Part shown: positions 1 to 64,000 of the stretch, piece by piece | Layout of the letters: each line of letters opens with the position of its first letter | How positions within the stretch are numbered: the first letter of the stretch is position 1 | From: Metabacillus sediminilitoris | Lineage (GTDB): Bacteria > Bacillota > Bacilli > Bacillales > Bacillaceae | Reading direction: 5' to 3' | Assembly (NCBI RefSeq): GCF_009720625.1 | Contig: NZ_CP046266.1 | Location: 2,117,501 to 2,181,500 of the forward strand | Length of the DNA stretch: 64,000 nt | Translations under genes and position numbers: made by a program | The notes under the pieces: model-generated | The model's database searches: none | Told to the model about the DNA's origin: nothing | Seen by the model: only the letters and a program-made list of their open reading frames with translations

Positions 1-525
1 CTTGCAAAAGTATTTAATAAGGATAAGGATAAGGATAAGGAAAAGGGGGGACACAGAACAATAGTCATTTACATAAAGAGGGAAATAGAAAATCCGTTGG
101 TTAGACGATATGAAAAACATCATTGAATAACGAACAGGTAACGGAGCTTCCTGTGCTTATACACATACTCCAAAGTGCAGTGTTTGTCATTTTCCTCCCT
201 AAAAAATGAAACCGCTAACAAAAAAGGATTGATATTGCTGTTAATCATGCGGGTACCTGCGGCCGGGTGGATTTAACGAACAGCCCAGATGATATCTTGA
301 TCCTGGATTTAGGCACCAATTTACGAGGCACCTTTATATTCACCCGGTTAGTCATCCATCCCATTTTAAAGGATAGCAATGAAACAATCGTATCGTATAC
401 CTACTACTCTAGCGAAACGAGGATATTTAGTTTAGGTAATGAACTTCCTGGATGGAAGAAGAACTGAATTAGCATTCTTCAATTTTAGTAATAACAAAGT
501 TAAATCTAAAAAGGGGGTAGGGAGT
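1..525. other. Upstream region of TRAP operon with possible gene remnant
   Basis: No complete gene is visible. Near position 20 there is a short tandem array of the hexamer GGATAA. From about 246 to 467 a + strand frame stays open and ends in a protein-like stretch (residues such as FTRLVIHPILKD), which may be the 3' end of a decayed gene; I do not recognise it. The true start of the next gene is at 526. Confidence 0.4.
207..220 (+). promoter_or_regulatory. Candidate CcpA cre site
   Basis: TGAAACCGCTAACA fits the catabolite-responsive element consensus TGAAANCGNTNNCA. It lies about 300 bases before the TRAP transporter operon, so carbon catabolite repression of that operon is a reasonable inference. 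No promoter was firmly located next to it. Confidence 0.4.
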
Positions 526-1554
526 ATGAAATTAAAAAAGGTGGCACTTCTCATTATGAGCGCTTTCCTTTTGTTGCTAACAGCGGGATGCGGTACAGTA
601 AGCACTGGTGCTGCAAAAGAAAAAGGCAACTATAATTTGAAATTATCCATTACAACTTCTGAATCTTCTACGTGGTATATGGGTGCAAAACTTTTTGCAG
701 ATGAGGTAGAAGAAAAAACGGAAGGGCGGATTAAAGTAAAAATATACCCGAATGAACAACTTTCAGCTGGTGATCCAGGGAAGGGCGTGGAAATGTTAAT
801 GAAGGGCTCTACTGACATCAGTTTCCATTCTCCAATTATTTATTCGGTTTTTGAAAAGCGGTTAGGAGTCGTTACGGCACCGTTCCTATTCAAAAAATTA
901 GAAGAAGCTGACAGAGCGATGAATGGGGAAGGCGGAGAAGCGTTAAAAGAGATTCTAAAGGAAAATGAAATCCAACTTCTGGGTTTTGGGGAAAGCGGTT
1001 TCAGACAAGTGACGAATAATGTCCACCCAATTAAAGAACCTGAGGATTTACAAAATCTAAAAATACGCATACCAGGTATTAAAATGTATACAGATTTGTG
1101 GAGAAACCTTGGAGCTGATCCGACCGCCATGTCATTTTCAGAAGTGTTTACTGCCTTGCAGCAAGGAACCATTGATGGGCAGGAAAATCCAATTGATGTG
1201 ATTAAATCCTCAAAACTTGAAGAAGTCCAAAAATATTTAAGCATGTGGAATTACTCCTATGACCCGCTTATATTTGGGATGAATAAAGAAAAATTCGACA
1301 GCATGCATCCGGAAGATCAAAAGATCCTTCTAGATGCAGGAAAAAAAGCAACCAAATTCCAAATTGAAAAGGCACGTGAAACAGAACAAAAACAAATTGA
1401 AGAACTAAAGGCTGCCGGAATGGAACTCTACTATCCTAATGATGAAGAAATCGAAGCGTTCAGAAATGCTTCGGAAAGCATCTATCAAAAATACGAACCC
1501 GTTTGGGGCAGTGAATTACTAGATAAATTTCAGCAGAGTTCAGAGGGGAGATAA
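526..1554 (+). CDS. dctP: TRAP transporter substrate-binding lipoprotein DctP
   Basis: This is the extracytoplasmic solute receptor of a tripartite ATP-independent periplasmic transporter. The start at 526 follows the strong site GGGGGTAGGGAG and gives 342 residues. The N-terminus is a lipoprotein signal: a lysine-rich start, a hydrophobic core and a lipobox LLTAGC with the lipidated cysteine near residue 22, so the receptor should be anchored outside the membrane. The remainder matches the DctP family, with the conserved central block containing RIPGIKMY and later GTIDGQENP. It is the first gene of dctPQM, three bases before dctQ. The glcDF genes immediately downstream suggest a 2-hydroxycarboxylate such as glycolate or lactate as substrate; that is inference. 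Confidence 0.9.
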   Translation: MKLKKVALLIMSAFLLLLTAGCGTVSTGAAKEKGNYNLKLSITTSESSTWYMGAKLFADEVEEKTEGRIKVKIYPNEQLSAGDPGKGVEMLMKGSTDISFHSPIIYSVFEKRLGVVTAPFLFKKLEEADRAMNGEGGEALKEILKENEIQLLGFGESGFRQVTNNVHPIKEPEDLQNLKIRIPGIKMYTDLWRNLGADPTAMSFSEVFTALQQGTIDGQENPIDVIKSSKLEEVQKYLSMWNYSYDPLIFGMNKEKFDSMHPEDQKILLDAGKKATKFQIEKARETEQKQIEELKAAGMELYYPNDEEIEAFRNASESIYQKYEPVWGSELLDKFQQSSEGR

Positions 1555-1557
1555 GCT

Positions 1558-2046
1558 GTGATGTCAAAGATCTTAAGCCGTATTGAAAATGTGCTGCTGG
1601 CTGTTACGATGCTTGTGATGTGTGTTATCACATTCGCGAATGTCATGTCACGCTATTTTTTCCATTATCCTTTATCTTTTACTGAAGAAATCACTGTGAA
1701 CCTTTTTGTACTCCTATCTTTTCTAGGTGCAGCTGTAGGGTTAAGGATGAACGCGCATCTTGGTTTTTCTCTTTTATTTGAAAAATCCGGGTTGTTATTA
1801 AAAAAAATCCTCATCGTATTTTCAACATCGGTTATTTCAATTGTATTCTTCCTACTGGTTTATTATGGGTTTGATATGATGATGTTTCAAATGGACAGGA
1901 ACTTGACAACTCCAGTATTAGGCTGGGAGCAATGGATTTTCTCCATGACACTCCCAATTGGAGGCCTGTTCTGTCTTTATCGTGCTATTGAATCTGGCAT
2001 CACCGGATGGAAATCATTAAAGGAAGAGGAGGAAACGCGCGCATGA
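1558..2046 (+). CDS. dctQ: TRAP transporter small membrane subunit DctQ
   Basis: The 162-residue protein has four predicted hydrophobic segments, as expected for the small TRAP permease subunit (DctQ family). A conserved early motif is visible in the stretch FANVMSRYFF near residues 24-33. It pairs with the large subunit DctM and the receptor DctP to import an acid with sodium. Its TGA stop overlaps the ATG of dctM (ATGA), which is typical of translational coupling. Confidence 0.88.
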   Translation: MMSKILSRIENVLLAVTMLVMCVITFANVMSRYFFHYPLSFTEEITVNLFVLLSFLGAAVGLRMNAHLGFSLLFEKSGLLLKKILIVFSTSVISIVFFLLVYYGFDMMMFQMDRNLTTPVLGWEQWIFSMTLPIGGLFCLYRAIESGITGWKSLKEEEETRA

Positions 2047-3395
2047 CAGCTATATTGTTATTTGGTCTATTTGCCATATTGGTTTTATTGCAGGTGCCGA
2101 TTGCCATTTCTTTAGCTGCTTCTTCTCTAGTCGTGTTATTTCTCAATTGGGGTCCTTCAAGCTTTACACTATTGCCAGATATTTTATATGCCAGTGTCTC
2201 AAAATTCACACTGCTATCCATACCATTTTTTATTCTTGCGGGTGTGATTATGGAATATGCAGGGATTTCAAAAAGGTTAATCAATTTTGCCTATGCATGT
2301 GTCGGCCATTATAAAAGTGGCATGATTTTTGTAACGGTTTTAACAGCAATATTCTTTGCGGCCATTTCAGGATCAGGACCAGCAACGGTTGCTGCAATTG
2401 GGGGCATTTTAATTCCTGCCCTGGTGAAAAACGGAATGAAAAAAGAGTCAGCTAGTGCTTTGTTAGCTAGTTCAGGAGCTATTGGCATCGTGATTCCACC
2501 AAGTATTGCCATGATTGTCTTTGCTATTGTAGCAGGTGGGCAATTGAACATTTCAATTGAAAGGCTATTTTTAGCTGGTGTTATTCCAGGAATACTGCTT
2601 GGAGTCGGCTTTATTGTTGCAGCAATATATGTAAGGAATAAGGATGTCTCGGTCATTACAGCAAAAGAACAAGAGAACATGAGTACGAAATTTGGAATTG
2701 TCGCTGGAGCATCAGATTTAGAAAAGACAAAAGATATCGCGCGTGCATTTAAAGATGCCATTTGGGGCTTGTTAATGCCAGTCATCATATTAGGCGGAAT
2801 TTATGGAGGTGTTTTTACACCGACAGAAGCAGCAGTTGTTGCAGTCTTTTACGGCTTCTTTGTAGGAGTTTTTATTTACAAAGATCTGAAGCTAAACACG
2901 ATTTATAAGATATTGTACGAAGCAGGTGCACAGACAGCGGTCATTATGCTCATCGTTAGCTCGGCGTCGCTCTTTGCATATATTATTACAACAGAGCAAA
3001 TTGCCCAATCCATGGCAGATTCAATGCTGGCTCTAAGCTCTAATCCAATTGTTATTTTGTTGCTTATCAATTTAATCTTACTTATTGCAGGTGCTTTTAT
3101 AGACGCTGTTTCAGCCTTTTATATCTTCGTACCGATTTTAACTCCAATCATTCTATCTTTGAATGTGGATCCGACCGTATTTGGTGTTTTTATGACTGTA
3201 AACTTAGCGATTGGGCTCTTTACACCGCCTGTAGGTGTTAATCTTTATGTTGCTAGCGGAATCGGCAGGGTGAAACTATATCAGATATCCAAAAGCACGC
3301 TTCCTTTTCTTATATCAGCCATTATCGTTTTGCTGTTAATTACATTTATTCCTAGTATTTCTACATACCTTCCTAATTTGTTAGGTGTGAAGTAA
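2043..3395 (+). CDS. dctM: TRAP transporter large permease subunit DctM
   Basis: The protein is about 450 residues with roughly twelve hydrophobic segments and belongs to the DctM/ion-transporter superfamily. Typical blocks are ISGSGPATVAAIG near residues 105-117 and GLFTPPVGVNLY near the C-terminus. An open frame extends upstream to 2007, but the ATG at 2043 overlapping the dctQ stop, preceded by AGAGGA-rich sequence, is the more likely start. It forms the sodium-coupled transport channel of the TRAP system. Confidence 0.9.
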   Translation: MTAILLFGLFAILVLLQVPIAISLAASSLVVLFLNWGPSSFTLLPDILYASVSKFTLLSIPFFILAGVIMEYAGISKRLINFAYACVGHYKSGMIFVTVLTAIFFAAISGSGPATVAAIGGILIPALVKNGMKKESASALLASSGAIGIVIPPSIAMIVFAIVAGGQLNISIERLFLAGVIPGILLGVGFIVAAIYVRNKDVSVITAKEQENMSTKFGIVAGASDLEKTKDIARAFKDAIWGLLMPVIILGGIYGGVFTPTEAAVVAVFYGFFVGVFIYKDLKLNTIYKILYEAGAQTAVIMLIVSSASLFAYIITTEQIAQSMADSMLALSSNPIVILLLINLILLIAGAFIDAVSAFYIFVPILTPIILSLNVDPTVFGVFMTVNLAIGLFTPPVGVNLYVASGIGRVKLYQISKSTLPFLISAIIVLLLITFIPSISTYLPNLLGVK

Positions 3396-3771
3396 ATAAA
3401 CAGAAAAAAGGCGTTGGCTTACACCTTATATACAACATTTAAAAGGTATTATCTGATTCAGACAGTACTGTAAACAGAGATTCATTGTATAAGGAAAGGG
3501 AGCATTCTTGATAGAGCCAAGTATAAATGTATATCGATAAATAGAAGAAAGGAAGTAGCTGCAAAATGACAGCTACTCCTTTTCTAAATAATTGAAGCGA
3601 TGTTTCCAATCCCAATACTAAGCAAAAACTAAGAATCTATATATCTAAATGGCTGTTATATTTGTTTCCTTACAGAAACATCCATAATTTTTTCCGGTTT
3701 ACTTGTCATCTTCTGAGCATTTATTAAATAGATCTAAATCAATAAAAGTCACACGATTAACAGGAGGGCTT
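3396..3771. other. dctM-glcD intergenic region
   Basis: No gene is seen. The region holds the hairpin at 3549-3584 and the ribosome binding site for glcD (GGAGGG before 3772). An open frame from 3703 joins glcD but lacks a good ribosome binding site. Confidence 0.5.
3549..3584 (+). terminator. Probable terminator after dctPQM
   Basis: An imperfect stem of about 12 bp (AGGAAGTAGCTG pairing with CAGCTACTCCTT) is followed by a short T-rich run. It lies between dctM and glcD, so glcDF may have its own promoter or depend on partial read-through. Confidence 0.5.
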
Positions 3772-5214
3772 ATGCAAACCACTGGAATGAAAAAAGACAG
3801 TAAAATTAGTCCTGTCATGAAAAAACAGCTCCAATCGATCGTAGGTGAAAAGTGGTATCTTGATAGTCCAAATGATTTGTATACGTATTCCTATGATGCT
3901 ACACCTATTTTTCAATCGATGCCAGATGCGGTTGTGATGCCGGGAACGACCAAAGAAGTTTCAGAAGTGTTAAAAATTGCAAATGAACATCAAATTCCGA
4001 TTATACCCAGGGGATCCGGAACGAACTTAGCGGCAAGCACGATTCCTGTTCATGGTGGAATTGTGTTGAATATGACGCGCTTTAATCAAATAATTGAAAT
4101 CGATCAAAAAAATTTAACAGCTACAATTGGTCCTGGTGTAGTTACCGCAGACCTTCATAATGCAGTAGAAGCAGCGGGTTTATTTTACCCGCCAGATCCG
4201 GGAAGCATGCGAATTTCTACGGTTGGCGGAAATATGGCACAGTGTGCAGGAGGCATGCGCGGTCTTAAATATGGGGTAACGAAAGATTATATTATGGGGC
4301 TTGAATATGTGCTGCCTTCAGGAGCGGTCTTGCGGTCAGGCGGGAAAAATGTGAAAGATGTAGCAGGATATGACATGACGAGACTTTTGGTTGGTTCTGA
4401 AGGAACTCTTGCTGTTATTACCGAGATTACCTTAAAACTCCTGCCTCTTCCGGAAACCAAACGAACATTAGTCGCTTACTTTACGAAACTAGTAGACGCA
4501 GCAAAAACGGTCGAAAAGGTCATTTCGTCTAAAATTATTCCAGCCACAATGGAATTTATGGATCAAGGGACCATGAAGGTCGTGGACGACTTTGCTAAAC
4601 TGGGTTTACCACTGGAAATGAAAGCGATGCTCTTGGTTGAACAGGATGGGCCAGAGGAATTGGTAACCCGTGATATTGAGAGAATTGCTGAGATTGCAAA
4701 ACAAGAAGGGGCCTCCATTGTTCAAGTATCAAAAACGATGGAAGATGGTGCCAGGTTACTTGCTGCTAGGAGGGCGGCTCTCTCTGCCCTATCTCGCTTA
4801 AGACCGACCACAATTTTGGAAGACGCAACCGTTCCCCGCTCCCGACTGGCAGAGATTGTCGAAGAGGTAGAACGCATCGCTGAAAAATATCAAGTCCAGA
4901 TTTGTACCTTTGGCCATGCAGGGGATGGAAATTTACACCCTACCTGTATGACCGACGAACGTGACAAAGAGGAAATACACCGAGTGGAACTAGCCTTTGA
5001 GGAAATCTTTCATACTGCCATACGACTTGGAGGGACGATTACAGGAGAGCATGGAGTTGGTCTTGCCAAGATGAATTATTTGCATTTGAAAGTCGGAGAA
5101 GGCGGCATTGAACTGATGCGACAGATCAAAGAAGCTTTTGACCCTAACAATATCATGAATCCCGGTAAGATCTTTGCCAATAGTGAACGTCGCAGGCTGG
5201 TGGTGAAAAAATGA
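3772..5214 (+). CDS. glcD: Glycolate oxidase subunit GlcD (FAD-linked oxidase)
   Basis: This FAD-dependent subunit oxidises glycolate or a related 2-hydroxyacid. The ATG at 3772 follows AGGAGGGCTT and gives 480 residues. The first half is an FAD_binding_4 domain with the RGSGTN motif and a GGNMAQCAGGMRG block. The second half is the FAD-oxidase C-terminal domain with FGHAGDGNLHP and the conserved end motif GEHGVGLAK. Its stop overlaps the start of glcF by ATGA, so the two subunits are coupled. No glcE is present, which is usual for the two-subunit Bacillus form. D-lactate is an alternative substrate. Confidence 0.88.
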   Translation: MQTTGMKKDSKISPVMKKQLQSIVGEKWYLDSPNDLYTYSYDATPIFQSMPDAVVMPGTTKEVSEVLKIANEHQIPIIPRGSGTNLAASTIPVHGGIVLNMTRFNQIIEIDQKNLTATIGPGVVTADLHNAVEAAGLFYPPDPGSMRISTVGGNMAQCAGGMRGLKYGVTKDYIMGLEYVLPSGAVLRSGGKNVKDVAGYDMTRLLVGSEGTLAVITEITLKLLPLPETKRTLVAYFTKLVDAAKTVEKVISSKIIPATMEFMDQGTMKVVDDFAKLGLPLEMKAMLLVEQDGPEELVTRDIERIAEIAKQEGASIVQVSKTMEDGARLLAARRAALSALSRLRPTTILEDATVPRSRLAEIVEEVERIAEKYQVQICTFGHAGDGNLHPTCMTDERDKEEIHRVELAFEEIFHTAIRLGGTITGEHGVGLAKMNYLHLKVGEGGIELMRQIKEAFDPNNIMNPGKIFANSERRRLVVKK

Positions 5215-6554
5215 GTGCAAATGCCAAAGCCACTGAGGCGAAGCCCTGTGAATCGATGAAATTAACCAAAACGGGCGAAGGGGTGCTGCGTAAATTCGAT
5301 ATGGATGAAATCATGAACTGTATGCATTGCGGATTTTGCTTACCTGCCTGCCCGACTTTTCGTCAAACAGGACTAGAATCCTATGGTCCACGCGGACGTA
5401 TTGCCTTGATGAAAGGAGTAGCCAACGAGAAACTGTCAATTGATCATGAATTCGAGAAAAATATGTTTGCCTGTTTAGGTTGTCGAGCCTGCGAAACGGC
5501 CTGTCCCGCAGGTGTCGCGTACGGAAGCTTAATCGAAACGGCTCGTGTAGTCATAGAGGAAAATAAAAAGAGTCAAGCCAAGCCACCGTTGGCTCGCAAA
5601 ATCGCATTTGAACACCTGTTTCCCCATCCGAAACGGATGGAATGGATGGGGACTGTATTATGGGCTGCCCAGGCAGCAGGCCTTCAAAACTTAGCGAGCA
5701 AAACCGGGTTAATCAAGGTTCTTCCCCGTCCGTTGGCTGAAATGCAAGAAGCGGTGGAAACAGTTGCTTCTCCCAAAGAAAGAAAGAAGCGGCAGCTAAA
5801 AATGAACGCCGAAAAGGAAAAACTCTTTACCGTTGGACTTTTCACCGGATGCGTGATGGATGTCATGTTCTATGAAACCAATCAGGCAACCGCCCGATTG
5901 TTAACAAAGGCAGGATGTGATGTAGTCTTTGTTGAAAATCAATCCTGTTGCGGTGCTCTGCATGCTCACTCAGGTGAAATGAATGGGGCGAAGGGACTGG
6001 CCAAACGAAATATTGAAGCGTTTGAGAAAGCGAATGTGGATTTTGTTGTCAATAATGCGGGTGGCTGTGGAGCTGCTTTAAAGGAGTACCACCATTGGTT
6101 CCATGATGAACCGGAATGGAAGGAGCGCGCCATGGCTTTTGTAGAAAAAATGCGCGATGCTAATGAATTACTCGCAGAATTGCCTCCTCTTTCATTTACC
6201 AAACCAATGAATGTTCGTATCACCTATCAGGACTCCTGCCATTTGGCTCACGGACAAGGCATTCGAAATCAGCCGCGTGAGCTCATTCGTAGTATTCCCG
6301 GAGCCCAATATGTTGAATTGCATCAGGCAGATAGCTGCTGTGGTTCTGCGGGAATCTACAATATGACCAATTATGATATGTCTATGCAGATATTGGACGA
6401 TAAGATGGAAGATGTAAAGAAAACAAAGGCTCACCTAATTGTTACATCTAATCCAGGTTGTTTGCTTCAAATGAAGCAAGGAATCATCCGCACGGGTATG
6501 CAAGATAAAATAGAAGCAATCCATATCATGGATTTATTAGCCAGAGCACTTTAG
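5211..6554 (+). CDS. glcF: Glycolate oxidase iron-sulfur subunit GlcF
   Basis: The 447-residue protein carries two cysteine clusters near residues 37-47 (CMHCGFCLPAC) and about 88-98 (CLGCRACETAC), each fit for a 4Fe-4S centre. Two CCG domains follow, visible as QSCCGALH and DSCCGSAG. It passes electrons from the GlcD flavin to the respiratory chain, probably at the inner membrane face. It overlaps glcD by four bases and ends the operon. Confidence 0.9.
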   Translation: MSANAKATEAKPCESMKLTKTGEGVLRKFDMDEIMNCMHCGFCLPACPTFRQTGLESYGPRGRIALMKGVANEKLSIDHEFEKNMFACLGCRACETACPAGVAYGSLIETARVVIEENKKSQAKPPLARKIAFEHLFPHPKRMEWMGTVLWAAQAAGLQNLASKTGLIKVLPRPLAEMQEAVETVASPKERKKRQLKMNAEKEKLFTVGLFTGCVMDVMFYETNQATARLLTKAGCDVVFVENQSCCGALHAHSGEMNGAKGLAKRNIEAFEKANVDFVVNNAGGCGAALKEYHHWFHDEPEWKERAMAFVEKMRDANELLAELPPLSFTKPMNVRITYQDSCHLAHGQGIRNQPRELIRSIPGAQYVELHQADSCCGSAGIYNMTNYDMSMQILDDKMEDVKKTKAHLIVTSNPGCLLQMKQGIIRTGMQDKIEAIHIMDLLARAL

Positions 6555-7000
6555 AATTAGGGAATAGGAGAGGGCCTCAGGATACATGCTTTAGATGCCT
6601 TTTTATATTGCTACTAGATTAATGAAAAGAAATAACTAAATCAGTAGAAGATTTCAATAGAATTATGAACGAAAGAAGCTGAGCAGAAAATTTGATAATC
6701 CTCAGTTTGTCGATAAAGGGGTTCGGAATGGTCTCATTCCGAACCTCTTAGGCTATGAAAAACAAGCAAGGTACATACAAATTTGCGACAATAACTTCAG
6801 CAAGGAAAGTATGTTTTGTTCTTTATATAGAAACAGCAAAGAAAAGCTAAAGGATAGATGTACTGCTTGTTCATGTCTATAATGGTTCAGATCGTATCAG
6901 ACTTCCTTTTGATGAAGTTTACATAAGCTTAAGTAGGCAGGGTTTTTTGCTTATTTTAAAGATAATTTGGATTGTATTAGTTGGTTTAACACGATGTCAT
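6555..7000. other. Convergent intergenic region glcF / lysR
   Basis: No gene is supported. The clear element is the hairpin at 6717-6748; the rest is AT-rich without recognisable coding. Confidence 0.5.
6717..6748 (+). terminator. Hairpin terminator after glcDF
   Basis: A 13-bp stem with one mismatch (arms AGGGGTTCGGAAT and ATTCCGAACCTCT) has a 6-base loop. There is little poly-T after it, but its place between convergent genes fits termination. Confidence 0.55.
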
Positions 7001-7903
7001 TTAACCTTTGCTATGCTTTCCGCAATCAATGAATTTTGTTGCTGTATCGAGAAATTGTTTAACTAAATTTGAATTTTCATTCGTTCGCCAGGCAAGACTC
7101 ATTTCTACACGTGGGGCTTCTTGTTCGATGTTCACATACGTGACATCCCGCACATGAAAATTCGATGTTGATCTTGGTACGATACTAATACCCAGTCCTG
7201 ACGCAACCAACCCTATTACTGTCTGTATTTCTTTCACACCTTGACGTATGATTGGGCTGAAACCAGCATCGTGACATTTTGAGATGACATCATCGTACCA
7301 ACTCGGCCAAATTTCCCTCTCCACCAATATGAATTGTTCCTTGCTCAGATCCTCCAATGAAATTGAAGCTCGTTGCGCAAATGGATGTAACTTCGGTACG
7401 ACAGCGATACATGACTCTTGATAAACTGACAAGAGTGATAAAAGCGGATCAAAAATAGGAGGTCTTACAAAACCAATATCAATTTCCTTATTATGAAATG
7501 CCTCAATTTGCATTGGTGTAGGCATCTCGTGAAGAATTAAATCTACGTTTGGAAACTGTTCCTGAAACCCCCGAACAATGATAGGAAGAATATCAAATGT
7601 TGCAGATCCAACAAACCCCACCACTAACCGTCCAACCATTCCATTTTGTGCCCTAAGTGCTGAAGCTTTAGCCTCCTCTAATTTGGTAAGAACGAGGAGA
7701 ACCTCTTGCAAGTAAATCTTTCCCGCATTTGTCAGCTCTACATGTCTTTTTGATCTCTCAAACAACTTTACTCCCAGTTCACTTTCAAGTTGTAAAATCT
7801 GTTGACTTAAAGGTGGCTGTGTCATCTGTAAACGTAATGCAGCACGACCAAAATGCAACTCTTCTGCCACAACAGTAAAATATTTAAGTTGACGCAGTTC
7901 CAC
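7001..7903 (-). CDS. LysR family transcriptional regulator
   Basis: The 300-residue protein starts with a winged helix-turn-helix of the LysR family (LRQLKYFTVVAEELHFGRAA, then TQPPLSQQI at residues 28-36) followed by a LysR substrate-binding domain. The start is GTG with AAGGAGT upstream. A palindrome at 7922-7940 sits next to the start and may be the autoregulatory operator. It is divergent from a decayed ORF and an EamA exporter, which it may control, as is common for this family. The effector is unknown. Confidence 0.85.
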   Translation of the reverse strand: MELRQLKYFTVVAEELHFGRAALRLQMTQPPLSQQILQLESELGVKLFERSKRHVELTNAGKIYLQEVLLVLTKLEEAKASALRAQNGMVGRLVVGFVGSATFDILPIIVRGFQEQFPNVDLILHEMPTPMQIEAFHNKEIDIGFVRPPIFDPLLSLLSVYQESCIAVVPKLHPFAQRASISLEDLSKEQFILVEREIWPSWYDDVISKCHDAGFSPIIRQGVKEIQTVIGLVASGLGISIVPRSTSNFHVRDVTYVNIEQEAPRVEMSLAWRTNENSNLVKQFLDTATKFIDCGKHSKG

Positions 7904-7921
7904 GGTCTTACTCCTTCCGAT

Positions 7922-7940
7922 TAAGTCGTTTTACGACTTA
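7922..7940. promoter_or_regulatory. Palindromic candidate LysR operator
   Basis: Perfect 8-bp arms TAAGTCGT and ACGACTTA are separated by three T residues, 18 bases upstream of the lysR start. The T-N-A symmetry and place fit a LysR-type binding site. Confidence 0.5.
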
Positions 7941-8008
7941 AAAATATGATTTTTATATATTAGACACTAATTGATTCCAGTTGTAAAGTTTTTTATAAAG
8001 GAAGGAAG

Positions 8009-8234
8009 ATGGAATGAAGAAAACAAATGGACTAGATTTCGTCAAAACCTTTATGCTGATCTTCGGTTGTTAGCTACCTGTGAAATTTGAGAACTGGTCG
8101 AGGAACGGACACACCTAACGACCGAGAAATTTAATTGGACTACGATCTATGGTTCTAGCACACTAGATAAAATTGTGAAACTCAAACGTTTGTTGAATGA
8201 TCTTCTTCAGACTTCTAAAAGAATAATTATTTAA
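8009..8234 (+). pseudogene. Decayed small ORF of unknown function
   Basis: An ATG at 8009 behind AAGGAAGGAAG would need a one-base shift to enter a frame that runs to a TAA at 8232-8234. That frame reads like real protein (FRQNLYADLRLLATCE, then TTIYGSSTLDKIVKLK) but holds one internal TGA. About 74 residues would be encoded. I do not recognise the family. It lies between lysR and the EamA gene and looks like a small gene lost by one frameshift and one nonsense change. Confidence 0.4.
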
Positions 8235-8251
8235 GGGAGAGAATTTTTCGT

Positions 8252-9139
8252 ATGAATGCTGCGATGGCCATTTTATGTCTGATATGGGGATTTAATTTTG
8301 TTATCATGAAATTAGGAAATGGCGTTTTTCCTCCTGGAGAGTTTGCTGCATTGCGATTTTTAACCGGTTCCTTCGTCCTCCTAGGTGTGTGTTTGATGAG
8401 AAAAATACCACTGCCAAATAAATCGGATTTCAAGTGGTTGGTTCTAGTTGGGCTGCTACAAACAACTTATTTTAATATTGCTATTCAACTATCGCTTAAC
8501 TACATTAGTGCAGGTCTTACATCTGTTTTGACCTACAGCATGCCGCTTTTTCTATCAATAATGGCACATAGGTGGATTCCCGGTGAACGGTTGACGGCAA
8601 GAAAGACGTTTGGAATTATAATAGGCATAGTGGGTTTGTTTCTTGCAATGAACATCCATTTAGGAGGATCCATTTGGACAGTGTTACTGGCACTAAGCTC
8701 CGCTATTTCTTGGGCTATAGCTAACTTGCTATATAAACTGAAATTAAAGCATTGTGATACCATTCAATTTACCACTTGGCAAATGACAATTGGAGCGATG
8801 GGATTATTGGTATATACTCTTTCATTTGAACACGGTGAATCGAATTGGGGATTCATGCCGGTCGTTTATATTCTGTTTTCCGGGGTTGTAGCCTCTGCCT
8901 TGGCTTTTGTCATGTGGAATCATATTTTGAGACATACAGAAGCAAGCAAAGCATCGATTTCGTTACTACTAGTTCCCATCGTGGGTGTCATTTCTGGATT
9001 CATATTTTTGGATGAAAACTTAAAAATAGCAACATTAGCAGGGATATTATTAGTACTGGTAGGAATATGGATTGTAAATAGTAAAAGTACTCACGAAACT
9101 TGTAAGGTAGAATCAAATGTTGTGAATAAAGGACTTTAG
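8252..9139 (+). CDS. EamA/DMT family transporter
   Basis: The 295-residue protein has about ten hydrophobic segments in two EamA repeats, each of about 135 residues. The start of repeat one (LIWGFNFVIMKL) and the C-terminal repeat (ALAFVMWNHILRHTEAS) are typical. Members export amino acids or other metabolites, or import nucleotide sugars; the substrate cannot be told here. It is divergent from the lysR gene, a frequent arrangement for inducible exporters. Confidence 0.85.
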   Translation: MNAAMAILCLIWGFNFVIMKLGNGVFPPGEFAALRFLTGSFVLLGVCLMRKIPLPNKSDFKWLVLVGLLQTTYFNIAIQLSLNYISAGLTSVLTYSMPLFLSIMAHRWIPGERLTARKTFGIIIGIVGLFLAMNIHLGGSIWTVLLALSSAISWAIANLLYKLKLKHCDTIQFTTWQMTIGAMGLLVYTLSFEHGESNWGFMPVVYILFSGVVASALAFVMWNHILRHTEASKASISLLLVPIVGVISGFIFLDENLKIATLAGILLVLVGIWIVNSKSTHETCKVESNVVNKGL

Positions 9140-9391
9140 ACGGAAAGACAATATCAAGTAAATTAACAATATTTAAATTTATGTATTAATTCTCGATCTT
9201 AGGATGATTTAGTTCTCAAACATATGAATTAATTAATATCAACTAGTCTCGAAGAATGTGAATTCAATTCTTTCTAGTCTCCAACTTTTGGGTGAGATCT
9301 ATCTGATTCGATAGATAATTTGTGGACTTTGAAACGGTCCAACTTGCAAAGTCTATCGAGCAAGAAATCATTCGTTCAGCATAGGGAAAGA
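9140..9391. other. AT-rich leader before the small toxin gene
   Basis: No coding sequence supported. The region presumably holds the promoter and structured leader of the toxin mRNA, but no clear -35/-10 pair was picked. Confidence 0.3.
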
Positions 9392-9514
9392 ATGGTGTCT
9401 GACAAGGTCAATTTTACCTTTAACGAGAATATAGTTTTGGAGCAAACCTTAATGCTCATGATAGCATTTGCTAGTTTAGTGTTGCCCATCATAACTTTTA
9501 GAGACAAAAAATAA
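9392..9514 (+). CDS. Putative holin-like type I toxin (Hol-Tox)
   Basis: The conserved core is the membrane peptide LMLMIAFASLVLPIITFRD ending in lysines, which matches the holin-like toxin family of Firmicutes in size and pattern (one transmembrane segment, charged C-terminus). The start is uncertain: ATG at 9392 gives 40 residues, while TTG at 9437 would give 25, the usual family length. The downstream sequence has the typical long structured 3' region (arms ATCACCCT and AGGGTGGAT at about 9514-9545) and a strong terminator at 9598-9640. In this family a cis-antisense RNA overlapping the 3' end neutralises the toxin mRNA; its promoter was not identified. Confidence 0.55.
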   Translation: MVSDKVNFTFNENIVLEQTLMLMIAFASLVLPIITFRDKK

Positions 9515-9597
9515 TCACCCTTGAGCTTAGCACGGCGATAGGGTGGATTATTTGCCAACATCACTGATTCCCTTGAAGAGAACCTAGCTATTTGTAT

Positions 9598-9640
9598 GAC
9601 TGTTTGGTGTTCTAGCACCGAACAGTCTTTTTTTTAGTTT
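9598..9640 (+). terminator. Strong terminator of the toxin mRNA
   Basis: A stem of about 12 bp (GACTGTTTGGTG pairing with CACCGAACAGTC, one wobble) has a short loop and is followed by eight T residues. Confidence 0.8.
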
Positions 9641-9666
9641 ATGCTTTTTCTTCTATATAAATCTAG

Positions 9667-10090
9667 TTATAAATGAGCCATCGGCATTTTATCTTTTTGC
9701 CATTTGCCAGGATTGGTATCATCAGGGATCACCTGATCCATAATGTCACGATAGTGTTTTTCTTTTTTTATCATAAACTCTGCCATTAATTTAGCTTCCT
9801 CTAATTGAGCTAGAGCAGCCTCTTTTTGCTTCAGTATTATTTCATAACGTTCCTGAATGGTAGAATCACCTTTCAAACTTAGATCTACATATTTTTTAAT
9901 GTCTTCCACTGACATCCCACATCATATTATATTTTTTTGCACCTATAAGCCATTTTATTGAATCATCATCAAATAGACGATTATTATTTTTGTCACGTTT
10001 TAAATTTGGAACTAACCCTTTATCAGTATAAAAGCGAACAGTATGATCGGTTAACTCAAGTAGTTTGGCAACTTCTTTAACTGTATACAT
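9667..10090 (-). pseudogene. Frameshifted MerR family regulator
   Basis: The N-terminal half (10090 to about 9930) encodes a MerR helix-turn-helix, with YTVKEVAKLLELTDHTVRFY at the start. The C-terminal half in another frame (about 9920 to 9667) encodes the dimerising coiled coil, beginning CGMSVEDIKKYVDLSLKG. The expected junction GAKK...CGMSVED is interrupted by a frameshift around 9925-9940. Together they would make a regulator of about 135 residues like the intact MerR at 60694-61110. As it stands the reading frame is broken. Confidence 0.75.
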
Positions 10091-10157
10091 TGTTAGACCT
10101 CCTCGTAAAAATTTATTTAAAAGTTATTCGAAATCTCTTGATTTAGAAGGTGATCTA

Positions 10158-10315
10158 TTTATCCCATTCTTAACGGGCAGTAAGACTCCTGCATCAAGAT
10201 TCGAGAGAAACAAAGAAGGAAAGTGGGAGATAACTGCCCGTAAAGATCTGACGAAGGACAGGATGTTCAAAGATCATGCAAAACATAAGGACATGGCGTT
10301 TTATGCGTGATAAGT
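10158..10315 (+). repeat. Structured dispersed repeat, copy A (3' truncated)
   Basis: Starts TTTATCCCATTCTTAACGGG like the other copies and keeps the first long hairpin (ACGGGCAGT with ACTGCCCGT). It stops after GCGTGATAAGT and lacks the second hairpin and the terminal CTTTAT. It sits just upstream of the broken merR gene. Confidence 0.85.
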
Positions 10316-10693
10316 ATAGGGGGGGCTTTTTCTACGTACTTTGTTCTGAAGGAGATTTGTTATTGAAAGTACATAAAAAAAGCATTATAATTAAATTCTA
10401 AAAGTTCATGGATGTTAAGTAATGCCAAATTGCCTACTTCTATGTCTTTTTTATATGTTTAATGGTGAGATGGATAACAAGTAGGATAAACTGCTTAGAT
10501 ATTAGCCCGCCATAAAATAGTTTGTGTAAAGTCATGCACACACTATTTTATGGCGGGCTTTTAATTTTGTAAAAAGGGAGAGTTTACATTGTCTGAAATT
10601 GTGAGAGTGAAAGCCTTCCTACTATACACAATTTAATCAAGTCACTTACTTCGAAGAAAAAGACTTATCATAATTATAAGGGGGAAAAATCAA
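10316..10693. other. Intergenic region before TRIC gene
   Basis: Contains the strong hairpin at 10503-10563 and no supported gene. The transcript it terminates on the left is not evident. Confidence 0.4.
10503..10563 (+). terminator. Long hairpin terminator
   Basis: Arms of about 18 bp (AGCCCGCCATAAAATAGT and its complement) enclose a 20-base loop and are followed by TTTTAATTTT. Confidence 0.75.
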
Positions 10694-11335
10694 TTGACTT
10701 GGTCAGTTTTACACATAATCGGAATTATTGCTTATGCAGCTAGTGGGGCATTTGTTGCTATGCAGGCCAAATATTCTTTTATTGGAATCTTTGTCCTTGG
10801 ACTTACAACGTCTTATGGCGGGGCAGTGATTCGAAACTTAGTTCTCGATATCCCTATTTCTGACATATGGGATCGTCAATCCTTATTGATTGTACTTATA
10901 ACGCTAACGATCATCATATTTGTTGAGAGGAAATGGATTAATCATTGGAAACGATGGGGACATTTCTTTGACTCTATCGGTCTTGCTTCCTTTGCCATAC
11001 AAGGGGGACTATTAGCAAAAAGTCTGCAGCATGATCTAGGCATTATTGTCATTGCTTCTATGTTTACTGGTGTTGGAGGTGGAATGGTACGAGATTTGTT
11101 AGCAGGTAGAACCCCACTTGCTTTAAAGGAAGAAATCCATGCTGTACTTACAATTTTGTGTGCGATTTGCATTGGGTCTGGGTGGAACAGTCCTATTGAA
11201 TTGACGACCATAGTTGTGTTCGTTGTATTTATTCGTATGTTATCGATTCGTTATAAATGGAGATTAAAACTTCATAAATGGAAAAAACTAAAACTACCTT
11301 TCAATCGATCTGAAAAACATAATAACTCTGTATGA
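10694..11335 (+). CDS. TRIC-type cation channel family membrane protein (UPF0126)
   Basis: The protein is 213 residues with about seven hydrophobic segments and two UPF0126/TRIC repeats. The family motif GASGAF-like appears as YAASGAFVAMQAK near residue 13, and the second repeat has GVGGGMVRDLLAGRTP near residue 130. The start is TTG with GGGGGAAAAA upstream. Bacterial TRIC homologues act as potassium-permeable channels or glycine-linked transporters; physiological role here is unknown. Confidence 0.85.
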   Translation: MTWSVLHIIGIIAYAASGAFVAMQAKYSFIGIFVLGLTTSYGGAVIRNLVLDIPISDIWDRQSLLIVLITLTIIIFVERKWINHWKRWGHFFDSIGLASFAIQGGLLAKSLQHDLGIIVIASMFTGVGGGMVRDLLAGRTPLALKEEIHAVLTILCAICIGSGWNSPIELTTIVVFVVFIRMLSIRYKWRLKLHKWKKLKLPFNRSEKHNNSV

Positions 11336-11398
11336 ATGAAGGTTTCGGAAATTGCTAACGAATGATATAAAAAACATGATGATATAAGGAGAGCAAGA

Positions 11399-11770
11399 AT
11401 GACAAAGAATTTGGAACATAAATTTAGTATGCTGATCCGCGAAATAAGAAAGGAACACATTGGAAATGGACCAAGAGAAATTAATACTCGTATTGTAGGT
11501 CCATGGGTCATTTGTGAGATGAAAGGAAATTTAACGAATGTTGAAAAGTTTATGATTAAGTCAAAAGAGGGACAGATTATGGTTCATGAAGCAAGAACCG
11601 AATTAGTGAAAAATATCTATAAGGATCCTATCCCGGTGAATAAACTTGAGGAAATGATGGATGCAAAAGTTGTGAGTATTTTTACAGATATTGATATAGA
11701 AATTGATACGGCGATGACGGTTTTTGTTTTTGATAAACCTATCATGGTCAATAGTGAAAGTAAAAATTAA
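11399..11770 (+). CDS. DUF2294 domain-containing protein
   Basis: The 123-residue soluble protein matches the DUF2294 family, with the start EHKFSMLIREIRKEHIG and the central GPREINTRIVG block. Function is not established; some members are linked to bicarbonate or sodium-related genes. It follows the TRIC gene with a 63-base gap and a good ribosome binding site (AAGGAGAG), so co-transcription is possible. Confidence 0.8.
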   Translation: MTKNLEHKFSMLIREIRKEHIGNGPREINTRIVGPWVICEMKGNLTNVEKFMIKSKEGQIMVHEARTELVKNIYKDPIPVNKLEEMMDAKVVSIFTDIDIEIDTAMTVFVFDKPIMVNSESKN

Positions 11771-11865
11771 ATACATGAAACCAATCCTTGAGGATTGAAA
11801 TAAAAAGAGACCTCTTGGTATATTACGAGGTATCAGCAGCTGATCAGCCTAAGATCTCTTAATTA

Positions 11866-12293
11866 AAGTAACCAGAGTTATAACGCAGGAACATGTCAGG
11901 TTTGAAGGAGAAATACTGCATATCTATGTAAAGCAGTTTGAAGATGAAAAAATCTAACAAGCATTAAAACGATTTTATTACCAGCAGAGTAGGGCACAGT
12001 GGAGAAGAGTATCTCTTCCTATCACGTCACTTTAAAACAAATCCACGTTCAATACGGATTACGGACAGTAAAACAACATGGGAAATCTGTGATTCAAAGC
12101 AGCAATTAACATTTAATTGGAGGCTGGCAACGGCACCGCGTAAGGTCATTGACTATGTCGCCGTTCGCGAAATGTGTCACATGGTCCATCTAAATCACGA
12201 CCGCTTCTTCTGGCGCCTGGTTGGAAAAATCATGCCGGACTACAAGGAAAAAGAGAACTGGCTGTCTTTAACAATTTGGAATATGACTGTTTA
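11866..12293 (+). pseudogene. Decayed YgjP-like metallopeptidase
   Basis: In pieces of two frames the sequence matches the YgjP/DUF45 zinc metallopeptidases. An early part reads HVRFEGEILHIYVKQF, then after a stop and frameshift come HFKTNPRSIRITDSKTTW and TAPRKVIDYVAVREMCHMVH. The zinc motif HExxH is damaged: the first histidine-glutamate appears as REMCH. The C-terminus (WRLVGKIMPDYKEKE) is well preserved, so decay is recent. Confidence 0.7.
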
Positions 12294-12323
12294 GAGGCCA
12301 CCGATAACTGAATTTAGAAGTCC

Positions 12324-12357
12324 AACGTTTCTTACACAATGTAAGGAACGTTTTTTA
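12324..12357 (+). terminator. Terminator after the YgjP remnant
   Basis: Stem AACGTTTCTTACA with GTAAGGAACGTT around a four-base loop, followed by six T residues. Confidence 0.7.
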
Positions 12358-12430
12358 TTTATCAACAATATAAATCACAATTATTTATATTAAGTTTTTA
12401 ATAGATTAAAAACAGAGAAGGCTCAGACAA

Positions 12431-12539
12431 TATATCAGCGAAAATTTGGATATATCGGCGAAATTTTAGATATATCAGCGAAAATTTAGATATATCAGCG
12501 TTCGCCGAAATTTATAATATATAGGCGAACGCTGATATA
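12431..12539. repeat. 20-bp tandem repeats ending in a perfect hairpin
   Basis: About three and a half copies of a 20-bp unit (ATATATCAGCGAAAATTTAG with small changes) run from 12431 to 12500. The last unit flows into a perfect 16-bp inverted repeat, TATATCAGCGTTCGCC at 12491-12506 and its complement at 12524-12539. No coding function; this is an intergenic array between a decayed gene and the terminator of the oxidoreductase. Confidence 0.75.
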
Positions 12540-12687
12540 AAAGATTTCATTCAAAGCTAAAAAGGAAGAAAGAAACTCGTCTCCTGCTTTAATAATCTTC
12601 GGAGATTATCATAAATCACATGCTTAAAATCAAGCTGTTTTTGCATCTAGAGGGAATTAATCGGGAAGTATACAGATAACAGTAAAA

Positions 12688-12721
12688 GGAGAGCGTAACA
12701 CCTATACAGTGAGAGCTCTCC
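12688..12721 (-). terminator. Terminator of the old-yellow-enzyme gene
   Basis: A 7-bp stem (GGAGAGC/GCTCTCC) followed, on the - strand, by TTTT. It lies just downstream of the - strand gene ending at 12764. Confidence 0.6.
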
Positions 12722-12763
12722 GCATCAAAGACACTTTTTTAGATTGTAATAGATTGATTTACT

Positions 12764-14761
12764 CTACCATGTTTCCACTGCTGTTTTTTTGCCTTGGACA
12801 CCTATTTGTAAAGATGTCATGAATCCTTCAAATGTGGCTTCTTCTAATGTTCTTGGTGCTAAGCAATCACCTATTTGATAAACCTCAGAAGCTGAATGTT
12901 TAATTTTTTCGTAAAGTTCCACATTTGGGACACGTCCTTGTGATAAGACGATGGAATCCCAATTTTCTAGCGTTTCTTTCTCATATGAAAATAAGTTTCG
13001 AATAATGACTTGATTGTTTTTGATTTCACCTAAATCATAATGAGGAATCATCTTTATGTTTAGTTGATAAAGCTTCTTTAAATATTCATTTCGTACATAT
13101 TGATGAACTTCTTCTCCAATATAAAGTTTTGAAGAAATGAATGTCACATGGTGCCCTTTTTCTGCTAATTCAATGGCCGCTTCCATTCCAGGCCAATCAC
13201 CGCCAAAATCAAATACTAATACATGTTTTCCGATTGTTTTACTCCCCTGATTAAAAAGGTCATCGACTGTTATGACCCTTGGATCGTTAATTCCCGGGAT
13301 GTTTGGAATAAGCGGTCTTGAACCGATCGCACAGAATATTATGTCCGGGGAAATTTTTATAACATCTGATGGTTGAATGTTCCATCCGAGTTTGACCTTT
13401 ACATGACTAATGGATAACTTTCTTCTATAATTATCAAGCATTGTTTCGGCTAGTTCTTGTCTCATTGGTGCACGTTTTAATGTATGCAATAATCCACCGA
13501 TTTCTTCGGCCTTATCTGCTAAAATGACTTCATGTCCAAATTCATCTAACGTTAAGGCGGCTTTTAAACCAGCTGGACCTGCACCTATGACTAGCACTTT
13601 CTTTTTCTCTCTTGGACGTTCCTTAAGCACTTGCACCTGTCTTTCTTTTCCCGTTGATGGATTTTGCACACATCCGATTGCTAACCCTTTATGATAATGA
13701 CCGATACATGCTTGAAGGCAGCCGAGGCAGGCATCAATTAAATGGTGATTTCCCGATTCAGCTTTATTCGGCAGTTCTGGATCAACGATTAATGATCGAG
13801 TCATTCCCACTAAATCGGCTTTCCCGGTTGCTACAATTTGCTCTGCTTCCTGCGGGTCTACAATGCGGGATCCTACAAATACCGGTACCGCTCCAGCCAT
13901 TCGTATTTTGAACGCTTGTGGGGAAACATAGGCATGTTTCATCGGAGAAGGGGGGACAATATGCGTAGAACCTGCATATGTGCTAGAATCTCCAGCTGTG
14001 ACATTAACAAAATCCACCCTTACTTGATCCACTAAATATTCGACGATTTTAACCGCGTCTTTTACATCTGTACCATCCATTGTCATTTCATCTGCACTCA
14101 TTCGTATCCCAACTGTGAAATCCTCGCCAACCTCCTGCCATACCCGCTCCATTACTTCAACGATAAACCTCATTCGATTTTGAAAAGATCCCCCGTATTC
14201 ATCCGTACGATGATTTGTATGCTCCGACCAAAATTGGGCAGGCAGATATCCGTGTGAACAACAGATTTCAACTCCATCCAGTCCTCCAGCTTTTGCTAGT
14301 TTTGCTGAAATCGCAAAACCTTCGATGACCTCTTTAATCTCTTCCGTACTCATCGGTCTTGGCATCGTACCAAATCGTAAACTAGGAATGGCAGATGGTG
14401 CCCAAGCCGGACTGCGATAGTCACTAGAAACGACTTCTCTTCCTCCATGAAATAATTGTTGAAAAACTTTCGTGCCATATTGATGGACTTCATTCGTAAG
14501 GTCTAAATAGGCTGGGACAACATTTTGATCATATCCAGCAATTGTATGTGTCGTCAGCATACCTGATGGGTGAACCGCGGCGGCTTCTAATATAAGCAAT
14601 CCCGCTCCGCCTTTTGCCCTTTCAACGTGATAAGCTGTCATATCAGGAGTTGGAATACCATCAATGACATGATTTGTTTGGTGTGCAGTACTTAATATTC
14701 TATTTTTCAATTCAGTAAAGCCAATTGTGATTGGACTAAATAAATGCTTAAAGTGTGTCAT
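12764..14761 (-). CDS. Old-yellow-enzyme/2,4-dienoyl-CoA-reductase-like oxidoreductase
   Basis: The protein has 665 residues if started at 14761, where AGGGAG is 9 bases upstream; an ATG two codons earlier is too close to it. Residues 1-340 form an FMN-binding TIM barrel of the NADH:flavin oxidoreductase family. A cysteine cluster CLGCLQAC..C follows near residue 345-360 for a 4Fe-4S centre. The C-terminal half is an FAD/NAD(P) domain with VIGAGPAGLKAAL. This is the layout of FadH, trimethylamine dehydrogenase and N-methylproline demethylase. The sigma-54 promoter upstream and the divergent PAS activator suggest an inducible catabolic enzyme. Substrate is unresolved. Confidence 0.85.
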   Translation of the reverse strand: MTHFKHLFSPITIGFTELKNRILSTAHQTNHVIDGIPTPDMTAYHVERAKGGAGLLILEAAAVHPSGMLTTHTIAGYDQNVVPAYLDLTNEVHQYGTKVFQQLFHGGREVVSSDYRSPAWAPSAIPSLRFGTMPRPMSTEEIKEVIEGFAISAKLAKAGGLDGVEICCSHGYLPAQFWSEHTNHRTDEYGGSFQNRMRFIVEVMERVWQEVGEDFTVGIRMSADEMTMDGTDVKDAVKIVEYLVDQVRVDFVNVTAGDSSTYAGSTHIVPPSPMKHAYVSPQAFKIRMAGAVPVFVGSRIVDPQEAEQIVATGKADLVGMTRSLIVDPELPNKAESGNHHLIDACLGCLQACIGHYHKGLAIGCVQNPSTGKERQVQVLKERPREKKKVLVIGAGPAGLKAALTLDEFGHEVILADKAEEIGGLLHTLKRAPMRQELAETMLDNYRRKLSISHVKVKLGWNIQPSDVIKISPDIIFCAIGSRPLIPNIPGINDPRVITVDDLFNQGSKTIGKHVLVFDFGGDWPGMEAAIELAEKGHHVTFISSKLYIGEEVHQYVRNEYLKKLYQLNIKMIPHYDLGEIKNNQVIIRNLFSYEKETLENWDSIVLSQGRVPNVELYEKIKHSASEVYQIGDCLAPRTLEEATFEGFMTSLQIGVQGKKTAVETW

Positions 14762-14796
14762 GTACATTCACTCCCTAAAAAGGTTTATAGATTATT

Positions 14797-14814
14797 TAGC
14801 AAAAATCATGCCAA
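14797..14814 (-). promoter_or_regulatory. Sigma-54 promoter of the OYE gene
   Basis: On the - strand the sequence TTGGCATGATTTTTGCT matches the -24/-12 consensus TGGCACGN4TTGCA, with GG and GC separated by exactly ten bases. It lies about 35-50 bases before the start codon at 14761, and a sigma-54 activator gene is adjacent. Confidence 0.8.
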
Positions 14815-14918
14815 TCATTTTCAGACGTTACATTTTCAGCTGCAATTGAGTAATGTGATCTATTTTTTGAAAATTCATAATTGTTCGTTCTGATTTGTTG
14901 TACAATGAAGATAAAAAC

Positions 14919-14954
14919 GAACCTTTTTTGCATTTGGTGATGCATTAAAGGTTC
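14919..14954. promoter_or_regulatory. Candidate activator site (UAS) for the sigma-54 regulator
   Basis: An imperfect inverted repeat (GAACCTTTTTTGCAT and ATGCATTAAAGGTTC, 13 of 15 paired) sits about 105-140 bases upstream of the -24/-12 promoter, the usual distance for an enhancer site. It could alternatively be a hairpin in a leader RNA. Confidence 0.5.
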
Positions 14955-15060
14955 AAACTAATCAATCATTATGTCGGTATTGATTAGAAGCATGATCTAA
15001 GCAAGAAAATAAGCTCTTATTGATGCAAAATGTGTTCAATATTCTCTGAGGAGTGATGAC

Positions 15061-16515
15061 ATGATTGATGGAAATCAATATGAACAAAAAATCAATGCAC
15101 TTATGAATGTCAATGAATCTCTTAAAGAGCAATTAGAAGTTTCGCTCCGAAAAAATAAAGAACTTTCCCAAATACTAAATTCTTCATATGATGAAATTTT
15201 TGTTACAGATGCAGAGGGAAACGTATTATTTGTAAGTGAATCATGCAAACATTTCACAGGCTTGCCCCCAGAGGCATATATGAATAAAAACATTAGAGAG
15301 CTAGTGGAAAAAGGCATCATCGTGAACTCAGTCACATTAAAAACCATGAATACACAAACAGTCCAATCTGTTGAACAGAACTATCCAAACGGCAAAACTG
15401 TTCTAGCCACAGCTAAACCTGTTTTTGATGAAGAAGGAAGATTGTATCGAATTGTTTGTAATTCACGAGACATTTCGGAGCTCGTTGAAATGAAGAGAAA
15501 GTTAGTAGAAATCCATTCGATTCAGAAAGAAGATCCATACATCATCCAACTAACGATCGGTCAGAAAAAGTTTATCACTCAATCTCATAACATGATCTCG
15601 ACACTGCAACTAGCTGAAAAGGTTGCACCCTTGGATTCTTCGATTTTTATTCATGGAGAATCTGGTGTAGGAAAAGGAGTTTTAGCAAGGATTATTCATG
15701 AACATAGTCCGAGAAAGGACAAGACTTTTATTCAAGTGAACTGTGGTTCCATCCCCGGAACATTATTGGAATCAGAATTATTTGGTTATGAGGCTGGGGC
15801 ATTTACAGGTGCAAACAAACGTGGAAAAGCGGGTCTTGTTGAGATGGCTGAAGGAGGCACCTTGTTTTTAGATGAAATTGGAGAAATGCCATTAGACCTG
15901 CAAGTGAAAATTTTGCATTTAGTTCAAGACAAAACGTTTAAAAAAGTAGGAGGTACGTCCGAAAAGCAAATTAATATTCGGATTATTTCGGCTACGAATA
16001 AAAATTTGCTGGAAATGATCGCAGAAAAAACATTTCGCCAGGATCTATATTATCGTTTACATGTTGTCCCACTGCGTATCCCTCCATTAAGGGAGCGTAA
16101 ACAAGATATTTTAGTATTAACCGATTACTTTCTGAAACAATTTAATCAAAAGTATTCTCAGCATGTTGAATTAGATGAACATGCAAAGCTAATGATTCAA
16201 ATGCAGGAATGGCGAGGAAATGTAAGAGAATTAGAAAATTTCATTGAACAAATTGTCGTCACTGCTCAAAAACAGATTGTCAGTATTGAAGATTTGCCAT
16301 TTGCCATGGAGCATGGCATTCACAATGAAAGTCAAAAATCACTAGAGCTAATGCCATTAAAAACAGCTGTGGAAGAAACAGAAAAACAACTTCTCTCAAC
16401 TGCATTGAAAAAATATAAAACGACTAGAAAAATGGCCAAGGCACTTGGGGTGAATCAAACGACAATCATGAGAAAGCTTCATAAATATCAATTGAATCAA
16501 AATGGGACGAATTGA
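15061..16515 (+). CDS. Sigma-54-dependent activator, PAS-AAA-Fis type
   Basis: The 484-residue protein begins with a coiled coil and a PAS sensor domain (about residues 35-145). A sigma-54 AAA+ domain follows with Walker A GESGVGKG near residue 198 and the sigma-contacting loop GAFTGA near 245. A Fis-type helix-turn-helix ends the protein ([20 protein letters not shown]). GAGGAG lies before the ATG. It is divergent from the old-yellow-enzyme gene and upstream of the symporter operon; both have -24/-12 promoters, so it probably activates both in response to a small molecule. The stop codon abuts repeat copy B. Confidence 0.92.
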
Positions 16516-16727
16516 TCCCTTTCTTAACGGGCAGTAAGACGCCCACTTCAAGATTCGAGAGAAACAAAGAAGATAAGTGGGAGATAACTGCCCGTAAAGA
16601 TCCGACAAAGGACAGGATGTTCAAAGATCAGGCAAGACATAAGGACGTGGCGTTTTATGCGTGATAAGTTTCGCTAACCATCAGTGGAGGATGAAGAAAA
16701 CCCCCACTGATGGAAGTCTCACTTTAT
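16512..16727 (+). repeat. Structured dispersed repeat, copy B
   Basis: Full-length copy with first hairpin, conserved middle and second hairpin (ATCAGTGG..CCACTGAT, one mismatch in B). The left border reads TTGAT instead of TTTAT; the right end is CTTTAT. It begins at the stop codon of the sigma-54 activator gene. Confidence 0.9.
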
Positions 16728-16754
16728 TTTATAAGGAACAAAATTGTGCGGAAC

Positions 16755-16770
16755 CGGCATAGAACTTGCA
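16755..16770 (+). promoter_or_regulatory. Sigma-54 promoter of the symporter operon
   Basis: CGGCATAGAACTTGCA has the invariant GG and GC ten bases apart and TTGC at -12. It lies 40 bases upstream of the small ORF at 16810 and 28 bases after repeat copy B. Confidence 0.65.
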
Positions 16771-16809
16771 TGATATGTATTTGAAACAATTAAAAAAGGA
16801 GTGATAGAA

Positions 16810-16950
16810 ATGGGAGAATTGCTTTTTTGTTTCGGTTATGGCGGGTCGCTTATCATTCTTGGTATTGTCTCAAAAGTTTTTATTCGCAGAATGGAAAAGG
16901 ATGTTGTTTCCACTTATACCGAAATATCGAATGAAAAGGTGGAGATGTAA
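16810..16950 (+). CDS. Small membrane protein preceding the symporter
   Basis: A 46-residue ORF starts with ATG behind AAAGGAGTGAT and has one hydrophobic segment (residues about 3-23) followed by a charged tail. Its TAA directly abuts the TTG of the symporter gene. A DUF3311-type small protein precedes the second symporter at 36149, so this is probably the equivalent small partner, although too short to assign a family. Confidence 0.7.
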   Translation: MGELLFCFGYGGSLIILGIVSKVFIRRMEKDVVSTYTEISNEKVEM

Positions 16951-18555
16951 TTGATCTATACAATCGGTATTATTGTTTCCTTTATTATTTACATCCTTAT
17001 CGGTATTGTCCTTTCTAGAAGAGTGAAAGATTCAGAGGAATATTATGTTTCTGGTAGAAAAGGGTCAACCTTAATGGTGACGGGTACCCTTGTTGCTTCC
17101 TTTCTAAGTACCGTGTCTTTCATGGGTGAAGCAGGTTTTTCTTATGAAGGTTATCCCATTTTGTTACTAATACTCGTTATTTTTAATGTAACCGGATATG
17201 TGTTTGGCGTATTCTTTTTTGGACGATATTTGCGAAGAAGCAAATCATTAACCGTACCTGAATATTTTGGTAACCGCTTTCAATCAAATAAGGTTCGAAT
17301 GGCAGCTGCCATTACCACGATACTTGGAATATCTGCCTACCTAGTGGCTGTTACACAAGGAGGTGCTGTATTACTTGCCGAAATTTCCGGTGTTTCATAC
17401 CCAGTCGCTTTATTCATTATGTGGCTCGTATATGCTTCTTTTACTGTCCTTTCCGGGGCTAAAGGGGTAATGGTGAATGATACAATTATGTTTTTCATCT
17501 TTTCATTAGCTACTTATTTATCCTTTCCTTTTATCATAAGTAAAGCTGGGGGATTTCCTGACGCCATTGTGAAAGCAGCAACCAATCCCGAAAGGCCTGA
17601 TTTATTAAGCTGGCATGGAATTACCGGGCCGAAAGCCTATATGGGTGAACCTTGGGAAGCATTAATCTGGGCGATTGTCCTAGGTATCGTTTGGTCTGCG
17701 GTTATCGCGATTAGCCCATGGCAAAGCAGTCGCTACCTAATGGCTAAAAATGAACATGTAGCGATTCGTTCCGGTATTTGGTCAACAATTTCTGTCATTA
17801 CAATTTATCTATTTCTTCATATTAGCATTTCTACGATTACCACGGTCAACCCGAATATTAATCCTACAGAAAAAGTATTTATTTGGGCTGCGATGAATAT
17901 GGTACCACAATGGTTAGGAGTCATTATCGTGAGTGGGATTATGGCTGCGGCTCTATCATCTTGTGCAAGTTTCCTGCAATTAATTGGCAGCAGTGTGACA
18001 AGAGATATCATGGAACAATCAAGAAACAAAACCTATTCCGACGCACAATTACTTCGAACAAGCCGAGTTTCAATGATTGTCGCTAGTATTGTTATCCTTC
18101 TTATTGGTCTTTGGCAATCACCTTCTATCATGTGGATCGGATATTTTGCAGCAACACTATTTGCCGCATCATGGGGACCAGTAGCCATTGCAAGTGTCTT
18201 CTCAAAAAAAGCAACAAAAACGGGCGCACTATGGAGTATCATCATGGGATTTTTAGGAGTCATACTAGGAGAATCATTGAAAAAATTCGGAGTAGAGCTG
18301 CCGGTGTATTTTAATCCTGTCATTATCGGTGTCATCTTAAGCACACTTGCCCTCTATATTGGTTCCAAATTCGGTGAAATATCGGAGGAAGAACGAAACT
18401 TTCAAAATAACATTTTGCAACGCCCACTAGAAGAAAACGAAAGAGAAGAAATGGCGATTACAAAAAGATATCCTACGTACCTTATCGTTAGTGGCATTGT
18501 CATTATTATCATTACGTTTGTGTTCTATTATTGGCCGCTAACACTTGCAATGTAG
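16951..18555 (+). CDS. Sodium:solute symporter family protein
   Basis: The 534-residue protein has about thirteen hydrophobic segments and the SSS signature region (GIVWSAVIAISPWQSSRYLMA near residue 245). The start is TTG with GGTGGAG upstream and directly follows the 46-residue ORF. Members import substrates such as proline, pantothenate, or carboxylates with sodium. The shared sigma-54 control with the oxidoreductase suggests that it imports that enzyme's substrate; this is inference. Confidence 0.88.
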   Translation: MIYTIGIIVSFIIYILIGIVLSRRVKDSEEYYVSGRKGSTLMVTGTLVASFLSTVSFMGEAGFSYEGYPILLLILVIFNVTGYVFGVFFFGRYLRRSKSLTVPEYFGNRFQSNKVRMAAAITTILGISAYLVAVTQGGAVLLAEISGVSYPVALFIMWLVYASFTVLSGAKGVMVNDTIMFFIFSLATYLSFPFIISKAGGFPDAIVKAATNPERPDLLSWHGITGPKAYMGEPWEALIWAIVLGIVWSAVIAISPWQSSRYLMAKNEHVAIRSGIWSTISVITIYLFLHISISTITTVNPNINPTEKVFIWAAMNMVPQWLGVIIVSGIMAAALSSCASFLQLIGSSVTRDIMEQSRNKTYSDAQLLRTSRVSMIVASIVILLIGLWQSPSIMWIGYFAATLFAASWGPVAIASVFSKKATKTGALWSIIMGFLGVILGESLKKFGVELPVYFNPVIIGVILSTLALYIGSKFGEISEEERNFQNNILQRPLEENEREEMAITKRYPTYLIVSGIVIIIITFVFYYWPLTLAM

Positions 18556-18567
18556 GGAGGGAATCAT

Positions 18568-18617
18568 AAAAATGTTGACCTTAGGATTTTCATAGGTCAA
18601 CATTTTTTTGTATTCTC
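18568..18617 (+). terminator. Terminator after symporter gene
   Basis: Arms AAAAATGTTGACCT and AGGTCAACATTTTT around a short loop, followed by T residues. Nearly the same sequence recurs at 24605-24650. Confidence 0.8.
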
Positions 18618-18787
18618 TTAGACACTCTTTTTTTACGACTACACCTTATTTTTTAGAGGAGAAAGCCGGTGTACAGTAAGGTTATATAGAACCCAAATAT
18701 CTGTATACCAAAAACTAAAAAATATGTTACGTAGAAAAACCTCAAATTTATCTACAGTCTGAACGTTATTGTAATGAATATTTTTTA
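18618..18787. other. Short intergenic stretch, nothing recognised
   Basis: AT-rich, no open frame of note and no hairpin. Confidence 0.4.
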
Positions 18788-19001
18788 TTTATCCCATTCT
18801 TAACGGGCAGTAAAACTCCACTTCAAGATTCGAGAGAAACAAAGAAGATAAATGGGAGATAACTGCCCGTAAAGATCCGACGAAGGACAGGACGTCCAAG
18901 TCAGGCAAAAGCCACAGGACGTGGCGTTTTAAGCGTGATAAGTTTCGCTAACCATCAGTGGGGGATGAAGAAAACCCCCACTGATGGAAGTCTCACTTTA
19001 T
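18788..19001 (+). repeat. Structured dispersed repeat, copy C
   Basis: Full-length copy bordered by TTTAT on both sides. It has small deletions (ACTCCACTT for ACTCCCACTT) and the variant middle GACAGGACGTCCAAG. The second hairpin CCATCAGTGGGGG..CCCCCACTGATGG is perfect. Confidence 0.9.
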
Positions 19002-19407
19002 CAAAATACAATTCACACAAAAATATTATGTAGATAAAATTGTGTGCTTACCTGTCATGAATCAAGTAGGAATGAAAATGTGTTCGTAAACTTAAAAAAC
19101 ATTCACAACCGAGCGAGTAAAAATATTGTTTTAATCACTTTGACAATCTTTATGAATGATTGGGAGATTGCTAAGGTTTAAATATAAGGTTTAATTATTG
19201 CATTGCAGATGTGGATTTAAAACAAAGTTCAACCGTTTGTAATAAAGTTGCACCGTTTTGAAAAAAGTTCAACCGTTTATATGTGGATTTTTGATAATGT
19301 AGGATTTTCTCTTATTAAGCAAACGGGCCATATTGTTGAAGATTGGCAGTTCTTTTTACAAAGGAATCGAAGTTGAAATCATAAAACGTCTCCAGACTCT
19401 CAACCAA
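19002..19407. other. Intergenic region with short repeats
   Basis: No gene is supported. It holds the triple repeat at 19224-19279 and one member of a short dispersed motif (AACGGGCCATATTGTTGAAG at about 19323). Confidence 0.4.
19224..19279. repeat. Three tandem copies of AAAGTTCAACCGTTT
   Basis: The 15-bp word AAAGTTCAACCGTTT occurs three times (the second with TGCACC) at a spacing of about 20 bp. Function is unknown. Confidence 0.6.
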
Positions 19408-19441
19408 AAGAAAAAACACCAATTATCGGTGCTTTTTCTTT
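19408..19441 (-). terminator. Terminator of the SRPBCC gene
   Basis: Stem AAGAAAAAACACC with CGGTGCTTTTTCTT. On the - strand the hairpin ends in a T run, after the gene ending at 19471. Confidence 0.65.
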
Positions 19442-19470
19442 GATACACAAGGCAGCTATTATCCAATTCG

Positions 19471-20001
19471 TCACACTCTATTCAAGTAATCGTCGAGCTG
19501 ATCAAAGGTTTCGCCAAAACCTTGCTTCATTGATTCAAACTCTTCCACAAATCTCTTACGTTCTGTCTCAGATGCATTTATAGGACCACCTCGAAGGGTG
19601 ATTGTGGTTTTGCCTTCATTTTCTGAAAACGTCAGTGTATTTAATACTTCTAGCGGCCAGATCGGGCTAAATGGTGCACGGATCGTATTGCCCTCTTCAT
19701 CAGAAAATGAATTGATGAAGACGATTTTCTCTGGTGCAATGATTTCGCGATAAACAAACTTGCCCCACATTTCGTGGCCATTAGTGGATTGCATGCAGTA
19801 GTGAAAGACACCATCTGGGCGGAGATCGAACTTCGTTACATCTATCGTGAAGCCTTTCGGTCCCCACCAGTGCTTCAGATGTTCAGGATCGGTCCATACC
19901 TTGAATACCAGCTCGCGTGGTGCATCGAAGGTACGCGTGATAACTAATTCACATTCATCAGTGTTCATTTTAGTGGAATTTATTACATTTTCCTTTGACA
20001 T
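19471..20001 (-). CDS. SRPBCC (AHSA1-like) domain protein
   Basis: The 176-residue protein is a START-like SRPBCC fold of the activator-of-Hsp90 family, with the typical TRTFDAPRELVFKVWTDPEH near residue 23 and WWGPKGF near 49. The start follows GGAGGAACTGAA. Such proteins are often co-transcribed with an ArsR regulator and a DoxX protein, exactly as here (ArsR 20672, DoxX 20042). Function is a hydrophobic-ligand binder of unknown ligand. Confidence 0.88.
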   Translation of the reverse strand: MSKENVINSTKMNTDECELVITRTFDAPRELVFKVWTDPEHLKHWWGPKGFTIDVTKFDLRPDGVFHYCMQSTNGHEMWGKFVYREIIAPEKIVFINSFSDEEGNTIRAPFSPIWPLEVLNTLTFSENEGKTTITLRGGPINASETERKRFVEEFESMKQGFGETFDQLDDYLNRV

Positions 20002-20041
20002 TTCAGTTCCTCCTTAAATGTGTAGGTTGTTGCCATTTTAG

Positions 20042-20440
20042 TTATATTGTTAAGCTATTCTTACTAATCAATGAAGCGGATTTTATTTTTTTGTGATGGA
20101 AAATATAAGAGCCGGCTATCAAAATGTAGCCGATAATAAAAAACAGCCATCCACTAGCAGGGTCGCCAACAGATATACTTGAATACATAGCACCCGTTAA
20201 ATCAAATACAAAACCTGCATAAGCCCATTCCTTAATTCTCGGAAAACCAGGAATAAGTATCGCTACAACACCTAATAATTTGGCAATTCCGAGAAAGGGC
20301 AGGAGGTAGGTTGGATAGCCTAAATGATTAAATAAAGCAACTGCATCGGGAACAGACATTATATCCGGAATAGAACCAAAAATCATCAATGTCACAAACG
20401 GCCCTGTAAAAATCCAGTATATAATTTTTATTTTTTTCAT
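20042..20440 (-). CDS. DoxX family membrane protein
   Basis: The 132-residue protein has four hydrophobic segments and the DoxX-like pattern, with FLGIAKLLGVVAILIPGFPR in the middle. A GGGAGGAAAT site precedes the ATG. It sits between two SRPBCC-related genes in an ArsR-led unit. Biochemical role is not known. Confidence 0.82.
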   Translation of the reverse strand: MKKIKIIYWIFTGPFVTLMIFGSIPDIMSVPDAVALFNHLGYPTYLLPFLGIAKLLGVVAILIPGFPRIKEWAYAGFVFDLTGAMYSSISVGDPASGWLFFIIGYILIAGSYIFHHKKIKSASLISKNSLTI

Positions 20441-20514
20441 TTACTCATTTCCTCCCTTAGTTTTGTATATTAACCGTATATTGCAAATTTCCTATTTTGT
20501 TGTGTTTTTGTTCC

Positions 20515-20682
20515 TTAAATCTTCGCCAATTGTTCCTCAAGACGATCAAGCGTGGATTTTGCTCCCTCAATGGCGCCGTACTCCTTGACCAACTTATCCA
20601 ATTCGGCTGCTTTCTGCCATGATTTCATTCCTCCAATTTCGTTTTTTTTATGCACTTTTGCAGGACTACTGCTAGTCGTCAT
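20515..20682 (-). pseudogene. Internally deleted SRPBCC gene
   Basis: The frame encodes 55 residues and overlaps the arsR stop by an ATGACGACTAG junction. The N-terminus (TTSSSPAKVHKKNEI) looks like the start of an AHSA1 protein, and the end (YGAIEGAKSTLDRLEEQLAK) like the C-terminus of one, but the roughly 110-residue core is absent. It is best read as an in-frame deletion remnant. A genuine small protein is possible. Confidence 0.55.
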
Positions 20683-21016
20683 GGTTCACTTCCTTACCTT
20701 GCAGGTCCTGCAGGTATTCGTCTAAGCGGTCGAATCTCTCGTTCCAGATGTGGCGGTAAGACTTCAACCATTCATCAATCTCTTTGAACGGCTCGGCTCT
20801 CAGTTTGTAGATCCGTCTATTGGCCATCGCCTGCACCTCTACCAACCCGGCATTATTAAGTACACGAAGATGTTTGGAAGCTTGCGGCTGGTTAAGTCCA
20901 AGTCGTTCGGCAATTTCCCCTACTGTGAGAGGCCCGTCACGCAAGAGTTCTACGATGTGTAGTCGGTTGGACTCAGCAAGAGCATTCAATGTTGTTTTCA
21001 TGAATTGAATATACAT
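20672..21016 (-). CDS. ArsR family transcriptional regulator
   Basis: The protein is about 114 residues. The winged helix-turn-helix is clear: NRLHIVELLRDGPLTVGEIA, then LNQPQASKHLRVLNNAGLVE. No metal-binding cysteine motif is visible, so it belongs to the group that controls SRPBCC/DoxX operons. The start may be 21016, 21001 or 21037. A palindrome at 21022-21031 overlaps the promoter-proximal region and may be its operator. Confidence 0.85.
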   Translation of the reverse strand: MYIQFMKTTLNALAESNRLHIVELLRDGPLTVGEIAERLGLNQPQASKHLRVLNNAGLVEVQAMANRRIYKLRAEPFKEIDEWLKSYRHIWNERFDRLDEYLQDLQGKEVNHDD

Positions 21017-21021
21017 TAATA

Positions 21022-21031
21022 GGAATATTCC
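21022..21031. promoter_or_regulatory. Palindrome GGAATATTCC near arsR start
   Basis: A perfect 10-bp palindrome with a related half (AAGGAATATT) 13 bases further upstream; candidate ArsR autoregulatory operator. Confidence 0.4.
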
Positions 21032-21038
21032 TGTCAAG

Positions 21039-21377
21039 GAATATTGTGGAATTTTTTTCCTAATTTACGTTCCTTGTTGCCTCTGTGATTGTTTACAATT
21101 TGATTTTTATTAAACGAGAGGCTCTAGTTCAATATGCGCTAGTTAGCTTTAGAAGCACTTTAAAATATTATTGATCTTCAACAATTGGGCGCTATCCTTG
21201 AATAAGGGTAGTGATATTTAAAGGGCCATTTAATTGAGTATGAGGTTGTATAAACCCCCTTGGGCGTCCAAGGGGGTTTATTTATGTTAGGTTCCGTTGA
21301 TGAATTATTATGTTAATAAAAGGTGAATATAATATGAACTCGTATTTTATTATTTATGAGTGTGTCTAAGTTTCTAT
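21039..21377. other. Intergenic region arsR / DUF421 gene
   Basis: Contains one member of the short dispersed motif (ATTGGGCGCTATCCTTGAATA at about 21184) and the palindromic terminator at 21251-21281. No gene seen. Confidence 0.4.
21251..21281. terminator. Bidirectional terminator
   Basis: Arms TAAACCCCCTTGG and TCCAAGGGGGTTTA with a 3-4 base loop, T-rich on both sides; serves the - strand DUF421 gene or readthrough on the + strand. Confidence 0.75.
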
Positions 21378-22091
21378 TTATGACTCTTTATCAATGGGAG
21401 AAGTAATCTTGTCTTTGTACAAATCAAAATACAGTTGACCATTTGTTCCCCGAACACAATATGAAACATCAGGTAGGGTCAATCCTCGTTGATCTAATTC
21501 TGTAAATAACCAACTTTTTGTTAGGTGGTTTTGAGTGAAATTTTTATCAATAATTTGACCATCCATAATTAATTCAATAGGAAAAGCTGATTGGGTAGGA
21601 GTGAAAATCCCTAAATCTTTTTTGGTTACATTTCGATGCGGGGGTTTCTTTAATACAGATAAATGTCCGCCAGCTTCAACAATAGCGTATTCTACTTCAT
21701 CAATATCAAATATTTCTTTTCCCCTTAAGGCTTGATTTAATGAATCTATTGTAAATTTTAATTTACCCATATTTTTTTCAAGTATTTTTCCATCTTGTAT
21801 GACTACAGTAGGTTCTCCATTAAGAAAGGCTCTGGCATTTCTATTTTTTAATGAAACTAAAGTGGCAAGGAATATAATCGTACTAAAAATTATTAATGCA
21901 GTAATAAAGTTACTGAAGCGTATGGAGGTATTAAATGTCAAATTTCCTGCAATAGATCCTAGCGTAATTGAAGCAATAAAATCATGATAAGTCATTTGAG
22001 AAATAGTTTGTTTTCCAAGTAAATGGGCAATACAAATTAGCAAAACAAATGCTGCAAGAGTTCGAATTATGACTTCAAAAGTTCCGACCAT
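21378..22091 (-). CDS. DUF421 (YetF/YrbG-like) membrane protein
   Basis: The protein is about 237 residues with three N-terminal hydrophobic segments, then the cytoplasmic DUF421 domain. Family landmarks are the RTLAAFVLLICIAHLLGKQT start and SLKNRNARAFLNGEPTVVIQDGK. The ATG at 22091 behind AAAGGTGAG is preferred over a GTG at 22100. Homologues are often forespore or stress proteins of unknown function. Confidence 0.85.
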   Translation of the reverse strand: MVGTFEVIIRTLAAFVLLICIAHLLGKQTISQMTYHDFIASITLGSIAGNLTFNTSIRFSNFITALIIFSTIIFLATLVSLKNRNARAFLNGEPTVVIQDGKILEKNMGKLKFTIDSLNQALRGKEIFDIDEVEYAIVEAGGHLSVLKKPPHRNVTKKDLGIFTPTQSAFPIELIMDGQIIDKNFTQNHLTKSWLFTELDQRGLTLPDVSYCVRGTNGQLYFDLYKDKITSPIDKES

Positions 22092-22100
22092 TATCCTCAC

Positions 22101-22533
22101 CTTTAACTTTTTACTTACTATTTTTTTACATTAAAGGCTTAAAACATACATAAAAGAAAATAACTTTTGCAAAGATATTTGAACGAAACAAATTAACTTA
22201 TTATGGTTGCCTGGGAATAAGTCTTGGATTCTATGAGTTCCAAGGCTTTATAATTGCTGATAAGAAATATTTATGTGAAATAGAAATATTTAAAATAATC
22301 ATTGTTGAACCACTGAGATAGAGTATATTTCTATTCAAGAATCGGGCGCGATTGTGGAACAACATAGGTAGAAAATGATCAAACTTTTTTATAAAAACCA
22401 AACTTAAAATCTGCTGGAGAAGAATCCATTTTGATCAATCTTTTGTCAAAATGGATTCTTTTTATTTATCATAAAAAACTAGTTTGTGAGTTATTTTTGA
22501 TCAAACTTTATTTCAAAGCAACAGCAGGTACCT
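22101..22533. other. Intergenic region left of repeat D
   Basis: No gene. It holds one short dispersed motif (AATCGGGCGCGATTGTGGAAC at about 22340) and the terminator at 22419-22466. Confidence 0.4.
22419..22466 (+). terminator. Hairpin terminator
   Basis: Arms AAGAATCCATTTTGA and TCAAAATGGATTCTT are perfectly complementary, followed by TTTATTT. The transcript it ends is not evident. Confidence 0.7.
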
Positions 22534-22746
22534 TTTATCCCATACTTAACGGGCAGTAAGACTTCCACTTCAAGATTCGAGAGAAACAAAGAAGATAAGT
22601 GGGAGATAACTGCCCGTAAAGATCCGACGAGCGATTGACGTCCAAGTCAGGCAAGACATAAGGACGTGGCGTTTTATGCGTGATAAGTTTCGCTAACTAT
22701 CAGTGGGGGATGAAGAAAACCCCCACTGATGGAAGTCTCACTTTAT
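22534..22746 (+). repeat. Structured dispersed repeat, copy D
   Basis: Full-length, bordered by TTTAT on both sides, with the GACGAGCGATTGACGTCCAAG middle variant. Second hairpin intact except for one C to T change (AACTATCAGTGG). Confidence 0.9.
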
Positions 22747-22885
22747 CATAACGTCTAACCAAAATGTTTTTTGCATTTTCCATTTTATATAAAAAGAGGT
22801 AAAAAATTGAAACTATTTTCTTTTTAAAACGTACTTAATTATGAGAAACATAGGATACAAGATCATTTAAACAGGAGGGGATCTT

Positions 22886-24451
22886 ATGAGAAATTCAATA
22901 CATAAAAAAGGACTTATTTTCGGACTGATCATTTCTTTAAGTCTTCCGACAATTGCATTTGGAAGGGAACCAGCTGCTAGTCCAAATTCAACAAACCAAC
23001 CTATTAATCTAGTTAAAAGTACAAATGCGGTAAGCATAACCAGTACACTTAATCTACTAAATTTACCTGCAATTTATCCGAATGAGCAGAGCGAGCTCTC
23101 AAGAAAAGGCCCAATCGTTGAATCGAATAAACAACAAGATCGATTTGTACAGAATGCTGTTCAATTTCTTACGAATGTGGAAGAGGGGAATGGTATACAA
23201 GCCTTAAAGTTGTCATCTCGCGCTTTAAAGAAATCTATTTCAGAACAATGGATTAAAACCTACTGGACTACACTTATGCAGCAATTACAGCCTCAAGGAG
23301 GTTCATTTATTGGTTTTGGGACAGCTAAGGTCAAGGAGTCGAATCGAGTCCATACCAATGTTGAAGTTGAGCTTCAATTCGAAAAGGCAACGTTTCCGTT
23401 TATACTTAGATTAGACCAGTCAGGGAAGGTAGATGATTTTCAATTAAATATGTTTACAGGTCCGTTTGCTCCAGATCCCGAGTACAGTGATCCAGATTCT
23501 TTTATTGAAAAAGACGTTGTGGTAGGAAAAGGAGATTTTGCCCTGCATGGAACACTGACAATTCCTAAAGGGAAGGGACCATTTCCGGTAGTTGTTCTAG
23601 TTCAAGGATCAGGGGCAAGTGATCAGGATGAAGCAGCTTATGCGTTAAAACCTTTCCGTGATTTGGCGTACGGTCTAGCTACAAAAGGAATTGCTGTACT
23701 CCGTTACAACAAACGGACATTTGAACATACAGTAAAAACAACAGCAGATCTAAATCACACGGTTGATAAAGAAACAACAGATGATGCGCTTTTAGCAACT
23801 CGTTTACTTGAAAAAGAGAAAAAAATAGACGATGAGCAAATCTATATTCTTGGTCATAGCCAAGGCGGTATGATGGTGCCTCAAATGATTGATCAAGATA
23901 AGAGACAAAACATTGCAGGTGCGATCGTAATGGGCTCACCAGCAAGAACAATTCAGGAGGTTATTTTTGACCAATTTGATTATCTTCTTTCAATTGGCCA
24001 ACTCTCACCTCAGGCATATGATTTTTATTCGAAACAATTCGAAATGATAAATGATCCGAATTTCTCTGGAGAAAATCCCCCTGATGAATTTCTCCTTGGT
24101 CAGGCAATGTTTTGGGATTCTTTCAATGATATTAGTGCAGCAGAGATGGCAAAGGATCAAAATAAACCATTGCTTATCATTCAAGGTGAACGGGATTATC
24201 AAGTGATATCAGACATTGAGACGCCTATTTGGAAAGAGGAGCTTTCTCATCGTGACAATGTTGAATATCGACTATATCCAATGCTGAATCATTTCTTTAC
24301 AGAAGGCGAAGGGGAAATGAGCACACCGGCAGAATACCTTACACCTGCTAACATCCCAGAATATATAATTAATGACATTGCTGAGTGGGTTAAGTCTGAA
24401 CCCTATAAAAGTGAATCAAAAAAGGTTAGTCACTCATCTTTGGTTCGGTAA
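22886..24451 (+). CDS. Secreted alpha/beta hydrolase with DUF3887 domain
   Basis: The 521-residue protein has a Sec signal peptide (residues about 1-26, ending near AFGRE) and no lipobox. A DUF3887 domain (about residues 88-195) precedes an alpha/beta hydrolase domain with the oxyanion region VQGSGASDQDEAAYALKPFR and the nucleophile elbow GHSQGG near residue 326. A late histidine (MLNHFF) completes the likely Ser-Asp-His triad. Homologues are extracellular esterases or peptidases of unknown substrate. AGGAGGGGAT precedes the ATG. Confidence 0.88.
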   Translation: MRNSIHKKGLIFGLIISLSLPTIAFGREPAASPNSTNQPINLVKSTNAVSITSTLNLLNLPAIYPNEQSELSRKGPIVESNKQQDRFVQNAVQFLTNVEEGNGIQALKLSSRALKKSISEQWIKTYWTTLMQQLQPQGGSFIGFGTAKVKESNRVHTNVEVELQFEKATFPFILRLDQSGKVDDFQLNMFTGPFAPDPEYSDPDSFIEKDVVVGKGDFALHGTLTIPKGKGPFPVVVLVQGSGASDQDEAAYALKPFRDLAYGLATKGIAVLRYNKRTFEHTVKTTADLNHTVDKETTDDALLATRLLEKEKKIDDEQIYILGHSQGGMMVPQMIDQDKRQNIAGAIVMGSPARTIQEVIFDQFDYLLSIGQLSPQAYDFYSKQFEMINDPNFSGENPPDEFLLGQAMFWDSFNDISAAEMAKDQNKPLLIIQGERDYQVISDIETPIWKEELSHRDNVEYRLYPMLNHFFTEGEGEMSTPAEYLTPANIPEYIINDIAEWVKSEPYKSESKKVSHSSLVR

Positions 24452-24543
24452 AGATGAGGATGAATAGATAATAGTAGCAAGTGAACTAGAAAAGATCATA
24501 TTGGTATGGGAAACAAAACAACATTCTAATTAATAAAGAATTA

Positions 24544-24580
24544 AAAACCTTGATTGGATTTTGCTTTTCAAGGTTTTTAT
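24544..24580 (+). terminator. Terminator after hydrolase gene
   Basis: Stem AAACCTTGA with TCAAGGTTT followed by TTATT. Confidence 0.6.
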
Positions 24581-24604
24581 TCTAAATAGAAAGTTTTAGA
24601 AATA

Positions 24605-24650
24605 ACAAAAATGTTGACCTTAGGATCTCTAGGTCAACATTTTTTTGTAT
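24605..24650 (+). terminator. Second terminator, duplicate of the one at 18568
   Basis: Arms AAAAATGTTGACCT and AGGTCAACATTTTT plus TTT, followed by GTATTCTC, shared almost base for base with 18568-18617. Confidence 0.75.
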
Positions 24651-24892
24651 TCTCAATTTCTCAGTCGTGAAGGTTATACCAACAAGGAGTTTTGTTTTAA
24701 TACCTGGCAATGGCAAAAAGAACGAGAATTTACGAGATGACATGTAACATATAGGAGAGGTTAAATTAATATTCATAGAGAAATGGGTTTCCATAATTTT
24801 AACAGCAGGTAATTTTACCTTCAGTATAAAAGGGGGGTGTTGAGTGTTTCTTTAATAGATATATCTTTTAATTATTAGGAACTAGAAAGAGA

Positions 24893-25087
24893 GTGAGGAA
24901 TGTGAATGATGTTTCAAAAAAATCAATGAAATGTCCAATCTGCAGTAAGGGCAATAACTGTGGCTACCATTCATGCTGGTGTACGAAAGAGTATTTTCCA
25001 AAAGAGATTTTTGAGTTAGTACCAGATAATCAATTGAGAAAATCGTGCATCTGCAAAGAATGTCTTGATAAGTTTAAGGAAAAGTAA
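24893..25087 (+). CDS. Cysteine-rich CWC family protein
   Basis: The 64-residue protein has eight cysteines arranged as CPICSKGNNCG, then CWCTK and CICKECLDKF, which matches the CWC small-protein family and suggests one or two zinc sites. Start could be GTG at 24893 or GTG at 24902. No partner gene adjoins it; role unknown. Confidence 0.7.
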   Translation: MRNVNDVSKKSMKCPICSKGNNCGYHSCWCTKEYFPKEIFELVPDNQLRKSCICKECLDKFKEK

Positions 25088-25265
25088 GTATAAAACTAAG
25101 ATTTACAGGATGTTGCAAAATGTGAAAAATTGGATATAAATACTGAATATAAGAGTGGTAGAAAACTAGAATTGTTACAGCAAACTTTAAGCATTAAAAA
25201 ATAGGTTGTGTAAATGACCTATTATTTCATATGTTCAGATATAGATAGATAAAAAGTAGATGATG

Positions 25266-25488
25266 CTTACCCCATTCTTAACGGGCAGTAGGACTCCCAC
25301 TTCAAGATTCGAGAGAAATAAAGAAGATAAATGGGAGATAAATGGGAGATAACTGCCCGTAAAGATCCGACGAGCGATTGACGTCCAAGTCAGGCGAGAC
25401 ATAAGGAAGTGGCGTATTAAGCGTGATAAGTTTCGCTAACCATCAGTGGGGATGAAGAAACCCCCTACTGATGGAAGTCTCACTTTAT
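25266..25488 (+). repeat. Structured dispersed repeat, copy E
   Basis: Full-length with an internal 12-bp duplication (GATAAATGGGAGATAAATGGGAGA) in the right arm of the first hairpin. Left border CTTAC, right border TTTAT. Second hairpin has changes on both arms. Confidence 0.9.
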
Positions 25489-25555
25489 TACAATGGGTTT
25501 CTATGAAAACAAATAGACAAAAAATACATAGGAAAAAGCTCAAAGCTATTATAAA

Positions 25556-25586
25556 ACAAACCCCTCTAAAATTAGAGGGGTTTTAG
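25556..25586. terminator. Bidirectional hairpin terminator
   Basis: Arms AAACCCCTCTA and TAGAGGGGTTT around AAAT, T-rich on the + strand. Confidence 0.65.
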
Positions 25587-25823
25587 TGGTTTGAACATGG
25601 CAAAATATCGAATGATACGTACTTACTTTTGGGAAGAATCCGATTGTTTCAGAAGAGATGCCCATTGTTAGCAATTTATGTTGTTCCACTACTTCATTCC
25701 ATGCTCTTTCGACTTTTTGACGAGCTGATTAGCAAAGCGAATATATAACTTGTTTTATGTATGAACCATGTATCAGAATATGATGGTAAGTAAGCCGAGT
25801 GCTTTTGGCCGTATCCGGACAAA

Positions 25824-25866
25824 AACGGCTTAGCTTTCATTCCCTCAGACCTCAAGCTAAGCTTCG
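25824..25866 (-). terminator. Terminator of the second sigma-54 activator
   Basis: Stem GCTTAGCTT/AAGCTAAGC; on the - strand it is followed by CGTTTTTGT. It lies 18 bases past the activator stop. Confidence 0.7.
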
Positions 25867-25883
25867 AAACAAGTGCAGAATAT

Positions 25884-27254
25884 TCAATTCTCCTGCAAGT
25901 CCTGACAATACTCTCTGATCAATTTGACTGCTTGCGTTTGGCTGATTTGTAGATCCTTGGCTACGCGCCTGGAGCTCCGATTCAGCTTATAGGATGCACG
26001 AACCATCTCTTTTTTTGCTAATTCGATCGCCTCATTGAGGGAAGTGGGGACGGTTTTATCAATCAGCAGCTGGCTTTGTCGATAAACGCCTTCGGGTAGA
26101 TCATGGATGCCGATGACATCATCGCTAGTAATGACAAGCTTTTCGATAAGGTTTTCTAATTGCCTTACGTTTCCTTGCCAGGAATAATGGGTCAGACACT
26201 CGAGGCAATCTTTTGAAATTAATTTGTTCATTTCATATTTTCGATTAAATTTATATAAGAAATGATAGGTGAGCGGGCTGATATCTTCCGGTCTTTCACG
26301 AAGAGGAAGCATGGTGATATCCACTACGTTCAGCCTGTAATATAAATCCTCCCGAAACGTTTTGTTTTTCACCATTTCGTACAAGTCTTTATTGGTCGCA
26401 GTAATAATACGGATATCCACGGTCTTTTCTTGAGTTCCGCCAATTGGAATGAATTTTTTATCCTGAATGACTCGCAGCATTTTGGCCTGAAGAGGCAAAG
26501 GCATGTCCCCGATTTCATCAAGAAACAGTGTCCCTCTATCAACAGTTTCCAACATCCCTTTTTTTCCGGAACGGTTTGCATTTGTAAACGCTCCTGGTGT
26601 ATAGCCAAAAAGCTCGGATTCCATTAATTCAGCAGGAATGGCTGCACAATTAATTGTTAAAAAGGGACCGTTTTTTCTACTGCTGTTTTCGTGGATATAT
26701 TGGGCTAAAACGCTTTTACCTGTTCCGGATTCACCAAGAATTAATATCGTAGAGTTTGTAGCCGCCACCTTCCTAGCATACTTCAATACATTTTTCATTT
26801 TTTTATTATTTGTGATAATGCTAGTAAATGAATCTTCCATTTCCTTCCTTTGATCTGAATCCTTTTCTTTACCTTTCAGCATTTTATAGCTTTGTAATTC
26901 TCTTGCAGTTGTTACGATCAATTCCACTTCCTTCTTTTCATTTAAAATAGGGACGGCAGAAGTGAGCAGCTCTGCACCGAGGACAGTGGTTTGTTTAATC
27001 GTAATCGGCTCTTTTCTTTCCAAGATATCGGGGAAAATGGAGGGAAACCAATATCCCTTATCAACTAATTCCAAGCTTAATTTTCCCATCACATCTTCCT
27101 TATTTAATCCATAATGCTTCTTACAGGCATCATTGACATAAATAATTTTCTTATTCTTATCCAAAACAAAAATTTCATCAGAAGAATAATCCAAAATTTT
27201 AGTAAGCGTTTCCATGTCCAAATCAAAATTGGTAAATAAATTGGATAATGTCAT
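25884..27254 (-). CDS. Sigma-54-dependent activator, PAS-AAA-Fis type
   Basis: The 456-residue protein has a PAS domain (about residues 15-125), an AAA+ sigma-54 interaction domain with Walker A GESGTGKS near residue 173, and a C-terminal Fis-type helix-turn-helix (SSRRVAKDLQISQTQAVKLI). The loop usually reading GAFTGA is GAFTNA here, an unusual change in the sigma-contacting motif. GGGAGGT precedes the ATG. Three sigma-54 promoters to its right, each with a related upstream inverted repeat, define a likely regulon: Rieske oxygenase, ThDP enzyme, dehydrogenases and transporters. Confidence 0.92.
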   Translation of the reverse strand: MTLSNLFTNFDLDMETLTKILDYSSDEIFVLDKNKKIIYVNDACKKHYGLNKEDVMGKLSLELVDKGYWFPSIFPDILERKEPITIKQTTVLGAELLTSAVPILNEKKEVELIVTTARELQSYKMLKGKEKDSDQRKEMEDSFTSIITNNKKMKNVLKYARKVAATNSTILILGESGTGKSVLAQYIHENSSRKNGPFLTINCAAIPAELMESELFGYTPGAFTNANRSGKKGMLETVDRGTLFLDEIGDMPLPLQAKMLRVIQDKKFIPIGGTQEKTVDIRIITATNKDLYEMVKNKTFREDLYYRLNVVDITMLPLRERPEDISPLTYHFLYKFNRKYEMNKLISKDCLECLTHYSWQGNVRQLENLIEKLVITSDDVIGIHDLPEGVYRQSQLLIDKTVPTSLNEAIELAKKEMVRASYKLNRSSRRVAKDLQISQTQAVKLIREYCQDLQEN

Positions 27255-27278
27255 GAGGTGACCTCCCGAAAACGATCA

Positions 27279-27308
27279 TGTGAGTTTAAGAGTACTCACA
27301 TTGAGTAC
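27279..27308. promoter_or_regulatory. Candidate activator site UAS-1
   Basis: Two overlapping inverted repeats: TGTGAGT...ACTCACA (27279-27300) and GTACTCA-CAT-TGAGTAC (27292-27308). They lie 70-100 bases before the sigma-54 promoter at 27381 and close to the activator start, so they could also serve autoregulation. Related to UAS-2 and UAS-3. Confidence 0.6.
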
Positions 27309-27380
27309 AATAGCGTTAAAAAATAATGAATATTCTTGATGTGATGAATCAACTTGTCGTTTCGCCACTCTTTAAAAGTT

Positions 27381-27396
27381 TGGCACGGTTATTGCG
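27381..27396 (+). promoter_or_regulatory. Sigma-54 promoter without an intact gene
   Basis: TGGCACGGTTATTGCG is a near-perfect -24/-12 element (GG and GC ten bases apart). No intact ORF follows before 27906; downstream are only fragments, so the original target gene may be lost, or it makes a long leader or small RNA. Confidence 0.75.
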
Positions 27397-27559
27397 AGTT
27401 TTATCGTGTATAGCAGCAAGTGTAGTGGGTTTTTTGTGTTTACAAGTTAACTTATAAAGTTTGGTTATGTAATAGAATCTTATAACTTTGCACTTAATCA
27501 TAGAAGAAATATTCTGAATTGTAAATAGGGGAAGTAGGGTACATAGATAGGAGACCAAC

Positions 27560-27747
27560 GTGAGGCAGCAGAAATATTATTTTGCGGAGGTTCGGCGCAG
27601 TTGCTCCTGATATCTTTGATGATGAAGGAGGATTTTCTTTTAGCATTTTGAATGAAAAGGAAGAAACCATGGCACTTCTGCCCTACAAACTCAGGTCAAA
27701 ATGAAAGAAGAACCGTTTGAGGCTTCTTTAAAGGTCGAAGCAGAGTG
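27560..27747 (+). pseudogene. Short remnants of an unidentified gene
   Basis: Two protein-like pieces in different frames, VAPDIFDDEGGFSFSILNEK (about 27609-27670) and QTQVKMKEEPFEASLKVEAE (about 27686-27747, ending in TGA). They follow the sigma-54 promoter at 27381. I cannot name the family. Confidence 0.35.
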
Positions 27748-27764
27748 AGTGTAGGGGTACACTG
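27745..27764. promoter_or_regulatory. Candidate activator site UAS-2
   Basis: GTGAGTGTAGGGGTACACTG aligns with UAS-1 and UAS-3 (shared GTGAGT and a complementary right half). It is about 70-85 bases upstream of the sigma-54 promoter at 27832. Confidence 0.5.
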
Positions 27765-27831
27765 AACGTTATTGCACTCGCTTTCATTTTTTGAAATCCC
27801 GTCAATCTTGACTTTTAAAGCTAAAGGCAGT

Positions 27832-27847
27832 TGGCATGAAAGTTGCA
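27832..27847 (+). promoter_or_regulatory. Sigma-54 promoter of the Rieske gene
   Basis: TGGCATGAAAGTTGCA matches the -24/-12 consensus with correct ten-base GG-GC spacing, 58 bases before the start codon. Confidence 0.85.
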
Positions 27848-27905
27848 ATGACTATTCAGGAGAAAACGAATTAAAGGATTTGAATGAGGTAAGGGGGAAT
27901 AACAA

Positions 27906-28970
27906 ATGAAACAGTTACAAACAGATCAGACCTTGGAATACACGCTTCCGTATGATCATTATGTGGACCAGCAAATATTTGAAGAAGAAAATAAAAAAAT
28001 CTTCCAAAACAGCTGGATTTTAGCCGGACATACGAGCCAAGTGGAAAATGTCGGAGACTTCTTCCTTTTTGAAATAGTGGATCAGCCATTAATCATCAGC
28101 AGAGATAAAAACAATGAATTGAATGCTTTTTACAATATATGTCCTCATAGAGGAACAAAAGTAGAAAAAAGTGAGCAAGGAAATAAAAAGGTTTTCATGT
28201 GTTCTTATCACGGCTGGACATTCCACTTGAACGGAAAATTGAATAGGGCACCAAACTTCGATACAAATGAATTAGGAAACCATAGCTGCATGACACAGGT
28301 GAAGCTGGAAGTATTCCAGTCATTGATTTTCATAAATTTGAACCCAGATGCAAGGCCGATGGCGGAAACATACGGAGAATTGATGGCCAACTTGGAAAAA
28401 TACGCGTTCTTGGATTCATTGAAAAAGATTCGTGTCACACAAAGAGTCATTGATGCCAACTGGAAAGCGGTTGTTGATAACTATTTGGAATGTGACCATT
28501 GTAAGATTGCACACCCTGAGTTTTCAAAAACCTTCGATATGAAAAATTACCACATTGATTTACATGACAATTTTTCATGTCAATATTCCGAACTGACGAA
28601 CAAAACAAATGAAGATCAAGAAGAGCACGCTAATTTCTATTGGGTATGGCCGAACTTGATGGTGAGCATTTATCCTGGAGAAGAAGGAAATATGACGACA
28701 AGCCAAATTTTGCCGCTGGCTCCGGATAAATCTCTGGCTATCTATAGCTACTACTTTAAATCAGACGAAATTAATGAGGAGCAGGAAGAACTGATTCGCT
28801 TCGTGGATCAGGTCAGAAGAGAAGATTTCGATCTTGTGGAGTTATTGCAAAAAGGTTTCCATACGAATGCCTTCAAGCACGGAATTTATTCTCCGACTGA
28901 GTATGCAATCAAATTTTTCCACGGCCTTTATGAAAACGCTATCAAACGAGGGTCAGTGATGAAGAAATGA
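27906..28970 (+). CDS. Rieske non-heme iron oxygenase, alpha subunit
   Basis: The 354-residue protein has an N-terminal Rieske 2Fe-2S domain with CPHRG (near residue 80) and CSYHGWTF (near 99) and a C-terminal mononuclear iron domain whose ligands sit in DNYLECDHCKIAHPEF (near 190-205). Length and pattern resemble choline, carnitine and stachydrine monooxygenases more than aromatic dioxygenases. AAGGGGGAAT precedes the ATG. No reductase or ferredoxin gene lies in the window, so an external electron donor is needed. The aldehyde dehydrogenase downstream fits oxidation of the aldehyde released by such enzymes; substrate is unproven. Confidence 0.88.
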   Translation: MKQLQTDQTLEYTLPYDHYVDQQIFEEENKKIFQNSWILAGHTSQVENVGDFFLFEIVDQPLIISRDKNNELNAFYNICPHRGTKVEKSEQGNKKVFMCSYHGWTFHLNGKLNRAPNFDTNELGNHSCMTQVKLEVFQSLIFINLNPDARPMAETYGELMANLEKYAFLDSLKKIRVTQRVIDANWKAVVDNYLECDHCKIAHPEFSKTFDMKNYHIDLHDNFSCQYSELTNKTNEDQEEHANFYWVWPNLMVSIYPGEEGNMTTSQILPLAPDKSLAIYSYYFKSDEINEEQEELIRFVDQVRREDFDLVELLQKGFHTNAFKHGIYSPTEYAIKFFHGLYENAIKRGSVMKK

Positions 28971-29091
28971 AATCGCGTGACGCCTACTTTTTTTAGGGGG
29001 CATAAAATCTCAGGGGAAAGTGATTATCGGCTTCAGGCTGAGAAAGTAAGCATAGTAGAAATATGAATAGACATTTTGGGAGGATATGACA

Positions 29092-30765
29092 ATGAACAAT
29101 CAAACAGAATTCACAGTTGCAGAAGCAATCGTAAAAGAGCTAATACAAGCAGAGGTGGACGTAGTATATGGGATCGTCAGTATCCACAATATGCCGATTT
29201 ATGATGCACTGCTGCGTGAAGGGAGCATCCGCATCGTCACTGCCCGCGGTGAAAGTGGAGCAGTCAACATGGCTGATGGCTATGCGCGTGCTACAGGGAA
29301 ATTGGGCGTTGTCATAACAAGTACTGGTGCTGGAGCAGGAAACGGTGCAGGTTCCTTGACAGAAACATGGAACTCAGGGACTCCGTTATTGCACATTACA
29401 GGGGAAGCTGATTCTCATTATATTGGAACAGATCAACGTTTTATCCACGAAGCTAAGGACCAGCTGAAAATGATGGATGGCGCGAACAAAACAGCTTATT
29501 TGTTGAAGCGTCCAAAGCAAATCACACCATTTATGCGCAAAGCAATCAAAGAGGCACTGACTGTTCCTACAGGGCCGGTAACGATTTCTATTCCAACGAA
29601 TTTCCAAACGCAGATCATTCCGCAAAATCAATTGATTGAAGTGGCATCGGTTCAAGAGCCGGAAGTGAAAATCAGCATTCCAGCTGATGTGACTGAAAAA
29701 ATTACCACAGCAAAAAGACCAGTTATCTGGGCAGGAAATGGAGTGATTGCTTCGGGAGCATCTGAGGAACTTCAACTGTTGGTAGATACAATTCAGCCTG
29801 CTGTCGTGACAAGTGAATCCGGAAAAGGGTCTATCCCTGAAAATCATCCGCTCTGCATCGGTCACTTTGCTGCCTCCCCTCAGGTGGAGGAACTCTTGAA
29901 AACATCGGATCTACTCATTAGTATTGGGGTCCGTTTCCGCGGTGGGGAAACGAACGGCTGGACGCTCCCAGTACCTGAAAATCATATTAATATCGATTTG
30001 AACCCAGATGCATTCAACCGCAATTTTGATACATTGTATACACTGGTCGGAGATGCCAAAGCCGTTTTACACGAGATTAATAGTGTATTAGAAAATAAGG
30101 AGATTAATCCAGATGAAGCTTTTGTAGACGAAGTGAAAGCTGCCCGTCAAGCCGTTCGGGATGACCTTCGCAGCCAAATTGGGCCTTACGGAGAGGTGGC
30201 AGATATCATGCGTGAACAGCTTCCTGAGAATACAATCTTGGTGACGGATGTAACCATCCCTGGATACACGTGGGGGAATAAATTGTTCGACATTTATGAA
30301 CCTAGAAATTATCTCTACATGACCGGCGGTGGAATCGGGCAAGGCTTGCCAATGGCGATCGGTGCCCAAATAGGCCAGTCAGAAAAGCCAGTCGTTCTTA
30401 TTGCAGGTGATGGTGGATTCATGGTGAATGCAGGAGAAATGATCACGGCGATTCAGGAAGAAACACCGCTTATCATTCTTTTATTCGATGATGGCGGATA
30501 TGGAATCTTAAGATACTACCAAGAAGCAGCTTATGGCAGACGGACATCTGTAGATCTAGTTAACCCAGATTTCGTCATGATGGCAAAATCAATGGGCTTC
30601 GAATCAGAGAAAGTACGCTCGGTCGATGAGTTCAAGCAAGGGTTAGCGAATGCAATTGCAAGCAAAAAACCTTATATGGTAGTAGTAGATGTCGAAGCAG
30701 TAGGAGTATTGGAATACAAAGATTCTGACGAATACATCGCATCCTTCCGTCCAAAACACGGATAA
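29092..30765 (+). CDS. Thiamine diphosphate-dependent enzyme (acetolactate synthase/benzoylformate decarboxylase-like)
   Basis: The 557-residue protein has the three-domain ThDP fold: PYR domain with the catalytic glutamate in TARGESGAVNMADGYAR (near residue 50), a central domain (about 190-330), and the PP domain with GDGGF..(about 25)..DDGGYG near residue 440. The usual NN at the end of this motif is DD. The ATG at 29092 has the better spacing from GGGAGG; another lies two codons upstream. It probably decarboxylates or condenses a 2-oxoacid in the sigma-54 regulated pathway. Substrate is not determinable. Confidence 0.85.
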   Translation: MNNQTEFTVAEAIVKELIQAEVDVVYGIVSIHNMPIYDALLREGSIRIVTARGESGAVNMADGYARATGKLGVVITSTGAGAGNGAGSLTETWNSGTPLLHITGEADSHYIGTDQRFIHEAKDQLKMMDGANKTAYLLKRPKQITPFMRKAIKEALTVPTGPVTISIPTNFQTQIIPQNQLIEVASVQEPEVKISIPADVTEKITTAKRPVIWAGNGVIASGASEELQLLVDTIQPAVVTSESGKGSIPENHPLCIGHFAASPQVEELLKTSDLLISIGVRFRGGETNGWTLPVPENHINIDLNPDAFNRNFDTLYTLVGDAKAVLHEINSVLENKEINPDEAFVDEVKAARQAVRDDLRSQIGPYGEVADIMREQLPENTILVTDVTIPGYTWGNKLFDIYEPRNYLYMTGGGIGQGLPMAIGAQIGQSEKPVVLIAGDGGFMVNAGEMITAIQEETPLIILLFDDGGYGILRYYQEAAYGRRTSVDLVNPDFVMMAKSMGFESEKVRSVDEFKQGLANAIASKKPYMVVVDVEAVGVLEYKDSDEYIASFRPKHG

Positions 30766-31161
30766 GGTTTTACTGAATTCAATGTTCATTCCAACACTTC
30801 TAAATGTGGGTTATACCCCCAATTTTAAATAGTTAGTAGGGCGGAGTGGTTGATTTCCGCTACAGATGCTCGCTTTCCGCTCCAATCAACCTTAAATAGT
30901 TTTTGCTAAAAAACAACAATCTTTTAGAAAAGAGCCATCTTTTAATACTGTTGGTCATAATTCCTTCATATGCCCGCCAATTCTATCTACGTAAAAAGCA
31001 TCAAAGTTTGCGAAAACAGTCTAATAGAAATTGGCTCTATTTTACCGTATTGCTGGATGAAATTATGTAATTGCTGCAAATCAAGGCTGTATTTGTATGA
31101 CTGCACCCTTGATTTCCGCATTGCTAGAATGGAAGCTGACAAGTAGGGAGGAAACAAAGGT
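30766..31161. other. Intergenic region before aldehyde dehydrogenase
   Basis: Holds the repeat at 30841-30893. No sigma-54 motif was found here, so the aldehyde dehydrogenase is either read through or uses another promoter. Confidence 0.4.
30841..30893. repeat. Bacillus-type intergenic repeat (GTTGATTTCCGC family)
   Basis: GCGGAGTGGTTGATTTCCGC followed by CTCGCTTTCCGCTCCAATCAACC is a familiar dispersed word in Bacillus intergenic regions. GGTTGATT and AATCAACC form the outer stem. Confidence 0.55.
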
Positions 31162-32634
31162 ATGATAAAAGAATTGAAACACTATATAAATGGACAATGG
31201 ATCGAATCAAGTGACCCGAAAAAACTTACGATCATCAATCCTGCTACACAGGAAGTTATTGCCAGAGCCCCAAAAGCAACAAAAGTAGAAACAGAAGAAG
31301 CCATCAAAATAGCGAAGAGAACGTTTGAAAGCGGCGTCTGGTCTGACCGTTCTCCACAAGAAAGAGCGGCAGTTTTACTTCAGATTGCTGATAAATTGCA
31401 GGAAAACATTGACGAGTTAACAGAGCTGGAAGTACAAAATAACGGCAAAACGAGAAGAGAGGCCCAATCAGATGCTGAAGAGGCAGTAGGCACTTTCATT
31501 TATTATGCTGGACTGCTCAATATGCCTAATGGTCAAGCATATGAAGCATCCTCTGATATGCAGACATTGATCGTAAAAGAACCGATGGGTGTTGCTGGAT
31601 TGATCGTTCCTTGGAACTTTCCATTATTGATGAGTGTCTGGAAGATTGCTCCAGCATTAGCGGCAGGTAACAGCATTCTTTTAAAACCGGCAGAAATTAC
31701 GCCGATGACTGCGGTAAAATTATTTGAGCTGATGAATGAGACCGATCTGCCAAAAGGGGCAGCTAACCTCATCATGGGAGCTGGATCGGTTGTAGGCCAG
31801 ACGATCGCTGAAAGCAATGATGTGGATATCGTTTCTTTTACTGGAAGCACAGGAGTCGGCCGCCAAATCATGCAGACCGCAGCAGGCAATATGAAAAAAG
31901 TTTCTCTTGAACTGGGAGGAAAATCCCCGAACATCATTTTTGATGATACAGATTTGGAAACAGCCGTTGATTACTCCTTGTTTGGCATTTTCATGGGATC
32001 TGGGCAAGTTTGTTCTTCAGGAAGCCGCATTCTTGTCCAAGAGGGGATCTACGATGAATTTGTAAAAAAATATGTAGAAAAAGCAAAAGGAATAAGAGTT
32101 GGTCCTGGAAATGACAAGAACGCCCAGATGGGAGCCATAGTCAGTGAACAGCACCTCGAAAGCATACTAGACTACATTCGAATTGGAAAAGAAGAAGGTG
32201 CAACCCTTGCTCTAGGCGGCAATCGAATCGAGAAAAATGGTTTAGAAAAAGGATTTTTCATTGAACCAACCATCTTTACGAACGTAACAAGCGACATGCG
32301 GATTGTCAGAGAAGAAATCTTTGGTCCTGTTGTTGCGATCCAAAAGTTTAAAGATGAAGAAGAGGCAATCAAGATTGCCAACGATACAGACTTTGGCCTT
32401 GCAGGCGCTGTCTTCTCTACAGATCAAAACAAAGCATTGCGTGTCATCAAAAAAGTTAGAGCTGGCATCACATGGGTGAACGCCTACCACCTTACGAATA
32501 TTCAAGCCCCGTGGGGCGGCTACAAACAAAGTGGTATCGGCAGAAGCCTTGGTACGTATGGATTGGATGAATATCAGGAAACGAAACAGATCAACATTAA
32601 TCTGGCTCCGAAGCCGATTCATTGGTTTGAATAG
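31162..32634 (+). CDS. NAD(P)-dependent aldehyde dehydrogenase
   Basis: A full-length (490-residue) aldehyde dehydrogenase. The active-site glutamate is in SLELGGKSPN (near residue 250) and the nucleophilic cysteine in GQVCSSGSR (near 284). The NAD motif FTGSTGVG and C-terminal PWGGYKQSGIGR are present. It resembles betaine-aldehyde and phenylacetaldehyde dehydrogenases. GGGAGGAAAC precedes the ATG. Next to a Rieske oxygenase it likely oxidises the product aldehyde to an acid. Confidence 0.92.
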   Translation: MIKELKHYINGQWIESSDPKKLTIINPATQEVIARAPKATKVETEEAIKIAKRTFESGVWSDRSPQERAAVLLQIADKLQENIDELTELEVQNNGKTRREAQSDAEEAVGTFIYYAGLLNMPNGQAYEASSDMQTLIVKEPMGVAGLIVPWNFPLLMSVWKIAPALAAGNSILLKPAEITPMTAVKLFELMNETDLPKGAANLIMGAGSVVGQTIAESNDVDIVSFTGSTGVGRQIMQTAAGNMKKVSLELGGKSPNIIFDDTDLETAVDYSLFGIFMGSGQVCSSGSRILVQEGIYDEFVKKYVEKAKGIRVGPGNDKNAQMGAIVSEQHLESILDYIRIGKEEGATLALGGNRIEKNGLEKGFFIEPTIFTNVTSDMRIVREEIFGPVVAIQKFKDEEEAIKIANDTDFGLAGAVFSTDQNKALRVIKKVRAGITWVNAYHLTNIQAPWGGYKQSGIGRSLGTYGLDEYQETKQININLAPKPIHWFE

Positions 32635-32644
32635 GGAATAAAAG

Positions 32645-32678
32645 AAGAGCTTGCAGGTCATCTTCTGCAAGCTTTTCT
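32645..32678 (+). terminator. Terminator after aldehyde dehydrogenase
   Basis: Stem GAGCTTGCAG with CTGCAAGCTT followed by TTCTT. Confidence 0.65.
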
Positions 32679-32846
32679 TGCAAAGAGAGTTTTATGTTGG
32701 AGTTTACTACTATTGCTGACTCAGCTTTTCCCTAAATGAATAGATTTGAAACGTTTTAAGGTTACTAAGAACGCCCATCGTTATTGCTCAAATTAGGTTT
32801 GCCGAGACGTAGTGATTCCTTATTTTTAGGATGGAACACATTCTAG

Positions 32847-32864
32847 TGAGTTTTCAGAAACTCA
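32847..32864. promoter_or_regulatory. Candidate activator site UAS-3
   Basis: TGAGTTT-TCAG-AAACTCA is a perfect inverted repeat 70-88 bases upstream of the sigma-54 promoter at 32935. It shares GTGAGTTT with UAS-1. Confidence 0.6.
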
Positions 32865-32934
32865 ATGAACACAATGGCACTCACTTTTATTTTTATAAAC
32901 CTTATCAGTAACCGATATTGTATCACAAAAATGG

Positions 32935-32950
32935 TGGCACAAATGTTGCA
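32935..32950 (+). promoter_or_regulatory. Sigma-54 promoter of the dehydrogenase-permease operon
   Basis: TGGCACAAATGTTGCA is an excellent -24/-12 element with ten bases between GG and GC. Confidence 0.82.
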
Positions 32951-33023
32951 ATATTAGATGTAAGAGGAGTTTCTTATAGAAAAGAGATAACGACAAGACA
33001 AATCGATGGACTTCTCACTTTTT

Positions 33024-33037
33024 TGAAAGCGCTTAAA
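33024..33037 (+). promoter_or_regulatory. Candidate CcpA cre site downstream of the promoter
   Basis: TGAAAGCGCTTAAA differs from the cre consensus only at the end. Placed between the sigma-54 promoter and the start codon, it could act as a roadblock. This resembles catabolite control of sigma-L-dependent rocG in B. subtilis. Confidence 0.4.
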
Positions 33038-33245
33038 TTAGAGAGGGTTAAGAATTTTATGGGGAAATGAGGAGGTCGCTTAAAAAATTTGCGGGAGTGA
33101 AAAATTTCGTACAGAACGAATCGTACAATAAGAAATGTTTTTTCTAATTTGGAGACTAGCAATCTAGCCATTTTTCATTAAAGAAAGTGTTATACACGGA
33201 TTGCAGTAAGTTATGAAAGTCGTGAAGTTATTAGGGGGGATTGGA

Positions 33246-34430
33246 TTGTCTAGACCATATTTAGTTGTCGAGTGGAATGATACGGAAACAGATGCGCAAG
33301 GGTGGCTTGTTGTTCATAACTTCATGAAAGGCTATACAGGCGGCGGTACGAGAATGCATCCGTCAGTGACAAAGGAAGAGGTTATTAGATTGGCCGAGGC
33401 CATGGCTTATAAGTATGTAGCTTGTGACAGCGGAACGACCGGGGGATGTAAAGCAGGTATTTCTTATGATTACAAAGCTCCTGATGCCTATGCAGTATTA
33501 AGAAGATTTTTAATTGCCATGATGCCTTATATTGATATCGGTGTTTCATTGGGCAGTGATTTAGGGACGAAATACGAGGATGTGCTCAAAATCTTTAACG
33601 AATTTGGCATAGATATCCCGCTGACGAAGTCAATGAAACAAGATCCTGCTGTCCTTCAAGGGATAAAGGATTTTGATCGACTGATGAAAACAAGAATCGA
33701 CGGATTGCTGTTAAATGATGCTGTCACAGGATATGGCGTTGCCTTTTCGGCAGATGAAGCCTGGAAATTTAAAAATGGCAAAGACGGAGCGAAGGTTATC
33801 ATCCAAGGCTTCGGTTGTGTAGGGGCAAGCTGCGCATTGAAACTGTCTCAATTAGGTTATAAAATCGTCGGAATTTCGGATGCGAACTTGTTCGTCACAT
33901 GTGAAGAAGGATTAGATGTTCAAAAGCTCATTGACCATAAGAATGTATATGGAGAAATGGATCAAGCCCATTTTGAACCAACCTATACGGTAAGGCCAAA
34001 CGCGGACTGGCTTGATATGGACTGCGATATTGTCATCCCATGTGCATTAGAGGACGTTATAAATGAGTCTAATGCTGATACTGTGAAAGCAAGCTTAATT
34101 GTTGAAGCTGCCAATATTCCAATCTCTTCTAAAGGAGACGAAATCATCAGACAAAGAGGAATTGACATCGTTAACGATTTTGTTGCGAACCTGGGGGCAA
34201 TAAGGTTTTATGATGCCGTTATTTTTGGACTGGTCAAACCGGACCCTCAGGCTGTGATTGATGATATTGAAAAGCTATGCCGAAAAAATACCTATCAACT
34301 ATTTTCGGATGCAAAGAAACAAAACAGGTATCAGCGAGACGTTGCTTATGAAATTTTCAAACCGGAAGTCAGCGATTTAGTAGAGTTTGCGGATCCTTCC
34401 GAAAAGGCAGCTGCTCGGGTAAACGGATAA
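33246..34430 (+). CDS. Glu/Leu/Phe/Val dehydrogenase family enzyme
   Basis: The protein has 394 residues from a TTG at 33246 that follows AGGGGGGA with good spacing; an ATG at 33213 lacks a site. The N-terminal dimerisation/substrate domain holds GYTGGGTRMHPSVT and the catalytic-lysine region CDSGTTGGCKAGI. The C-terminal Rossmann domain has IIQGFGCVGASCA. It would deaminate an amino acid to a 2-oxoacid with NAD(P). Downstream lies an amino acid permease and upstream a ThDP enzyme that could use the 2-oxoacid. Specificity is unknown. Confidence 0.85.
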   Translation: MSRPYLVVEWNDTETDAQGWLVVHNFMKGYTGGGTRMHPSVTKEEVIRLAEAMAYKYVACDSGTTGGCKAGISYDYKAPDAYAVLRRFLIAMMPYIDIGVSLGSDLGTKYEDVLKIFNEFGIDIPLTKSMKQDPAVLQGIKDFDRLMKTRIDGLLLNDAVTGYGVAFSADEAWKFKNGKDGAKVIIQGFGCVGASCALKLSQLGYKIVGISDANLFVTCEEGLDVQKLIDHKNVYGEMDQAHFEPTYTVRPNADWLDMDCDIVIPCALEDVINESNADTVKASLIVEAANIPISSKGDEIIRQRGIDIVNDFVANLGAIRFYDAVIFGLVKPDPQAVIDDIEKLCRKNTYQLFSDAKKQNRYQRDVAYEIFKPEVSDLVEFADPSEKAAARVNG

Positions 34431-34481
34431 TTATTTCTATTAAGTCTTTCATGAGGATAGAAGAAATACAGGGGGGATTGG

Positions 34482-35906
34482 ATGGAGCCAGAACAAGGGA
34501 GTCAACCAAAAGAATTAAAACGTTCGATGAAAAGTCGACATTTATTTATGCTTTCCGTAGGTGGAGTCATTGGAACAGGTCTTTTCATAGGGTCCGGATA
34601 TGCGATCGGTGAAGCCGGACCTATGGGAGCCATAACTGCCTATTTGGCAGGGGGCTTACTTATGTACATGGTCATGGTTTGTCTTGGCGAGCTATCCGTC
34701 GTGATGCCGGTCTCAGGTTCATTCCAGGCTCATGCAGAGCGATTTATCGGCCCTGCCTCCGGGTTTATGATCGGCTGGACGTATTGGTTGAGCTGGGCTA
34801 TTTACGTAGGGCTTGAGTTTATTGCGGCAGGTTTGCTGATGGCCAGATGGTTTCCAAATGTACCAGTATGGATATGGTGTGCGGTTTTCACCTTGCTTTT
34901 ATTCGGTATAAACGCTTTGACAACAAGAAGCTTTGCCGAGATGGAATATTGGTTCTCTGCCATTAAAGTCTTTGCTGTCCTCTTTTTTATCGTGATTGGC
35001 GGAGCAGCGATGTTCGGATTGGTTCCTTTAAAGGGACAATCTGCCCCGCTGCTTTCAAACTTTATCGGTGACGGATTATTTCCAACAGGATTCATTGGCG
35101 TATTTATCTCGATGATGACAGTCGTCTATGCTTTTATGGGTTCGGAAATTATGGGAGTAGCAGCAGGTGAGACAGAGGATCCCGAAAAGAGTATCCCAAA
35201 AGCAATCAAGAGTATCATCTTCCGTATTTTGCTTTTCTATGTACTCGCAACTTTTGTCTTATCAGCCATTGTTCCATGGAAAGAAGCAGGGGTTCTCGAA
35301 AGCCCATTTGTCACTGTATTCGATATGATCGGTATTCCTTATGCAGCTGATATCATGAACTTCGTTATTTTAACAGCCATTCTTTCGGTGGGAAATACAG
35401 GTTTGTTTGCTTGTACAAGAATCCTTTTTTCCCTTTCACAAAGCGGGCAGGCTCCTCGTTTATTCGGAAAGGTAAACAAGCGGGGTGTGCCGATGAACGC
35501 TTTGCTCGTGACGCTCGCCTTTGCCTTGCTGTCCCTGCTTACCAGTGTCATAGCAGAGGAAACATTATTTGTGGTGCTGCTTGCGATCAGTGGTGTTGGA
35601 GGGGTGGTTACGTGGATGGCGATTGCGTTAGCACAGTATAAATTCCGTAAACATTATATAGCAGATGGCGGAAAGCTGGAGGATTTAACATTTAAAGTTC
35701 CTTTCTTCCCTCTCGTTCCAATTGGCTGCCTCATCATGTGCGTAGGTATCGTCGTGTTTACCGCTTTCGATCCGGCACAGCGGACATCATTGTATATCGG
35801 ATTCGGCTTTGTTGCAGCTTGTTATGTCTTTTACTATTTTAAATTTTCCAGAAAGAAAATCGATTCAACAATCGTAACAGAAGGGCAGCCCGATAAAATC
35901 GTGTAA
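34482..35906 (+). CDS. Amino acid permease (APC superfamily, AAT family)
   Basis: The 474-residue protein has twelve hydrophobic segments and starts with the AAT family signature (LKRSMKSRHLFMLSVGGVIGTGLFIGSG). The second conserved block, MGSEIMGVAAGETEDPEKSIP, is at about residues 216-236. GGGGGGATTGG precedes the ATG, 51 bases after the dehydrogenase stop, so both should share the sigma-54 transcript. It probably imports the amino acid used by that dehydrogenase. Confidence 0.9.
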   Translation: MEPEQGSQPKELKRSMKSRHLFMLSVGGVIGTGLFIGSGYAIGEAGPMGAITAYLAGGLLMYMVMVCLGELSVVMPVSGSFQAHAERFIGPASGFMIGWTYWLSWAIYVGLEFIAAGLLMARWFPNVPVWIWCAVFTLLLFGINALTTRSFAEMEYWFSAIKVFAVLFFIVIGGAAMFGLVPLKGQSAPLLSNFIGDGLFPTGFIGVFISMMTVVYAFMGSEIMGVAAGETEDPEKSIPKAIKSIIFRILLFYVLATFVLSAIVPWKEAGVLESPFVTVFDMIGIPYAADIMNFVILTAILSVGNTGLFACTRILFSLSQSGQAPRLFGKVNKRGVPMNALLVTLAFALLSLLTSVIAEETLFVVLLAISGVGGVVTWMAIALAQYKFRKHYIADGGKLEDLTFKVPFFPLVPIGCLIMCVGIVVFTAFDPAQRTSLYIGFGFVAACYVFYYFKFSRKKIDSTIVTEGQPDKIV

Positions 35907-36002
35907 TCGATTTGCGATGGTTTAGATGAGGAAAGCTATTAAAAATCGAGATTTAATAGAAATGTTGCAGCCAAAAGAATGACGGGGCGGGTATACCAGT
36001 CA

Positions 36003-36115
36003 GTTATCCCATATTAACGGGCAGTAATACCCCACCTCTAGGCTTGAGTTGAATGATACAAAAAAGCGAAGGTGGGGGATAAAGAAAACCACCGCTGATG
36101 GAAGTCTCGCTTTAT
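36003..36115 (+). repeat. Structured dispersed repeat, copy F (internally deleted)
   Basis: Only 113 bp remain: the left end TTATCCCATATTAACGGGCAG, a degenerate centre, and the right end CTGATGGAAGTCTCGCTTTAT. The middle of the element and parts of both hairpins are gone. Confidence 0.75.
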
Positions 36116-36148
36116 ACAAGTAAGTATTCTAAATGAGGATGGTGGAAG

Positions 36149-36340
36149 ATGAAAAAGTTGATTTTTGTATTAACGACTATACCAGCTTTGGGGTCACTTG
36201 TTGTCATCAATCGGGTGGAACCCTATGTACTTGGCTTGCCATTTGTCCTTTTCTGGGGAATATGCTGGGTATTTCTGACATCTCTATTTTTGATCATTGC
36301 TAATAAATTTGATGACTCAAAAGAGGAGGAAGAATTATGA
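36149..36340 (+). CDS. DUF3311 small membrane protein, symporter partner
   Basis: The 63-residue protein has two hydrophobic segments (residues about 3-24 and 31-50) and an acidic tail. It matches DUF3311, a family found just before SSS symporter genes and probably part of the transporter. Its stop overlaps the ATG of the next gene (ATGA). GATGGTGGAAG precedes the ATG. Confidence 0.8.
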   Translation: MKKLIFVLTTIPALGSLVVINRVEPYVLGLPFVLFWGICWVFLTSLFLIIANKFDDSKEEEEL

Positions 36341-37821
36341 ATGCAGCCCTCCTAGTCATCCTCTTTTTCCTCGTTTTGTGTATATGGTTAGGACTGCAGG
36401 CTCGTAAAGGGAAAGAAATGACGATGGAGCAGTGGTCTGTCGGGGGACGTGGTTTTGGAAGTGTTTTAATGTTCTTTTTGTTAGCGGGTGAAATGTTTAC
36501 TACCTATACCTTTCTAGGAGCAAGTGGCGGTACCTATCGATCTGGTATTCCCGCCGCCCTATACGCTTTTAATTGCTTCTATTTTGTAATCGCTTACTGG
36601 CTGTTGCCGCCCATTTGGAAGTATGCGAAGAAAAATAATGTCATATCCCAATCAGACTTATATGAAAAAAAGTATAATAGCCAGGCTCTCGGCATTCTCG
36701 TCGCCATCATAAGTGTGATTGCCATTATTCCGTATTTGGTGATGCAGTTAAAAGGGTTGGGAATTATTGTATCCCAAGCATCCTATGGTTCGATTTCACC
36801 CAACATGGCAATCGTAGTTGGGGTTATTGCGATCACGATTTATGTATCGGCATCAGGGATGCATGGGGCCGCATGGACAGCTATTATTAAAGACATTTTG
36901 ATCTTGGCTGTGGTCGTCTTTATGGGAATTTATTTTCCGCTTCATTACTACGGTGGAGTACAGCCAATGTTTGAAGCGATCAATGAAGCAAAAAATGAAT
37001 TTTTAATCTTCCCTGAACAAGGGTTGAGTATCTCGTGGTTTGTTTCTGCCACGATCATGACGGCACTTGCATTTTACATGTTTCCACATATGCTGGCAGG
37101 GGTGTTCTCCGCTAAAAGTGCAAAATCACTGCGTCTGAATGCAGGAGTCATGCCTATTTATCAGATTATCATCGTTTTTTCCTTGCTTATCGGCTTTTCC
37201 GCTATTATTCAAGTTCCAGATTTAAATGGGGCAGATGCAGATTTAGCTTTGTTTAAAATGGCTAAAATGTCTTTTGATCCTTGGTTCGTTGGTGTGATTG
37301 GAGCAGCAGGAGCAATGGCCGCCCTTATCCCAAGTTCATTAGTATTGACAGCAACGGCAACGATTCTGTCTAAGAACATCTATAAAGTATGGAAACCAAA
37401 TACAACAGATCAACAGCTGACAAAGCTAAGCAGAATGCTCGTGCCTGTCATTGCTTTGGTGACACTTTACTTTACATTTAATGGTGGCGACTCCATTTTT
37501 ACGCTATATCTCATGTCTTATAGCTTTATGGTACAGCTATTTCCTGCCCTGTTTTTTAGTCTTTGGAAGAGGAATCCTGCAACCGTTCAGGGGGCATTTG
37601 CCGGAATGATTGCTGGAATTATAATCGTCTTCTATTCAACTGTTACGGAAACGTCACTTGCAACATTATTCCCGTCTCTTCCGCAAGAAATAAAGGATAT
37701 AGATTTAGGATTAGCCGTCATCATCATCAATATTGTTGTGACATTAGGTGTAAGTGCAGTCACAAGGAAATCAGTTAATAGGGTGGAGGAAGAGGCTGAT
37801 ATTAGTCATATAGCTAGATAA
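36337..37821 (+). CDS. Sodium:solute symporter (SSS family)
   Basis: The 494-residue protein has about thirteen hydrophobic segments and an SSS pattern including TMEQWSVGGRGFGS near the N-terminus. It overlaps the DUF3311 gene by four bases. Together they form a two-subunit importer. Lying at the end of the sigma-54 regulated catabolic block, it may import the pathway substrate; no sigma-54 promoter was found directly before it, where repeat F lies. Confidence 0.88.
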   Translation: MNAALLVILFFLVLCIWLGLQARKGKEMTMEQWSVGGRGFGSVLMFFLLAGEMFTTYTFLGASGGTYRSGIPAALYAFNCFYFVIAYWLLPPIWKYAKKNNVISQSDLYEKKYNSQALGILVAIISVIAIIPYLVMQLKGLGIIVSQASYGSISPNMAIVVGVIAITIYVSASGMHGAAWTAIIKDILILAVVVFMGIYFPLHYYGGVQPMFEAINEAKNEFLIFPEQGLSISWFVSATIMTALAFYMFPHMLAGVFSAKSAKSLRLNAGVMPIYQIIIVFSLLIGFSAIIQVPDLNGADADLALFKMAKMSFDPWFVGVIGAAGAMAALIPSSLVLTATATILSKNIYKVWKPNTTDQQLTKLSRMLVPVIALVTLYFTFNGGDSIFTLYLMSYSFMVQLFPALFFSLWKRNPATVQGAFAGMIAGIIIVFYSTVTETSLATLFPSLPQEIKDIDLGLAVIIINIVVTLGVSAVTRKSVNRVEEEADISHIAR

Positions 37822-37851
37822 ATTTTTTGAAGGTTAGGGTAAAGGGGGATA

Positions 37852-38229
37852 TGAAGAATGGCAAATGGAAAGCACCATCAACAGAGGAATATAGTGAGAA
37901 TCTAGTCCACATAACAGAGAAAGCCTCGAGGAATTCCCATCCAATGCGTCAGCTGATCTACACGATGCGGTTGCTGCTGCAAAAGCTGCATTTCCCGCTT
38001 GGAAAAAATCTCCTTTCAACAAAGGGCAATATATTTACAAAAGGCTGCGGCTATTTTGAAAGAAAACATAGAGGAAATAGGGCGGGATCTAATCAAAGAA
38101 GAGGGAAAACCATTATCAGGAGGGATGGGGGAAGCCAATCGTGCAGTAAGTATCCTCGAATATTTTGCGGCTGAAGCACGGCAGCCGCTCATCATATTAT
38201 GGAGTGTTTATATTAGAGCATTAGACTAA
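37852..38229 (+). pseudogene. N-terminal remnant of an aldehyde dehydrogenase
   Basis: A frame carries AIYLQKAAAILKENIEEIGR and EEGKPLSGGMGEANRAVSIL, typical of the first 130 residues of aldehyde dehydrogenases, after a piece with LHDAVAAAKAAFPAWKKSPF in another frame. The catalytic domain is absent and at least two frameshifts are present. The gene was probably once part of the upstream catabolic block. Confidence 0.75.
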
Positions 38230-38784
38230 GAATGGTTAGTGCTCTTTAGCTGTAAATTTGAAAGATATATTTTTTTTACAACTGAATTATGAGGAATGAA
38301 AATGAGATATTTGCCCAAAAAGTATAAAGAATGATAAAAATCCAGCCGAATATCCACTGCTTTCATGTATGAAAGAAAAAACACATTAAGTTAACGGAGT
38401 TTAAATATAAAACAATCTTCAACAAAAGGGCACAATTAATAAACCCAATTCCCCATGTAAAACACTGAGAAATTGGGTTTTTAAATACTTTATATCAATG
38501 TCTTCAATGTAAAACCATTATCAAATCAGATTCTTTTAATCCTGAGTATAGATAATGGCTACAAAATCTGGCTTTCCATCAGGGTCTGAAACAAAAATTT
38601 TGCCATCGAGGATCTGTGTCGAGTATATTTTTTACTTTTCCATTGAACTTGGAAAGGATTATTCTACGACAATAAATCCTCATGAAAGAATAAACAATAC
38701 TTATCTTTTATATTTTCTAATGGTGGTACCACCAACATTTTGATTTGCTGCTTTTTGTACCAGGATATCGTAGAGAAACTCGTC
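38230..38784. other. Intergenic region with terminator and a - strand fragment
   Basis: A terminator lies at 38441-38483. On the - strand from about 38620 to 38540 a frame reads QILDGKIFVSDPDGKPDFVA and ends in a stop, which looks like the end of a lost gene. No other feature is recognised. Confidence 0.4.
38441..38483 (+). terminator. Hairpin terminator
   Basis: AAACCCAATT and AATTGGGTTT arms followed by TT; ends transcription after the catabolic block. Confidence 0.6.
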
Positions 38785-39336
38785 TTATTTCAGTAAATTA
38801 ATAAATTCACGCATGAACCCAGGTAGATCTGGCCACGCATGACCAGAAACAAGGTTTTGATGTGTGTGTAATGTTTCATTAATATATGTAGCGCCGCATG
38901 CAGTCACATCAGGCTTACAAGCAATATATGCTGTATACTCCCGGCCTTTCATCAAATCCGGGACAATAGTAAGCACTTGTGCCGCATGACAGATAGCACC
39001 AACAGGCTTATTTTCCTCAAAGAAGTGACGGACAATTTTCGGTAACGATTCCTCCAAGCGAATATATTCAGGTGCTCGTCCTCCAGGAATAATCAAACCG
39101 TCATATTGCGAAGGAATCACATTAGCAAAAGCTACTTGAGAATCAATGCCATAAGCAGGTTTTTCCACATATGTTTCCATTCCTTCTATAAAGTCGTGAC
39201 TTACTGTTTGTAGTTTTTTTACAGAAGGGGAAGCAATCGTTACGTCAAATCCTTCTTCAAGACACCGATAATATGGATAAAAAATTTCAAGCGCCTCTAC
39301 AGCATCCCCAGTAACAATCAGTACTTTTTTACTCAT
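38785..39336 (-). CDS. DJ-1/PfpI family protein
   Basis: The 183-residue protein has the DJ-1/PfpI fold: an N-terminal KKVLIVTGDAVEALE strand-helix, a PGGRAPEYIR block with the acid residue, and the nucleophilic cysteine in GAICHAAQVL near residue 117. GGAGG lies 8 bases before the ATG at 39336; an ATG further upstream overlaps that site. Family members are deglycase-like or stress proteins; the precise activity is not evident. Confidence 0.85.
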   Translation of the reverse strand: MSKKVLIVTGDAVEALEIFYPYYRCLEEGFDVTIASPSVKKLQTVSHDFIEGMETYVEKPAYGIDSQVAFANVIPSQYDGLIIPGGRAPEYIRLEESLPKIVRHFFEENKPVGAICHAAQVLTIVPDLMKGREYTAYIACKPDVTACGATYINETLHTHQNLVSGHAWPDLPGFMREFINLLK

Positions 39337-40028
39337 GAACATAACCTCCATAAAAAATAATTTTAACAGTTAAAAATGTTTATTACTTTCATGTTGTCTT
39401 TTCATTTATTAAATTCAACAATTCTATACGATTTCCTGTTAAAGAAACATCCATATGTCGATTACTAAAACATCTGTTTAGTTAACATCCCGATAGAATA
39501 CCCTATTTGGCATTTTATAATATTGTGAGAATCCAATAATCGGAGTATCACTTGAACATATCTAAATAGTGAGGACTAACAATAAATTTCTATAAACTTA
39601 TAAAGTAATGATTAAGTGTCATAACTTATCGTCAAACTTAAATCTCTTATTAATTAAGACTGTTAACTATAGGGCAGTTTAATGGAAGAAGACTTCCAAT
39701 CAAAAATGGATATTTAGGTTCATATAGATGTTAGATTTTGAAGTATTAGTCAGCTATTAAATTATAAACAATTAGTATATCTTCAATAAGTAATGAACAT
39801 ACTAATTAACGCATGAGAAACCAAAAGTTCATGATTTTTTCCTTTTTGAGATACCTTCTGATATTAATTGGGAGGTATCTTTATTTATTCTTTATGTAAG
39901 GCTCCATTTGAAAAGACTTCTATTAGATTTTTATTTCATTTGCACAAATTACTCATAATTTCATCCATATGGGGAACGATAATTAAAGACCTAAAAGGTC
40001 ATACATAAATTAAGGAAGGGGAATGACC
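39337..40028. other. Gene-poor AT-rich region
   Basis: Nearly 700 bases without a supported gene. The only structure is a terminator-like hairpin at 39849-39886 (AGATACCT/AGGTATCT then TTATTT). Confidence 0.45.
39849..39886 (+). terminator. Orphan terminator-like hairpin
   Basis: AGATACCT and AGGTATCT arms with a 16-base loop and TTATTTATT after. No gene precedes it, so it may mark a lost gene or a small RNA. Confidence 0.45.
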
Positions 40029-40325
40029 ATGAATAAAAAATGGCTTCTCATGCTAACGAGTATATTTTTATCTGTGATGATGTTAGTAGGATGTAATGTA
40101 GATCCAGATCCGGCACCGCCAGATGATAACAATGGTGGTGATGAAAACGGAGCAAATAATAATGACAACAACGCCGATGATATAATCGAAGGTGAAGAAA
40201 ACATTCCTGGCGTTGATGAAGATGATAACATGTTTAAAGACGATGAAAAAGATGCAGATCAAGATCCAGAAGATCCAATCGAAGATCCAGAAGATATAGG
40301 TGATGAAAATAGAAAAGACGAGTAA
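40029..40325 (+). CDS. Acidic low-complexity lipoprotein
   Basis: The protein of about 98 residues has a lipoprotein signal with a lipobox ending in VGC near residue 22. The rest is almost entirely D, E, N, G and P. Runs such as DPDPAPPDDNNGGDENG and repeated EDPED are disordered and strongly negative, so a cation-binding or surface role is possible but unproven. The ATG at 40029 has the best spacing to AAGGAAGGGG. Confidence 0.7.
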   Translation: MNKKWLLMLTSIFLSVMMLVGCNVDPDPAPPDDNNGGDENGANNNDNNADDIIEGEENIPGVDEDDNMFKDDEKDADQDPEDPIEDPEDIGDENRKDE

Positions 40326-40383
40326 TTCAGATGACTAACTAACGAATTGTAAAGTATTATTAATTGATATTTATACTAAAAAA

Positions 40384-40433
40384 AGCAAAAAAGCCAATTT
40401 CTTAAAACATAAAAGAGATTGGCTCTTTTGCTT
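40384..40433 (+). terminator. Terminator after the lipoprotein gene
   Basis: Arms AGCAAAAAAGCCAATTTCTT and AAGAGATTGGCTCTTTTGCT are complementary with few mismatches. Confidence 0.7.
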
Positions 40434-40659
40434 ATTTCCTAAAAGAGTCATTTTTAGCCACATCTTCTGTTTTTACTCCTTCTTAGCCCAATACTTTTAA
40501 AATACTTCGTATGGATGCTTTTTGATTTACCTTCATAGATTGTTCACCCTCATTTTACTTAAACTCATATATGTGTTATTCAATGTGAAATACGTATGAC
40601 CTTCCGAGTAAGTGAATATCTGGCATAAGTGAAAAACCAGTTAAATAACCAATTACAAA

Positions 40660-40686
40660 AAGCTTGGAAAGAAATTCCTCCAAGCT
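40660..40686 (-). terminator. Terminator of the small - strand ORF
   Basis: Stem AAGCTTGGA with TCCAAGCT; on the - strand five T residues follow. Confidence 0.6.
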
Positions 40687-40692
40687 CTTTAT

Positions 40693-40842
40693 TTATACTG
40701 TTAAGTTTATTTTATTGTGTAGTTTTTTAACTTCTAAATATTGAATATGATGATCATCACTTTTATTAACTTTGAAAATATTTCCACCATATTCTATTAA
40801 TACCTCATTAAATTCAAGACTTTTTAATAACCTTGTCCACAT
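40693..40842 (-). CDS. Small hypothetical protein
   Basis: A 49-residue ORF (MWTRLLKSLEFNEVLIEYGG at the start) has GGAG six bases before its ATG and a terminator just downstream. The protein is soluble and lysine-rich. No family is recognised. Confidence 0.45.
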   Translation of the reverse strand: MWTRLLKSLEFNEVLIEYGGNIFKVNKSDDHHIQYLEVKKLHNKINLTV

Positions 40843-40897
40843 GTTCGGCTCCAATATTACATATGATTTATATATGTACAATTTTTGGGGGGGTTCT

Positions 40898-41476
40898 ATG
40901 TATTTCCTAAAGAAAAGTATGATTATAGTTTTAGGTAGCATCTTATTATCTTTAGGAATAAATCTTTTTTTAGTACCCTACGAGATATTAGATGGGGGTA
41001 TTATTGGCATAGGATTAATATGTTACTATGTATGGGGATTTAAAGCAGGACTTATGATTATATTTTTAAGTATCCCAATATTTCTAATTGCATGGTTTTA
41101 TTATAGAGATTATTTTTACAATAGTTTACATGGTATGGTTATTTCCTCCTTTTTTATAGATATTTTAAAACCCAACGATACTCTTCTCCATATTGAAGCT
41201 ATATACAGTTCGATTATGGGGGGGATCTTAGTTGGGCTAGGTATAGGCATTATGTTGCGCTTTAGGACAAGTACAGGTGGAACAGACCTTTTGGCCCAAT
41301 TTCTTTCCGATAGAACAGGTGTTAATGTAGGGATTTTAATTTTTATAATAGATGCGCTTGTAATTCTTTCTGGAGGTCTCATATTATCATCTGACACTCT
41401 TCAACTTTCTATAATAACGATACTTACAGTCGGACTAACTACTAGTATTTTTACAAGTAAAGTTGCTAATGGTTGA
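40898..41476 (+). CDS. YitT family membrane protein, C-terminally short
   Basis: The protein has 192 residues with six hydrophobic segments and the YitT motif RFRTSTGGTDLLAQF near residue 125. The ATG at 40898 follows GGGGGGG. Full-length relatives are about 280 residues with a cytoplasmic DUF2179 domain; here a stop occurs after FTSKVANG. It is either a truncated gene or a natural short form. YitT proteins are membrane proteins of unknown transport role. Confidence 0.75.
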   Translation: MYFLKKSMIIVLGSILLSLGINLFLVPYEILDGGIIGIGLICYYVWGFKAGLMIIFLSIPIFLIAWFYYRDYFYNSLHGMVISSFFIDILKPNDTLLHIEAIYSSIMGGILVGLGIGIMLRFRTSTGGTDLLAQFLSDRTGVNVGILIFIIDALVILSGGLILSSDTLQLSIITILTVGLTTSIFTSKVANG

Positions 41477-42000
41477 AAAATGATTTTCTAGGTAATATGC
41501 TTTTATAACAAAGTTTAATAAGGGAGTTAAAAATGGAGGATAAAAAAATAATTACCATTAGTTGCTGCTATAGTGTTCTTAGGTATCTCAATTCTATTTT
41601 CATCTTGCCAAATTTCAGAAGCAAAATTAGGTTGACACTTAGGTTTTAATAATTTATTAACTTTTCTTATTAGGTTCTTGAAGATGAAACACTTCAATAA
41701 CATTGAGCTTTGAATTTACAATCTTAATTTGTGCAAATAGCAGTGGTCTTGGTTACATCTTTGTCTATCTTATCTTTGCATTACTAGGCTATGGAGTAGG
41801 ACGACTATTTCAAAAAAATTTTTATAGATATGTTGTTTGTTTAATCGATGGATTAGAGAGTGCCAAGTTATTAAGTAGATTGTTGCTTACCCAAAGTTTA
41901 CCCTAATTCAATTGAGTTATAGCATAGAAAAATCTTTTATGAGCACAATAATTATAGAGCATTTTAAGTTCAAACAATAATTATTGGAGGCTTTTGTTTT
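41477..42000. other. Region with decayed membrane protein fragments
   Basis: At 41533-41634 an ORF starts well (ATGGAGGATAAAAAA) but shifts frame in the A run. The alternative frame reads VAAIVFLGISILFSSCQ, a lipoprotein-like signal. From 41703 to 41906 another open frame encodes a hydrophobic segment and DGLESAKLL, reminiscent of the start of a YitT DUF2179 domain. None of these looks functional. Confidence 0.4.
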
Positions 42001-42423
42001 ATGTCACAACCAAATCAACAGTTGCTATTACCACAAGTTTCCCAGTCTGTGCTACAAGCACAACGAGCAGTAGAACAAGCAGTAGGCCACCAGCAAATGC
42101 AAGAAGCACAACAAGTTGTTCAACAAGTACAACAGCAATTACAAAGTATTCAAACTTCTAATCCTCAGGAACAGCAACAATTGCAAAAATTACAACAGGA
42201 TGTTCAAAAGGCGTACCAACAGTTACAAGTAGAAAATCAACAATTACTAAAAGCACAGCAACTGGTACAAACGGAAAACCAACAGTTACAACAAGCACAA
42301 CAACTAGTAAAACAAGCACAACAACAAGTTGAACAGGAACAAAAAGATGTTCAACTAGCACAAGAAAAATATCATCAGGCACAAGCCACTGTTATGGAAT
42401 ATCAAAATAATCATCAACAATAA
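42001..42423 (+). CDS. Glutamine-rich coiled-coil protein
   Basis: The 140-residue protein contains about 55 glutamines (near 39 percent) and no cysteine or tryptophan. Short units such as QQLQ, AQQLVQ and ENQQL recur at roughly 7-11 residue intervals, predicting an almost continuous coiled coil. There is no signal peptide or membrane segment. ATTGGAGG lies about 11 bases before the ATG. It might be a spore-associated structural or aggregation-prone protein; I do not recognise a family. Confidence 0.65.
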   Translation: MSQPNQQLLLPQVSQSVLQAQRAVEQAVGHQQMQEAQQVVQQVQQQLQSIQTSNPQEQQQLQKLQQDVQKAYQQLQVENQQLLKAQQLVQTENQQLQQAQQLVKQAQQQVEQEQKDVQLAQEKYHQAQATVMEYQNNHQQ

Positions 42424-42435
42424 ATTAGGATGAAT

Positions 42436-42474
42436 AGGGCTAACATTAAACTTATTAAGAGTTGGCTCTTTTTG
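42436..42474 (+). terminator. Terminator after the glutamine-rich gene
   Basis: AGGGCTAAC and GTTGGCTCT pair with a loop of about 16 bases and are followed by TTTT. Confidence 0.6.
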
Positions 42475-42475
42475 A

Positions 42476-42507
42476 TTATTATTATTATTATTACTATTAT
42501 TATTGTT
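42476..42507. repeat. ATT trinucleotide tract
   Basis: About ten ATT units with one ACT; simple-sequence repeat between two terminators. Confidence 0.7.
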
Positions 42508-42546
42508 ATGGTGCCTGAACATGACCAAAGTTTATATAATAAAAGA

Positions 42547-42588
42547 AAAGGAGAGTCAATCATAAAAGTGATGATTGCTCTCCTTTTG
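42547..42588 (+). terminator. Strong hairpin
   Basis: AAAGGAGAGTCAATCAT and its near-perfect complement, then TTTT within the right arm. Confidence 0.65.
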
Positions 42589-42759
42589 AAATACCAAGGT
42601 TACGTCACAGTAACAAACCGAAGAGATTAGGAATAAAATTATACTCCAAGAGGAGAACGGCATACCAATTTGGAAAGAATGAATTATTATTAGGTTTATT
42701 TTAGTTTCTAATTTAAAGTAGTAGTTAAAAGGATCTTCATTTTGTTATTATCCCCTTAT

Positions 42760-42955
42760 AGTGGACAGTTAAAAGAAAGGATTGTACTGTCTTCTATGAA
42801 GGGGATTTTTTATGGGAAATATTAGAACAACCTATACAAAAGAAATTAAGCTAAAAGCGATTAATTTATACTAAAAGGAAGATATGGGTATTAGATCAAT
42901 TTCCAAAGAGTTAGGGATTGGATTTAATTGTGAAGTAATGTACTTAAGTTAACGG
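42760..42955 (+). mobile_element. Remnant of an IS3-family element (orfA start)
   Basis: The left end GTGGACAGTTAAAAGAAAGG resembles IS3/IS150 termini. From 42811 a frame reads GNIRTTYTKEIKLKAINLY, a stop, then MGIRSISKELGIG, the start of an orfA transposase. Only about 150 bases of coding remain. Confidence 0.65.
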
Positions 42956-43048
42956 TGCAGTTTAGTTGAAGACCTAACTTTGACAGGTATAGACAAGCTG
43001 TTTGTAGGAGAATATGTATGCAGATAGCAGCAGATTGAAGGTGATTTT

Positions 43049-43603
43049 TTGAAAGAAGGTCAAAAACAGCTTGAATTGCTACAACACAGTCTTGAGTTAA
43101 ATCAAATGATGATTGAAGACTGGCAAAATAATTTTGTTTTTACAGGAGAATGGTGGACTTTATTAGTTTTATCAATAGTTCCTTGGATTTTATGGTGGAA
43201 AATTTTGGATAAAAAGAGAATTTTAGAAATATTACTATTCGGTTTATTTGTGATAATAATTACATCATCTCTAGATGTTCTTGGATGGAATTATTCAATG
43301 TGGTATTATCCCAATACTTTATTAGCCTTATGTACACCATTACTCCCAATTAATTTTTCATTATTTCCATTCTTTTATATGTTAATCTTTCAATATTTCT
43401 CTAAATGGAAGGCGTTTTTAGTTGCTGCTATTATATTGTCGGCTTTTTTTTCTTTTATTTTAGAACCCTTAAGCGAATGGATAAATTTCTATAAAGAACT
43501 AAAATGGAAACATATATACTCCTTTCCAATCTATATTTTAATTGGAATTTCAATAAAATTGTTAGTTGAAAAAATTATAGGAGTTCATAAAAAATTCACG
43601 TGA
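43049..43603 (+). CDS. CBO0543 family membrane protein
   Basis: The 184-residue protein has a short amphipathic N-terminus and about five hydrophobic segments with many tryptophans (GEWWTLLVLSIVPWILWW). This matches the CBO0543 family of Firmicute spore-former membrane proteins of unknown role. The start is TTG with AAGGTGAT upstream. Confidence 0.7.
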   Translation: MKEGQKQLELLQHSLELNQMMIEDWQNNFVFTGEWWTLLVLSIVPWILWWKILDKKRILEILLFGLFVIIITSSLDVLGWNYSMWYYPNTLLALCTPLLPINFSLFPFFYMLIFQYFSKWKAFLVAAIILSAFFSFILEPLSEWINFYKELKWKHIYSFPIYILIGISIKLLVEKIIGVHKKFT

Positions 43604-44092
43604 TTATATATTTTAACTAAATGGTGCGATACTTCAATAAGGAGGTTTCGCATTTTCTTATTGTGCTCCCTCAGTTAGATACGATTATCTCTCGAATACT
43701 CACTTATTCGCAGGATTTCAAATCACTTGAAAGAATAGTAGGGGATTAATTGAATGAGTTTTGACCATTTTGGCTACATGAAGGCGTACTTAAATAAAGG
43801 AGGTAGTAATAACTCCAATAATTTCCATATAATGTACGCATTCTCCACGCTCCCCTTGGAGGTTTTCGCTCCCATGTCTCAACGGGTCAATTGCCCTCTC
43901 ATTCCTTCGTCACACCTATCCAAGTGGTAGAGGCCGGTCTTTCTAACGGAACGGGTCAGAGCCCTTTTGCACAATAAATCCGGTACTTCGTACTTTCTTT
44001 GAGATCCTACGAATAAGCCAATATTCGAAAATATTAATCTTAAAGCTATTAGTTTATATATTAGTACATTAAATAATGTATTCTGGTTTAAG
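43604..44092. other. Non-coding flank of the IS110-type element
   Basis: About 490 bases with no ORF follow the transposase stop on the - strand. The GC-richer part from 43841 to 43970 is structured and listed separately. At about 43622 there is a possible member of the short dispersed repeat (GGTGCGATACTTCAATAAGG). Confidence 0.5.
43841..43970 (-). ncRNA. Candidate bridge/seek RNA of the IS110-type element
   Basis: IS110-family recombinases are guided by a structured non-coding RNA encoded at one end of the element. This stretch directly beyond the transposase is much richer in G and C than its surroundings. On the - strand it can form several short stems (for example GGGCAATTGACCC and CCTCTACCACTTGGATAGG). 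Which side carries the RNA differs between the IS110 and IS1111 groups, so this is inference. Confidence 0.4.
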
Positions 44093-45367
44093 TTATGCAG
44101 CCATTTGAGCTATTGGTTGTACTTTGTGGGGACGATAAGATTCATTTTTTTGGGCCATTCCAACTAAAACTCTTGCGAGTTTATGAACTAATTTCATAAT
44201 CGATTTCATTTTCTTCATTTTTTTCACTTTAACATTGTTAGCGTGCAGCTCTTTAAAATCAGGGTTGTTCATGACTAGACTCATAGTTGCTAAGTACAAA
44301 AATCGACGTAAACGAGATCTCCCACGTTTTGAGAGGACAATTTGACCTTTCCATTTACCTGAACTAGCCTCTGCCAGATGTAATCCTGCATGACGCAATA
44401 AGGAATTACCGTGTGCAAATCCACTTAAATCTCCTGCTTCTCCTAAAATACCTGCAAGTGCAATTTCGCTAATCCCCTTAATGGCAAGTAACTTTCTTGC
44501 GTAAGGAATTCGTTTAAGAACGTCAGTGACTTCCTTTTCAACTCGTTCAAGTTGAGCTGTTGCTAGATCAAACTCTTCAATTAATTGTTCAAGGTGTAGT
44601 TTATAAGCATCAAGTGCTTGTCGCGTTCCCACTGAATGCTTAGCTAATTCAATTAATTGATGTGCTTTTTTTAACCCAGGTTGTCTCTTCATTTGAGTTT
44701 TCCAACCTTTAACGATATCTGGTGCCTTCATTGAACGAAGTTCATTTGGTGTAGGGAATAAGCGAAGAGTGGCGATTGCACCTTTCCCTTTAATATCTTT
44801 GAATACCTGTCGAAGTTCAGGGAATACAATATCTACCCATCGGTTAATTTGATTGATAGTACTGACTAGTCTTTTAACCGTCATATCCCGGTTGGACATT
44901 AGCACTCTGAGTTTTTCAAAGGCTTTTGAAGTAGGACGAATAAAGGAATAGTAACCATTTTTGACCATATCAGCAATAACAAGAGCATCTTTTTTATCAC
45001 TTTTGGATTGGGTATTATCCCTGTTTTCCTTGTTTTTTTTCACTAGATGGGGGTTAACAGTTACAGCTTCAATATCTTGAGCAAATAGCCATTTTGATAG
45101 GTTAATCCAATAATGTCCTGTAGGTACCATACCAACTATTGTAGAATCAAATCCTTTTTTGGTTATTAATTGGTTAATCCATTGTAGTAATCTTGCAAAA
45201 CCATCTTCATTATTTTCAAATGTAAGAGGGTCTCCGACTACTATTCCACGGAAATTCACAGCTCTAGCTACGTGTAATTCTTGGGCAATATCAACACCAA
45301 CAACAAGGTGTTTATCAGAAATTCTCTCAATTAGTTGATTTTGTTTGTCTTGCATTTTAAACTTCAT
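44093..45367 (-). mobile_element. IS110-family transposase (full-length)
   Basis: The 424-residue transposase has the N-terminal DEDD domain (VVGVDIAQELHVARAVNF near residue 24, then KSDKKDALVIADM near 125) and the C-terminal Transposase_20 domain (LLAIKGISEIALAGILGE, then LRHAGLHLAEASSGKWKG and the serine region). GGAGGAAG lies before the ATG and no frameshift is seen, so it may be active. The element ends are not marked by inverted repeats, as usual for the family, and could not be fixed. Confidence 0.9.
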
Positions 45368-46093
45368 ATAAGGGCTTCCTCCTTAAGGTTTTGAGTTAGA
45401 GTGGTGTCTATACTCAAATCTTACTGAGGGGCCCTGTTTTTTTCAAAGTTGATAATTAATAATCTACAGGAATTCTAACGGTCAGGTTAGTTGAGGAATA
45501 CTGATTACTGAGGGAAGTAATACGTAAAATACAATCTTAAATCTGAGATGTTCATTTTCAATTTCGTAATAGATATATGTACATATGGGATGAACAAAAA
45601 ACCTTAAAAGGCTTCACTAGGTCAGGTCTTATTCAAGTAACGGGTGGCGTTAGTTGAAAATAATAAGCTTATTTGCATCTGTGTTTCTATTTTTGTTATT
45701 TTATTAAAGTGCGCGATTGCTGAAGAATGAATAGTCTATTTTTTACTAGTTGGATTCGAATAGATCTATAAATAATTGGATGCAAATAACGTTAAAACCC
45801 AGTTAATCTTCTCATGTGAAGGTAGCTGGGTTTTAACGTTATATGTGCAAAATAGCACTTAAAAAAGGTGCGAAAATAAATCCTATAGTGACATTACAAT
45901 TTCATAAAAATATTTGTGTTGTCTAAAAGCCATAATTTTTAGATATAAATACTTATTTACATTGATTCATTAAGTATTCAAATAAAACTTATTTTTTCGT
46001 TGTGGATGCATTTCCGTAGTTTGGGCTGATAGGCAAGTTACCAAAACCAACTTTAGACAATAAGTTAAGAGTATAGGCAAAAGGGGTGAGAAA
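45368..46093. other. Intergenic region right of the IS110-type element
   Basis: Contains three members of the short dispersed motif (about 45471, 45640 and 45710) and the strong hairpin at 45787-45842. No gene seen. Confidence 0.5.
45787..45842. terminator. Bidirectional hairpin
   Basis: ATAACGTTAAAACCCAGTTA and a nearly complementary right arm enclose about 16 bases; poly-A and poly-T inside the arms suit termination in both directions. Confidence 0.7.
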
Positions 46094-46570
46094 ATGAGTA
46101 GACGAATAAAACATACTTCACGTGATGTGGAGGAGTTAGCGAGGCTCATGCTGGCGGAAGCGGTCGGTGAAGGGGCGCAAGGGATGAGCATGGTGGGATC
46201 GGTTGTGGCCAATCGTGTCGAGGCTGACTGTGCTCCTGACTTCAGAGGGTTGCGCAATATCAGACATGCGATCTATCAAACCGTTCCTGAAACTGGGATT
46301 CCTCACTTCGAGCCCGTTTTAAATGGAACATTATATACACAACGTCCCAATGAAGCTGACCTCCAGAGGGCTAGGAATTTGTTGCATGGTCACAGGGAAC
46401 CTCGAGCGAGAATGAATTTGTGGTTTTTTAACCCCAGTCCGGGGAAAAAATTCCGAGCTCCTTGTTCCCCCACGATGCCAAGATCCCCGATGACGCAGTT
46501 CGATTTTGCGCACAAGAATCATTGCTTCTATGTGGCTGTACCGGGCTACTGCACAGAGTTTTACAGATAA
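46094..46570 (+). CDS. cwlJ: Spore cortex-lytic enzyme CwlJ
   Basis: The 158-residue protein is a SleB/CwlJ-type cell wall hydrolase. The catalytic glutamate lies in ARLMLAEAVGEGAQGM (near residue 18-33), followed by VGSVVANRVEADC and the family's FAHKNHCFYV end. There is no signal peptide, as for CwlJ, which is made in the mother cell. GerQ directly downstream, needed for CwlJ coat localisation, makes the assignment firm. It degrades spore cortex in response to calcium dipicolinate. Confidence 0.93.
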   Translation: MSRRIKHTSRDVEELARLMLAEAVGEGAQGMSMVGSVVANRVEADCAPDFRGLRNIRHAIYQTVPETGIPHFEPVLNGTLYTQRPNEADLQRARNLLHGHREPRARMNLWFFNPSPGKKFRAPCSPTMPRSPMTQFDFAHKNHCFYVAVPGYCTEFYR

Positions 46571-46593
46571 ATTAAAAAGGAGCTGATCTTCAC

Positions 46594-47070
46594 ATGACTT
46601 ATGGAGATTCTAGTTATTATCCAATCAATTATTATCCTGGTTTTTACCCATCTTCTATGATGCGGGCTGGTGCCCCACAACAACAAAATGGCGGCTTCCC
46701 GGCAACTATGCCTATGCATTCTGGACAGTCATTTGCCGCCCCAGTGGTCCCGCTGGGAACTGCTGGGCAGCAACTTCCGCCAGGCACGATGGAAGAATCA
46801 TTTATTGAAAATATCCTGCGCTTCAACAAAGGTAAGATCGGGACATTCTACTTTACTTACCAAGGTAACGACAAATGGAATGCGATGGTTTACCGCGGAC
46901 GCGTAGAAACGGCTGGCCGTGACCACCTCATCATCAGCGACCCGGCCAGCGGTAAACGCTTCCTGCTCATGATGGCAAATCTTGACTGGGTAGAATTCGA
47001 TGAACAAATTAACTATCCTCTAGCGGAAATTAACCCGGAAGTTCAGGCGTCCCTGACGACATCGGAGTGA
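46594..47070 (+). CDS. gerQ: Spore coat protein GerQ
   Basis: The 158-residue protein has a tyrosine, proline and glutamine-rich N-terminus, the usual site of transglutaminase cross-links. The conserved C-terminal domain begins around SFIENILRFNKGKIGTFYFT and contains RDHLIISDPASGKR. It anchors CwlJ in the spore coat. It follows cwlJ by 23 bases with AAAGGAGCTGAT before the ATG. Confidence 0.93.
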   Translation: MTYGDSSYYPINYYPGFYPSSMMRAGAPQQQNGGFPATMPMHSGQSFAAPVVPLGTAGQQLPPGTMEESFIENILRFNKGKIGTFYFTYQGNDKWNAMVYRGRVETAGRDHLIISDPASGKRFLLMMANLDWVEFDEQINYPLAEINPEVQASLTTSE

Positions 47071-47082
47071 GTTTGTAGAACG

Positions 47083-47129
47083 TTAAAAACCCTCTTACTT
47101 TCTTTTTGGAAAATAGAGAGGGTTTTTAT
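47083..47129 (+). terminator. Terminator of cwlJ-gerQ
   Basis: AAAAACCCTCT and AGAGGGTTTTT arms followed by ATT. Confidence 0.8.
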
Positions 47130-47140
47130 TCGTTCTGACC

Positions 47141-47199
47141 AGGAAACAAAGGGACGGTTCTTTTATTTTTGCAAACGCTGGAACCGTCACATTGTTTCA
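47141..47199. repeat. REP-like palindrome (GGGACGGTTCT family)
   Basis: GAAACAAAGGGACGGTTC and GAACCGTCACATTGTTTC form a hairpin. Such palindromes are frequent in Bacillus genomes and are associated with Y1-type REP transposases. Confidence 0.65.
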
Positions 47200-47722
47200 C
47201 GAAAAAGCAGAAATGGGCATTTATGGACTTGTATCTGCCAACGGCTTTAGCGAGTATAACACTGGTAAGGATATGTTTGGCAATAAGTTAACAGATGAGA
47301 AGAGACAAGCCAGTCTCTTACAAAGCATCATTGGTCCAGCTCTAATCGCAGCTCCATTTGCACCGCAGTTTGTGAAAAATGGTAAACTAATTCGTGAGAA
47401 GACTATTAATAAAGCGCATGAGTTGGCTACAAAAACAAAGGCTTGAAAGCAGAACTTGACTTAACACCTAAGCTTGCACCATTCAAATCATTGAATAGGA
47501 CCCAACAAAGAAAATTAAAAGAAAAGATTGAAAACCGTACAATAACAAAAGAAGAATATAAAAGATATCTTTAGGATAAAAGATTTTCAAAAAGAAGAGC
47601 AGCAGGAGTTAACGATTTTTGGAAGCAAGAAAAGAAAAGGATATAAAACTGGAACCTTCAACAAGGAATTGGACTAATGAGCAGATGGAAGATATTTTAA
47701 AAGGTAAAAAACCTACGTATAA
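47192..47722 (+). pseudogene. C-terminal remnant of a polymorphic (LXG/pre-toxin) toxin
   Basis: The first part (47192-47446) reads VSANGFSEYNTGKDMFGNKL, the pre-toxin linker seen in secreted Bacillus toxins. After a frameshift come LAPFKSLNRTQQRKLKEKIE, then GVNDFWKQEKKR, and finally in a third frame TRNWTNEQMEDILKGKKPTY, typical of HNH-type toxin tails. Several frameshifts prove decay. No immunity gene was seen next to it. Confidence 0.6.
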
Positions 47723-47724
47723 AA

Positions 47725-48271
47725 CAAATGGCGTTTGATTTGGGTTATTCGATTGAGAGTGTTCATTCGTTAATGGAACGATTCACCAGGCATCACAAGT
47801 TGATTTGTTACAATCCTGAAACAAGAGAACTCACTATTAAAAACTAGGGGAGAGATAACCTGCATAAGGGCGGGAAACCGGTTATGGATTGCATTTTTTC
47901 CGAATTAAAAGATGTCGAGGATACCTATCTTATACATATGTTTTGGATTCCATTCATAAACTGGAAATTCGTAGTCTATATGACTCTTTTTGTGAGCCCG
48001 GAATTGTCTTTGGGTAAGGAAGGTGAAAGTGATACATATCTAGATACGGAATGTGAAGAATTTGACGATACGTGGACAAAAAGAAAATAAAAAAGAAAAA
48101 CAACAACAAAAAGCTATTATTCCTTATATAGAGAACAATCCAGACATTGAGAATCAAGAACATAATCAAAAAACGATAGATGTGAAAAAAATTGTTGAGT
48201 TTTGTTTTAACAATGAATTTGGTCTTTCAAACGTAAATGCGAAACAGCAGCTGCTATCTTGGTTCGTATAA
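47725..48271 (+). pseudogene. Remnant of a phage-type replication initiation (DnaD-like) protein
   Basis: A first piece (47728-47847, FDLGYSIESVHSLMERFTRH) ends at a TAG where relatives have tryptophan. The same frame continues with LHKGGKPVMDCIFSELKDVE, then another frame carries KKEKQQQKAIIPYIE and VKKIVEFCFNNEFGLSNVNA, like a DnaD-domain C-terminus. Similar proteins start replication in prophages. The gene is broken by a stop and a frameshift and truncated. Confidence 0.5.
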
Positions 48272-48834
48272 TCTCATTCAGATGCTAAATGCAGAATTTC
48301 GACGAACGAAAACGATCACAAGTATCTGTCATTTCAAATATAAAAGATGACAGTAAGAATTCTTTAATATTGTTTTGTGCTTTCTATGGGAAAATCATGC
48401 AATTCTTATTATTTTATTAATACAAGCTTGAATAGATACTCGCATGAGATCCCCTATTGAACGATTAGCTGTCCATCAATTTGACCACATCGGTATTGTC
48501 CGAAAAAAATGGTGTATTGAACCAGATTCATTTAGTAAACAATATATCTATTAAATCATAACTCACATGTAATATTATTGATTGGCAGAATCTTATTAAT
48601 GTGATAATATTAATGCGAATGTTTGTTCTGTTTGATGATAACTTAAAAGAATAATGACGAAAATTTTTCTTGAGCAGACGATGTAATTATGGTAATCATA
48701 AACAACTTACAAAGTAATATGAGAAAGAAATGTAGAGTCACACCAAATGTTCTGAACGCTCGGTCATATCGTTTGACTTTCCTAAGTTAACAATACTTTA
48801 AACAGTCACATCGCAAATCGAAAGGAGTAAGAAT
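48272..48834. other. AT-rich upstream region of the MFS gene
   Basis: No gene is supported. A TTGACT at 48774 may be a -35 for the exporter gene, but the -10 is unclear. Confidence 0.4.
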
Positions 48835-50322
48835 TTGAAAAATCAAAACGAAACGACTCAAAACGTAGGGACATTCGGAAGCAGAGGTAACTTTTTGTTG
48901 GTCATGATTATGATTCTAGGTGTGTTTGTAGCCATTTTGAATGAAACGCTGCTTAACGTAGCATTGTCAAAAATTATGGATGACTTCGAAATCGCGCCGA
49001 GTACCGCGCAATGGTTGACTACTGGATATCTCCTTGTTATAGGTGTACTTATACCGGTTACTGCTTATTTAATTCAGCGGTTCACGACAAGAAGCTTGTT
49101 CCTTGGAGCTATGGGCTTGTTTACGGTGGGGACATTTGTAGCAGCTATCGCACCGGGAATCGAAGTGCTTTTAATCGGAAGACTGCTTCAAGCGGCGGGT
49201 ACCGGGCTGCTCTTTCCTTTACTAACCAACGTGGTATTCTCCATCGTTCCTATTGAAAAAAGGGGCTCGGCAATGGGGACAATTGGAATTGTCATTACTT
49301 TTGCTCCCGCAATTGGACCCACTCTATCAGGGATCATTGTTGAGCATTTTAGTTGGCGGGTTCTCTTTTACGGCGTTCTGCCGATCGCACTGATTGTTAT
49401 TATATTTGCATATGTCAAGCTTAAAAACGTGACGGAGACAACTAATCCGAAGATTGATCCGATATCACTTCTACTTTCAACCTTAGGTTTCGGGGGGATT
49501 GTGTACGGATTCAGCAGTTCTGGTGAAGGAAATGAGGGTTGGTCGAGCAATGAAGTTCTAATTCCAATTGCCATTGGCGTTGTTTCTTTAGTCCTGTTTA
49601 CTTGGAGGCAATTGAAAATTTCACAACCTTTGCTAGATTTAAGAACATTTAAATACAACATTTTTAGAATGTCGACGCTGATTATGATGATTGTCATGAT
49701 GGCGATGTTTTCTGCGATGATGTTGTTGCCAATTTTTCTCCAGAATGCGTTAGGTTACAGTCCGTTGGAGGCAGGTTTGATCATGTTGCCAGGCGGTATT
49801 GTCATGGGAATCATGTCACCAATTACAGGCAGATTATTTGATAAATTTGGGGCCAAGTGGCTGGCGCTTATCGGATTGGGGCTGATCGCGAATACGCTTT
49901 GGCAATTTGCCTATATCACAATGTCAACTCAATACAGCACGATTATGATTTTCAATACACTATTAATGTTGGGGATTTCAATGGTTATGATGCCGATCAT
50001 GACAAATGCTTTGAACGAACTGCCACCTCCGTTATATCCACACGGTACGGCTATTATCAGTACGCTTCAGCAGGTAGCTGGCGCTGTTGGGACAGCATTG
50101 CTTGTATCAATCATGACCAATCGTTCTGCTAGTTTTATGGAAAATACGTTGCTTAAGGAAGATGAGGCTACAATACAAGTTCTAGCGATGATTGCTGGAA
50201 TGAAAAGCGCGTTCTTGCTTGCATTCGGACTAGTAGCTATCGCTTGGATTGTGTCATTCTTTATAAAACGGTCCGTTTCTCAAGAAGATGGATTGGAAAT
50301 TAAGAAGGTTGCTAAGAACTGA
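48835..50322 (+). CDS. MFS drug exporter, DHA2 family (EmrB/QacA type)
   Basis: The 495-residue protein has fourteen hydrophobic segments. Motif A-like and motif C sequences are visible (WLTTGYLLVIGVLIPVTAYL, then TFAPAIGPTLSGIIVEHFSW near residue 165). It starts with TTG behind AAAGGAG. The family exports hydrophobic or cationic drugs by proton antiport; B. subtilis LmrB/MdtP types are similar. No regulator adjoins it. Confidence 0.9.
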   Translation: MKNQNETTQNVGTFGSRGNFLLVMIMILGVFVAILNETLLNVALSKIMDDFEIAPSTAQWLTTGYLLVIGVLIPVTAYLIQRFTTRSLFLGAMGLFTVGTFVAAIAPGIEVLLIGRLLQAAGTGLLFPLLTNVVFSIVPIEKRGSAMGTIGIVITFAPAIGPTLSGIIVEHFSWRVLFYGVLPIALIVIIFAYVKLKNVTETTNPKIDPISLLLSTLGFGGIVYGFSSSGEGNEGWSSNEVLIPIAIGVVSLVLFTWRQLKISQPLLDLRTFKYNIFRMSTLIMMIVMMAMFSAMMLLPIFLQNALGYSPLEAGLIMLPGGIVMGIMSPITGRLFDKFGAKWLALIGLGLIANTLWQFAYITMSTQYSTIMIFNTLLMLGISMVMMPIMTNALNELPPPLYPHGTAIISTLQQVAGAVGTALLVSIMTNRSASFMENTLLKEDEATIQVLAMIAGMKSAFLLAFGLVAIAWIVSFFIKRSVSQEDGLEIKKVAKN

Positions 50323-50388
50323 CACCACATATGCGGGAACATAACAAAAAAAGAATTATTAATCTATCAGTGTAGATTTTAATCAAAA

Positions 50389-50425
50389 TACCCCTCTGGT
50401 TTGATTAGCCGAAGGGGTGTTTTTT
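50389..50425 (+). terminator. Terminator of the MFS gene
   Basis: ACCCCTC and GAAGGGGT arms, followed by six T residues. Confidence 0.75.
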
Positions 50426-50585
50426 AGATGGCGGATGTTGATGTCAAAAATAGAGGTAAAGCTTAGTTTCAAAAGTAGTTTGATCAAATAGGCTGAAAAC
50501 CCCAAACAGACATATCCTGAAAATTCAGAGGCGAGACCATGTAATCCTGGGTGAAAACTGTCTCTTTTTTATGTTATTTTATACT

Positions 50586-51296
50586 TTATAAGGTATCTAT
50601 ATCCGACATCTGATCTAGCTCCAAAGGCAAAAAAGCATATTCTCCGTCCTTAGTAATCTCACCTTTACGAACTGGAATAGGATATTTAAAAATGGGCCCA
50701 TCTATTACTGTGGTATGGAATTCTCCACCTTCTCCGCAGGGGTCAATACCACGAGCTTCAAGCTCCCTCACGTATTCATGGGTTAACGTTCGCCCTAAAT
50801 CGTCCTCTTGCATTCCTAATGATAAATTAACAGTTACAATAATCGTTACAAATCCAAGATTTATGAACTCTTCGACAGCTTCACGATGGTTCATTTCCCA
50901 TAAAGGCATCCCAAGCTTTAATCCAGCGTTCTTCGTAACCTTTTCATGCCAACAGCCATGAGCAGGCATATCTAAGTCTCCAGTTACTAACACTTCTGCT
51001 CCTAAATTTTTAGCATTTTCTAAGAGGCGCATAAATACTTTTTCATAATCTGTCCAACTTGCAGCTGCAGTATATATTGGCAAACCTATAGATTTACCTT
51101 GGGCATGTATGAGTTCCGGAGGCATTCCATGGGATCTGGAACGTTTTCCTTCTTCCTCCAGCATGACGATCAGTCCAACCGCTTCTCCAACCTTCACTGC
51201 TTTATATAGAGCTAAGACACTATCCTTTCCTCCGCTAAAAGAAGCTATAAATTTATGACCGCGAGCACTATTTTTCCAATCCATTAATTCTGCCAT
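50586..51296 (-). CDS. Dph6-related ATP pyrophosphatase (adenine nucleotide alpha hydrolase)
   Basis: The 236-residue protein has the PP-loop SGGKDS near residue 20 and the family core GDLDMPAHGCWHEKV and GEGGEFHTTVIDGP. It belongs to the diphthine-ammonia ligase group; in bacteria, which lack diphthamide, the substrate is unknown. Single gene, AAGGGGAAAG before the ATG. Confidence 0.85.
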   Translation of the reverse strand: MAELMDWKNSARGHKFIASFSGGKDSVLALYKAVKVGEAVGLIVMLEEEGKRSRSHGMPPELIHAQGKSIGLPIYTAAASWTDYEKVFMRLLENAKNLGAEVLVTGDLDMPAHGCWHEKVTKNAGLKLGMPLWEMNHREAVEEFINLGFVTIIVTVNLSLGMQEDDLGRTLTHEYVRELEARGIDPCGEGGEFHTTVIDGPIFKYPIPVRKGEITKDGEYAFLPLELDQMSDIDTL

Positions 51297-51551
51297 TCAT
51301 ATCTTTCCCCTTTATTCTAATGACTTTTTTACGATACCTGTTATTAGCCAATCAATTTCATATTTTATATAAGAGGTTTCATAGCTCTATTTGTTCGATT
51401 TTATCACTATTGGACCTTTACAGATAAGATATTATTGCACCCTGATACAAAAAACTTGAAATCTAATGATGAAGAAAAGAGAAGTTTATCCAAAGAAACT
51501 ACTTCATTGCCGACGTCTTATTTCATATTTGACACAAAGGAGCTTTTAAAG

Positions 51552-51734
51552 TTAATTTTTCTTCAGTGATTCCAGAATCCTAATTAATAAAGTAATTATT
51601 ATGGACAATAGCAAAAGCAGAACAATCCCAACTGAAAGTGCACCTGATTGATCATCAAATAACCAAACAAGTAGGTAAAACAATATCAAACTACCAAAAA
51701 AAATTAACATAGTTATTGAAATGGATCTTCCCAT
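51552..51734 (-). CDS. Small two-helix membrane protein
   Basis: The 60-residue protein has two hydrophobic segments (about residues 6-27 and 33-53) and a lysine-rich end. GGAGGTTATTTT precedes the ATG. Family not recognised. Confidence 0.6.
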   Translation of the reverse strand: MGRSISITMLIFFGSLILFYLLVWLFDDQSGALSVGIVLLLLLSIIITLLIRILESLKKN

Positions 51735-52093
51735 AAAATAACCTCCTACAGTAAATATATTCCATTTTATAACAAATTTTTAAGGTGGTATATATTGTTG
51801 ATGATTATGTCGCATTTCAAATAAATTATGTAGTAGTTTATTCAAGAATTGTGCTCTTTCTATTTGTAAAGGGCCAAATAACAGAATAAGAGTTTGAGGG
51901 AATGAACATAATTTGAATTAATTTTGGTTAAGCGATCCGGGGCAGGTTAGCGGAAGATATAGAAAAGCAGTGTTGTTTTATTTCTTTATAAATGGAAAAA
52001 GCGGAATAGCTTGTTGAATGATCATTTGCAAAGTTTTTCGCTTATCAAAATTAGATTTGCTTAAATGTGTTAATTTGTGTGGAGTTTGTTGGA
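51735..52093. other. Intergenic region
   Basis: No gene. One divergent member of the short dispersed motif is seen at about 51935 (ATCCGGGGCAGGTTAGCGGA). Confidence 0.35.
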
Positions 52094-52132
52094 TTACACA
52101 AAAATTTACACGGAATTAACGTGAGATTAACA
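52094..52132 (+). promoter_or_regulatory. PhoP-box array upstream of the Tat phosphatase
   Basis: Four hexamers ATTACA, TTTACA, TTAACG and TTAACA start at 52094, 52105, 52116 and 52127, each exactly 11 bp apart. This is the arrangement of Bacillus PhoP-binding direct repeats (TTAACA-like words with 5-bp spacers). A TATTAT-like -10 lies about 15 bases on. The downstream genes (phosphatase, tatA) fit phosphate starvation control. Confidence 0.7.
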
Positions 52133-52166
52133 AATATTATGTATTATTTATGTGGAAAGGAGCTTA

Positions 52167-52186
52167 TTTGTGTAAAAATGTGTGAT
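52167..52186 (+). promoter_or_regulatory. Shared 20-bp motif, copy 1
   Basis: TTTGTGTAAAAATGTGTGAT, of which 18 of 20 bases recur at 55401-55420 in front of the deoR gene. Candidate operator for the DeoR regulator at 55465. Confidence 0.45.
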
Positions 52187-52378
52187 ATTGTGTGATTTGG
52201 TTAAATTGAATTTATGTGAATATCAAAGTGAGAAATTCAATTTAGGTTTGGTTATTTTAGATCCATTTGTAAGGCTGAATTTTATTCTTCATGGTGGTAA
52301 CAAAAAATGGAATTTTTAGCTTGGGAGAACAGGTGTGACACTGTAACTAAAATACATAAGAAAGAGGGATAAAGTACA

Positions 52379-54091
52379 ATGAAGGACAAGCAATCACAAA
52401 ATGAAACGGAAAACTTGTTATCTACTGATATTTTTAAAAATGAAATGGATCGTCGTACTTTTTTACAGAGGAGCTCGAAAGTCGCGGGAGCTGCTTTGGG
52501 ATTAACACTAATAGGTTCGTTAAATAGTATACCCGTGGGGGCGGTATCTAGCTCTTCTGTCATTCATTCAAATGGTAGAAAACCAGATTTAGTTTTTCCC
52601 GTTATAAGTGATGTTCATATTCATCATAGTAATGATAATACCTTGAATAAGTTTATAACAACTTTAGAACAGTTAAATAAAGTAGTTCCTAGCCAAGATG
52701 CATTTGTGGTTGTTGGAGATTTAACGGATTATGGATATGAATCAGAATATGATAAGTTTATGTCTGCTTATAATAAGCGAAAACAATCAAAAGCTGTTTC
52801 TATGTTTGCTATAGGAAACCATGACTATTGGAATGGATTATCAGTAAATGATTCTTATAAACGGTTCTACGAGAAAACTGGGATGGACTCTCATTACTAT
52901 CATAAGGTAATCAAAGGTTATCATTTTATTGTTCTTGGCACGGAAGATGGTAGAACAGAGGGAACCTTTTCAGTGAAGCAAATTGAATGGTTAGGAGAAC
53001 AGTTAAAGCTCGCTAAAGCTGATGATCCGAATAAACCAATTTTTGTCTTCCATCATCAGCCTATTAAAGAGACCATTTACGGAAGCGAATGGGGCTTCAC
53101 TGAAAATAGAGATCTATTTTACGATACGTTAAAACCATATCCGCAAGTAATTTCATTTTCTGGTCATACACATTATCCGCTAGATGACCCAAGGATCATT
53201 CATCAAAAAGACTTCACCTCTATTGGAACCTCTACAGGTGCCTACTTGTGGCTTGATAGTGGAAGAGTTCAAGGAGAGGTGCCAGAAGGAGCCGATATTC
53301 TCAATCAAGCTTTAGTTGTAGAGGTTCATAACAACAAAGTATTAATCAAACGTCGTGATATTCATAACGATGATTGGACTGGGGAGCCATTTGAAATTAG
53401 TTATCCTGCTGAGAAGAATAAATTTAAATATACAGAGGATCGAGACAATAAGGCTCCTTTCTTTACGAAAGATGCAATGATCTCTATCGATCATGAAAAG
53501 ACAGCTGTTACAAGCTTAGCAATTATGTTGACTCAAGCTAAAGATAATCTTCTTGTACATGACTATCGAGTTGTAGCGAGAAATGCAGATACAGGGGAAG
53601 TAGTCAACAAGTTTCTAGCATTCTCAGAATTTTATAAAGATCCTGTGCCTAATCCTTTAACATTATCAGTTGGTGAATTAATGCCTAATACAACCTATCA
53701 GATTGAAGTATATGCTCTTGATGCATACGAAAATGTAAGCCATAATTCTTTAAAAGTATTAGGGAAAACGCTTGACGGTGAAGTAAAAGATGTAATGATT
53801 ACGTTATCTAAGGATATATTGAAAGGAGTAGAAGATTCAGTAGAAGTTACGGTAGAAAATGCAAGAATTCCGAAAAGTGACTGGATTGGCTTATATGAAG
53901 TAAATGAAAAACCGGGAGATATCGCTGCCATTTGGTGGATGTATACCCAAACGACAAATGGAACCCTTTCATTTACTTTTAATGGAAGCAGTTCTTCAAG
54001 ATACAAGGAAGGTTCGACTTATAAATTTGTCTATTTTTATGGAAGCGGATATGACGCTGTAGCTTCAAAAACATTCACTGTTGGCAGTTAG
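52379..54091 (+). CDS. Tat-exported calcineurin-like metallophosphatase
   Basis: The 570-residue protein has a Tat signal (DRRTFLQRSSKVAGAALGL near residues 22-40) after a long N-terminal tail. The metallophosphoesterase domain has SDVHIHH (about residue 75), GDLTDYG, GNHDYWN, HHQP and GHTHYP, the full set of metal ligands. The C-terminus has beta-sandwich domains (DUF4073-like, about 350-570). It follows the PhoP-box array and precedes tatA, so it is likely a phosphate-starvation phosphodiesterase or phosphatase exported folded. Confidence 0.88.
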   Translation: MKDKQSQNETENLLSTDIFKNEMDRRTFLQRSSKVAGAALGLTLIGSLNSIPVGAVSSSSVIHSNGRKPDLVFPVISDVHIHHSNDNTLNKFITTLEQLNKVVPSQDAFVVVGDLTDYGYESEYDKFMSAYNKRKQSKAVSMFAIGNHDYWNGLSVNDSYKRFYEKTGMDSHYYHKVIKGYHFIVLGTEDGRTEGTFSVKQIEWLGEQLKLAKADDPNKPIFVFHHQPIKETIYGSEWGFTENRDLFYDTLKPYPQVISFSGHTHYPLDDPRIIHQKDFTSIGTSTGAYLWLDSGRVQGEVPEGADILNQALVVEVHNNKVLIKRRDIHNDDWTGEPFEISYPAEKNKFKYTEDRDNKAPFFTKDAMISIDHEKTAVTSLAIMLTQAKDNLLVHDYRVVARNADTGEVVNKFLAFSEFYKDPVPNPLTLSVGELMPNTTYQIEVYALDAYENVSHNSLKVLGKTLDGEVKDVMITLSKDILKGVEDSVEVTVENARIPKSDWIGLYEVNEKPGDIAAIWWMYTQTTNGTLSFTFNGSSSSRYKEGSTYKFVYFYGSGYDAVASKTFTVGS

Positions 54092-54196
54092 GTATAGAAG
54101 CGATAATTTTTCGCTATTTCTAAAAAATATTCTGACAAGGGTTTATTTAGGTTAATAGATTAAAAGTTTACATTTGAACTAAGGGAGGTCAACTTT

Positions 54197-54400
54197 ATGT
54201 TACAGAATATAGGGATTCCAGGTTTAATACTCGTTCTTGTCATTGCATTAATCATTTTTGGACCATCAAAATTGCCAGAACTAGGTCGTGCAGTCGGTTC
54301 AACATTAAAGGAATTTAAAAAATCAACACGAGAACTGGTCTCAGATGATGAGCCAGATCAAGATCAATCAACAATTAAGAACGAAAAAGCAATGAAATAA
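54197..54400 (+). CDS. tatA: Twin-arginine translocase subunit TatA
   Basis: The 67-residue protein has the TatA/E membrane helix ([16 protein letters not shown]), the hinge [10 protein letters not shown] and an amphipathic helix ([11 protein letters not shown]), followed by an acidic tail. AAGGGAGGT precedes the ATG. The gene lies between the Tat-dependent phosphatase and a broken tatC, like B. subtilis phoD-tatAd-tatCd. Confidence 0.93.
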
Positions 54401-54413
54401 GATAAATCTAGTA

Positions 54414-54452
54414 GGATGTGAGTTTCTCATGTAACTTGCATCTTCTTTTTTT
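54414..54452 (+). terminator. Weak hairpin between tatA and tatC
   Basis: GATGTGAGTT pairs imperfectly with AACTTGCATC and is followed by TTCTTTTTTT. Confidence 0.45.
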
Positions 54453-54482
54453 AAAGAGGTATTTCTAATAGGAACGAATGAA

Positions 54483-55383
54483 ATGAATCTTATTGGTCAT
54501 TTAGATGAATTGCGAAAACGACTAATTATTACCTTTGGTTTCTTCATCGTTTCTTTATGTTAAAAATATCTTTGATTGGATCAATCAAGACTTCCCAATT
54601 AAGTTAGCTGTTTTAGGTCCTAGTGATAAATTATGGGTATATTTAATGTTGTCTAGTGTTGTTGCACTTACTGGAACGATGCCAATCGCAGCTTATCAAT
54701 TATGGCTATATGTCCGGCCAGCTTTACATGAAAACGAGAGGTAAGTAACTTTAGCTTACATTCCTGCATTATTTATCCCATTCTTAACGGGCAGTAAGAC
54801 TCCCACTTCAAGATTTGAGAGAAACAAAGAAGAATAGTGGGAGATAACTGCCCGTAAAGATCCGACGAGCGATTGACGTCCGAGTCAGGCGAAGGATGTG
54901 GCGTATTGTGCGTGATAAGTTTCGCTAACCATCAGTGGGGGATGAAGAAACCCCCACTGATGGAAGTCTCACTTTATATTGTTTATTTTAGGGATATGTT
55001 TCGGGTATTTTCTCATTTTCCCAATTGTCTTTAACTTCCTTCTTTCACTGTCAGATGATCTGTTTATGAACTTCTTTACGGTGGAGAAATATTTTCGTTT
55101 TTTGGTGAATATGACTCTTCCATTCGGGATACTATTTGAACTTCCAGTAGTTATTATGTTCTTGACAAGCATTGGGATTTTAAATCCATATCGCTTACAA
55201 AAAGTTAGAAAATATGCATATTTTGTCTTGATTTTAACGTCGGTGCTAATTACTCCATCGGATTTTCTATCTGATATTCTTGTTATTATCCCATTACTCT
55301 TTCTTTATGAATGTAGTGTCTTACTTTCCAAGGTCGTTTATCGTCGTAAACAGAATACTGTTGACCTAGGAGTTAATAATTAG
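54483..55383 (+). pseudogene. tatC: Disrupted tatC
   Basis: Pieces in order: LIGHLDELRKRLIITFGFF (54483-54560), a frameshift near 54560, then KLAVLGPSDKLWVYLMLSS through YVRPALHENER, an in-frame TAA at 54742-54744 where lysine is expected, then VTLAYIPALF up to repeat copy G. Coding resumes right after the repeat with LFILGICFGYFLIFPIV and runs to 55383. Removing the repeat plus one TTTAT gives ALFILFILG in frame, as in TatC. So three lesions exist: a deletion frameshift, a nonsense codon, and the inserted repeat. Unless another tatC exists, Tat export through this pair is lost. Confidence 0.9.
54772..54977 (+). repeat. Structured dispersed repeat, copy G, inserted in tatC
   Basis: Full-length, bordered by TTTAT at 54772-54776 and 54973-54977. 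The unit between is 201 bp counting one TTTAT, but it has in-frame stops. Sequence of the middle (GTCCGAGTCAGGCGAAGGATGTGGCGTATTG as a whole) is shared only with copy H. The interruption of a protein reading frame defines both ends of the element. Confidence 0.92.
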
Positions 55384-55400
55384 TATATATAAAATGTAAA

Positions 55401-55420
55401 TTTGTGCAAAAATGTGTTAT
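55401..55420 (+). promoter_or_regulatory. Shared 20-bp motif, copy 2
   Basis: TTTGTGCAAAAATGTGTTAT, directly upstream of the deoR gene; see copy at 52167-52186. Confidence 0.45.
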
Positions 55421-55464
55421 TAATAGCATATATACATATGAAAAAGTTGGTGAAATCTTTGTTA

Positions 55465-56223
55465 ATGTATGATCGTCACGAAAAAGTTATGGAGCTATTA
55501 CGTAAAAATAAATCATTAAAAGTTTCTACAGTGACAAAGATGTTTGGGGTTTCTACTGAAACTGTAAGAAGGGATTTAGAGTATTTAGAAAAGGAAGGTT
55601 ATTTGAGAAGAGTACGCGGTGGAGCTGTATTAGATGATATAAACAGCACAGAAATGAACTTTACTTTGCGAGAAACAAAGAACATAGATGAGAAAAGGGA
55701 ACTTGCTGAAATTGCAACACGTTATGTAACGGAAGGTCAATCGATTGCATTAGACGTTAGTACAACAAATACGGAGTTTGCTAAAGCTTTAAAGAAAAAA
55801 TTTCAACGTCTAACGATATTAACCAATTCTTTAGTGATTGCTAATGAACTTGCTGAAATGCCTTATTACACCATTATCTTACCGGGAGGTGTTCTGAGAA
55901 ATGAAGAATTATGCATGGTTGGGCATTTGACAGAAGATTTCTTTAAAGGTTTTAGTATTGATACCTTCTATATGAGTATAAGTGGAATATCATTAACTGA
56001 AGGATTAACAGATTATGGGCTGGGAGAATATCAAGTGAAAATGAAGATACTAGAGAGCTCTAGAAACTGTATCGTTTTAGCGGATAGCAGCAAATTTGAT
56101 GTTGCTTCTCTTTTAAAGGTTTGTCATTTTGATCGTATCGACCGGATTATTACCGATTCGAAGTTATCAAATAAGGTCCATCAAAAGTATACAAAAGAAG
56201 GTATTGAGATTGTAAATAAGTAA
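55465..56223 (+). CDS. DeoR family transcriptional regulator
   Basis: The protein is about 252 residues from the ATG at 55465; TTG at 55459 or ATG at 55438 are alternatives. The DeoR helix-turn-helix is clear (RHEKVMELLRKNKSLKV, then FGVSTETVRRDLEYLEKEG) and is followed by a DeoRC sugar-phosphate sensing domain (ILPGGVLRNEE, VLADSSKFD). Next to a HAD phosphatase and a PTS remnant, it may have controlled a sugar locus. The 20-bp motif in its leader, repeated before the phosphatase gene, is a candidate binding site. Confidence 0.88.
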   Translation: MYDRHEKVMELLRKNKSLKVSTVTKMFGVSTETVRRDLEYLEKEGYLRRVRGGAVLDDINSTEMNFTLRETKNIDEKRELAEIATRYVTEGQSIALDVSTTNTEFAKALKKKFQRLTILTNSLVIANELAEMPYYTIILPGGVLRNEELCMVGHLTEDFFKGFSIDTFYMSISGISLTEGLTDYGLGEYQVKMKILESSRNCIVLADSSKFDVASLLKVCHFDRIDRIITDSKLSNKVHQKYTKEGIEIVNK

Positions 56224-56397
56224 TAGGACTACTATTACGTTGAGAGGAAAGTAGAATTATTACATTTATATCTAATATTTACCTACCTATTATTGTGTAA
56301 TAAGTGATGAAAAGAGTAGACTATTTTTGATTTGTGGATTTGATTTCATTTGTTATTAAACTCAAGAGCCTTTCTTCAGCATTACAGTAAATAAAAC

Positions 56398-56604
56398 TTT
56401 ATCCCATTCTTAACGGGTAGTAAGACTCCCACTTCAAGATTTGAGAGAAACAAAGAAGATAAGTGGGAGATAACTGCCCGTCAAGATCCGACGAGCGATT
56501 GACGTCCGAGTCAGGCGAAGGATGTGGCGTATTGTGCGTGATAAGTTTCGCTAACCATCAGTGGGGGATGAAGAAAACCCCCACTGATGGAAGTCTCACT
56601 TTAT
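56398..56604 (+). repeat. Structured dispersed repeat, copy H
   Basis: Full-length, bordered by TTTAT on both sides. It shares the GTCCGAGTCAGGCGAAGG middle with copy G, 1.6 kb away, suggesting that the two are recent relatives. Confidence 0.92.
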
Positions 56605-56691
56605 TTTATTTGTAATGTTCAATCACAATTGTCTAATACTGATGAACTCTCATATTTCGAGAAAGCTAATGTAAATGGAGGAGAGGTTTTG

Positions 56692-57414
56692 ATGATAAAG
56701 GGTATTCTATTTGATAAAGATGGTACTTTATTACAATTTGGGACTATATGGATTAAAGTGGTGGAAGAGATCATCGATGATTTACTGAAGATGATAGGAA
56801 AGACAGGTAATAGAGATCTTCAAAAACAGTTATGTCTTTCAATTGGGTTAAGAAATGGAGAAGTTGACGAGAAAGGTCATTTAGCAAGTGGTACTACCTT
56901 GGATATTGCCAATGCTTTTCAAGCAGTTCTACCAAAGCAAGTACCATTATTGCACCAATGGGTATCAGAGAATATCTTAAAAAAAACGAAACAATTGATT
57001 GAGTATGTAAAACCTGTTTGTAACTTATCATCTCTCTTTTCAGCAATTAAGCAAAAAGGAGTTATAATAGGAATTGCCACGGCTGATGACTATGAAACTA
57101 CTGTTCTATGTTTACACCATTTAGGAATCAAAAACGAAATTCAATTTCTAGGAACAGCTGATCTTTACGAGAAGAAGCCTGGTACTCAAGTAGTGGAGAA
57201 GTTTTGTGAACAATTTGGCTTAGAAAAAGAAGAAGTTGCTGTAGTCGGAGATACCGTGGTTGATTTAAAAACAGCCCAAAACAGTAAGGTAAGATACGGA
57301 ATAGGTGTACTCTCAGGAGTTGGTTCTAAACAAGAGCTGCAAAGCCTAGCAGATTTTGTTATCCCGAATGTTGAGCACCTAATTAATAGTAATAACGAGT
57401 TCATTTGGGAATAA
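56692..57414 (+). CDS. HAD family hydrolase
   Basis: The 240-residue protein starts with the HAD nucleophile motif FDKDGTL (residues 6-12), has motif II around GIATADDYE and motif IV in VGDTVVDLKTA. The ATG at 56692 follows GGAGGAGAGG; the open frame upstream runs into repeat H and is not used. A helical cap follows motif I, so it is likely a phosphoglycolate-phosphatase-like enzyme acting on a sugar phosphate, consistent with the DeoR neighbour. Confidence 0.85.
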   Translation: MIKGILFDKDGTLLQFGTIWIKVVEEIIDDLLKMIGKTGNRDLQKQLCLSIGLRNGEVDEKGHLASGTTLDIANAFQAVLPKQVPLLHQWVSENILKKTKQLIEYVKPVCNLSSLFSAIKQKGVIIGIATADDYETTVLCLHHLGIKNEIQFLGTADLYEKKPGTQVVEKFCEQFGLEKEEVAVVGDTVVDLKTAQNSKVRYGIGVLSGVGSKQELQSLADFVIPNVEHLINSNNEFIWE

Positions 57415-57481
57415 AGTAAGATTTAGTAGAAATACTTATTTAAAAAAGTTTCTTACAAATTTTAAGGAACATTAGCCTTGG

Positions 57482-57643
57482 TGGATTGCGGTCTTGTTAG
57501 GTGTGTTATATGCTTTTGCATATTACTTTATTTTCCGCTTTATGATCAAAAAGTTTAATCTAATGACACCAGGAAGAGAAAAAGAGGAAACTGAAGAGAA
57601 ACAAGGTTCAAAAGCTAATAGCGATCTTGCTTCGATATCCTAG
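57482..57643 (+). pseudogene. C-terminal remnant of a PTS EIIC sugar permease
   Basis: The frame ([18 protein letters not shown], then [17 protein letters not shown]) matches the end of the EIIC domain in glucose/N-acetylglucosamine-type PTS permeases, where GR followed by charged residues marks the linker. Everything before it is missing. Confidence 0.65.
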
Positions 57644-57649
57644 AAGCTA

Positions 57650-57826
57650 TGGTGGGGCTATGGAGCAGGGATGGTAGAGTTATATAATCATCAATACTTC
57701 TGTAACAATCGTTCTTATCAAAAAGTATATGATGCGTTTGTAGATATTTGGGGAACAGAGAAATTATGGACTAGTATTGACAGATGTAATTTAAGCTTCC
57801 CAAATAAACCTGGCCATGAATCATAA
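57650..57826 (+). pseudogene. Fragment resembling a phytanoyl-CoA dioxygenase
   Basis: About 55 codons read GMVELYNHQYFCNNRS and FVDIWGTEKLWTSIDRCNL before a TAA, a block seen in phytanoyl-CoA dioxygenase family proteins. No start or further domain is present. Confidence 0.45.
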
Positions 57827-58290
57827 TTTGATTTCACCTACAATATTAAAGTAAAAGATCTATGTTTCGACTCGTTCTGACGATTTATCACAAAAATTAA
57901 CTATACATTAATGAAATATTAATAATTTAAAGATACTGAAACAAAAGAAATAATTACATATGGGTCATTTTACATATTTTATCAATATTTGTAAATGAGT
58001 TTAACAAGTGAAATGTTCATTGAAAAATCCAATTATATAAAACTTCCTTCTTATTAATCGGGCATTCTGAGGGATAATCGATAGATATCAGCGAGACGTG
58101 AAATAATAGAAAAGACTCATGTCACTTTGATAGATGGAAAGTAAATCTAGATTCTATTGAACTATGTTTTGAAAAACACAGGACAAATCTGCTATTTTTT
58201 CGATGTTTACTGTTATTTTACGACAATACTAAAGTTTCTTAATAACCATTCCCTAAGATAAAAATAGACATTACGGAGGGAGTGTTAAAA
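57827..58290. other. Upstream region of phoD
   Basis: Non-coding, AT-rich. It contains the PhoP-box-like repeat at 58206-58222 and the site GGAGGG for phoD. Confidence 0.5.
58206..58222 (+). promoter_or_regulatory. Candidate PhoP box before phoD
   Basis: TTTACT and TTTACG are 11 bp apart (5-bp spacer), the pattern of PhoP direct repeats; only two convincing units are present. Confidence 0.45.
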
Positions 58291-59916
58291 ATGAAAAAAA
58301 TTGATCTTCAATCAGAAATGCTAGACCGTAGAAATTTCTTAAAAAAGACAGGTAAAGGAGTGGGTATTGCGCTAGGAGCAGCGCTTGTTCCTTCATTGCA
58401 AATGAATATTGCAGCGGCGGAATCTACATCCAATAATTCTAGCAATATCGCTTATCCTTTTACACTAGGAATTGCTTCAGGTGACCCGCTGCCAGATGGG
58501 GTTGTTTTGTGGACAAGACTTGCTCCAGATCCATTGAATGGAGGGGGAATGCCGAACCATCCATTTCCTGTACAATGGGAGGTTTCACTTGATTCCAATT
58601 TTATAAATGTCGTTAAAAGGGGAACTGAACTCTCAAAACCTCAACTGGGGCATTCTGTCCATGTTGAAGTTGATGGCTTGGAACCTGCTACATGGTATTA
58701 TTACCGTTTTAAGTCCCAATCTGATTTTAGCCCAGTAGGCAGAACGAAGACAGCACCTGCCTATAATAGTCCGGTAGACAAGCTAAACTTCGCATTTGCT
58801 TCTTGCCAAAACTGGCCAGTTGGTTTTTACACAGCATATCAACATATGGCTAAGGATGACCTGGATTTTGTTGTCCATTTAGGAGACTATATTTATGAAG
58901 GAAAGCATAGCTCAAAAATTCGACCAAACGATCAGGTTTACCAAGAAATCTATACGATTGATGACTATCGTAATCGTTATGCCTTATATAAGTTAGACAG
59001 TGACCTTCAAGCTGCACATGCCAATTTCCCATGGATTGTTACATTTGATGACCATGAAGTGGATAATAACTATGCTGGAGAAGTTCCGCAAGATCCGGAT
59101 AAGCAATCTACAGAAGATTTCATGAAACGGAGAGCTTTGGCTTACCAAGCCTATTATGAACATATGCCGCTTCGTCGTACATCTGTGCCAAATGGAAGCG
59201 ACATACAAATATATCGTCGTCTATCCTTTGGAAATTTATTGGAAGTCAATGTACTAGACACACGCCAGTACAGGGATGATCAAGCAAATGGAGACGGCTG
59301 GAAAGTTCCAACACCTGAATCAGAGGATCCAACTCGAACTCTTCTAGGTGAACAACAAGAGAGTTGGTTATTAGAGGGACTAGCTGCATCACAATCGAAA
59401 TGGAAGGTACTTGCTCAACAAGTCTTTTTCGCCCACCGTGATGGTGATTTTGATCCTGGCGAAGAATATGTAAGTATGGATAGCTGGGATGGATATCCTG
59501 CTGCACGCCAACGAATTGTTGACTTTTTAGCTGAAAAGGATATTAATAATACCGTTGTCCTCACTGGGGATGTTCATACCAACTGGGCAAATGAAATCAA
59601 AGTGGACTTCCATGATCCAAATTCAGAAAATGTAGCGGTAGAGTTTGTTGGAACATCGATTACTTCCAATGGAGACGGGTCTGATGTTAATAGCAACACA
59701 GCACAATACTTAAAAGAAAATCCGCATATTAAATTCTTTAATAACTATCGCGGCTACGTACGCTGTAAACTGACACAACAAACATGGCAAACGGATTATC
59801 AAGTAGTTCGGTATGTATCAAGACCGGGAGCCCCAATTGAAACCCGAGCATCTTTCATTGTTGAAGATGGAAAATCAAGTTTGCAGCAAGTAAAGACTGA
59901 AGCAGTTCCAGTTTAA
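58291..59916 (+). CDS. phoD: Alkaline phosphatase D (PhoD), Tat substrate
   Basis: The protein has 541 residues. The Tat signal is DRRNFLKKTGKGVGIALGAA near residues 12-31. An N-terminal PhoD_N domain (from about residue 50, TLGIASGDPLPDGVVLWTRL) precedes the metallophosphatase domain with HLGDYIYEG, DDHEVDNNYAG and VLTGDVHTNW. It is a secreted phosphodiesterase/phosphatase of the Pho regulon that needs Tat export. GGAGGG is 10 bases before the ATG at 58291. Confidence 0.93.
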   Translation: MKKIDLQSEMLDRRNFLKKTGKGVGIALGAALVPSLQMNIAAAESTSNNSSNIAYPFTLGIASGDPLPDGVVLWTRLAPDPLNGGGMPNHPFPVQWEVSLDSNFINVVKRGTELSKPQLGHSVHVEVDGLEPATWYYYRFKSQSDFSPVGRTKTAPAYNSPVDKLNFAFASCQNWPVGFYTAYQHMAKDDLDFVVHLGDYIYEGKHSSKIRPNDQVYQEIYTIDDYRNRYALYKLDSDLQAAHANFPWIVTFDDHEVDNNYAGEVPQDPDKQSTEDFMKRRALAYQAYYEHMPLRRTSVPNGSDIQIYRRLSFGNLLEVNVLDTRQYRDDQANGDGWKVPTPESEDPTRTLLGEQQESWLLEGLAASQSKWKVLAQQVFFAHRDGDFDPGEEYVSMDSWDGYPAARQRIVDFLAEKDINNTVVLTGDVHTNWANEIKVDFHDPNSENVAVEFVGTSITSNGDGSDVNSNTAQYLKENPHIKFFNNYRGYVRCKLTQQTWQTDYQVVRYVSRPGAPIETRASFIVEDGKSSLQQVKTEAVPV

Positions 59917-59972
59917 ACATTGATCAAACAAATATACATTTGAATACTAGTTCTCTTATTTTTTTATATATT

Positions 59973-60186
59973 TTTATCCTATACTTAACGGGCAGTAAGA
60001 CTCCTACTTCAAGATTCGAGAGGAACAAGGAAGATAAGTGGGAGATAACTGCCCGTAAAGATCAAGACGAACGATTGACGTCCAAGTCAGGCGAGACATA
60101 AGGAAGTGGCATACTAAGCGTGATAAGTTTCGCTAACCATCAGTGGGGGATGAAGAAAACCCCCACTGATGGAAGTCTCACTTTAT
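59973..60186 (+). repeat. Structured dispersed repeat, copy I
   Basis: Full-length, TTTAT on both sides, with AAGATCAAGACGAACG in the middle and CCTACTT in the first hairpin (a G-U compatible change). Confidence 0.92.
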
Positions 60187-60262
60187 ACATCCTTATTTTT
60201 ATAATTGATTAATATTTTTTGAAGTATATGCCAATTGAAGATTTTATTGCATTCATAGATAA

Positions 60263-60297
60263 AAGCCGATGGAATTGAGGAATCCCATCGGCTTCCC
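60263..60297. terminator. Hairpin terminator
   Basis: AAGCCGATGG and CCATCGGCTT arms; T-rich on the - strand side. Confidence 0.6.
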
Positions 60298-60323
60298 TTA
60301 GCATCACACTGATTCTAAAAAAA

Positions 60324-60357
60324 ATTGCCTCTAGCAAGCTATAAGGCAATTTTTTAA
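60324..60357. terminator. Bidirectional terminator
   Basis: AAAATTGCCT and AGGCAATTTT arms, A- and T-runs on the two sides. Confidence 0.7.
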
Positions 60358-60486
60358 TTAGGAACTATTATAGGAACATTCTGGTTGAACGAAACATTAT
60401 TCGGTAATCGCAAAATCCATTAGATAACTTGTTTTGTTGGACGAATCAAGATTTCACTTAGACTTAAAGCGTTCAAAAACATCATA

Positions 60487-60577
60487 GATTAATCAACATC
60501 TGTTTATTATTATAAATAGAAATGAGATGCATACAATGGTTAAAATAACGCAATTAGTTGATTAATCAACATCTGAA
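60487..60577. repeat. Repeated palindromic word GATTAATCAACATCTG
   Basis: The 16-bp word occurs at 60487 and about 60561. The second lies in the perfect palindrome GTTGATTAATCAAC; a related half site (TTGTTGATTATC) follows at about 60587. Could be an operator pair, but no target gene is evident. Confidence 0.5.
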
Positions 60578-60644
60578 CTTAAATTGTTGATTATCTATAG
60601 AGAAGTCTTGTTCCTAAAGGAAGAGGGAATAAATAATACAAAAA

Positions 60645-60692
60645 TAACCACCTATATTCATATAAACATATATGAATAACAGGTGGTTTTCT
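60645..60692 (-). terminator. Terminator of the MerR gene
   Basis: AACCACCT and AGGTGGTT outer arms with the inner stem TATTCATATA/TATATGAATA; ends in T-rich sequence on the - strand. Confidence 0.7.
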
Positions 60693-60693
60693 G

Positions 60694-61110
60694 TTAAATA
60701 GTAATAGAAATCTTTATGTTATCTTTTTTATGAATATCTTCCGTTCCGGCATCCAAAGCAGTCTTGTAATAGGAACATTTATGATCAATGATTTCCATTG
60801 TTTTTTTTAGTTCTTCCATCTGTGCTTCTACACTAGCTTTTCTTTCCAAAAACATGTCATATCTTTGCTGCAAGGTGGAATCTCCATCAGAACACCAATC
60901 AATGAAATGTTTAATTTCCTTAATCGGCATCCCAGTGGCTTTTAAACATTCAATGACTTTTAAAGCACCGATATCAGATTCTTTAAACAATCGTGTTCCG
61001 CTGGCTGTCCGTTCTACAAAGGGCATAAGTCCCTCTTTGTCGTAGTAACGCAAGGTATATACGGTAAGATTCAATTCTTTTGCAACCTCGCTGATCGAAT
61101 ATGTCTTCAA
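60694..61110 (-). CDS. adhR: MerR family regulator, AdhR-like
   Basis: The 138-residue protein has a MerR helix-turn-helix (YSISEVAKELNLTVYTLRYY) and a coiled coil with a conserved cysteine region (IDWCSDGDSTL). It is divergent from an alcohol dehydrogenase, like B. subtilis AdhR, which responds to aldehydes by thiol alkylation of a cysteine. Operators with GAGTTAAC lie in front of both genes. The same operator and partner make the name likely, not certain. Confidence 0.75.
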   Translation of the reverse strand: MKTYSISEVAKELNLTVYTLRYYDKEGLMPFVERTASGTRLFKESDIGALKVIECLKATGMPIKEIKHFIDWCSDGDSTLQQRYDMFLERKASVEAQMEELKKTMEIIDHKCSYYKTALDAGTEDIHKKDNIKISITI

Positions 61111-61141
61111 CTTTTATCTCCCCTTCTAATTGATATAGACT

Positions 61142-61155
61142 TCGAGTTAACTCTA
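61142..61155. promoter_or_regulatory. Operator-like site before the MerR gene
   Basis: The palindrome GAGTTAACTC (61144-61153) is shared with the site upstream of the alcohol dehydrogenase; autoregulation is likely. Confidence 0.55.
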
Positions 61156-61331
61156 TTTTTATGGATGGATTCTAACACGGGATTCGCTGAATGTCAAAGT
61201 CATCATAAAGGAAAGTGAAAATCGGCTCGATCTACTTTCTATTAAAAAATGCAGGTAGCAATAGGGGAGATGATAGATGTTATGAAACTTGTAGGGTCTG
61301 AGAGATTTTCAAAAAAAGATAAATATATCAC

Positions 61332-61362
61332 TTGACCTAGAGTTAACTATAGGGATTAACAT
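61332..61362 (+). promoter_or_regulatory. MerR-type promoter of the alcohol dehydrogenase
   Basis: TTGACC (-35, 61332) and TAACAT (-10, 61357) are separated by 19 bp, the long spacer typical of MerR-activated promoters. The operator TAGAGTTAACTA fills the spacer. Confidence 0.7.
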
Positions 61363-61482
61363 TGTTTTGCAAGAGAAAAAAAGCAAGGAAAGAAATGAAT
61401 GAAGGGAAATGTAACCTGAATGATTCATTTATCTGATACAAGCTTATTCTCTTGAAAAGTATAAATTTAGGAGGATTTATTC

Positions 61483-62523
61483 ATGATAACTGCTAAAGCA
61501 AGAGCTGTTGATGGTCCAGACAAATCGTTTCGAGCAGCTGAAATTAACCGACGCGATCTTGATTTGCATGATGTTCTAATTGAAATTAAATTTGCAGGCA
61601 TTTGCCATTCTGATATCCATACTGCACACGGCGAATGGGGGCCAGTGAACTATCCACTCGTACCGGGACATGAGATTGCGGGAATTGTTACGGAAGTAGG
61701 ACCTGAAGTCACAAAATACCAGGTTGGTGACCGGGTAGGGGTAGGATGTATGGTTGACTCCTGCGGTGAATGCGACAACTGCCGTAATGGTGAAGAACAA
61801 TACTGTCTCAAAGGTAATATCCCTACCTATGCTGGTGTTGACAAATATGGCGAGCCAACTCAAGGCGGCTATTCTACTCACATTGTTGTAACAGAGGATT
61901 TCGTAGTTAGAATCCCAGAAAACATTGAGCTAGATGCTGCAGCACCATTACTTTGTGCAGGTATTACGACATATTCACCATTAAACCATTGGGGAGCTGG
62001 ACCAGGTAAGAAAATAGCTGTAGTTGGTATGGGCGGTCTTGGACATATGGCTGTTAAGATTGCACACGCCATGGGTGCAGAAGTTACCGTCCTGTCACAA
62101 ACATTGAATAAAAAGGAAGATGGCTTGCAATTTGGTGCAGACAACTACTATGCGACAAGTGATCCTGAGACATTTAATAAACTTGCTAATACGTTTGACC
62201 TGATCATTAACACGGTAAGTGCACAAATCGACATTAATGCATACCTCTCACTGTTAACGCTGGATGGTACGCTAGTAAATGTCGGAGCGCCTGCAGAGCC
62301 ATTGGCAGTAAATGTGTTCTCACTTATTCCTCATCGCCGTTCATTTGCAGGCTCAATGATTGGAGGCATACGTGAGACACAGGAAATGTTGGATTTCTGT
62401 GCAAAACATAATATTGTTCCTAAAATTGAAGTGATTACAGCTGATCAAATTGACGAAGCCTATGAACGCGTATTAGCTTCAGATGTTAAATATCGATTCG
62501 TGATTGACATCAGCACAATGTGA
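61483..62523 (+). CDS. adhA: Zinc-dependent alcohol dehydrogenase (AdhA-like)
   Basis: The 346-residue protein is a medium-chain zinc dehydrogenase of the cinnamyl-alcohol dehydrogenase/YahK group. Catalytic zinc ligands are in GICHSDIH and PGHE; the structural zinc cysteines are in [17 protein letters not shown]; the cofactor motif is [19 protein letters not shown] precedes the ATG. With its divergent MerR regulator it probably detoxifies aldehydes such as formaldehyde or methylglyoxal. Confidence 0.9.
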
Positions 62524-63037
62524 GTTGTGTAAAAGAAAAGTTTCTAATGTCATTTTGAGGATATCCAAAAAGCCTATGGGCAAAACACCTGTGACAAATG
62601 TTGGATATAAAATTAATACGGATTTGATTCCATTTGACAAGGTAAAAGTATTTTTTACTGACATGCGTAAAACTACTAATAAAAGATCCCGTCTCTTAAA
62701 GGAATGAGACGGGATTTTTCATTGGAAAATCAACAATAATTAGTAGAGGAATTGATTTTCCGACACAGCCCATTTAGGTTTTAGAGTTTTTAAGAAGCCA
62801 TCTTCATTAATAAACGAATTAACCCACGATTCCCCAACAACTAACTTTCTTTTTAACCAATAAATTCTTCCATCATCCCCAAAAGAATTCTAATTAATTT
62901 CTAATCTTTCTGTTATTTTGCTCTAATTTAGCATCGTTAAGATGGAATTAGCTTAAACAAAGGAGGTTTGTCTAAACAAAAAACAGGAATGCTTAAACCT
63001 GGAACGATTTAAACCTAAAAATAAACGAATAAAATAA
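62524..63037. other. Intergenic region with terminator and a gene fragment
   Basis: A terminator lies at 62684-62720. On the - strand from about 62881 to 62740 a frame of 47 codons (IYWLKRKLVVGESWVN, KTLKPKWAVSENQ) ends in a stop and has an in-frame stop at its upstream edge; it is probably the end of a lost gene. Confidence 0.45.
62684..62720 (+). terminator. Terminator after alcohol dehydrogenase
   Basis: ATCCCGTCTC and GAGACGGGAT arms followed by TTTTTC. Confidence 0.75.
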
Positions 63038-63271
63038 ATGAAAAGAAAGAAGATGAAGAAAATGGGTGAATTTCTTGTGGGATTAGAAGTTTCATTTGTA
63101 AGAAATAACATAAAAGTCAAGGGGGAAATCATTAAAGCATTAGACCGCTCTGCAATTATAGAAATAAGCCAGGCAGATGCTGATAAAATCGAATCACTTA
63201 GTACTTTAACGGTTGTACACCATAGAAATTATGAAATCATCACGAACCAGGTGCATAAAAAGGTGACATAA
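63038..63271 (+). CDS. DUF2187 (YkvS-like) protein
   Basis: The small basic protein of up to 77 residues contains the DUF2187 core (VSFVRNNIKVKGEIIKA). Start is uncertain; ATG at 63038 or 63062. Function unknown. Confidence 0.65.
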   Translation: MKRKKMKKMGEFLVGLEVSFVRNNIKVKGEIIKALDRSAIIEISQADADKIESLSTLTVVHHRNYEIITNQVHKKVT

Positions 63272-63323
63272 ATTAGGAGGATGAAATTTTTAATACTTAA
63301 TTTCAGAAGGAACGAGATAAATT

Positions 63324-63566
63324 GTGAAAAAAGCAGAATCATTCATTATAATCCCTCAAAATGAAGATACCATAGTAATTGAACAAAAAAGAAAACAACT
63401 GATACACTCGGCAATGACTAAGGGATTAACCAGCTCTCAAACTCTTAGACTATCAGAGGAACTAGATGCTGCGATTTTGTCAATTATGAAAAAACAGCAT
63501 GGACACAGTTTAGCCGGTTTCCTAACGTACAGGAAATCGGCTAAACTGTGTCCATGCTGTATATAA
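63324..63566 (+). CDS. Spo0E family aspartyl-phosphate phosphatase
   Basis: The 80-residue protein matches the Spo0E-like family: IEQKRKQLIHSAMTKGL, then the signature SQTLRLSEELDAAIL (S..L..ELD). These proteins dephosphorylate Spo0A-P and delay sporulation. The last 24 residues, starting at HGHSLAGF, are encoded by a long inverted repeat at 63494-63560 and look like an accidental extension, since relatives end soon after the ELD motif. The start is GTG with AGAAGGAACGAG upstream. Confidence 0.75.
   Translation: MKKAESFIIIPQNEDTIVIEQKRKQLIHSAMTKGLTSSQTLRLSEELDAAILSIMKKQHGHSLAGFLTYRKSAKLCPCCI
63494..63560. repeat. 30-bp inverted repeat overlapping the spo0E 3' end
   Basis: Arms at 63494-63523 and 63531-63560 are complementary at 29 of 30 positions with a 7-base loop. 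No poly-T follows, so it is not a classical terminator; it may be a small palindromic insertion or a transcript stabiliser. Confidence 0.85.
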
Positions 63567-63656
63567 ACGTACAATTTTCCCGGATTAATGTCGTTGCTAA
63601 AAATTTTTAAGAAATAATAGATAGAACGATAAAGATTGAAATTGGAGAGTGTAGCT

Positions 63657-64000
63657 ATGAAACGGTTTATTCTATTAATAATACTAGTGTTTATCGGTTA
63701 TGTTTCAAAGTCGTTATGGGAAGAGCGAGTTCAACAATTTGTTCCTTTAACTATAACTGATTCCATCCGTTCCACAGTCGATTCAGTAAAAGAAAATCCG
63801 GAAATCAATTTTGCGATTGATACTTTAAATCAGCAATTGAATTCCTTATTTTTGACGTTAAATAACCAGCCGTCAGAATCAAACGATTCGAAAGTTGAAA
63901 GACCAAAATTAACAGCTCCTAAAGACCAACTATTTTCGATCCATAATATTGAATTAGGCGAATCAAGAGCTGATGTTGAGCAGGAAATTGGTAAGCCGAA
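63657..64000 (+). CDS. CAP-associated domain protein (partial)
   Basis: The gene runs off the window; 114 codons are visible. The N-terminus is a signal peptide or anchor (residues about 1-20), followed by a linker and, from about residue 98, the start of the CAP-associated N-terminal domain (IHNIELGESRADVEQEIGKP). This resembles YlbC/YhjR-type CAP domain proteins of Bacilli. TTGGAGAG precedes the ATG. Confidence 0.65.
   Translation, partial: MKRFILLIILVFIGYVSKSLWEERVQQFVPLTITDSIRSTVDSVKENPEINFAIDTLNQQLNSLFLTLNNQPSESNDSKVERPKLTAPKDQLFSIHNIELGESRADVEQEIGKP

Follow-up and report, generated by a model that had tools for sequence, protein, structure and literature searches.

The nine repeats in the window, by which we mean the whole 64-kb stretch of DNA that was analysed, belong to a mobile DNA element. 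The element is marked by an insertion in tatC, by a TTTAT pentamer of which head-to-tail copies have one in common, and by an orientation linked to the replication fork. How does so small an element, one without a gene, move? It is probably a non-autonomous element transferred as single-stranded DNA, in the manner of the palindrome-associated derivatives (PATEs) of the IS200/IS605 insertion sequences, with an HUH-type enzyme acting in trans as the most likely agent.

Structure and distribution of the repeat

The sequence-only reading had placed nine repeats on the + strand of the window, and all nine were recovered by DNA search and by models of the left end (R1) and the right end (R2). The starts that it gave are right as positions, but each is the first base of a TTTAT-like target, and the element proper begins 5 bases later (Table 1). 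Likewise, the features it held to be common to all nine are found in the seven full-length copies (B, C, D, E, G, H and I), but A has lost hairpin 2 with the right end, and F is a deletion form. R1 matched the eight copies other than F at E-values of 6.6e-24 to 1.2e-28 (116.1 bits at A), and R2 matched the seven full-length copies at 8.5e-22 or better and F at 3.9e-8, with no match at A; these values are partly so by construction, because the models were built from copies in the same genome, those of the window included.

Table 1. Positions in the window of the repeat copies and of the two parts of the interrupted tatC gene
Feature	Position	Strand	Remarks
Copy A	10158..10315	+	TTTAT target 10158-10162; has left hairpin and middle segment; right limit approximate, set by eye
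Copy B	16512..16727	+	TTGAT target; long form, 211 nt without target; right end TTTAT
Copy C	18788..19001	+	TTTAT target; long form, 209 nt
Copy D	22534..22746	+	TTTAT target; long form, 208 nt
Copy E	25266..25488	+	CTTAC target; long form, 218 nt; 11-nt internal duplication in hairpin 1
Copy F	36003..36115	+	GTTAT target 36003-36007; element 36008-36115, 108 nt; right end kept
tatC, first-part remnant	54535..54744	+	69-aa ORF; aligned at DNA level with intact homologues (L411-L415)
Copy G	54772..54977	+	TTTAT target; long form, 201 nt; interrupts tatC
tatC, second part	54979..55383	+	PF00902, profile 105-208 of 208, E 1.7e-29
Copy H	56398..56604	+	TTTAT target; long form, 202 nt
Copy I	59973..60186	+	TTTAT target; long form, 209 nt

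A hairpin stands at each end of the element, left and right, with a middle segment between them in some forms. Copy G folded as single-stranded DNA gave a z-score of -7.9, and a Sporosarcina relative folded as RNA gave -7.5. The covariation expected of real stems is present: both end hairpins covary across genera, above all 500 shuffles on every measure, in alignments that were fitted to the models and are thus biased towards them.

The further copies that the sequence-only reading would expect were found in quantity, both in the rest of the genome and in relatives. A plain DNA search of the genome (G000) with copy G found 51 places at E-values up to 0.001, copy H at 1.1e-96, and the genome holds about 70 right ends, most of them belonging to forms about 152 or 208 nt long. 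The ends were found under 19 genus names, with relatives of the element in many Bacillales bacteria, and in a class-level survey the element was present in 20 of 106 genera. A search of phages gave no match, and exact patterns in viral sequence found two stretches for the right end and none for the left. Loci L125, L132, L138, L153, L159, L179 and L187 were considered as new variants and rejected; they hold short forms of about 49 nt, which may well be deletion products. A strict pattern found at least four such forms in at least three of 16 genomes, at most two per genome, and these counts are lower bounds because the pattern missed the known forms in L132, L153, L179 and L187.

Might the repeat simply be a domesticated, immobile sequence that is retained because it serves the cell, for instance in RNA stability or in organising the chromosome? 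Its strong structure, its tens of copies, mostly outside ORFs, and the want of a candidate enzyme would suit such a role. Against this stand the insertion of copy G in tatC, at a site that is intact in five stretches, from four relatives, matched by homology rather than by proven orthology, a copy number that ranges from 0 to 71 within one genus, and copies in the genome that are alike up to 97%. We regard a purely domesticated repeat as most improbable.

Insertion sites and tandem junctions

Most copies lie directly 3' of TTTAT. At tandem junctions, where a right end lies at most 6 nt from the next left end, one common pentamer in exact register joins the units in 18 of 20 cases in the genome and in 6/6 among the named-genus loci; in G012, seven right ends are spaced at a 152-nt period.

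Is the pentamer a target duplication? Thirty single copies in the genome have both ends paired, and 21 of them have TTTAT on both sides. In six the left pentamer deviates and the right TTTAT is kept, the reverse is seen in none, and in three both pentamers deviate. The left-right asymmetry is small (6 versus 0). An early impression that the right TTTAT is invariant (23/23) was dropped when a larger set gave 52/71, and the asymmetry is confined to the paired test: when all ends in the genome are counted, those of arrays and decayed copies too, TTTAT has about the same frequency at the left (32/49, after a motif filter removed 31 of 80 rows) as at the right (52/71). The six-to-none asymmetry favours insertion without target duplication, whereas one single copy has TTTAC at both ends, as a duplication would give; and since TTTAT is also the right end of the element, a duplication is hard to tell.

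These sites bear on a second explanation, that the repeat derives, as a MITE, from a double-strand (DDE) transposon whose insertion duplicates a 5-bp TTTAT target, the orientation bias coming from replisome contacts. The 21 copies flanked by TTTAT and the one flanked by TTTAC are what it predicts; replication-linked orientation is described for other IS families too, via the beta-clamp in the account of PMC5371812; and the look-alike repeat bcr1 has been termed MITE-like in the descriptions at hand (PMC3446304, PMC3733652). The two ends, however, are different subterminal hairpins, and terminal inverted repeats are absent. The right TTTAT is kept in six of the nine single copies with a deviating pentamer, and head-to-tail copies have one pentamer in common. 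We think a DDE origin unlikely.

The integrase of integrons is a recombinase that acts on folded single-stranded attC sites. By analogy, a circle might be recombined site-specifically at a TTTAT crossover by a tyrosine recombinase acting on folded single strands, and this would account for the same pentamer at both junctions, the exact tandem units and the folded ends. Among the paired ends of 80 named-genus loci, inspected by eye with 27 pairs listed, no gene-bearing, autonomous element was seen, which is a weak test of this explanation; we give it a low probability. In L176 a left end is separated by 3.5 kb from a right end, and because the genes between them look ordinary, these ends are read as separate remnants.

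Orientation and the search for an enzyme

GC skew and coding bias place the terminus of the genome at 2.82-2.94 Mb and the origin at the ends of the contig. The element strand is on the lagging-strand template at 46 of 57 loci (p 3e-6), so that the single orientation seen in the window does not extend to the whole genome, where 11/57 loci point against the fork. Two weaker places from the DNA search with copy G, 221087 (-) and 2528720 (+), were left out of the 57; the first or the second would add to the bias, and the other would run against it. Gene direction was rejected as the source of the bias: where the flanking genes are convergent, divergent or directed against the fork, 23 of 28 loci still follow the fork (p 0.0009). 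The replication-linked orientation that had been suspected from the window alone is thus upheld, and it recurs in two further genomes, G216 (15/17 loci, 3 ambiguous) and G012 (19/25, 1 ambiguous); in Terrilactibacillus, with 10/17 loci following the fork, the bias is not significant. According to PMC5371812, as far as its account goes, IS608 and ISDra2 of the IS200/IS605 family obey the same lagging-template rule with the same sign. The particular IS605 elements studied in PMC7290912, by contrast, are reported to have no strand preference.

That the repeat is a structured RNA or single-stranded DNA element spreading non-autonomously is supported by its many copies, by covariation and by the empty sites for copy G. 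The choice between the two is formally undecided, and single-stranded DNA is favoured because of the target, the tandem junctions and the sign of the fork bias. How, then, would such transfer proceed? We infer a single-strand intermediate, exact cut points and an enzyme class as follows. A trans-acting enzyme, most likely one of the single-strand HUH enzymes, would recognise the element by its folded ends; the left cut would fall 3' of TTTAT, and the right cut 3' of the element's own CTTTAT. The freed strand would then insert 3' of a TTTAT that a replication fork has left exposed on its lagging-strand template.

One would think that the Y1 transposase (PF01797) of such a system might be found near the element. 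No Y1 match was found in G000, G004, G015 or G028; the first three hold 68, 69 and 71 right ends, the fourth 17 left ends, and the three most copy-rich genomes of the genus are among those without a match. In the class, 21 of 28 element-bearing genomes have Y1 and seven have none. At 90 Y1 loci, part of all the Y1 genes listed, with about 1.5 kb on each side, none had the element ends as its own, and no full IS combining matching ends with a Y1 TnpA was found. Thirty of these loci were searched with R2 with filters off and with blastn (best R2 match 17.9 bits, E 0.048, L059), a second thirty with R2 alone (best 12.7 bits), and the last thirty with R1 and R2. At one Y1 locus, L448, element copies adjoin an IS whose boundaries differ from theirs. 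No candidate for the enzyme emerged from these searches, and their outcome speaks against the proposed reading.

Relation to known repeats and to the Bacillaceae-1 RNA

The hairpin near each end, the insertion 3' of a fixed short motif and the ends-only make-up recall the PATEs, which are thought to be mobilised in trans in the account of PMC7290912, and the lagging-template orientation is that of IS200/IS605 as PMC5371812 describes it. Unlike the PATEs, the repeat has no IS with matching ends at the 90 Y1 loci, and its copies far outnumber the single PATE described in PMC7290912. REP/REPIN sequences are likewise short, dispersed, structured DNA, thought to be moved by a Y1 enzyme in trans, the RAYT or TnpAREP, as PMC8266576 presents them; the present units, in contrast, exceed them in length, have two dissimilar hairpins and go with a fixed TTTAT. 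A RAYT gene flanked by copies was not found, there being no Y1 in the genome and no copies around 30 Y1 loci of the genus, and RAYT-like genes (so labelled from size and score) are present in the element-free genomes G002, G006 and G008.

There is also a likeness to bcr1, of the group A B. cereus repeats bcr1-bcr3. The published descriptions, so far as they extend, give bcr1 as a stem-loop of 147 or 167 nt in B. anthracis, TTTAT-linked and MITE-like, with tens of copies per strain, mostly chromosomal (PMC2267715, PMC6542083, PMC8725734, PMC3446304). The short form of about 152 nt, the number of right ends in G000 and the TTTAT agree with this, a likeness by published description and not by sequence, while the window copies are mostly of the longer form. 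Among the matches listed in plasmid searches, none came from the B. cereus group. Also unlike bcr1, which PMC6542083 reports as limited to the B. cereus group, the present family spans many genera and has long and modular forms.

Is the repeat instead an RNA? A structured RNA that spreads through reverse transcription, much as a bacterial SINE would, could draw on the strong conserved folding, on the 40-51% of B. cereus repeat copies that PMC3446304, in the portion relevant here, places in transcripts, and on the Bacillaceae-1 RNA motifs (RF01690) nested in relatives: in 23 element-bearing loci of relatives, 12/12 RF01690 matches lie inside elements. These nested modules occur in either orientation, however, so that the strand of the element and that of the RNA do not consistently coincide. 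An unsystematic look noticed no A tail and no 5'-truncated series, tandem arrays with one common target are not expected of this route, and Rfam gave nothing in the window at gathering score, its two sub-threshold matches being weak (E up to 0.5) and away from the repeats. Spread through RNA is very unlikely.

RF01690 had no match in the window copies. That the Bacillaceae-1 RNA is simply part of the element was rejected as well: among 30 loci fetched for RF01690, a single one (L418) has its match within an element detected by R1 and R2. It is nested in some relatives' copies, yet is a separate module. By eye, several other RF01690 loci adjoin rRNA or tRNA genes.

What might the family as a whole represent? 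Our broadest proposal is a speculative one: that this family, to which bcr1 would belong, is one of the small mobile elements most widespread in Bacillales, that it is moved as single-stranded DNA at forks by an enzyme not recognisable as a Y1, and that it carries structured modules such as the Bacillaceae-1 RNA, taken up in either orientation and even within the right hairpin of the element. Repeats that look like one reported from the B. cereus group alone are present across Bacillales. The single-strand mechanism is testable and its enzyme is an orphan, for which copy-rich genomes without detectable Y1 narrow the search. Given the nested motifs, part of an Rfam 'sRNA' family is passenger DNA of a mobile element, and this matters for annotation.

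Architecture and distribution of the element

The nine repeats in the window, which spans 2,117,501-2,181,500 of a 5.60-Mb single-contig genome, are a real element. All nine copies proposed by the sequence-only reading proved genuine and correctly placed when the sequence was re-examined and matched to covariance models of the left end (R1, built from 28 copies) and the right end (R2, built from 24 sequences). From the 5' side, a TTTAT-like pentamer is followed by CCC or a variant, by hairpin 1 of about 75 nt with arms ACGGGCAGT/ACTGCCCGT, and by AAAGATC. Where a window copy is full-length, some 55 nt of middle segment come next, then hairpin 2, with arms CCATCAGTGGGGG/CCCCCACTGATGG, and the element terminus AAGTCTCACTTTAT. 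Copy A is missing its right end, and copy F is a deletion form that retains little of hairpin 1 or of the middle segment. Elsewhere in the window, a weak BsrG-like Rfam match (25 bits against a gathering score of 55) lies ahead of copy A at 9380-9623, and an ORF at 42001-42423 contains degenerate CAA/CAG-rich repeats (42085-42357) with 63- and 21-base spacing.

Among matches in named genera, standard pairs are kept at 88.9% in the right-end structure and 91.4% in the left, and two-sided changes occur in 12 of 16 right-end and 11 of 12 left-end pairs. The stem covariation that the earlier reading had singled out as a check is present, as both ends exceed all 500 shuffles on every measure, in alignments that are fitted to R1 and R2 and hence tilted in the models' favour, and against shuffles that related sequences can exceed without structure. 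In R2 helix 1, four bases ahead of hairpin 2 pair with ACTT of the terminal CACTTTAT, with 74% of cells paired. Pairing between a guide and the cleavage site is known for IS608, and helix 1 could be a candidate, if a weak one, for an IS608-like pairing of this kind.

Further copies had been expected in the genome and its relatives, and they are there: 70 right ends in the genome itself (R2, E <=0.01), and R2 matches in 16 of the 21 genomes of the genus, where copy number ranges from 0 to 71. Under stricter filters, which make the counts lower bounds, R1 matches at least 24 of 80 genomes of the family, and R2 at least 28 of 250 genomes and at least 20 of 106 genera of the class. A left-end pattern scan of named genomes returned at least 120 stretches, with 19 genus names among 80 of them; the matches listed include Sporosarcina, Lysinibacillus, Psychrobacillus, Rummeliibacillus, Terrilactibacillus, Priestia, Cytobacillus, Planococcus, Niallia, Heyndrickxia and Peribacillus, and 27 listed pairs of ends measure 127 to 346 nt with the target. 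The element is rare on plasmids, at 6 of 72,556 records in the fullest search (E up to 1). A Klebsiella grimontii plasmid (CP079755.1, locus L240, ~2970-3064) carries a shortened copy with TTTAT at both ends, and on this gammaproteobacterial plasmid the copy stands shortly before a CPBP-family gene. The phage collection yielded no match to the element; a short form on a viral contig (L303, ~10050-10105) was spotted by eye. Short forms of about 49 nt recur at loci in several genera (L125, L132, L138, L153, L159, L179, L187 and L476-L479), in which the opening ~29 nt of the left end run straight into the closing ~20 nt of the right end, often at a common CCCAC.

Insertion, target and the mobilising enzyme

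The element has probably been mobile recently, and is probably non-autonomous. Copy G interrupts tatC: ahead of it stands a 69-aa remnant, and behind it the TatC domain resumes with its second half. The gene is damaged beyond the insertion itself, because the upstream remnant ends before the insertion point. In the empty-site comparison, made for copy G alone, four relatives supply five homologous stretches that have no interruption at this place (G015 two; G001, G013 and G011 one apiece). Where tandem junctions were sought within 6 nt, neighbouring units have a single pentamer in common in exact register at 18 of 20 junctions in the genome and at 6 of 6 in named genera. The longest arrays run to seven right ends in the compared genome G012, where the period is 152 nt, and to six in the M. 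sediminilitoris genome.

Head-to-tail arrays and nested Bacillaceae-1 motifs (G, genome, G000 being that of M. sediminilitoris; C, contig; L, locus)
Feature	Place	Positions
Head-to-tail array, 5-7 units	G012:C1	867859-868834
Head-to-tail array, 5-7 units	G000:C1	4409246-4409984
Head-to-tail array, 5-7 units	G000:C1	4164656-4165372
Head-to-tail array, 5-7 units	G001:C65	178409-179098
Nested Bacillaceae-1 motif	L142	379-443
Nested Bacillaceae-1 motif	L190	3145-3211
Nested Bacillaceae-1 motif	L167	1571-1637

Is the pentamer a target, or part of the element? Thirty single copies of the genome have both ends paired. TTTAT flanks 21 of them on either side; in 6 the left pentamer alone departs from it, in none the right alone, and in 3 both do, one of these with TTTAC on both sides. 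Over all ends of the genome, arrays and decayed copies included, TTTAT stands at 32 of 49 left ends (31 of 80 rows having been removed by a motif filter) and 52 of 71 right ends; in named genera it stands at 75 of 82 left ends, where the scan pattern itself required TTAT, and at 70 of 80 right ends. The paired-copy counts, set against those for all ends, thus favour, and do not prove, a right TTTAT carried by the element itself.

What enzyme moves the element? The search covered the Y1 transposase family (PF01797). By PF01797 there is no Y1 gene in the genome, in G004, G015 or G018, or in G028, the sole left-end-bearing genome among 44 searched of its genus. In the class sample, Y1 occurs in 21 of 28 element genomes versus 109 of 222 others. 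Ninety Y1 loci were examined (30 of 41 genus matches, 30 from a longer class list, by R2 only, and 30 of 44 from a further listing), and elements lie close by at one, L448. There, at 1277-2066 in Rummeliibacillus suwonensis, an IS200-type element directly adjoins a decayed copy of the repeat; the boundaries of this IS, judged against locus L458, differ from the element ends. A Y1 enzyme acting in trans is possible yet unsupported, because some element genomes are Y1-free and no IS at the 90 loci has the element ends as its own.

Orientation and replication

Sampled in 20 stretches of 20 kb, GC skew and coding strand flip at the contig ends and again within 2.82-2.94 Mb. The supposition that orientation is linked to replication holds in this genome, where with arrays collapsed the element strand is the lagging-strand template at 46 of 57 loci (p 3e-6), a count that omits two weaker matches, 221087 (-) and 2528720 (+), one of which would fit and one not. 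It holds also in G216, from another family of the same order (15 of 17 with the fork and 3 ambiguous, from 21 scored copies), and in G012 (19 of 25, 1 ambiguous); in Terrilactibacillus sp. S3-3 the bias, 10 of 17, is not significant. Genes could account for such a bias, since 72% to 100% of ORF length is on the leading strand in the samples. With flanking genes called as simple ORFs of >=80 aa, however, the fork is followed at 23 of 28 loci where these are convergent, divergent or both directed against it, among them 6 of the 7 where both neighbours point against the fork, which rules out gene direction as the source. The sign of the orientation is that of the published IS200/IS605 rule (PMC5371812), as expected of an element moved as single-stranded DNA; replication-linked bias is also known in other IS families (PMC5371812), and one IS605 study found no orientation bias (PMC7290912).

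A nested RNA motif and the relation to bcr1

In an Rfam scan of 23 element-bearing loci, picked for the element and not the motif, each of the 12 matches to Bacillaceae-1 RNA (RF01690) falls within an element. Five of them, every one from Terrilactibacillus, share the element's strand, and one of these five falls within the right-hairpin match of L142; the other 7 are on the opposite strand. Is the motif defined by the element? Among loci selected by RF01690, only 1 of 30 motifs lies inside an element (R1 and R2) and most lie elsewhere, which contradicts that reading; the motif is therefore carried by the element, not defined by it. By eye, several RF01690-selected motifs adjoin rRNA or tRNA genes, and one in the M. 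sediminilitoris genome (L426, G000:C1:611063-611128) sits in an apparent 16S-23S spacer of an rRNA operon.

The Bacillus cereus group repeat bcr1 is described as a structured, TTTAT-linked, MITE-like repeat of about 150 nt in tens of copies (PMC6542083, PMC2267715, PMC3446304, PMC8725734). The element's short form matches bcr1 in a comparison by description only. The two sequences may look alike as well, which we take as a lead only. Titles, abstract openings and some passages of non-subscription papers name no enzyme for bcr1 and no bcr1 outside the B. cereus group, and the breadth beyond that group is likely, though not proven, to be new. The element is of a known general kind; its breadth and its modular forms are new, and its mobiliser is an orphan.
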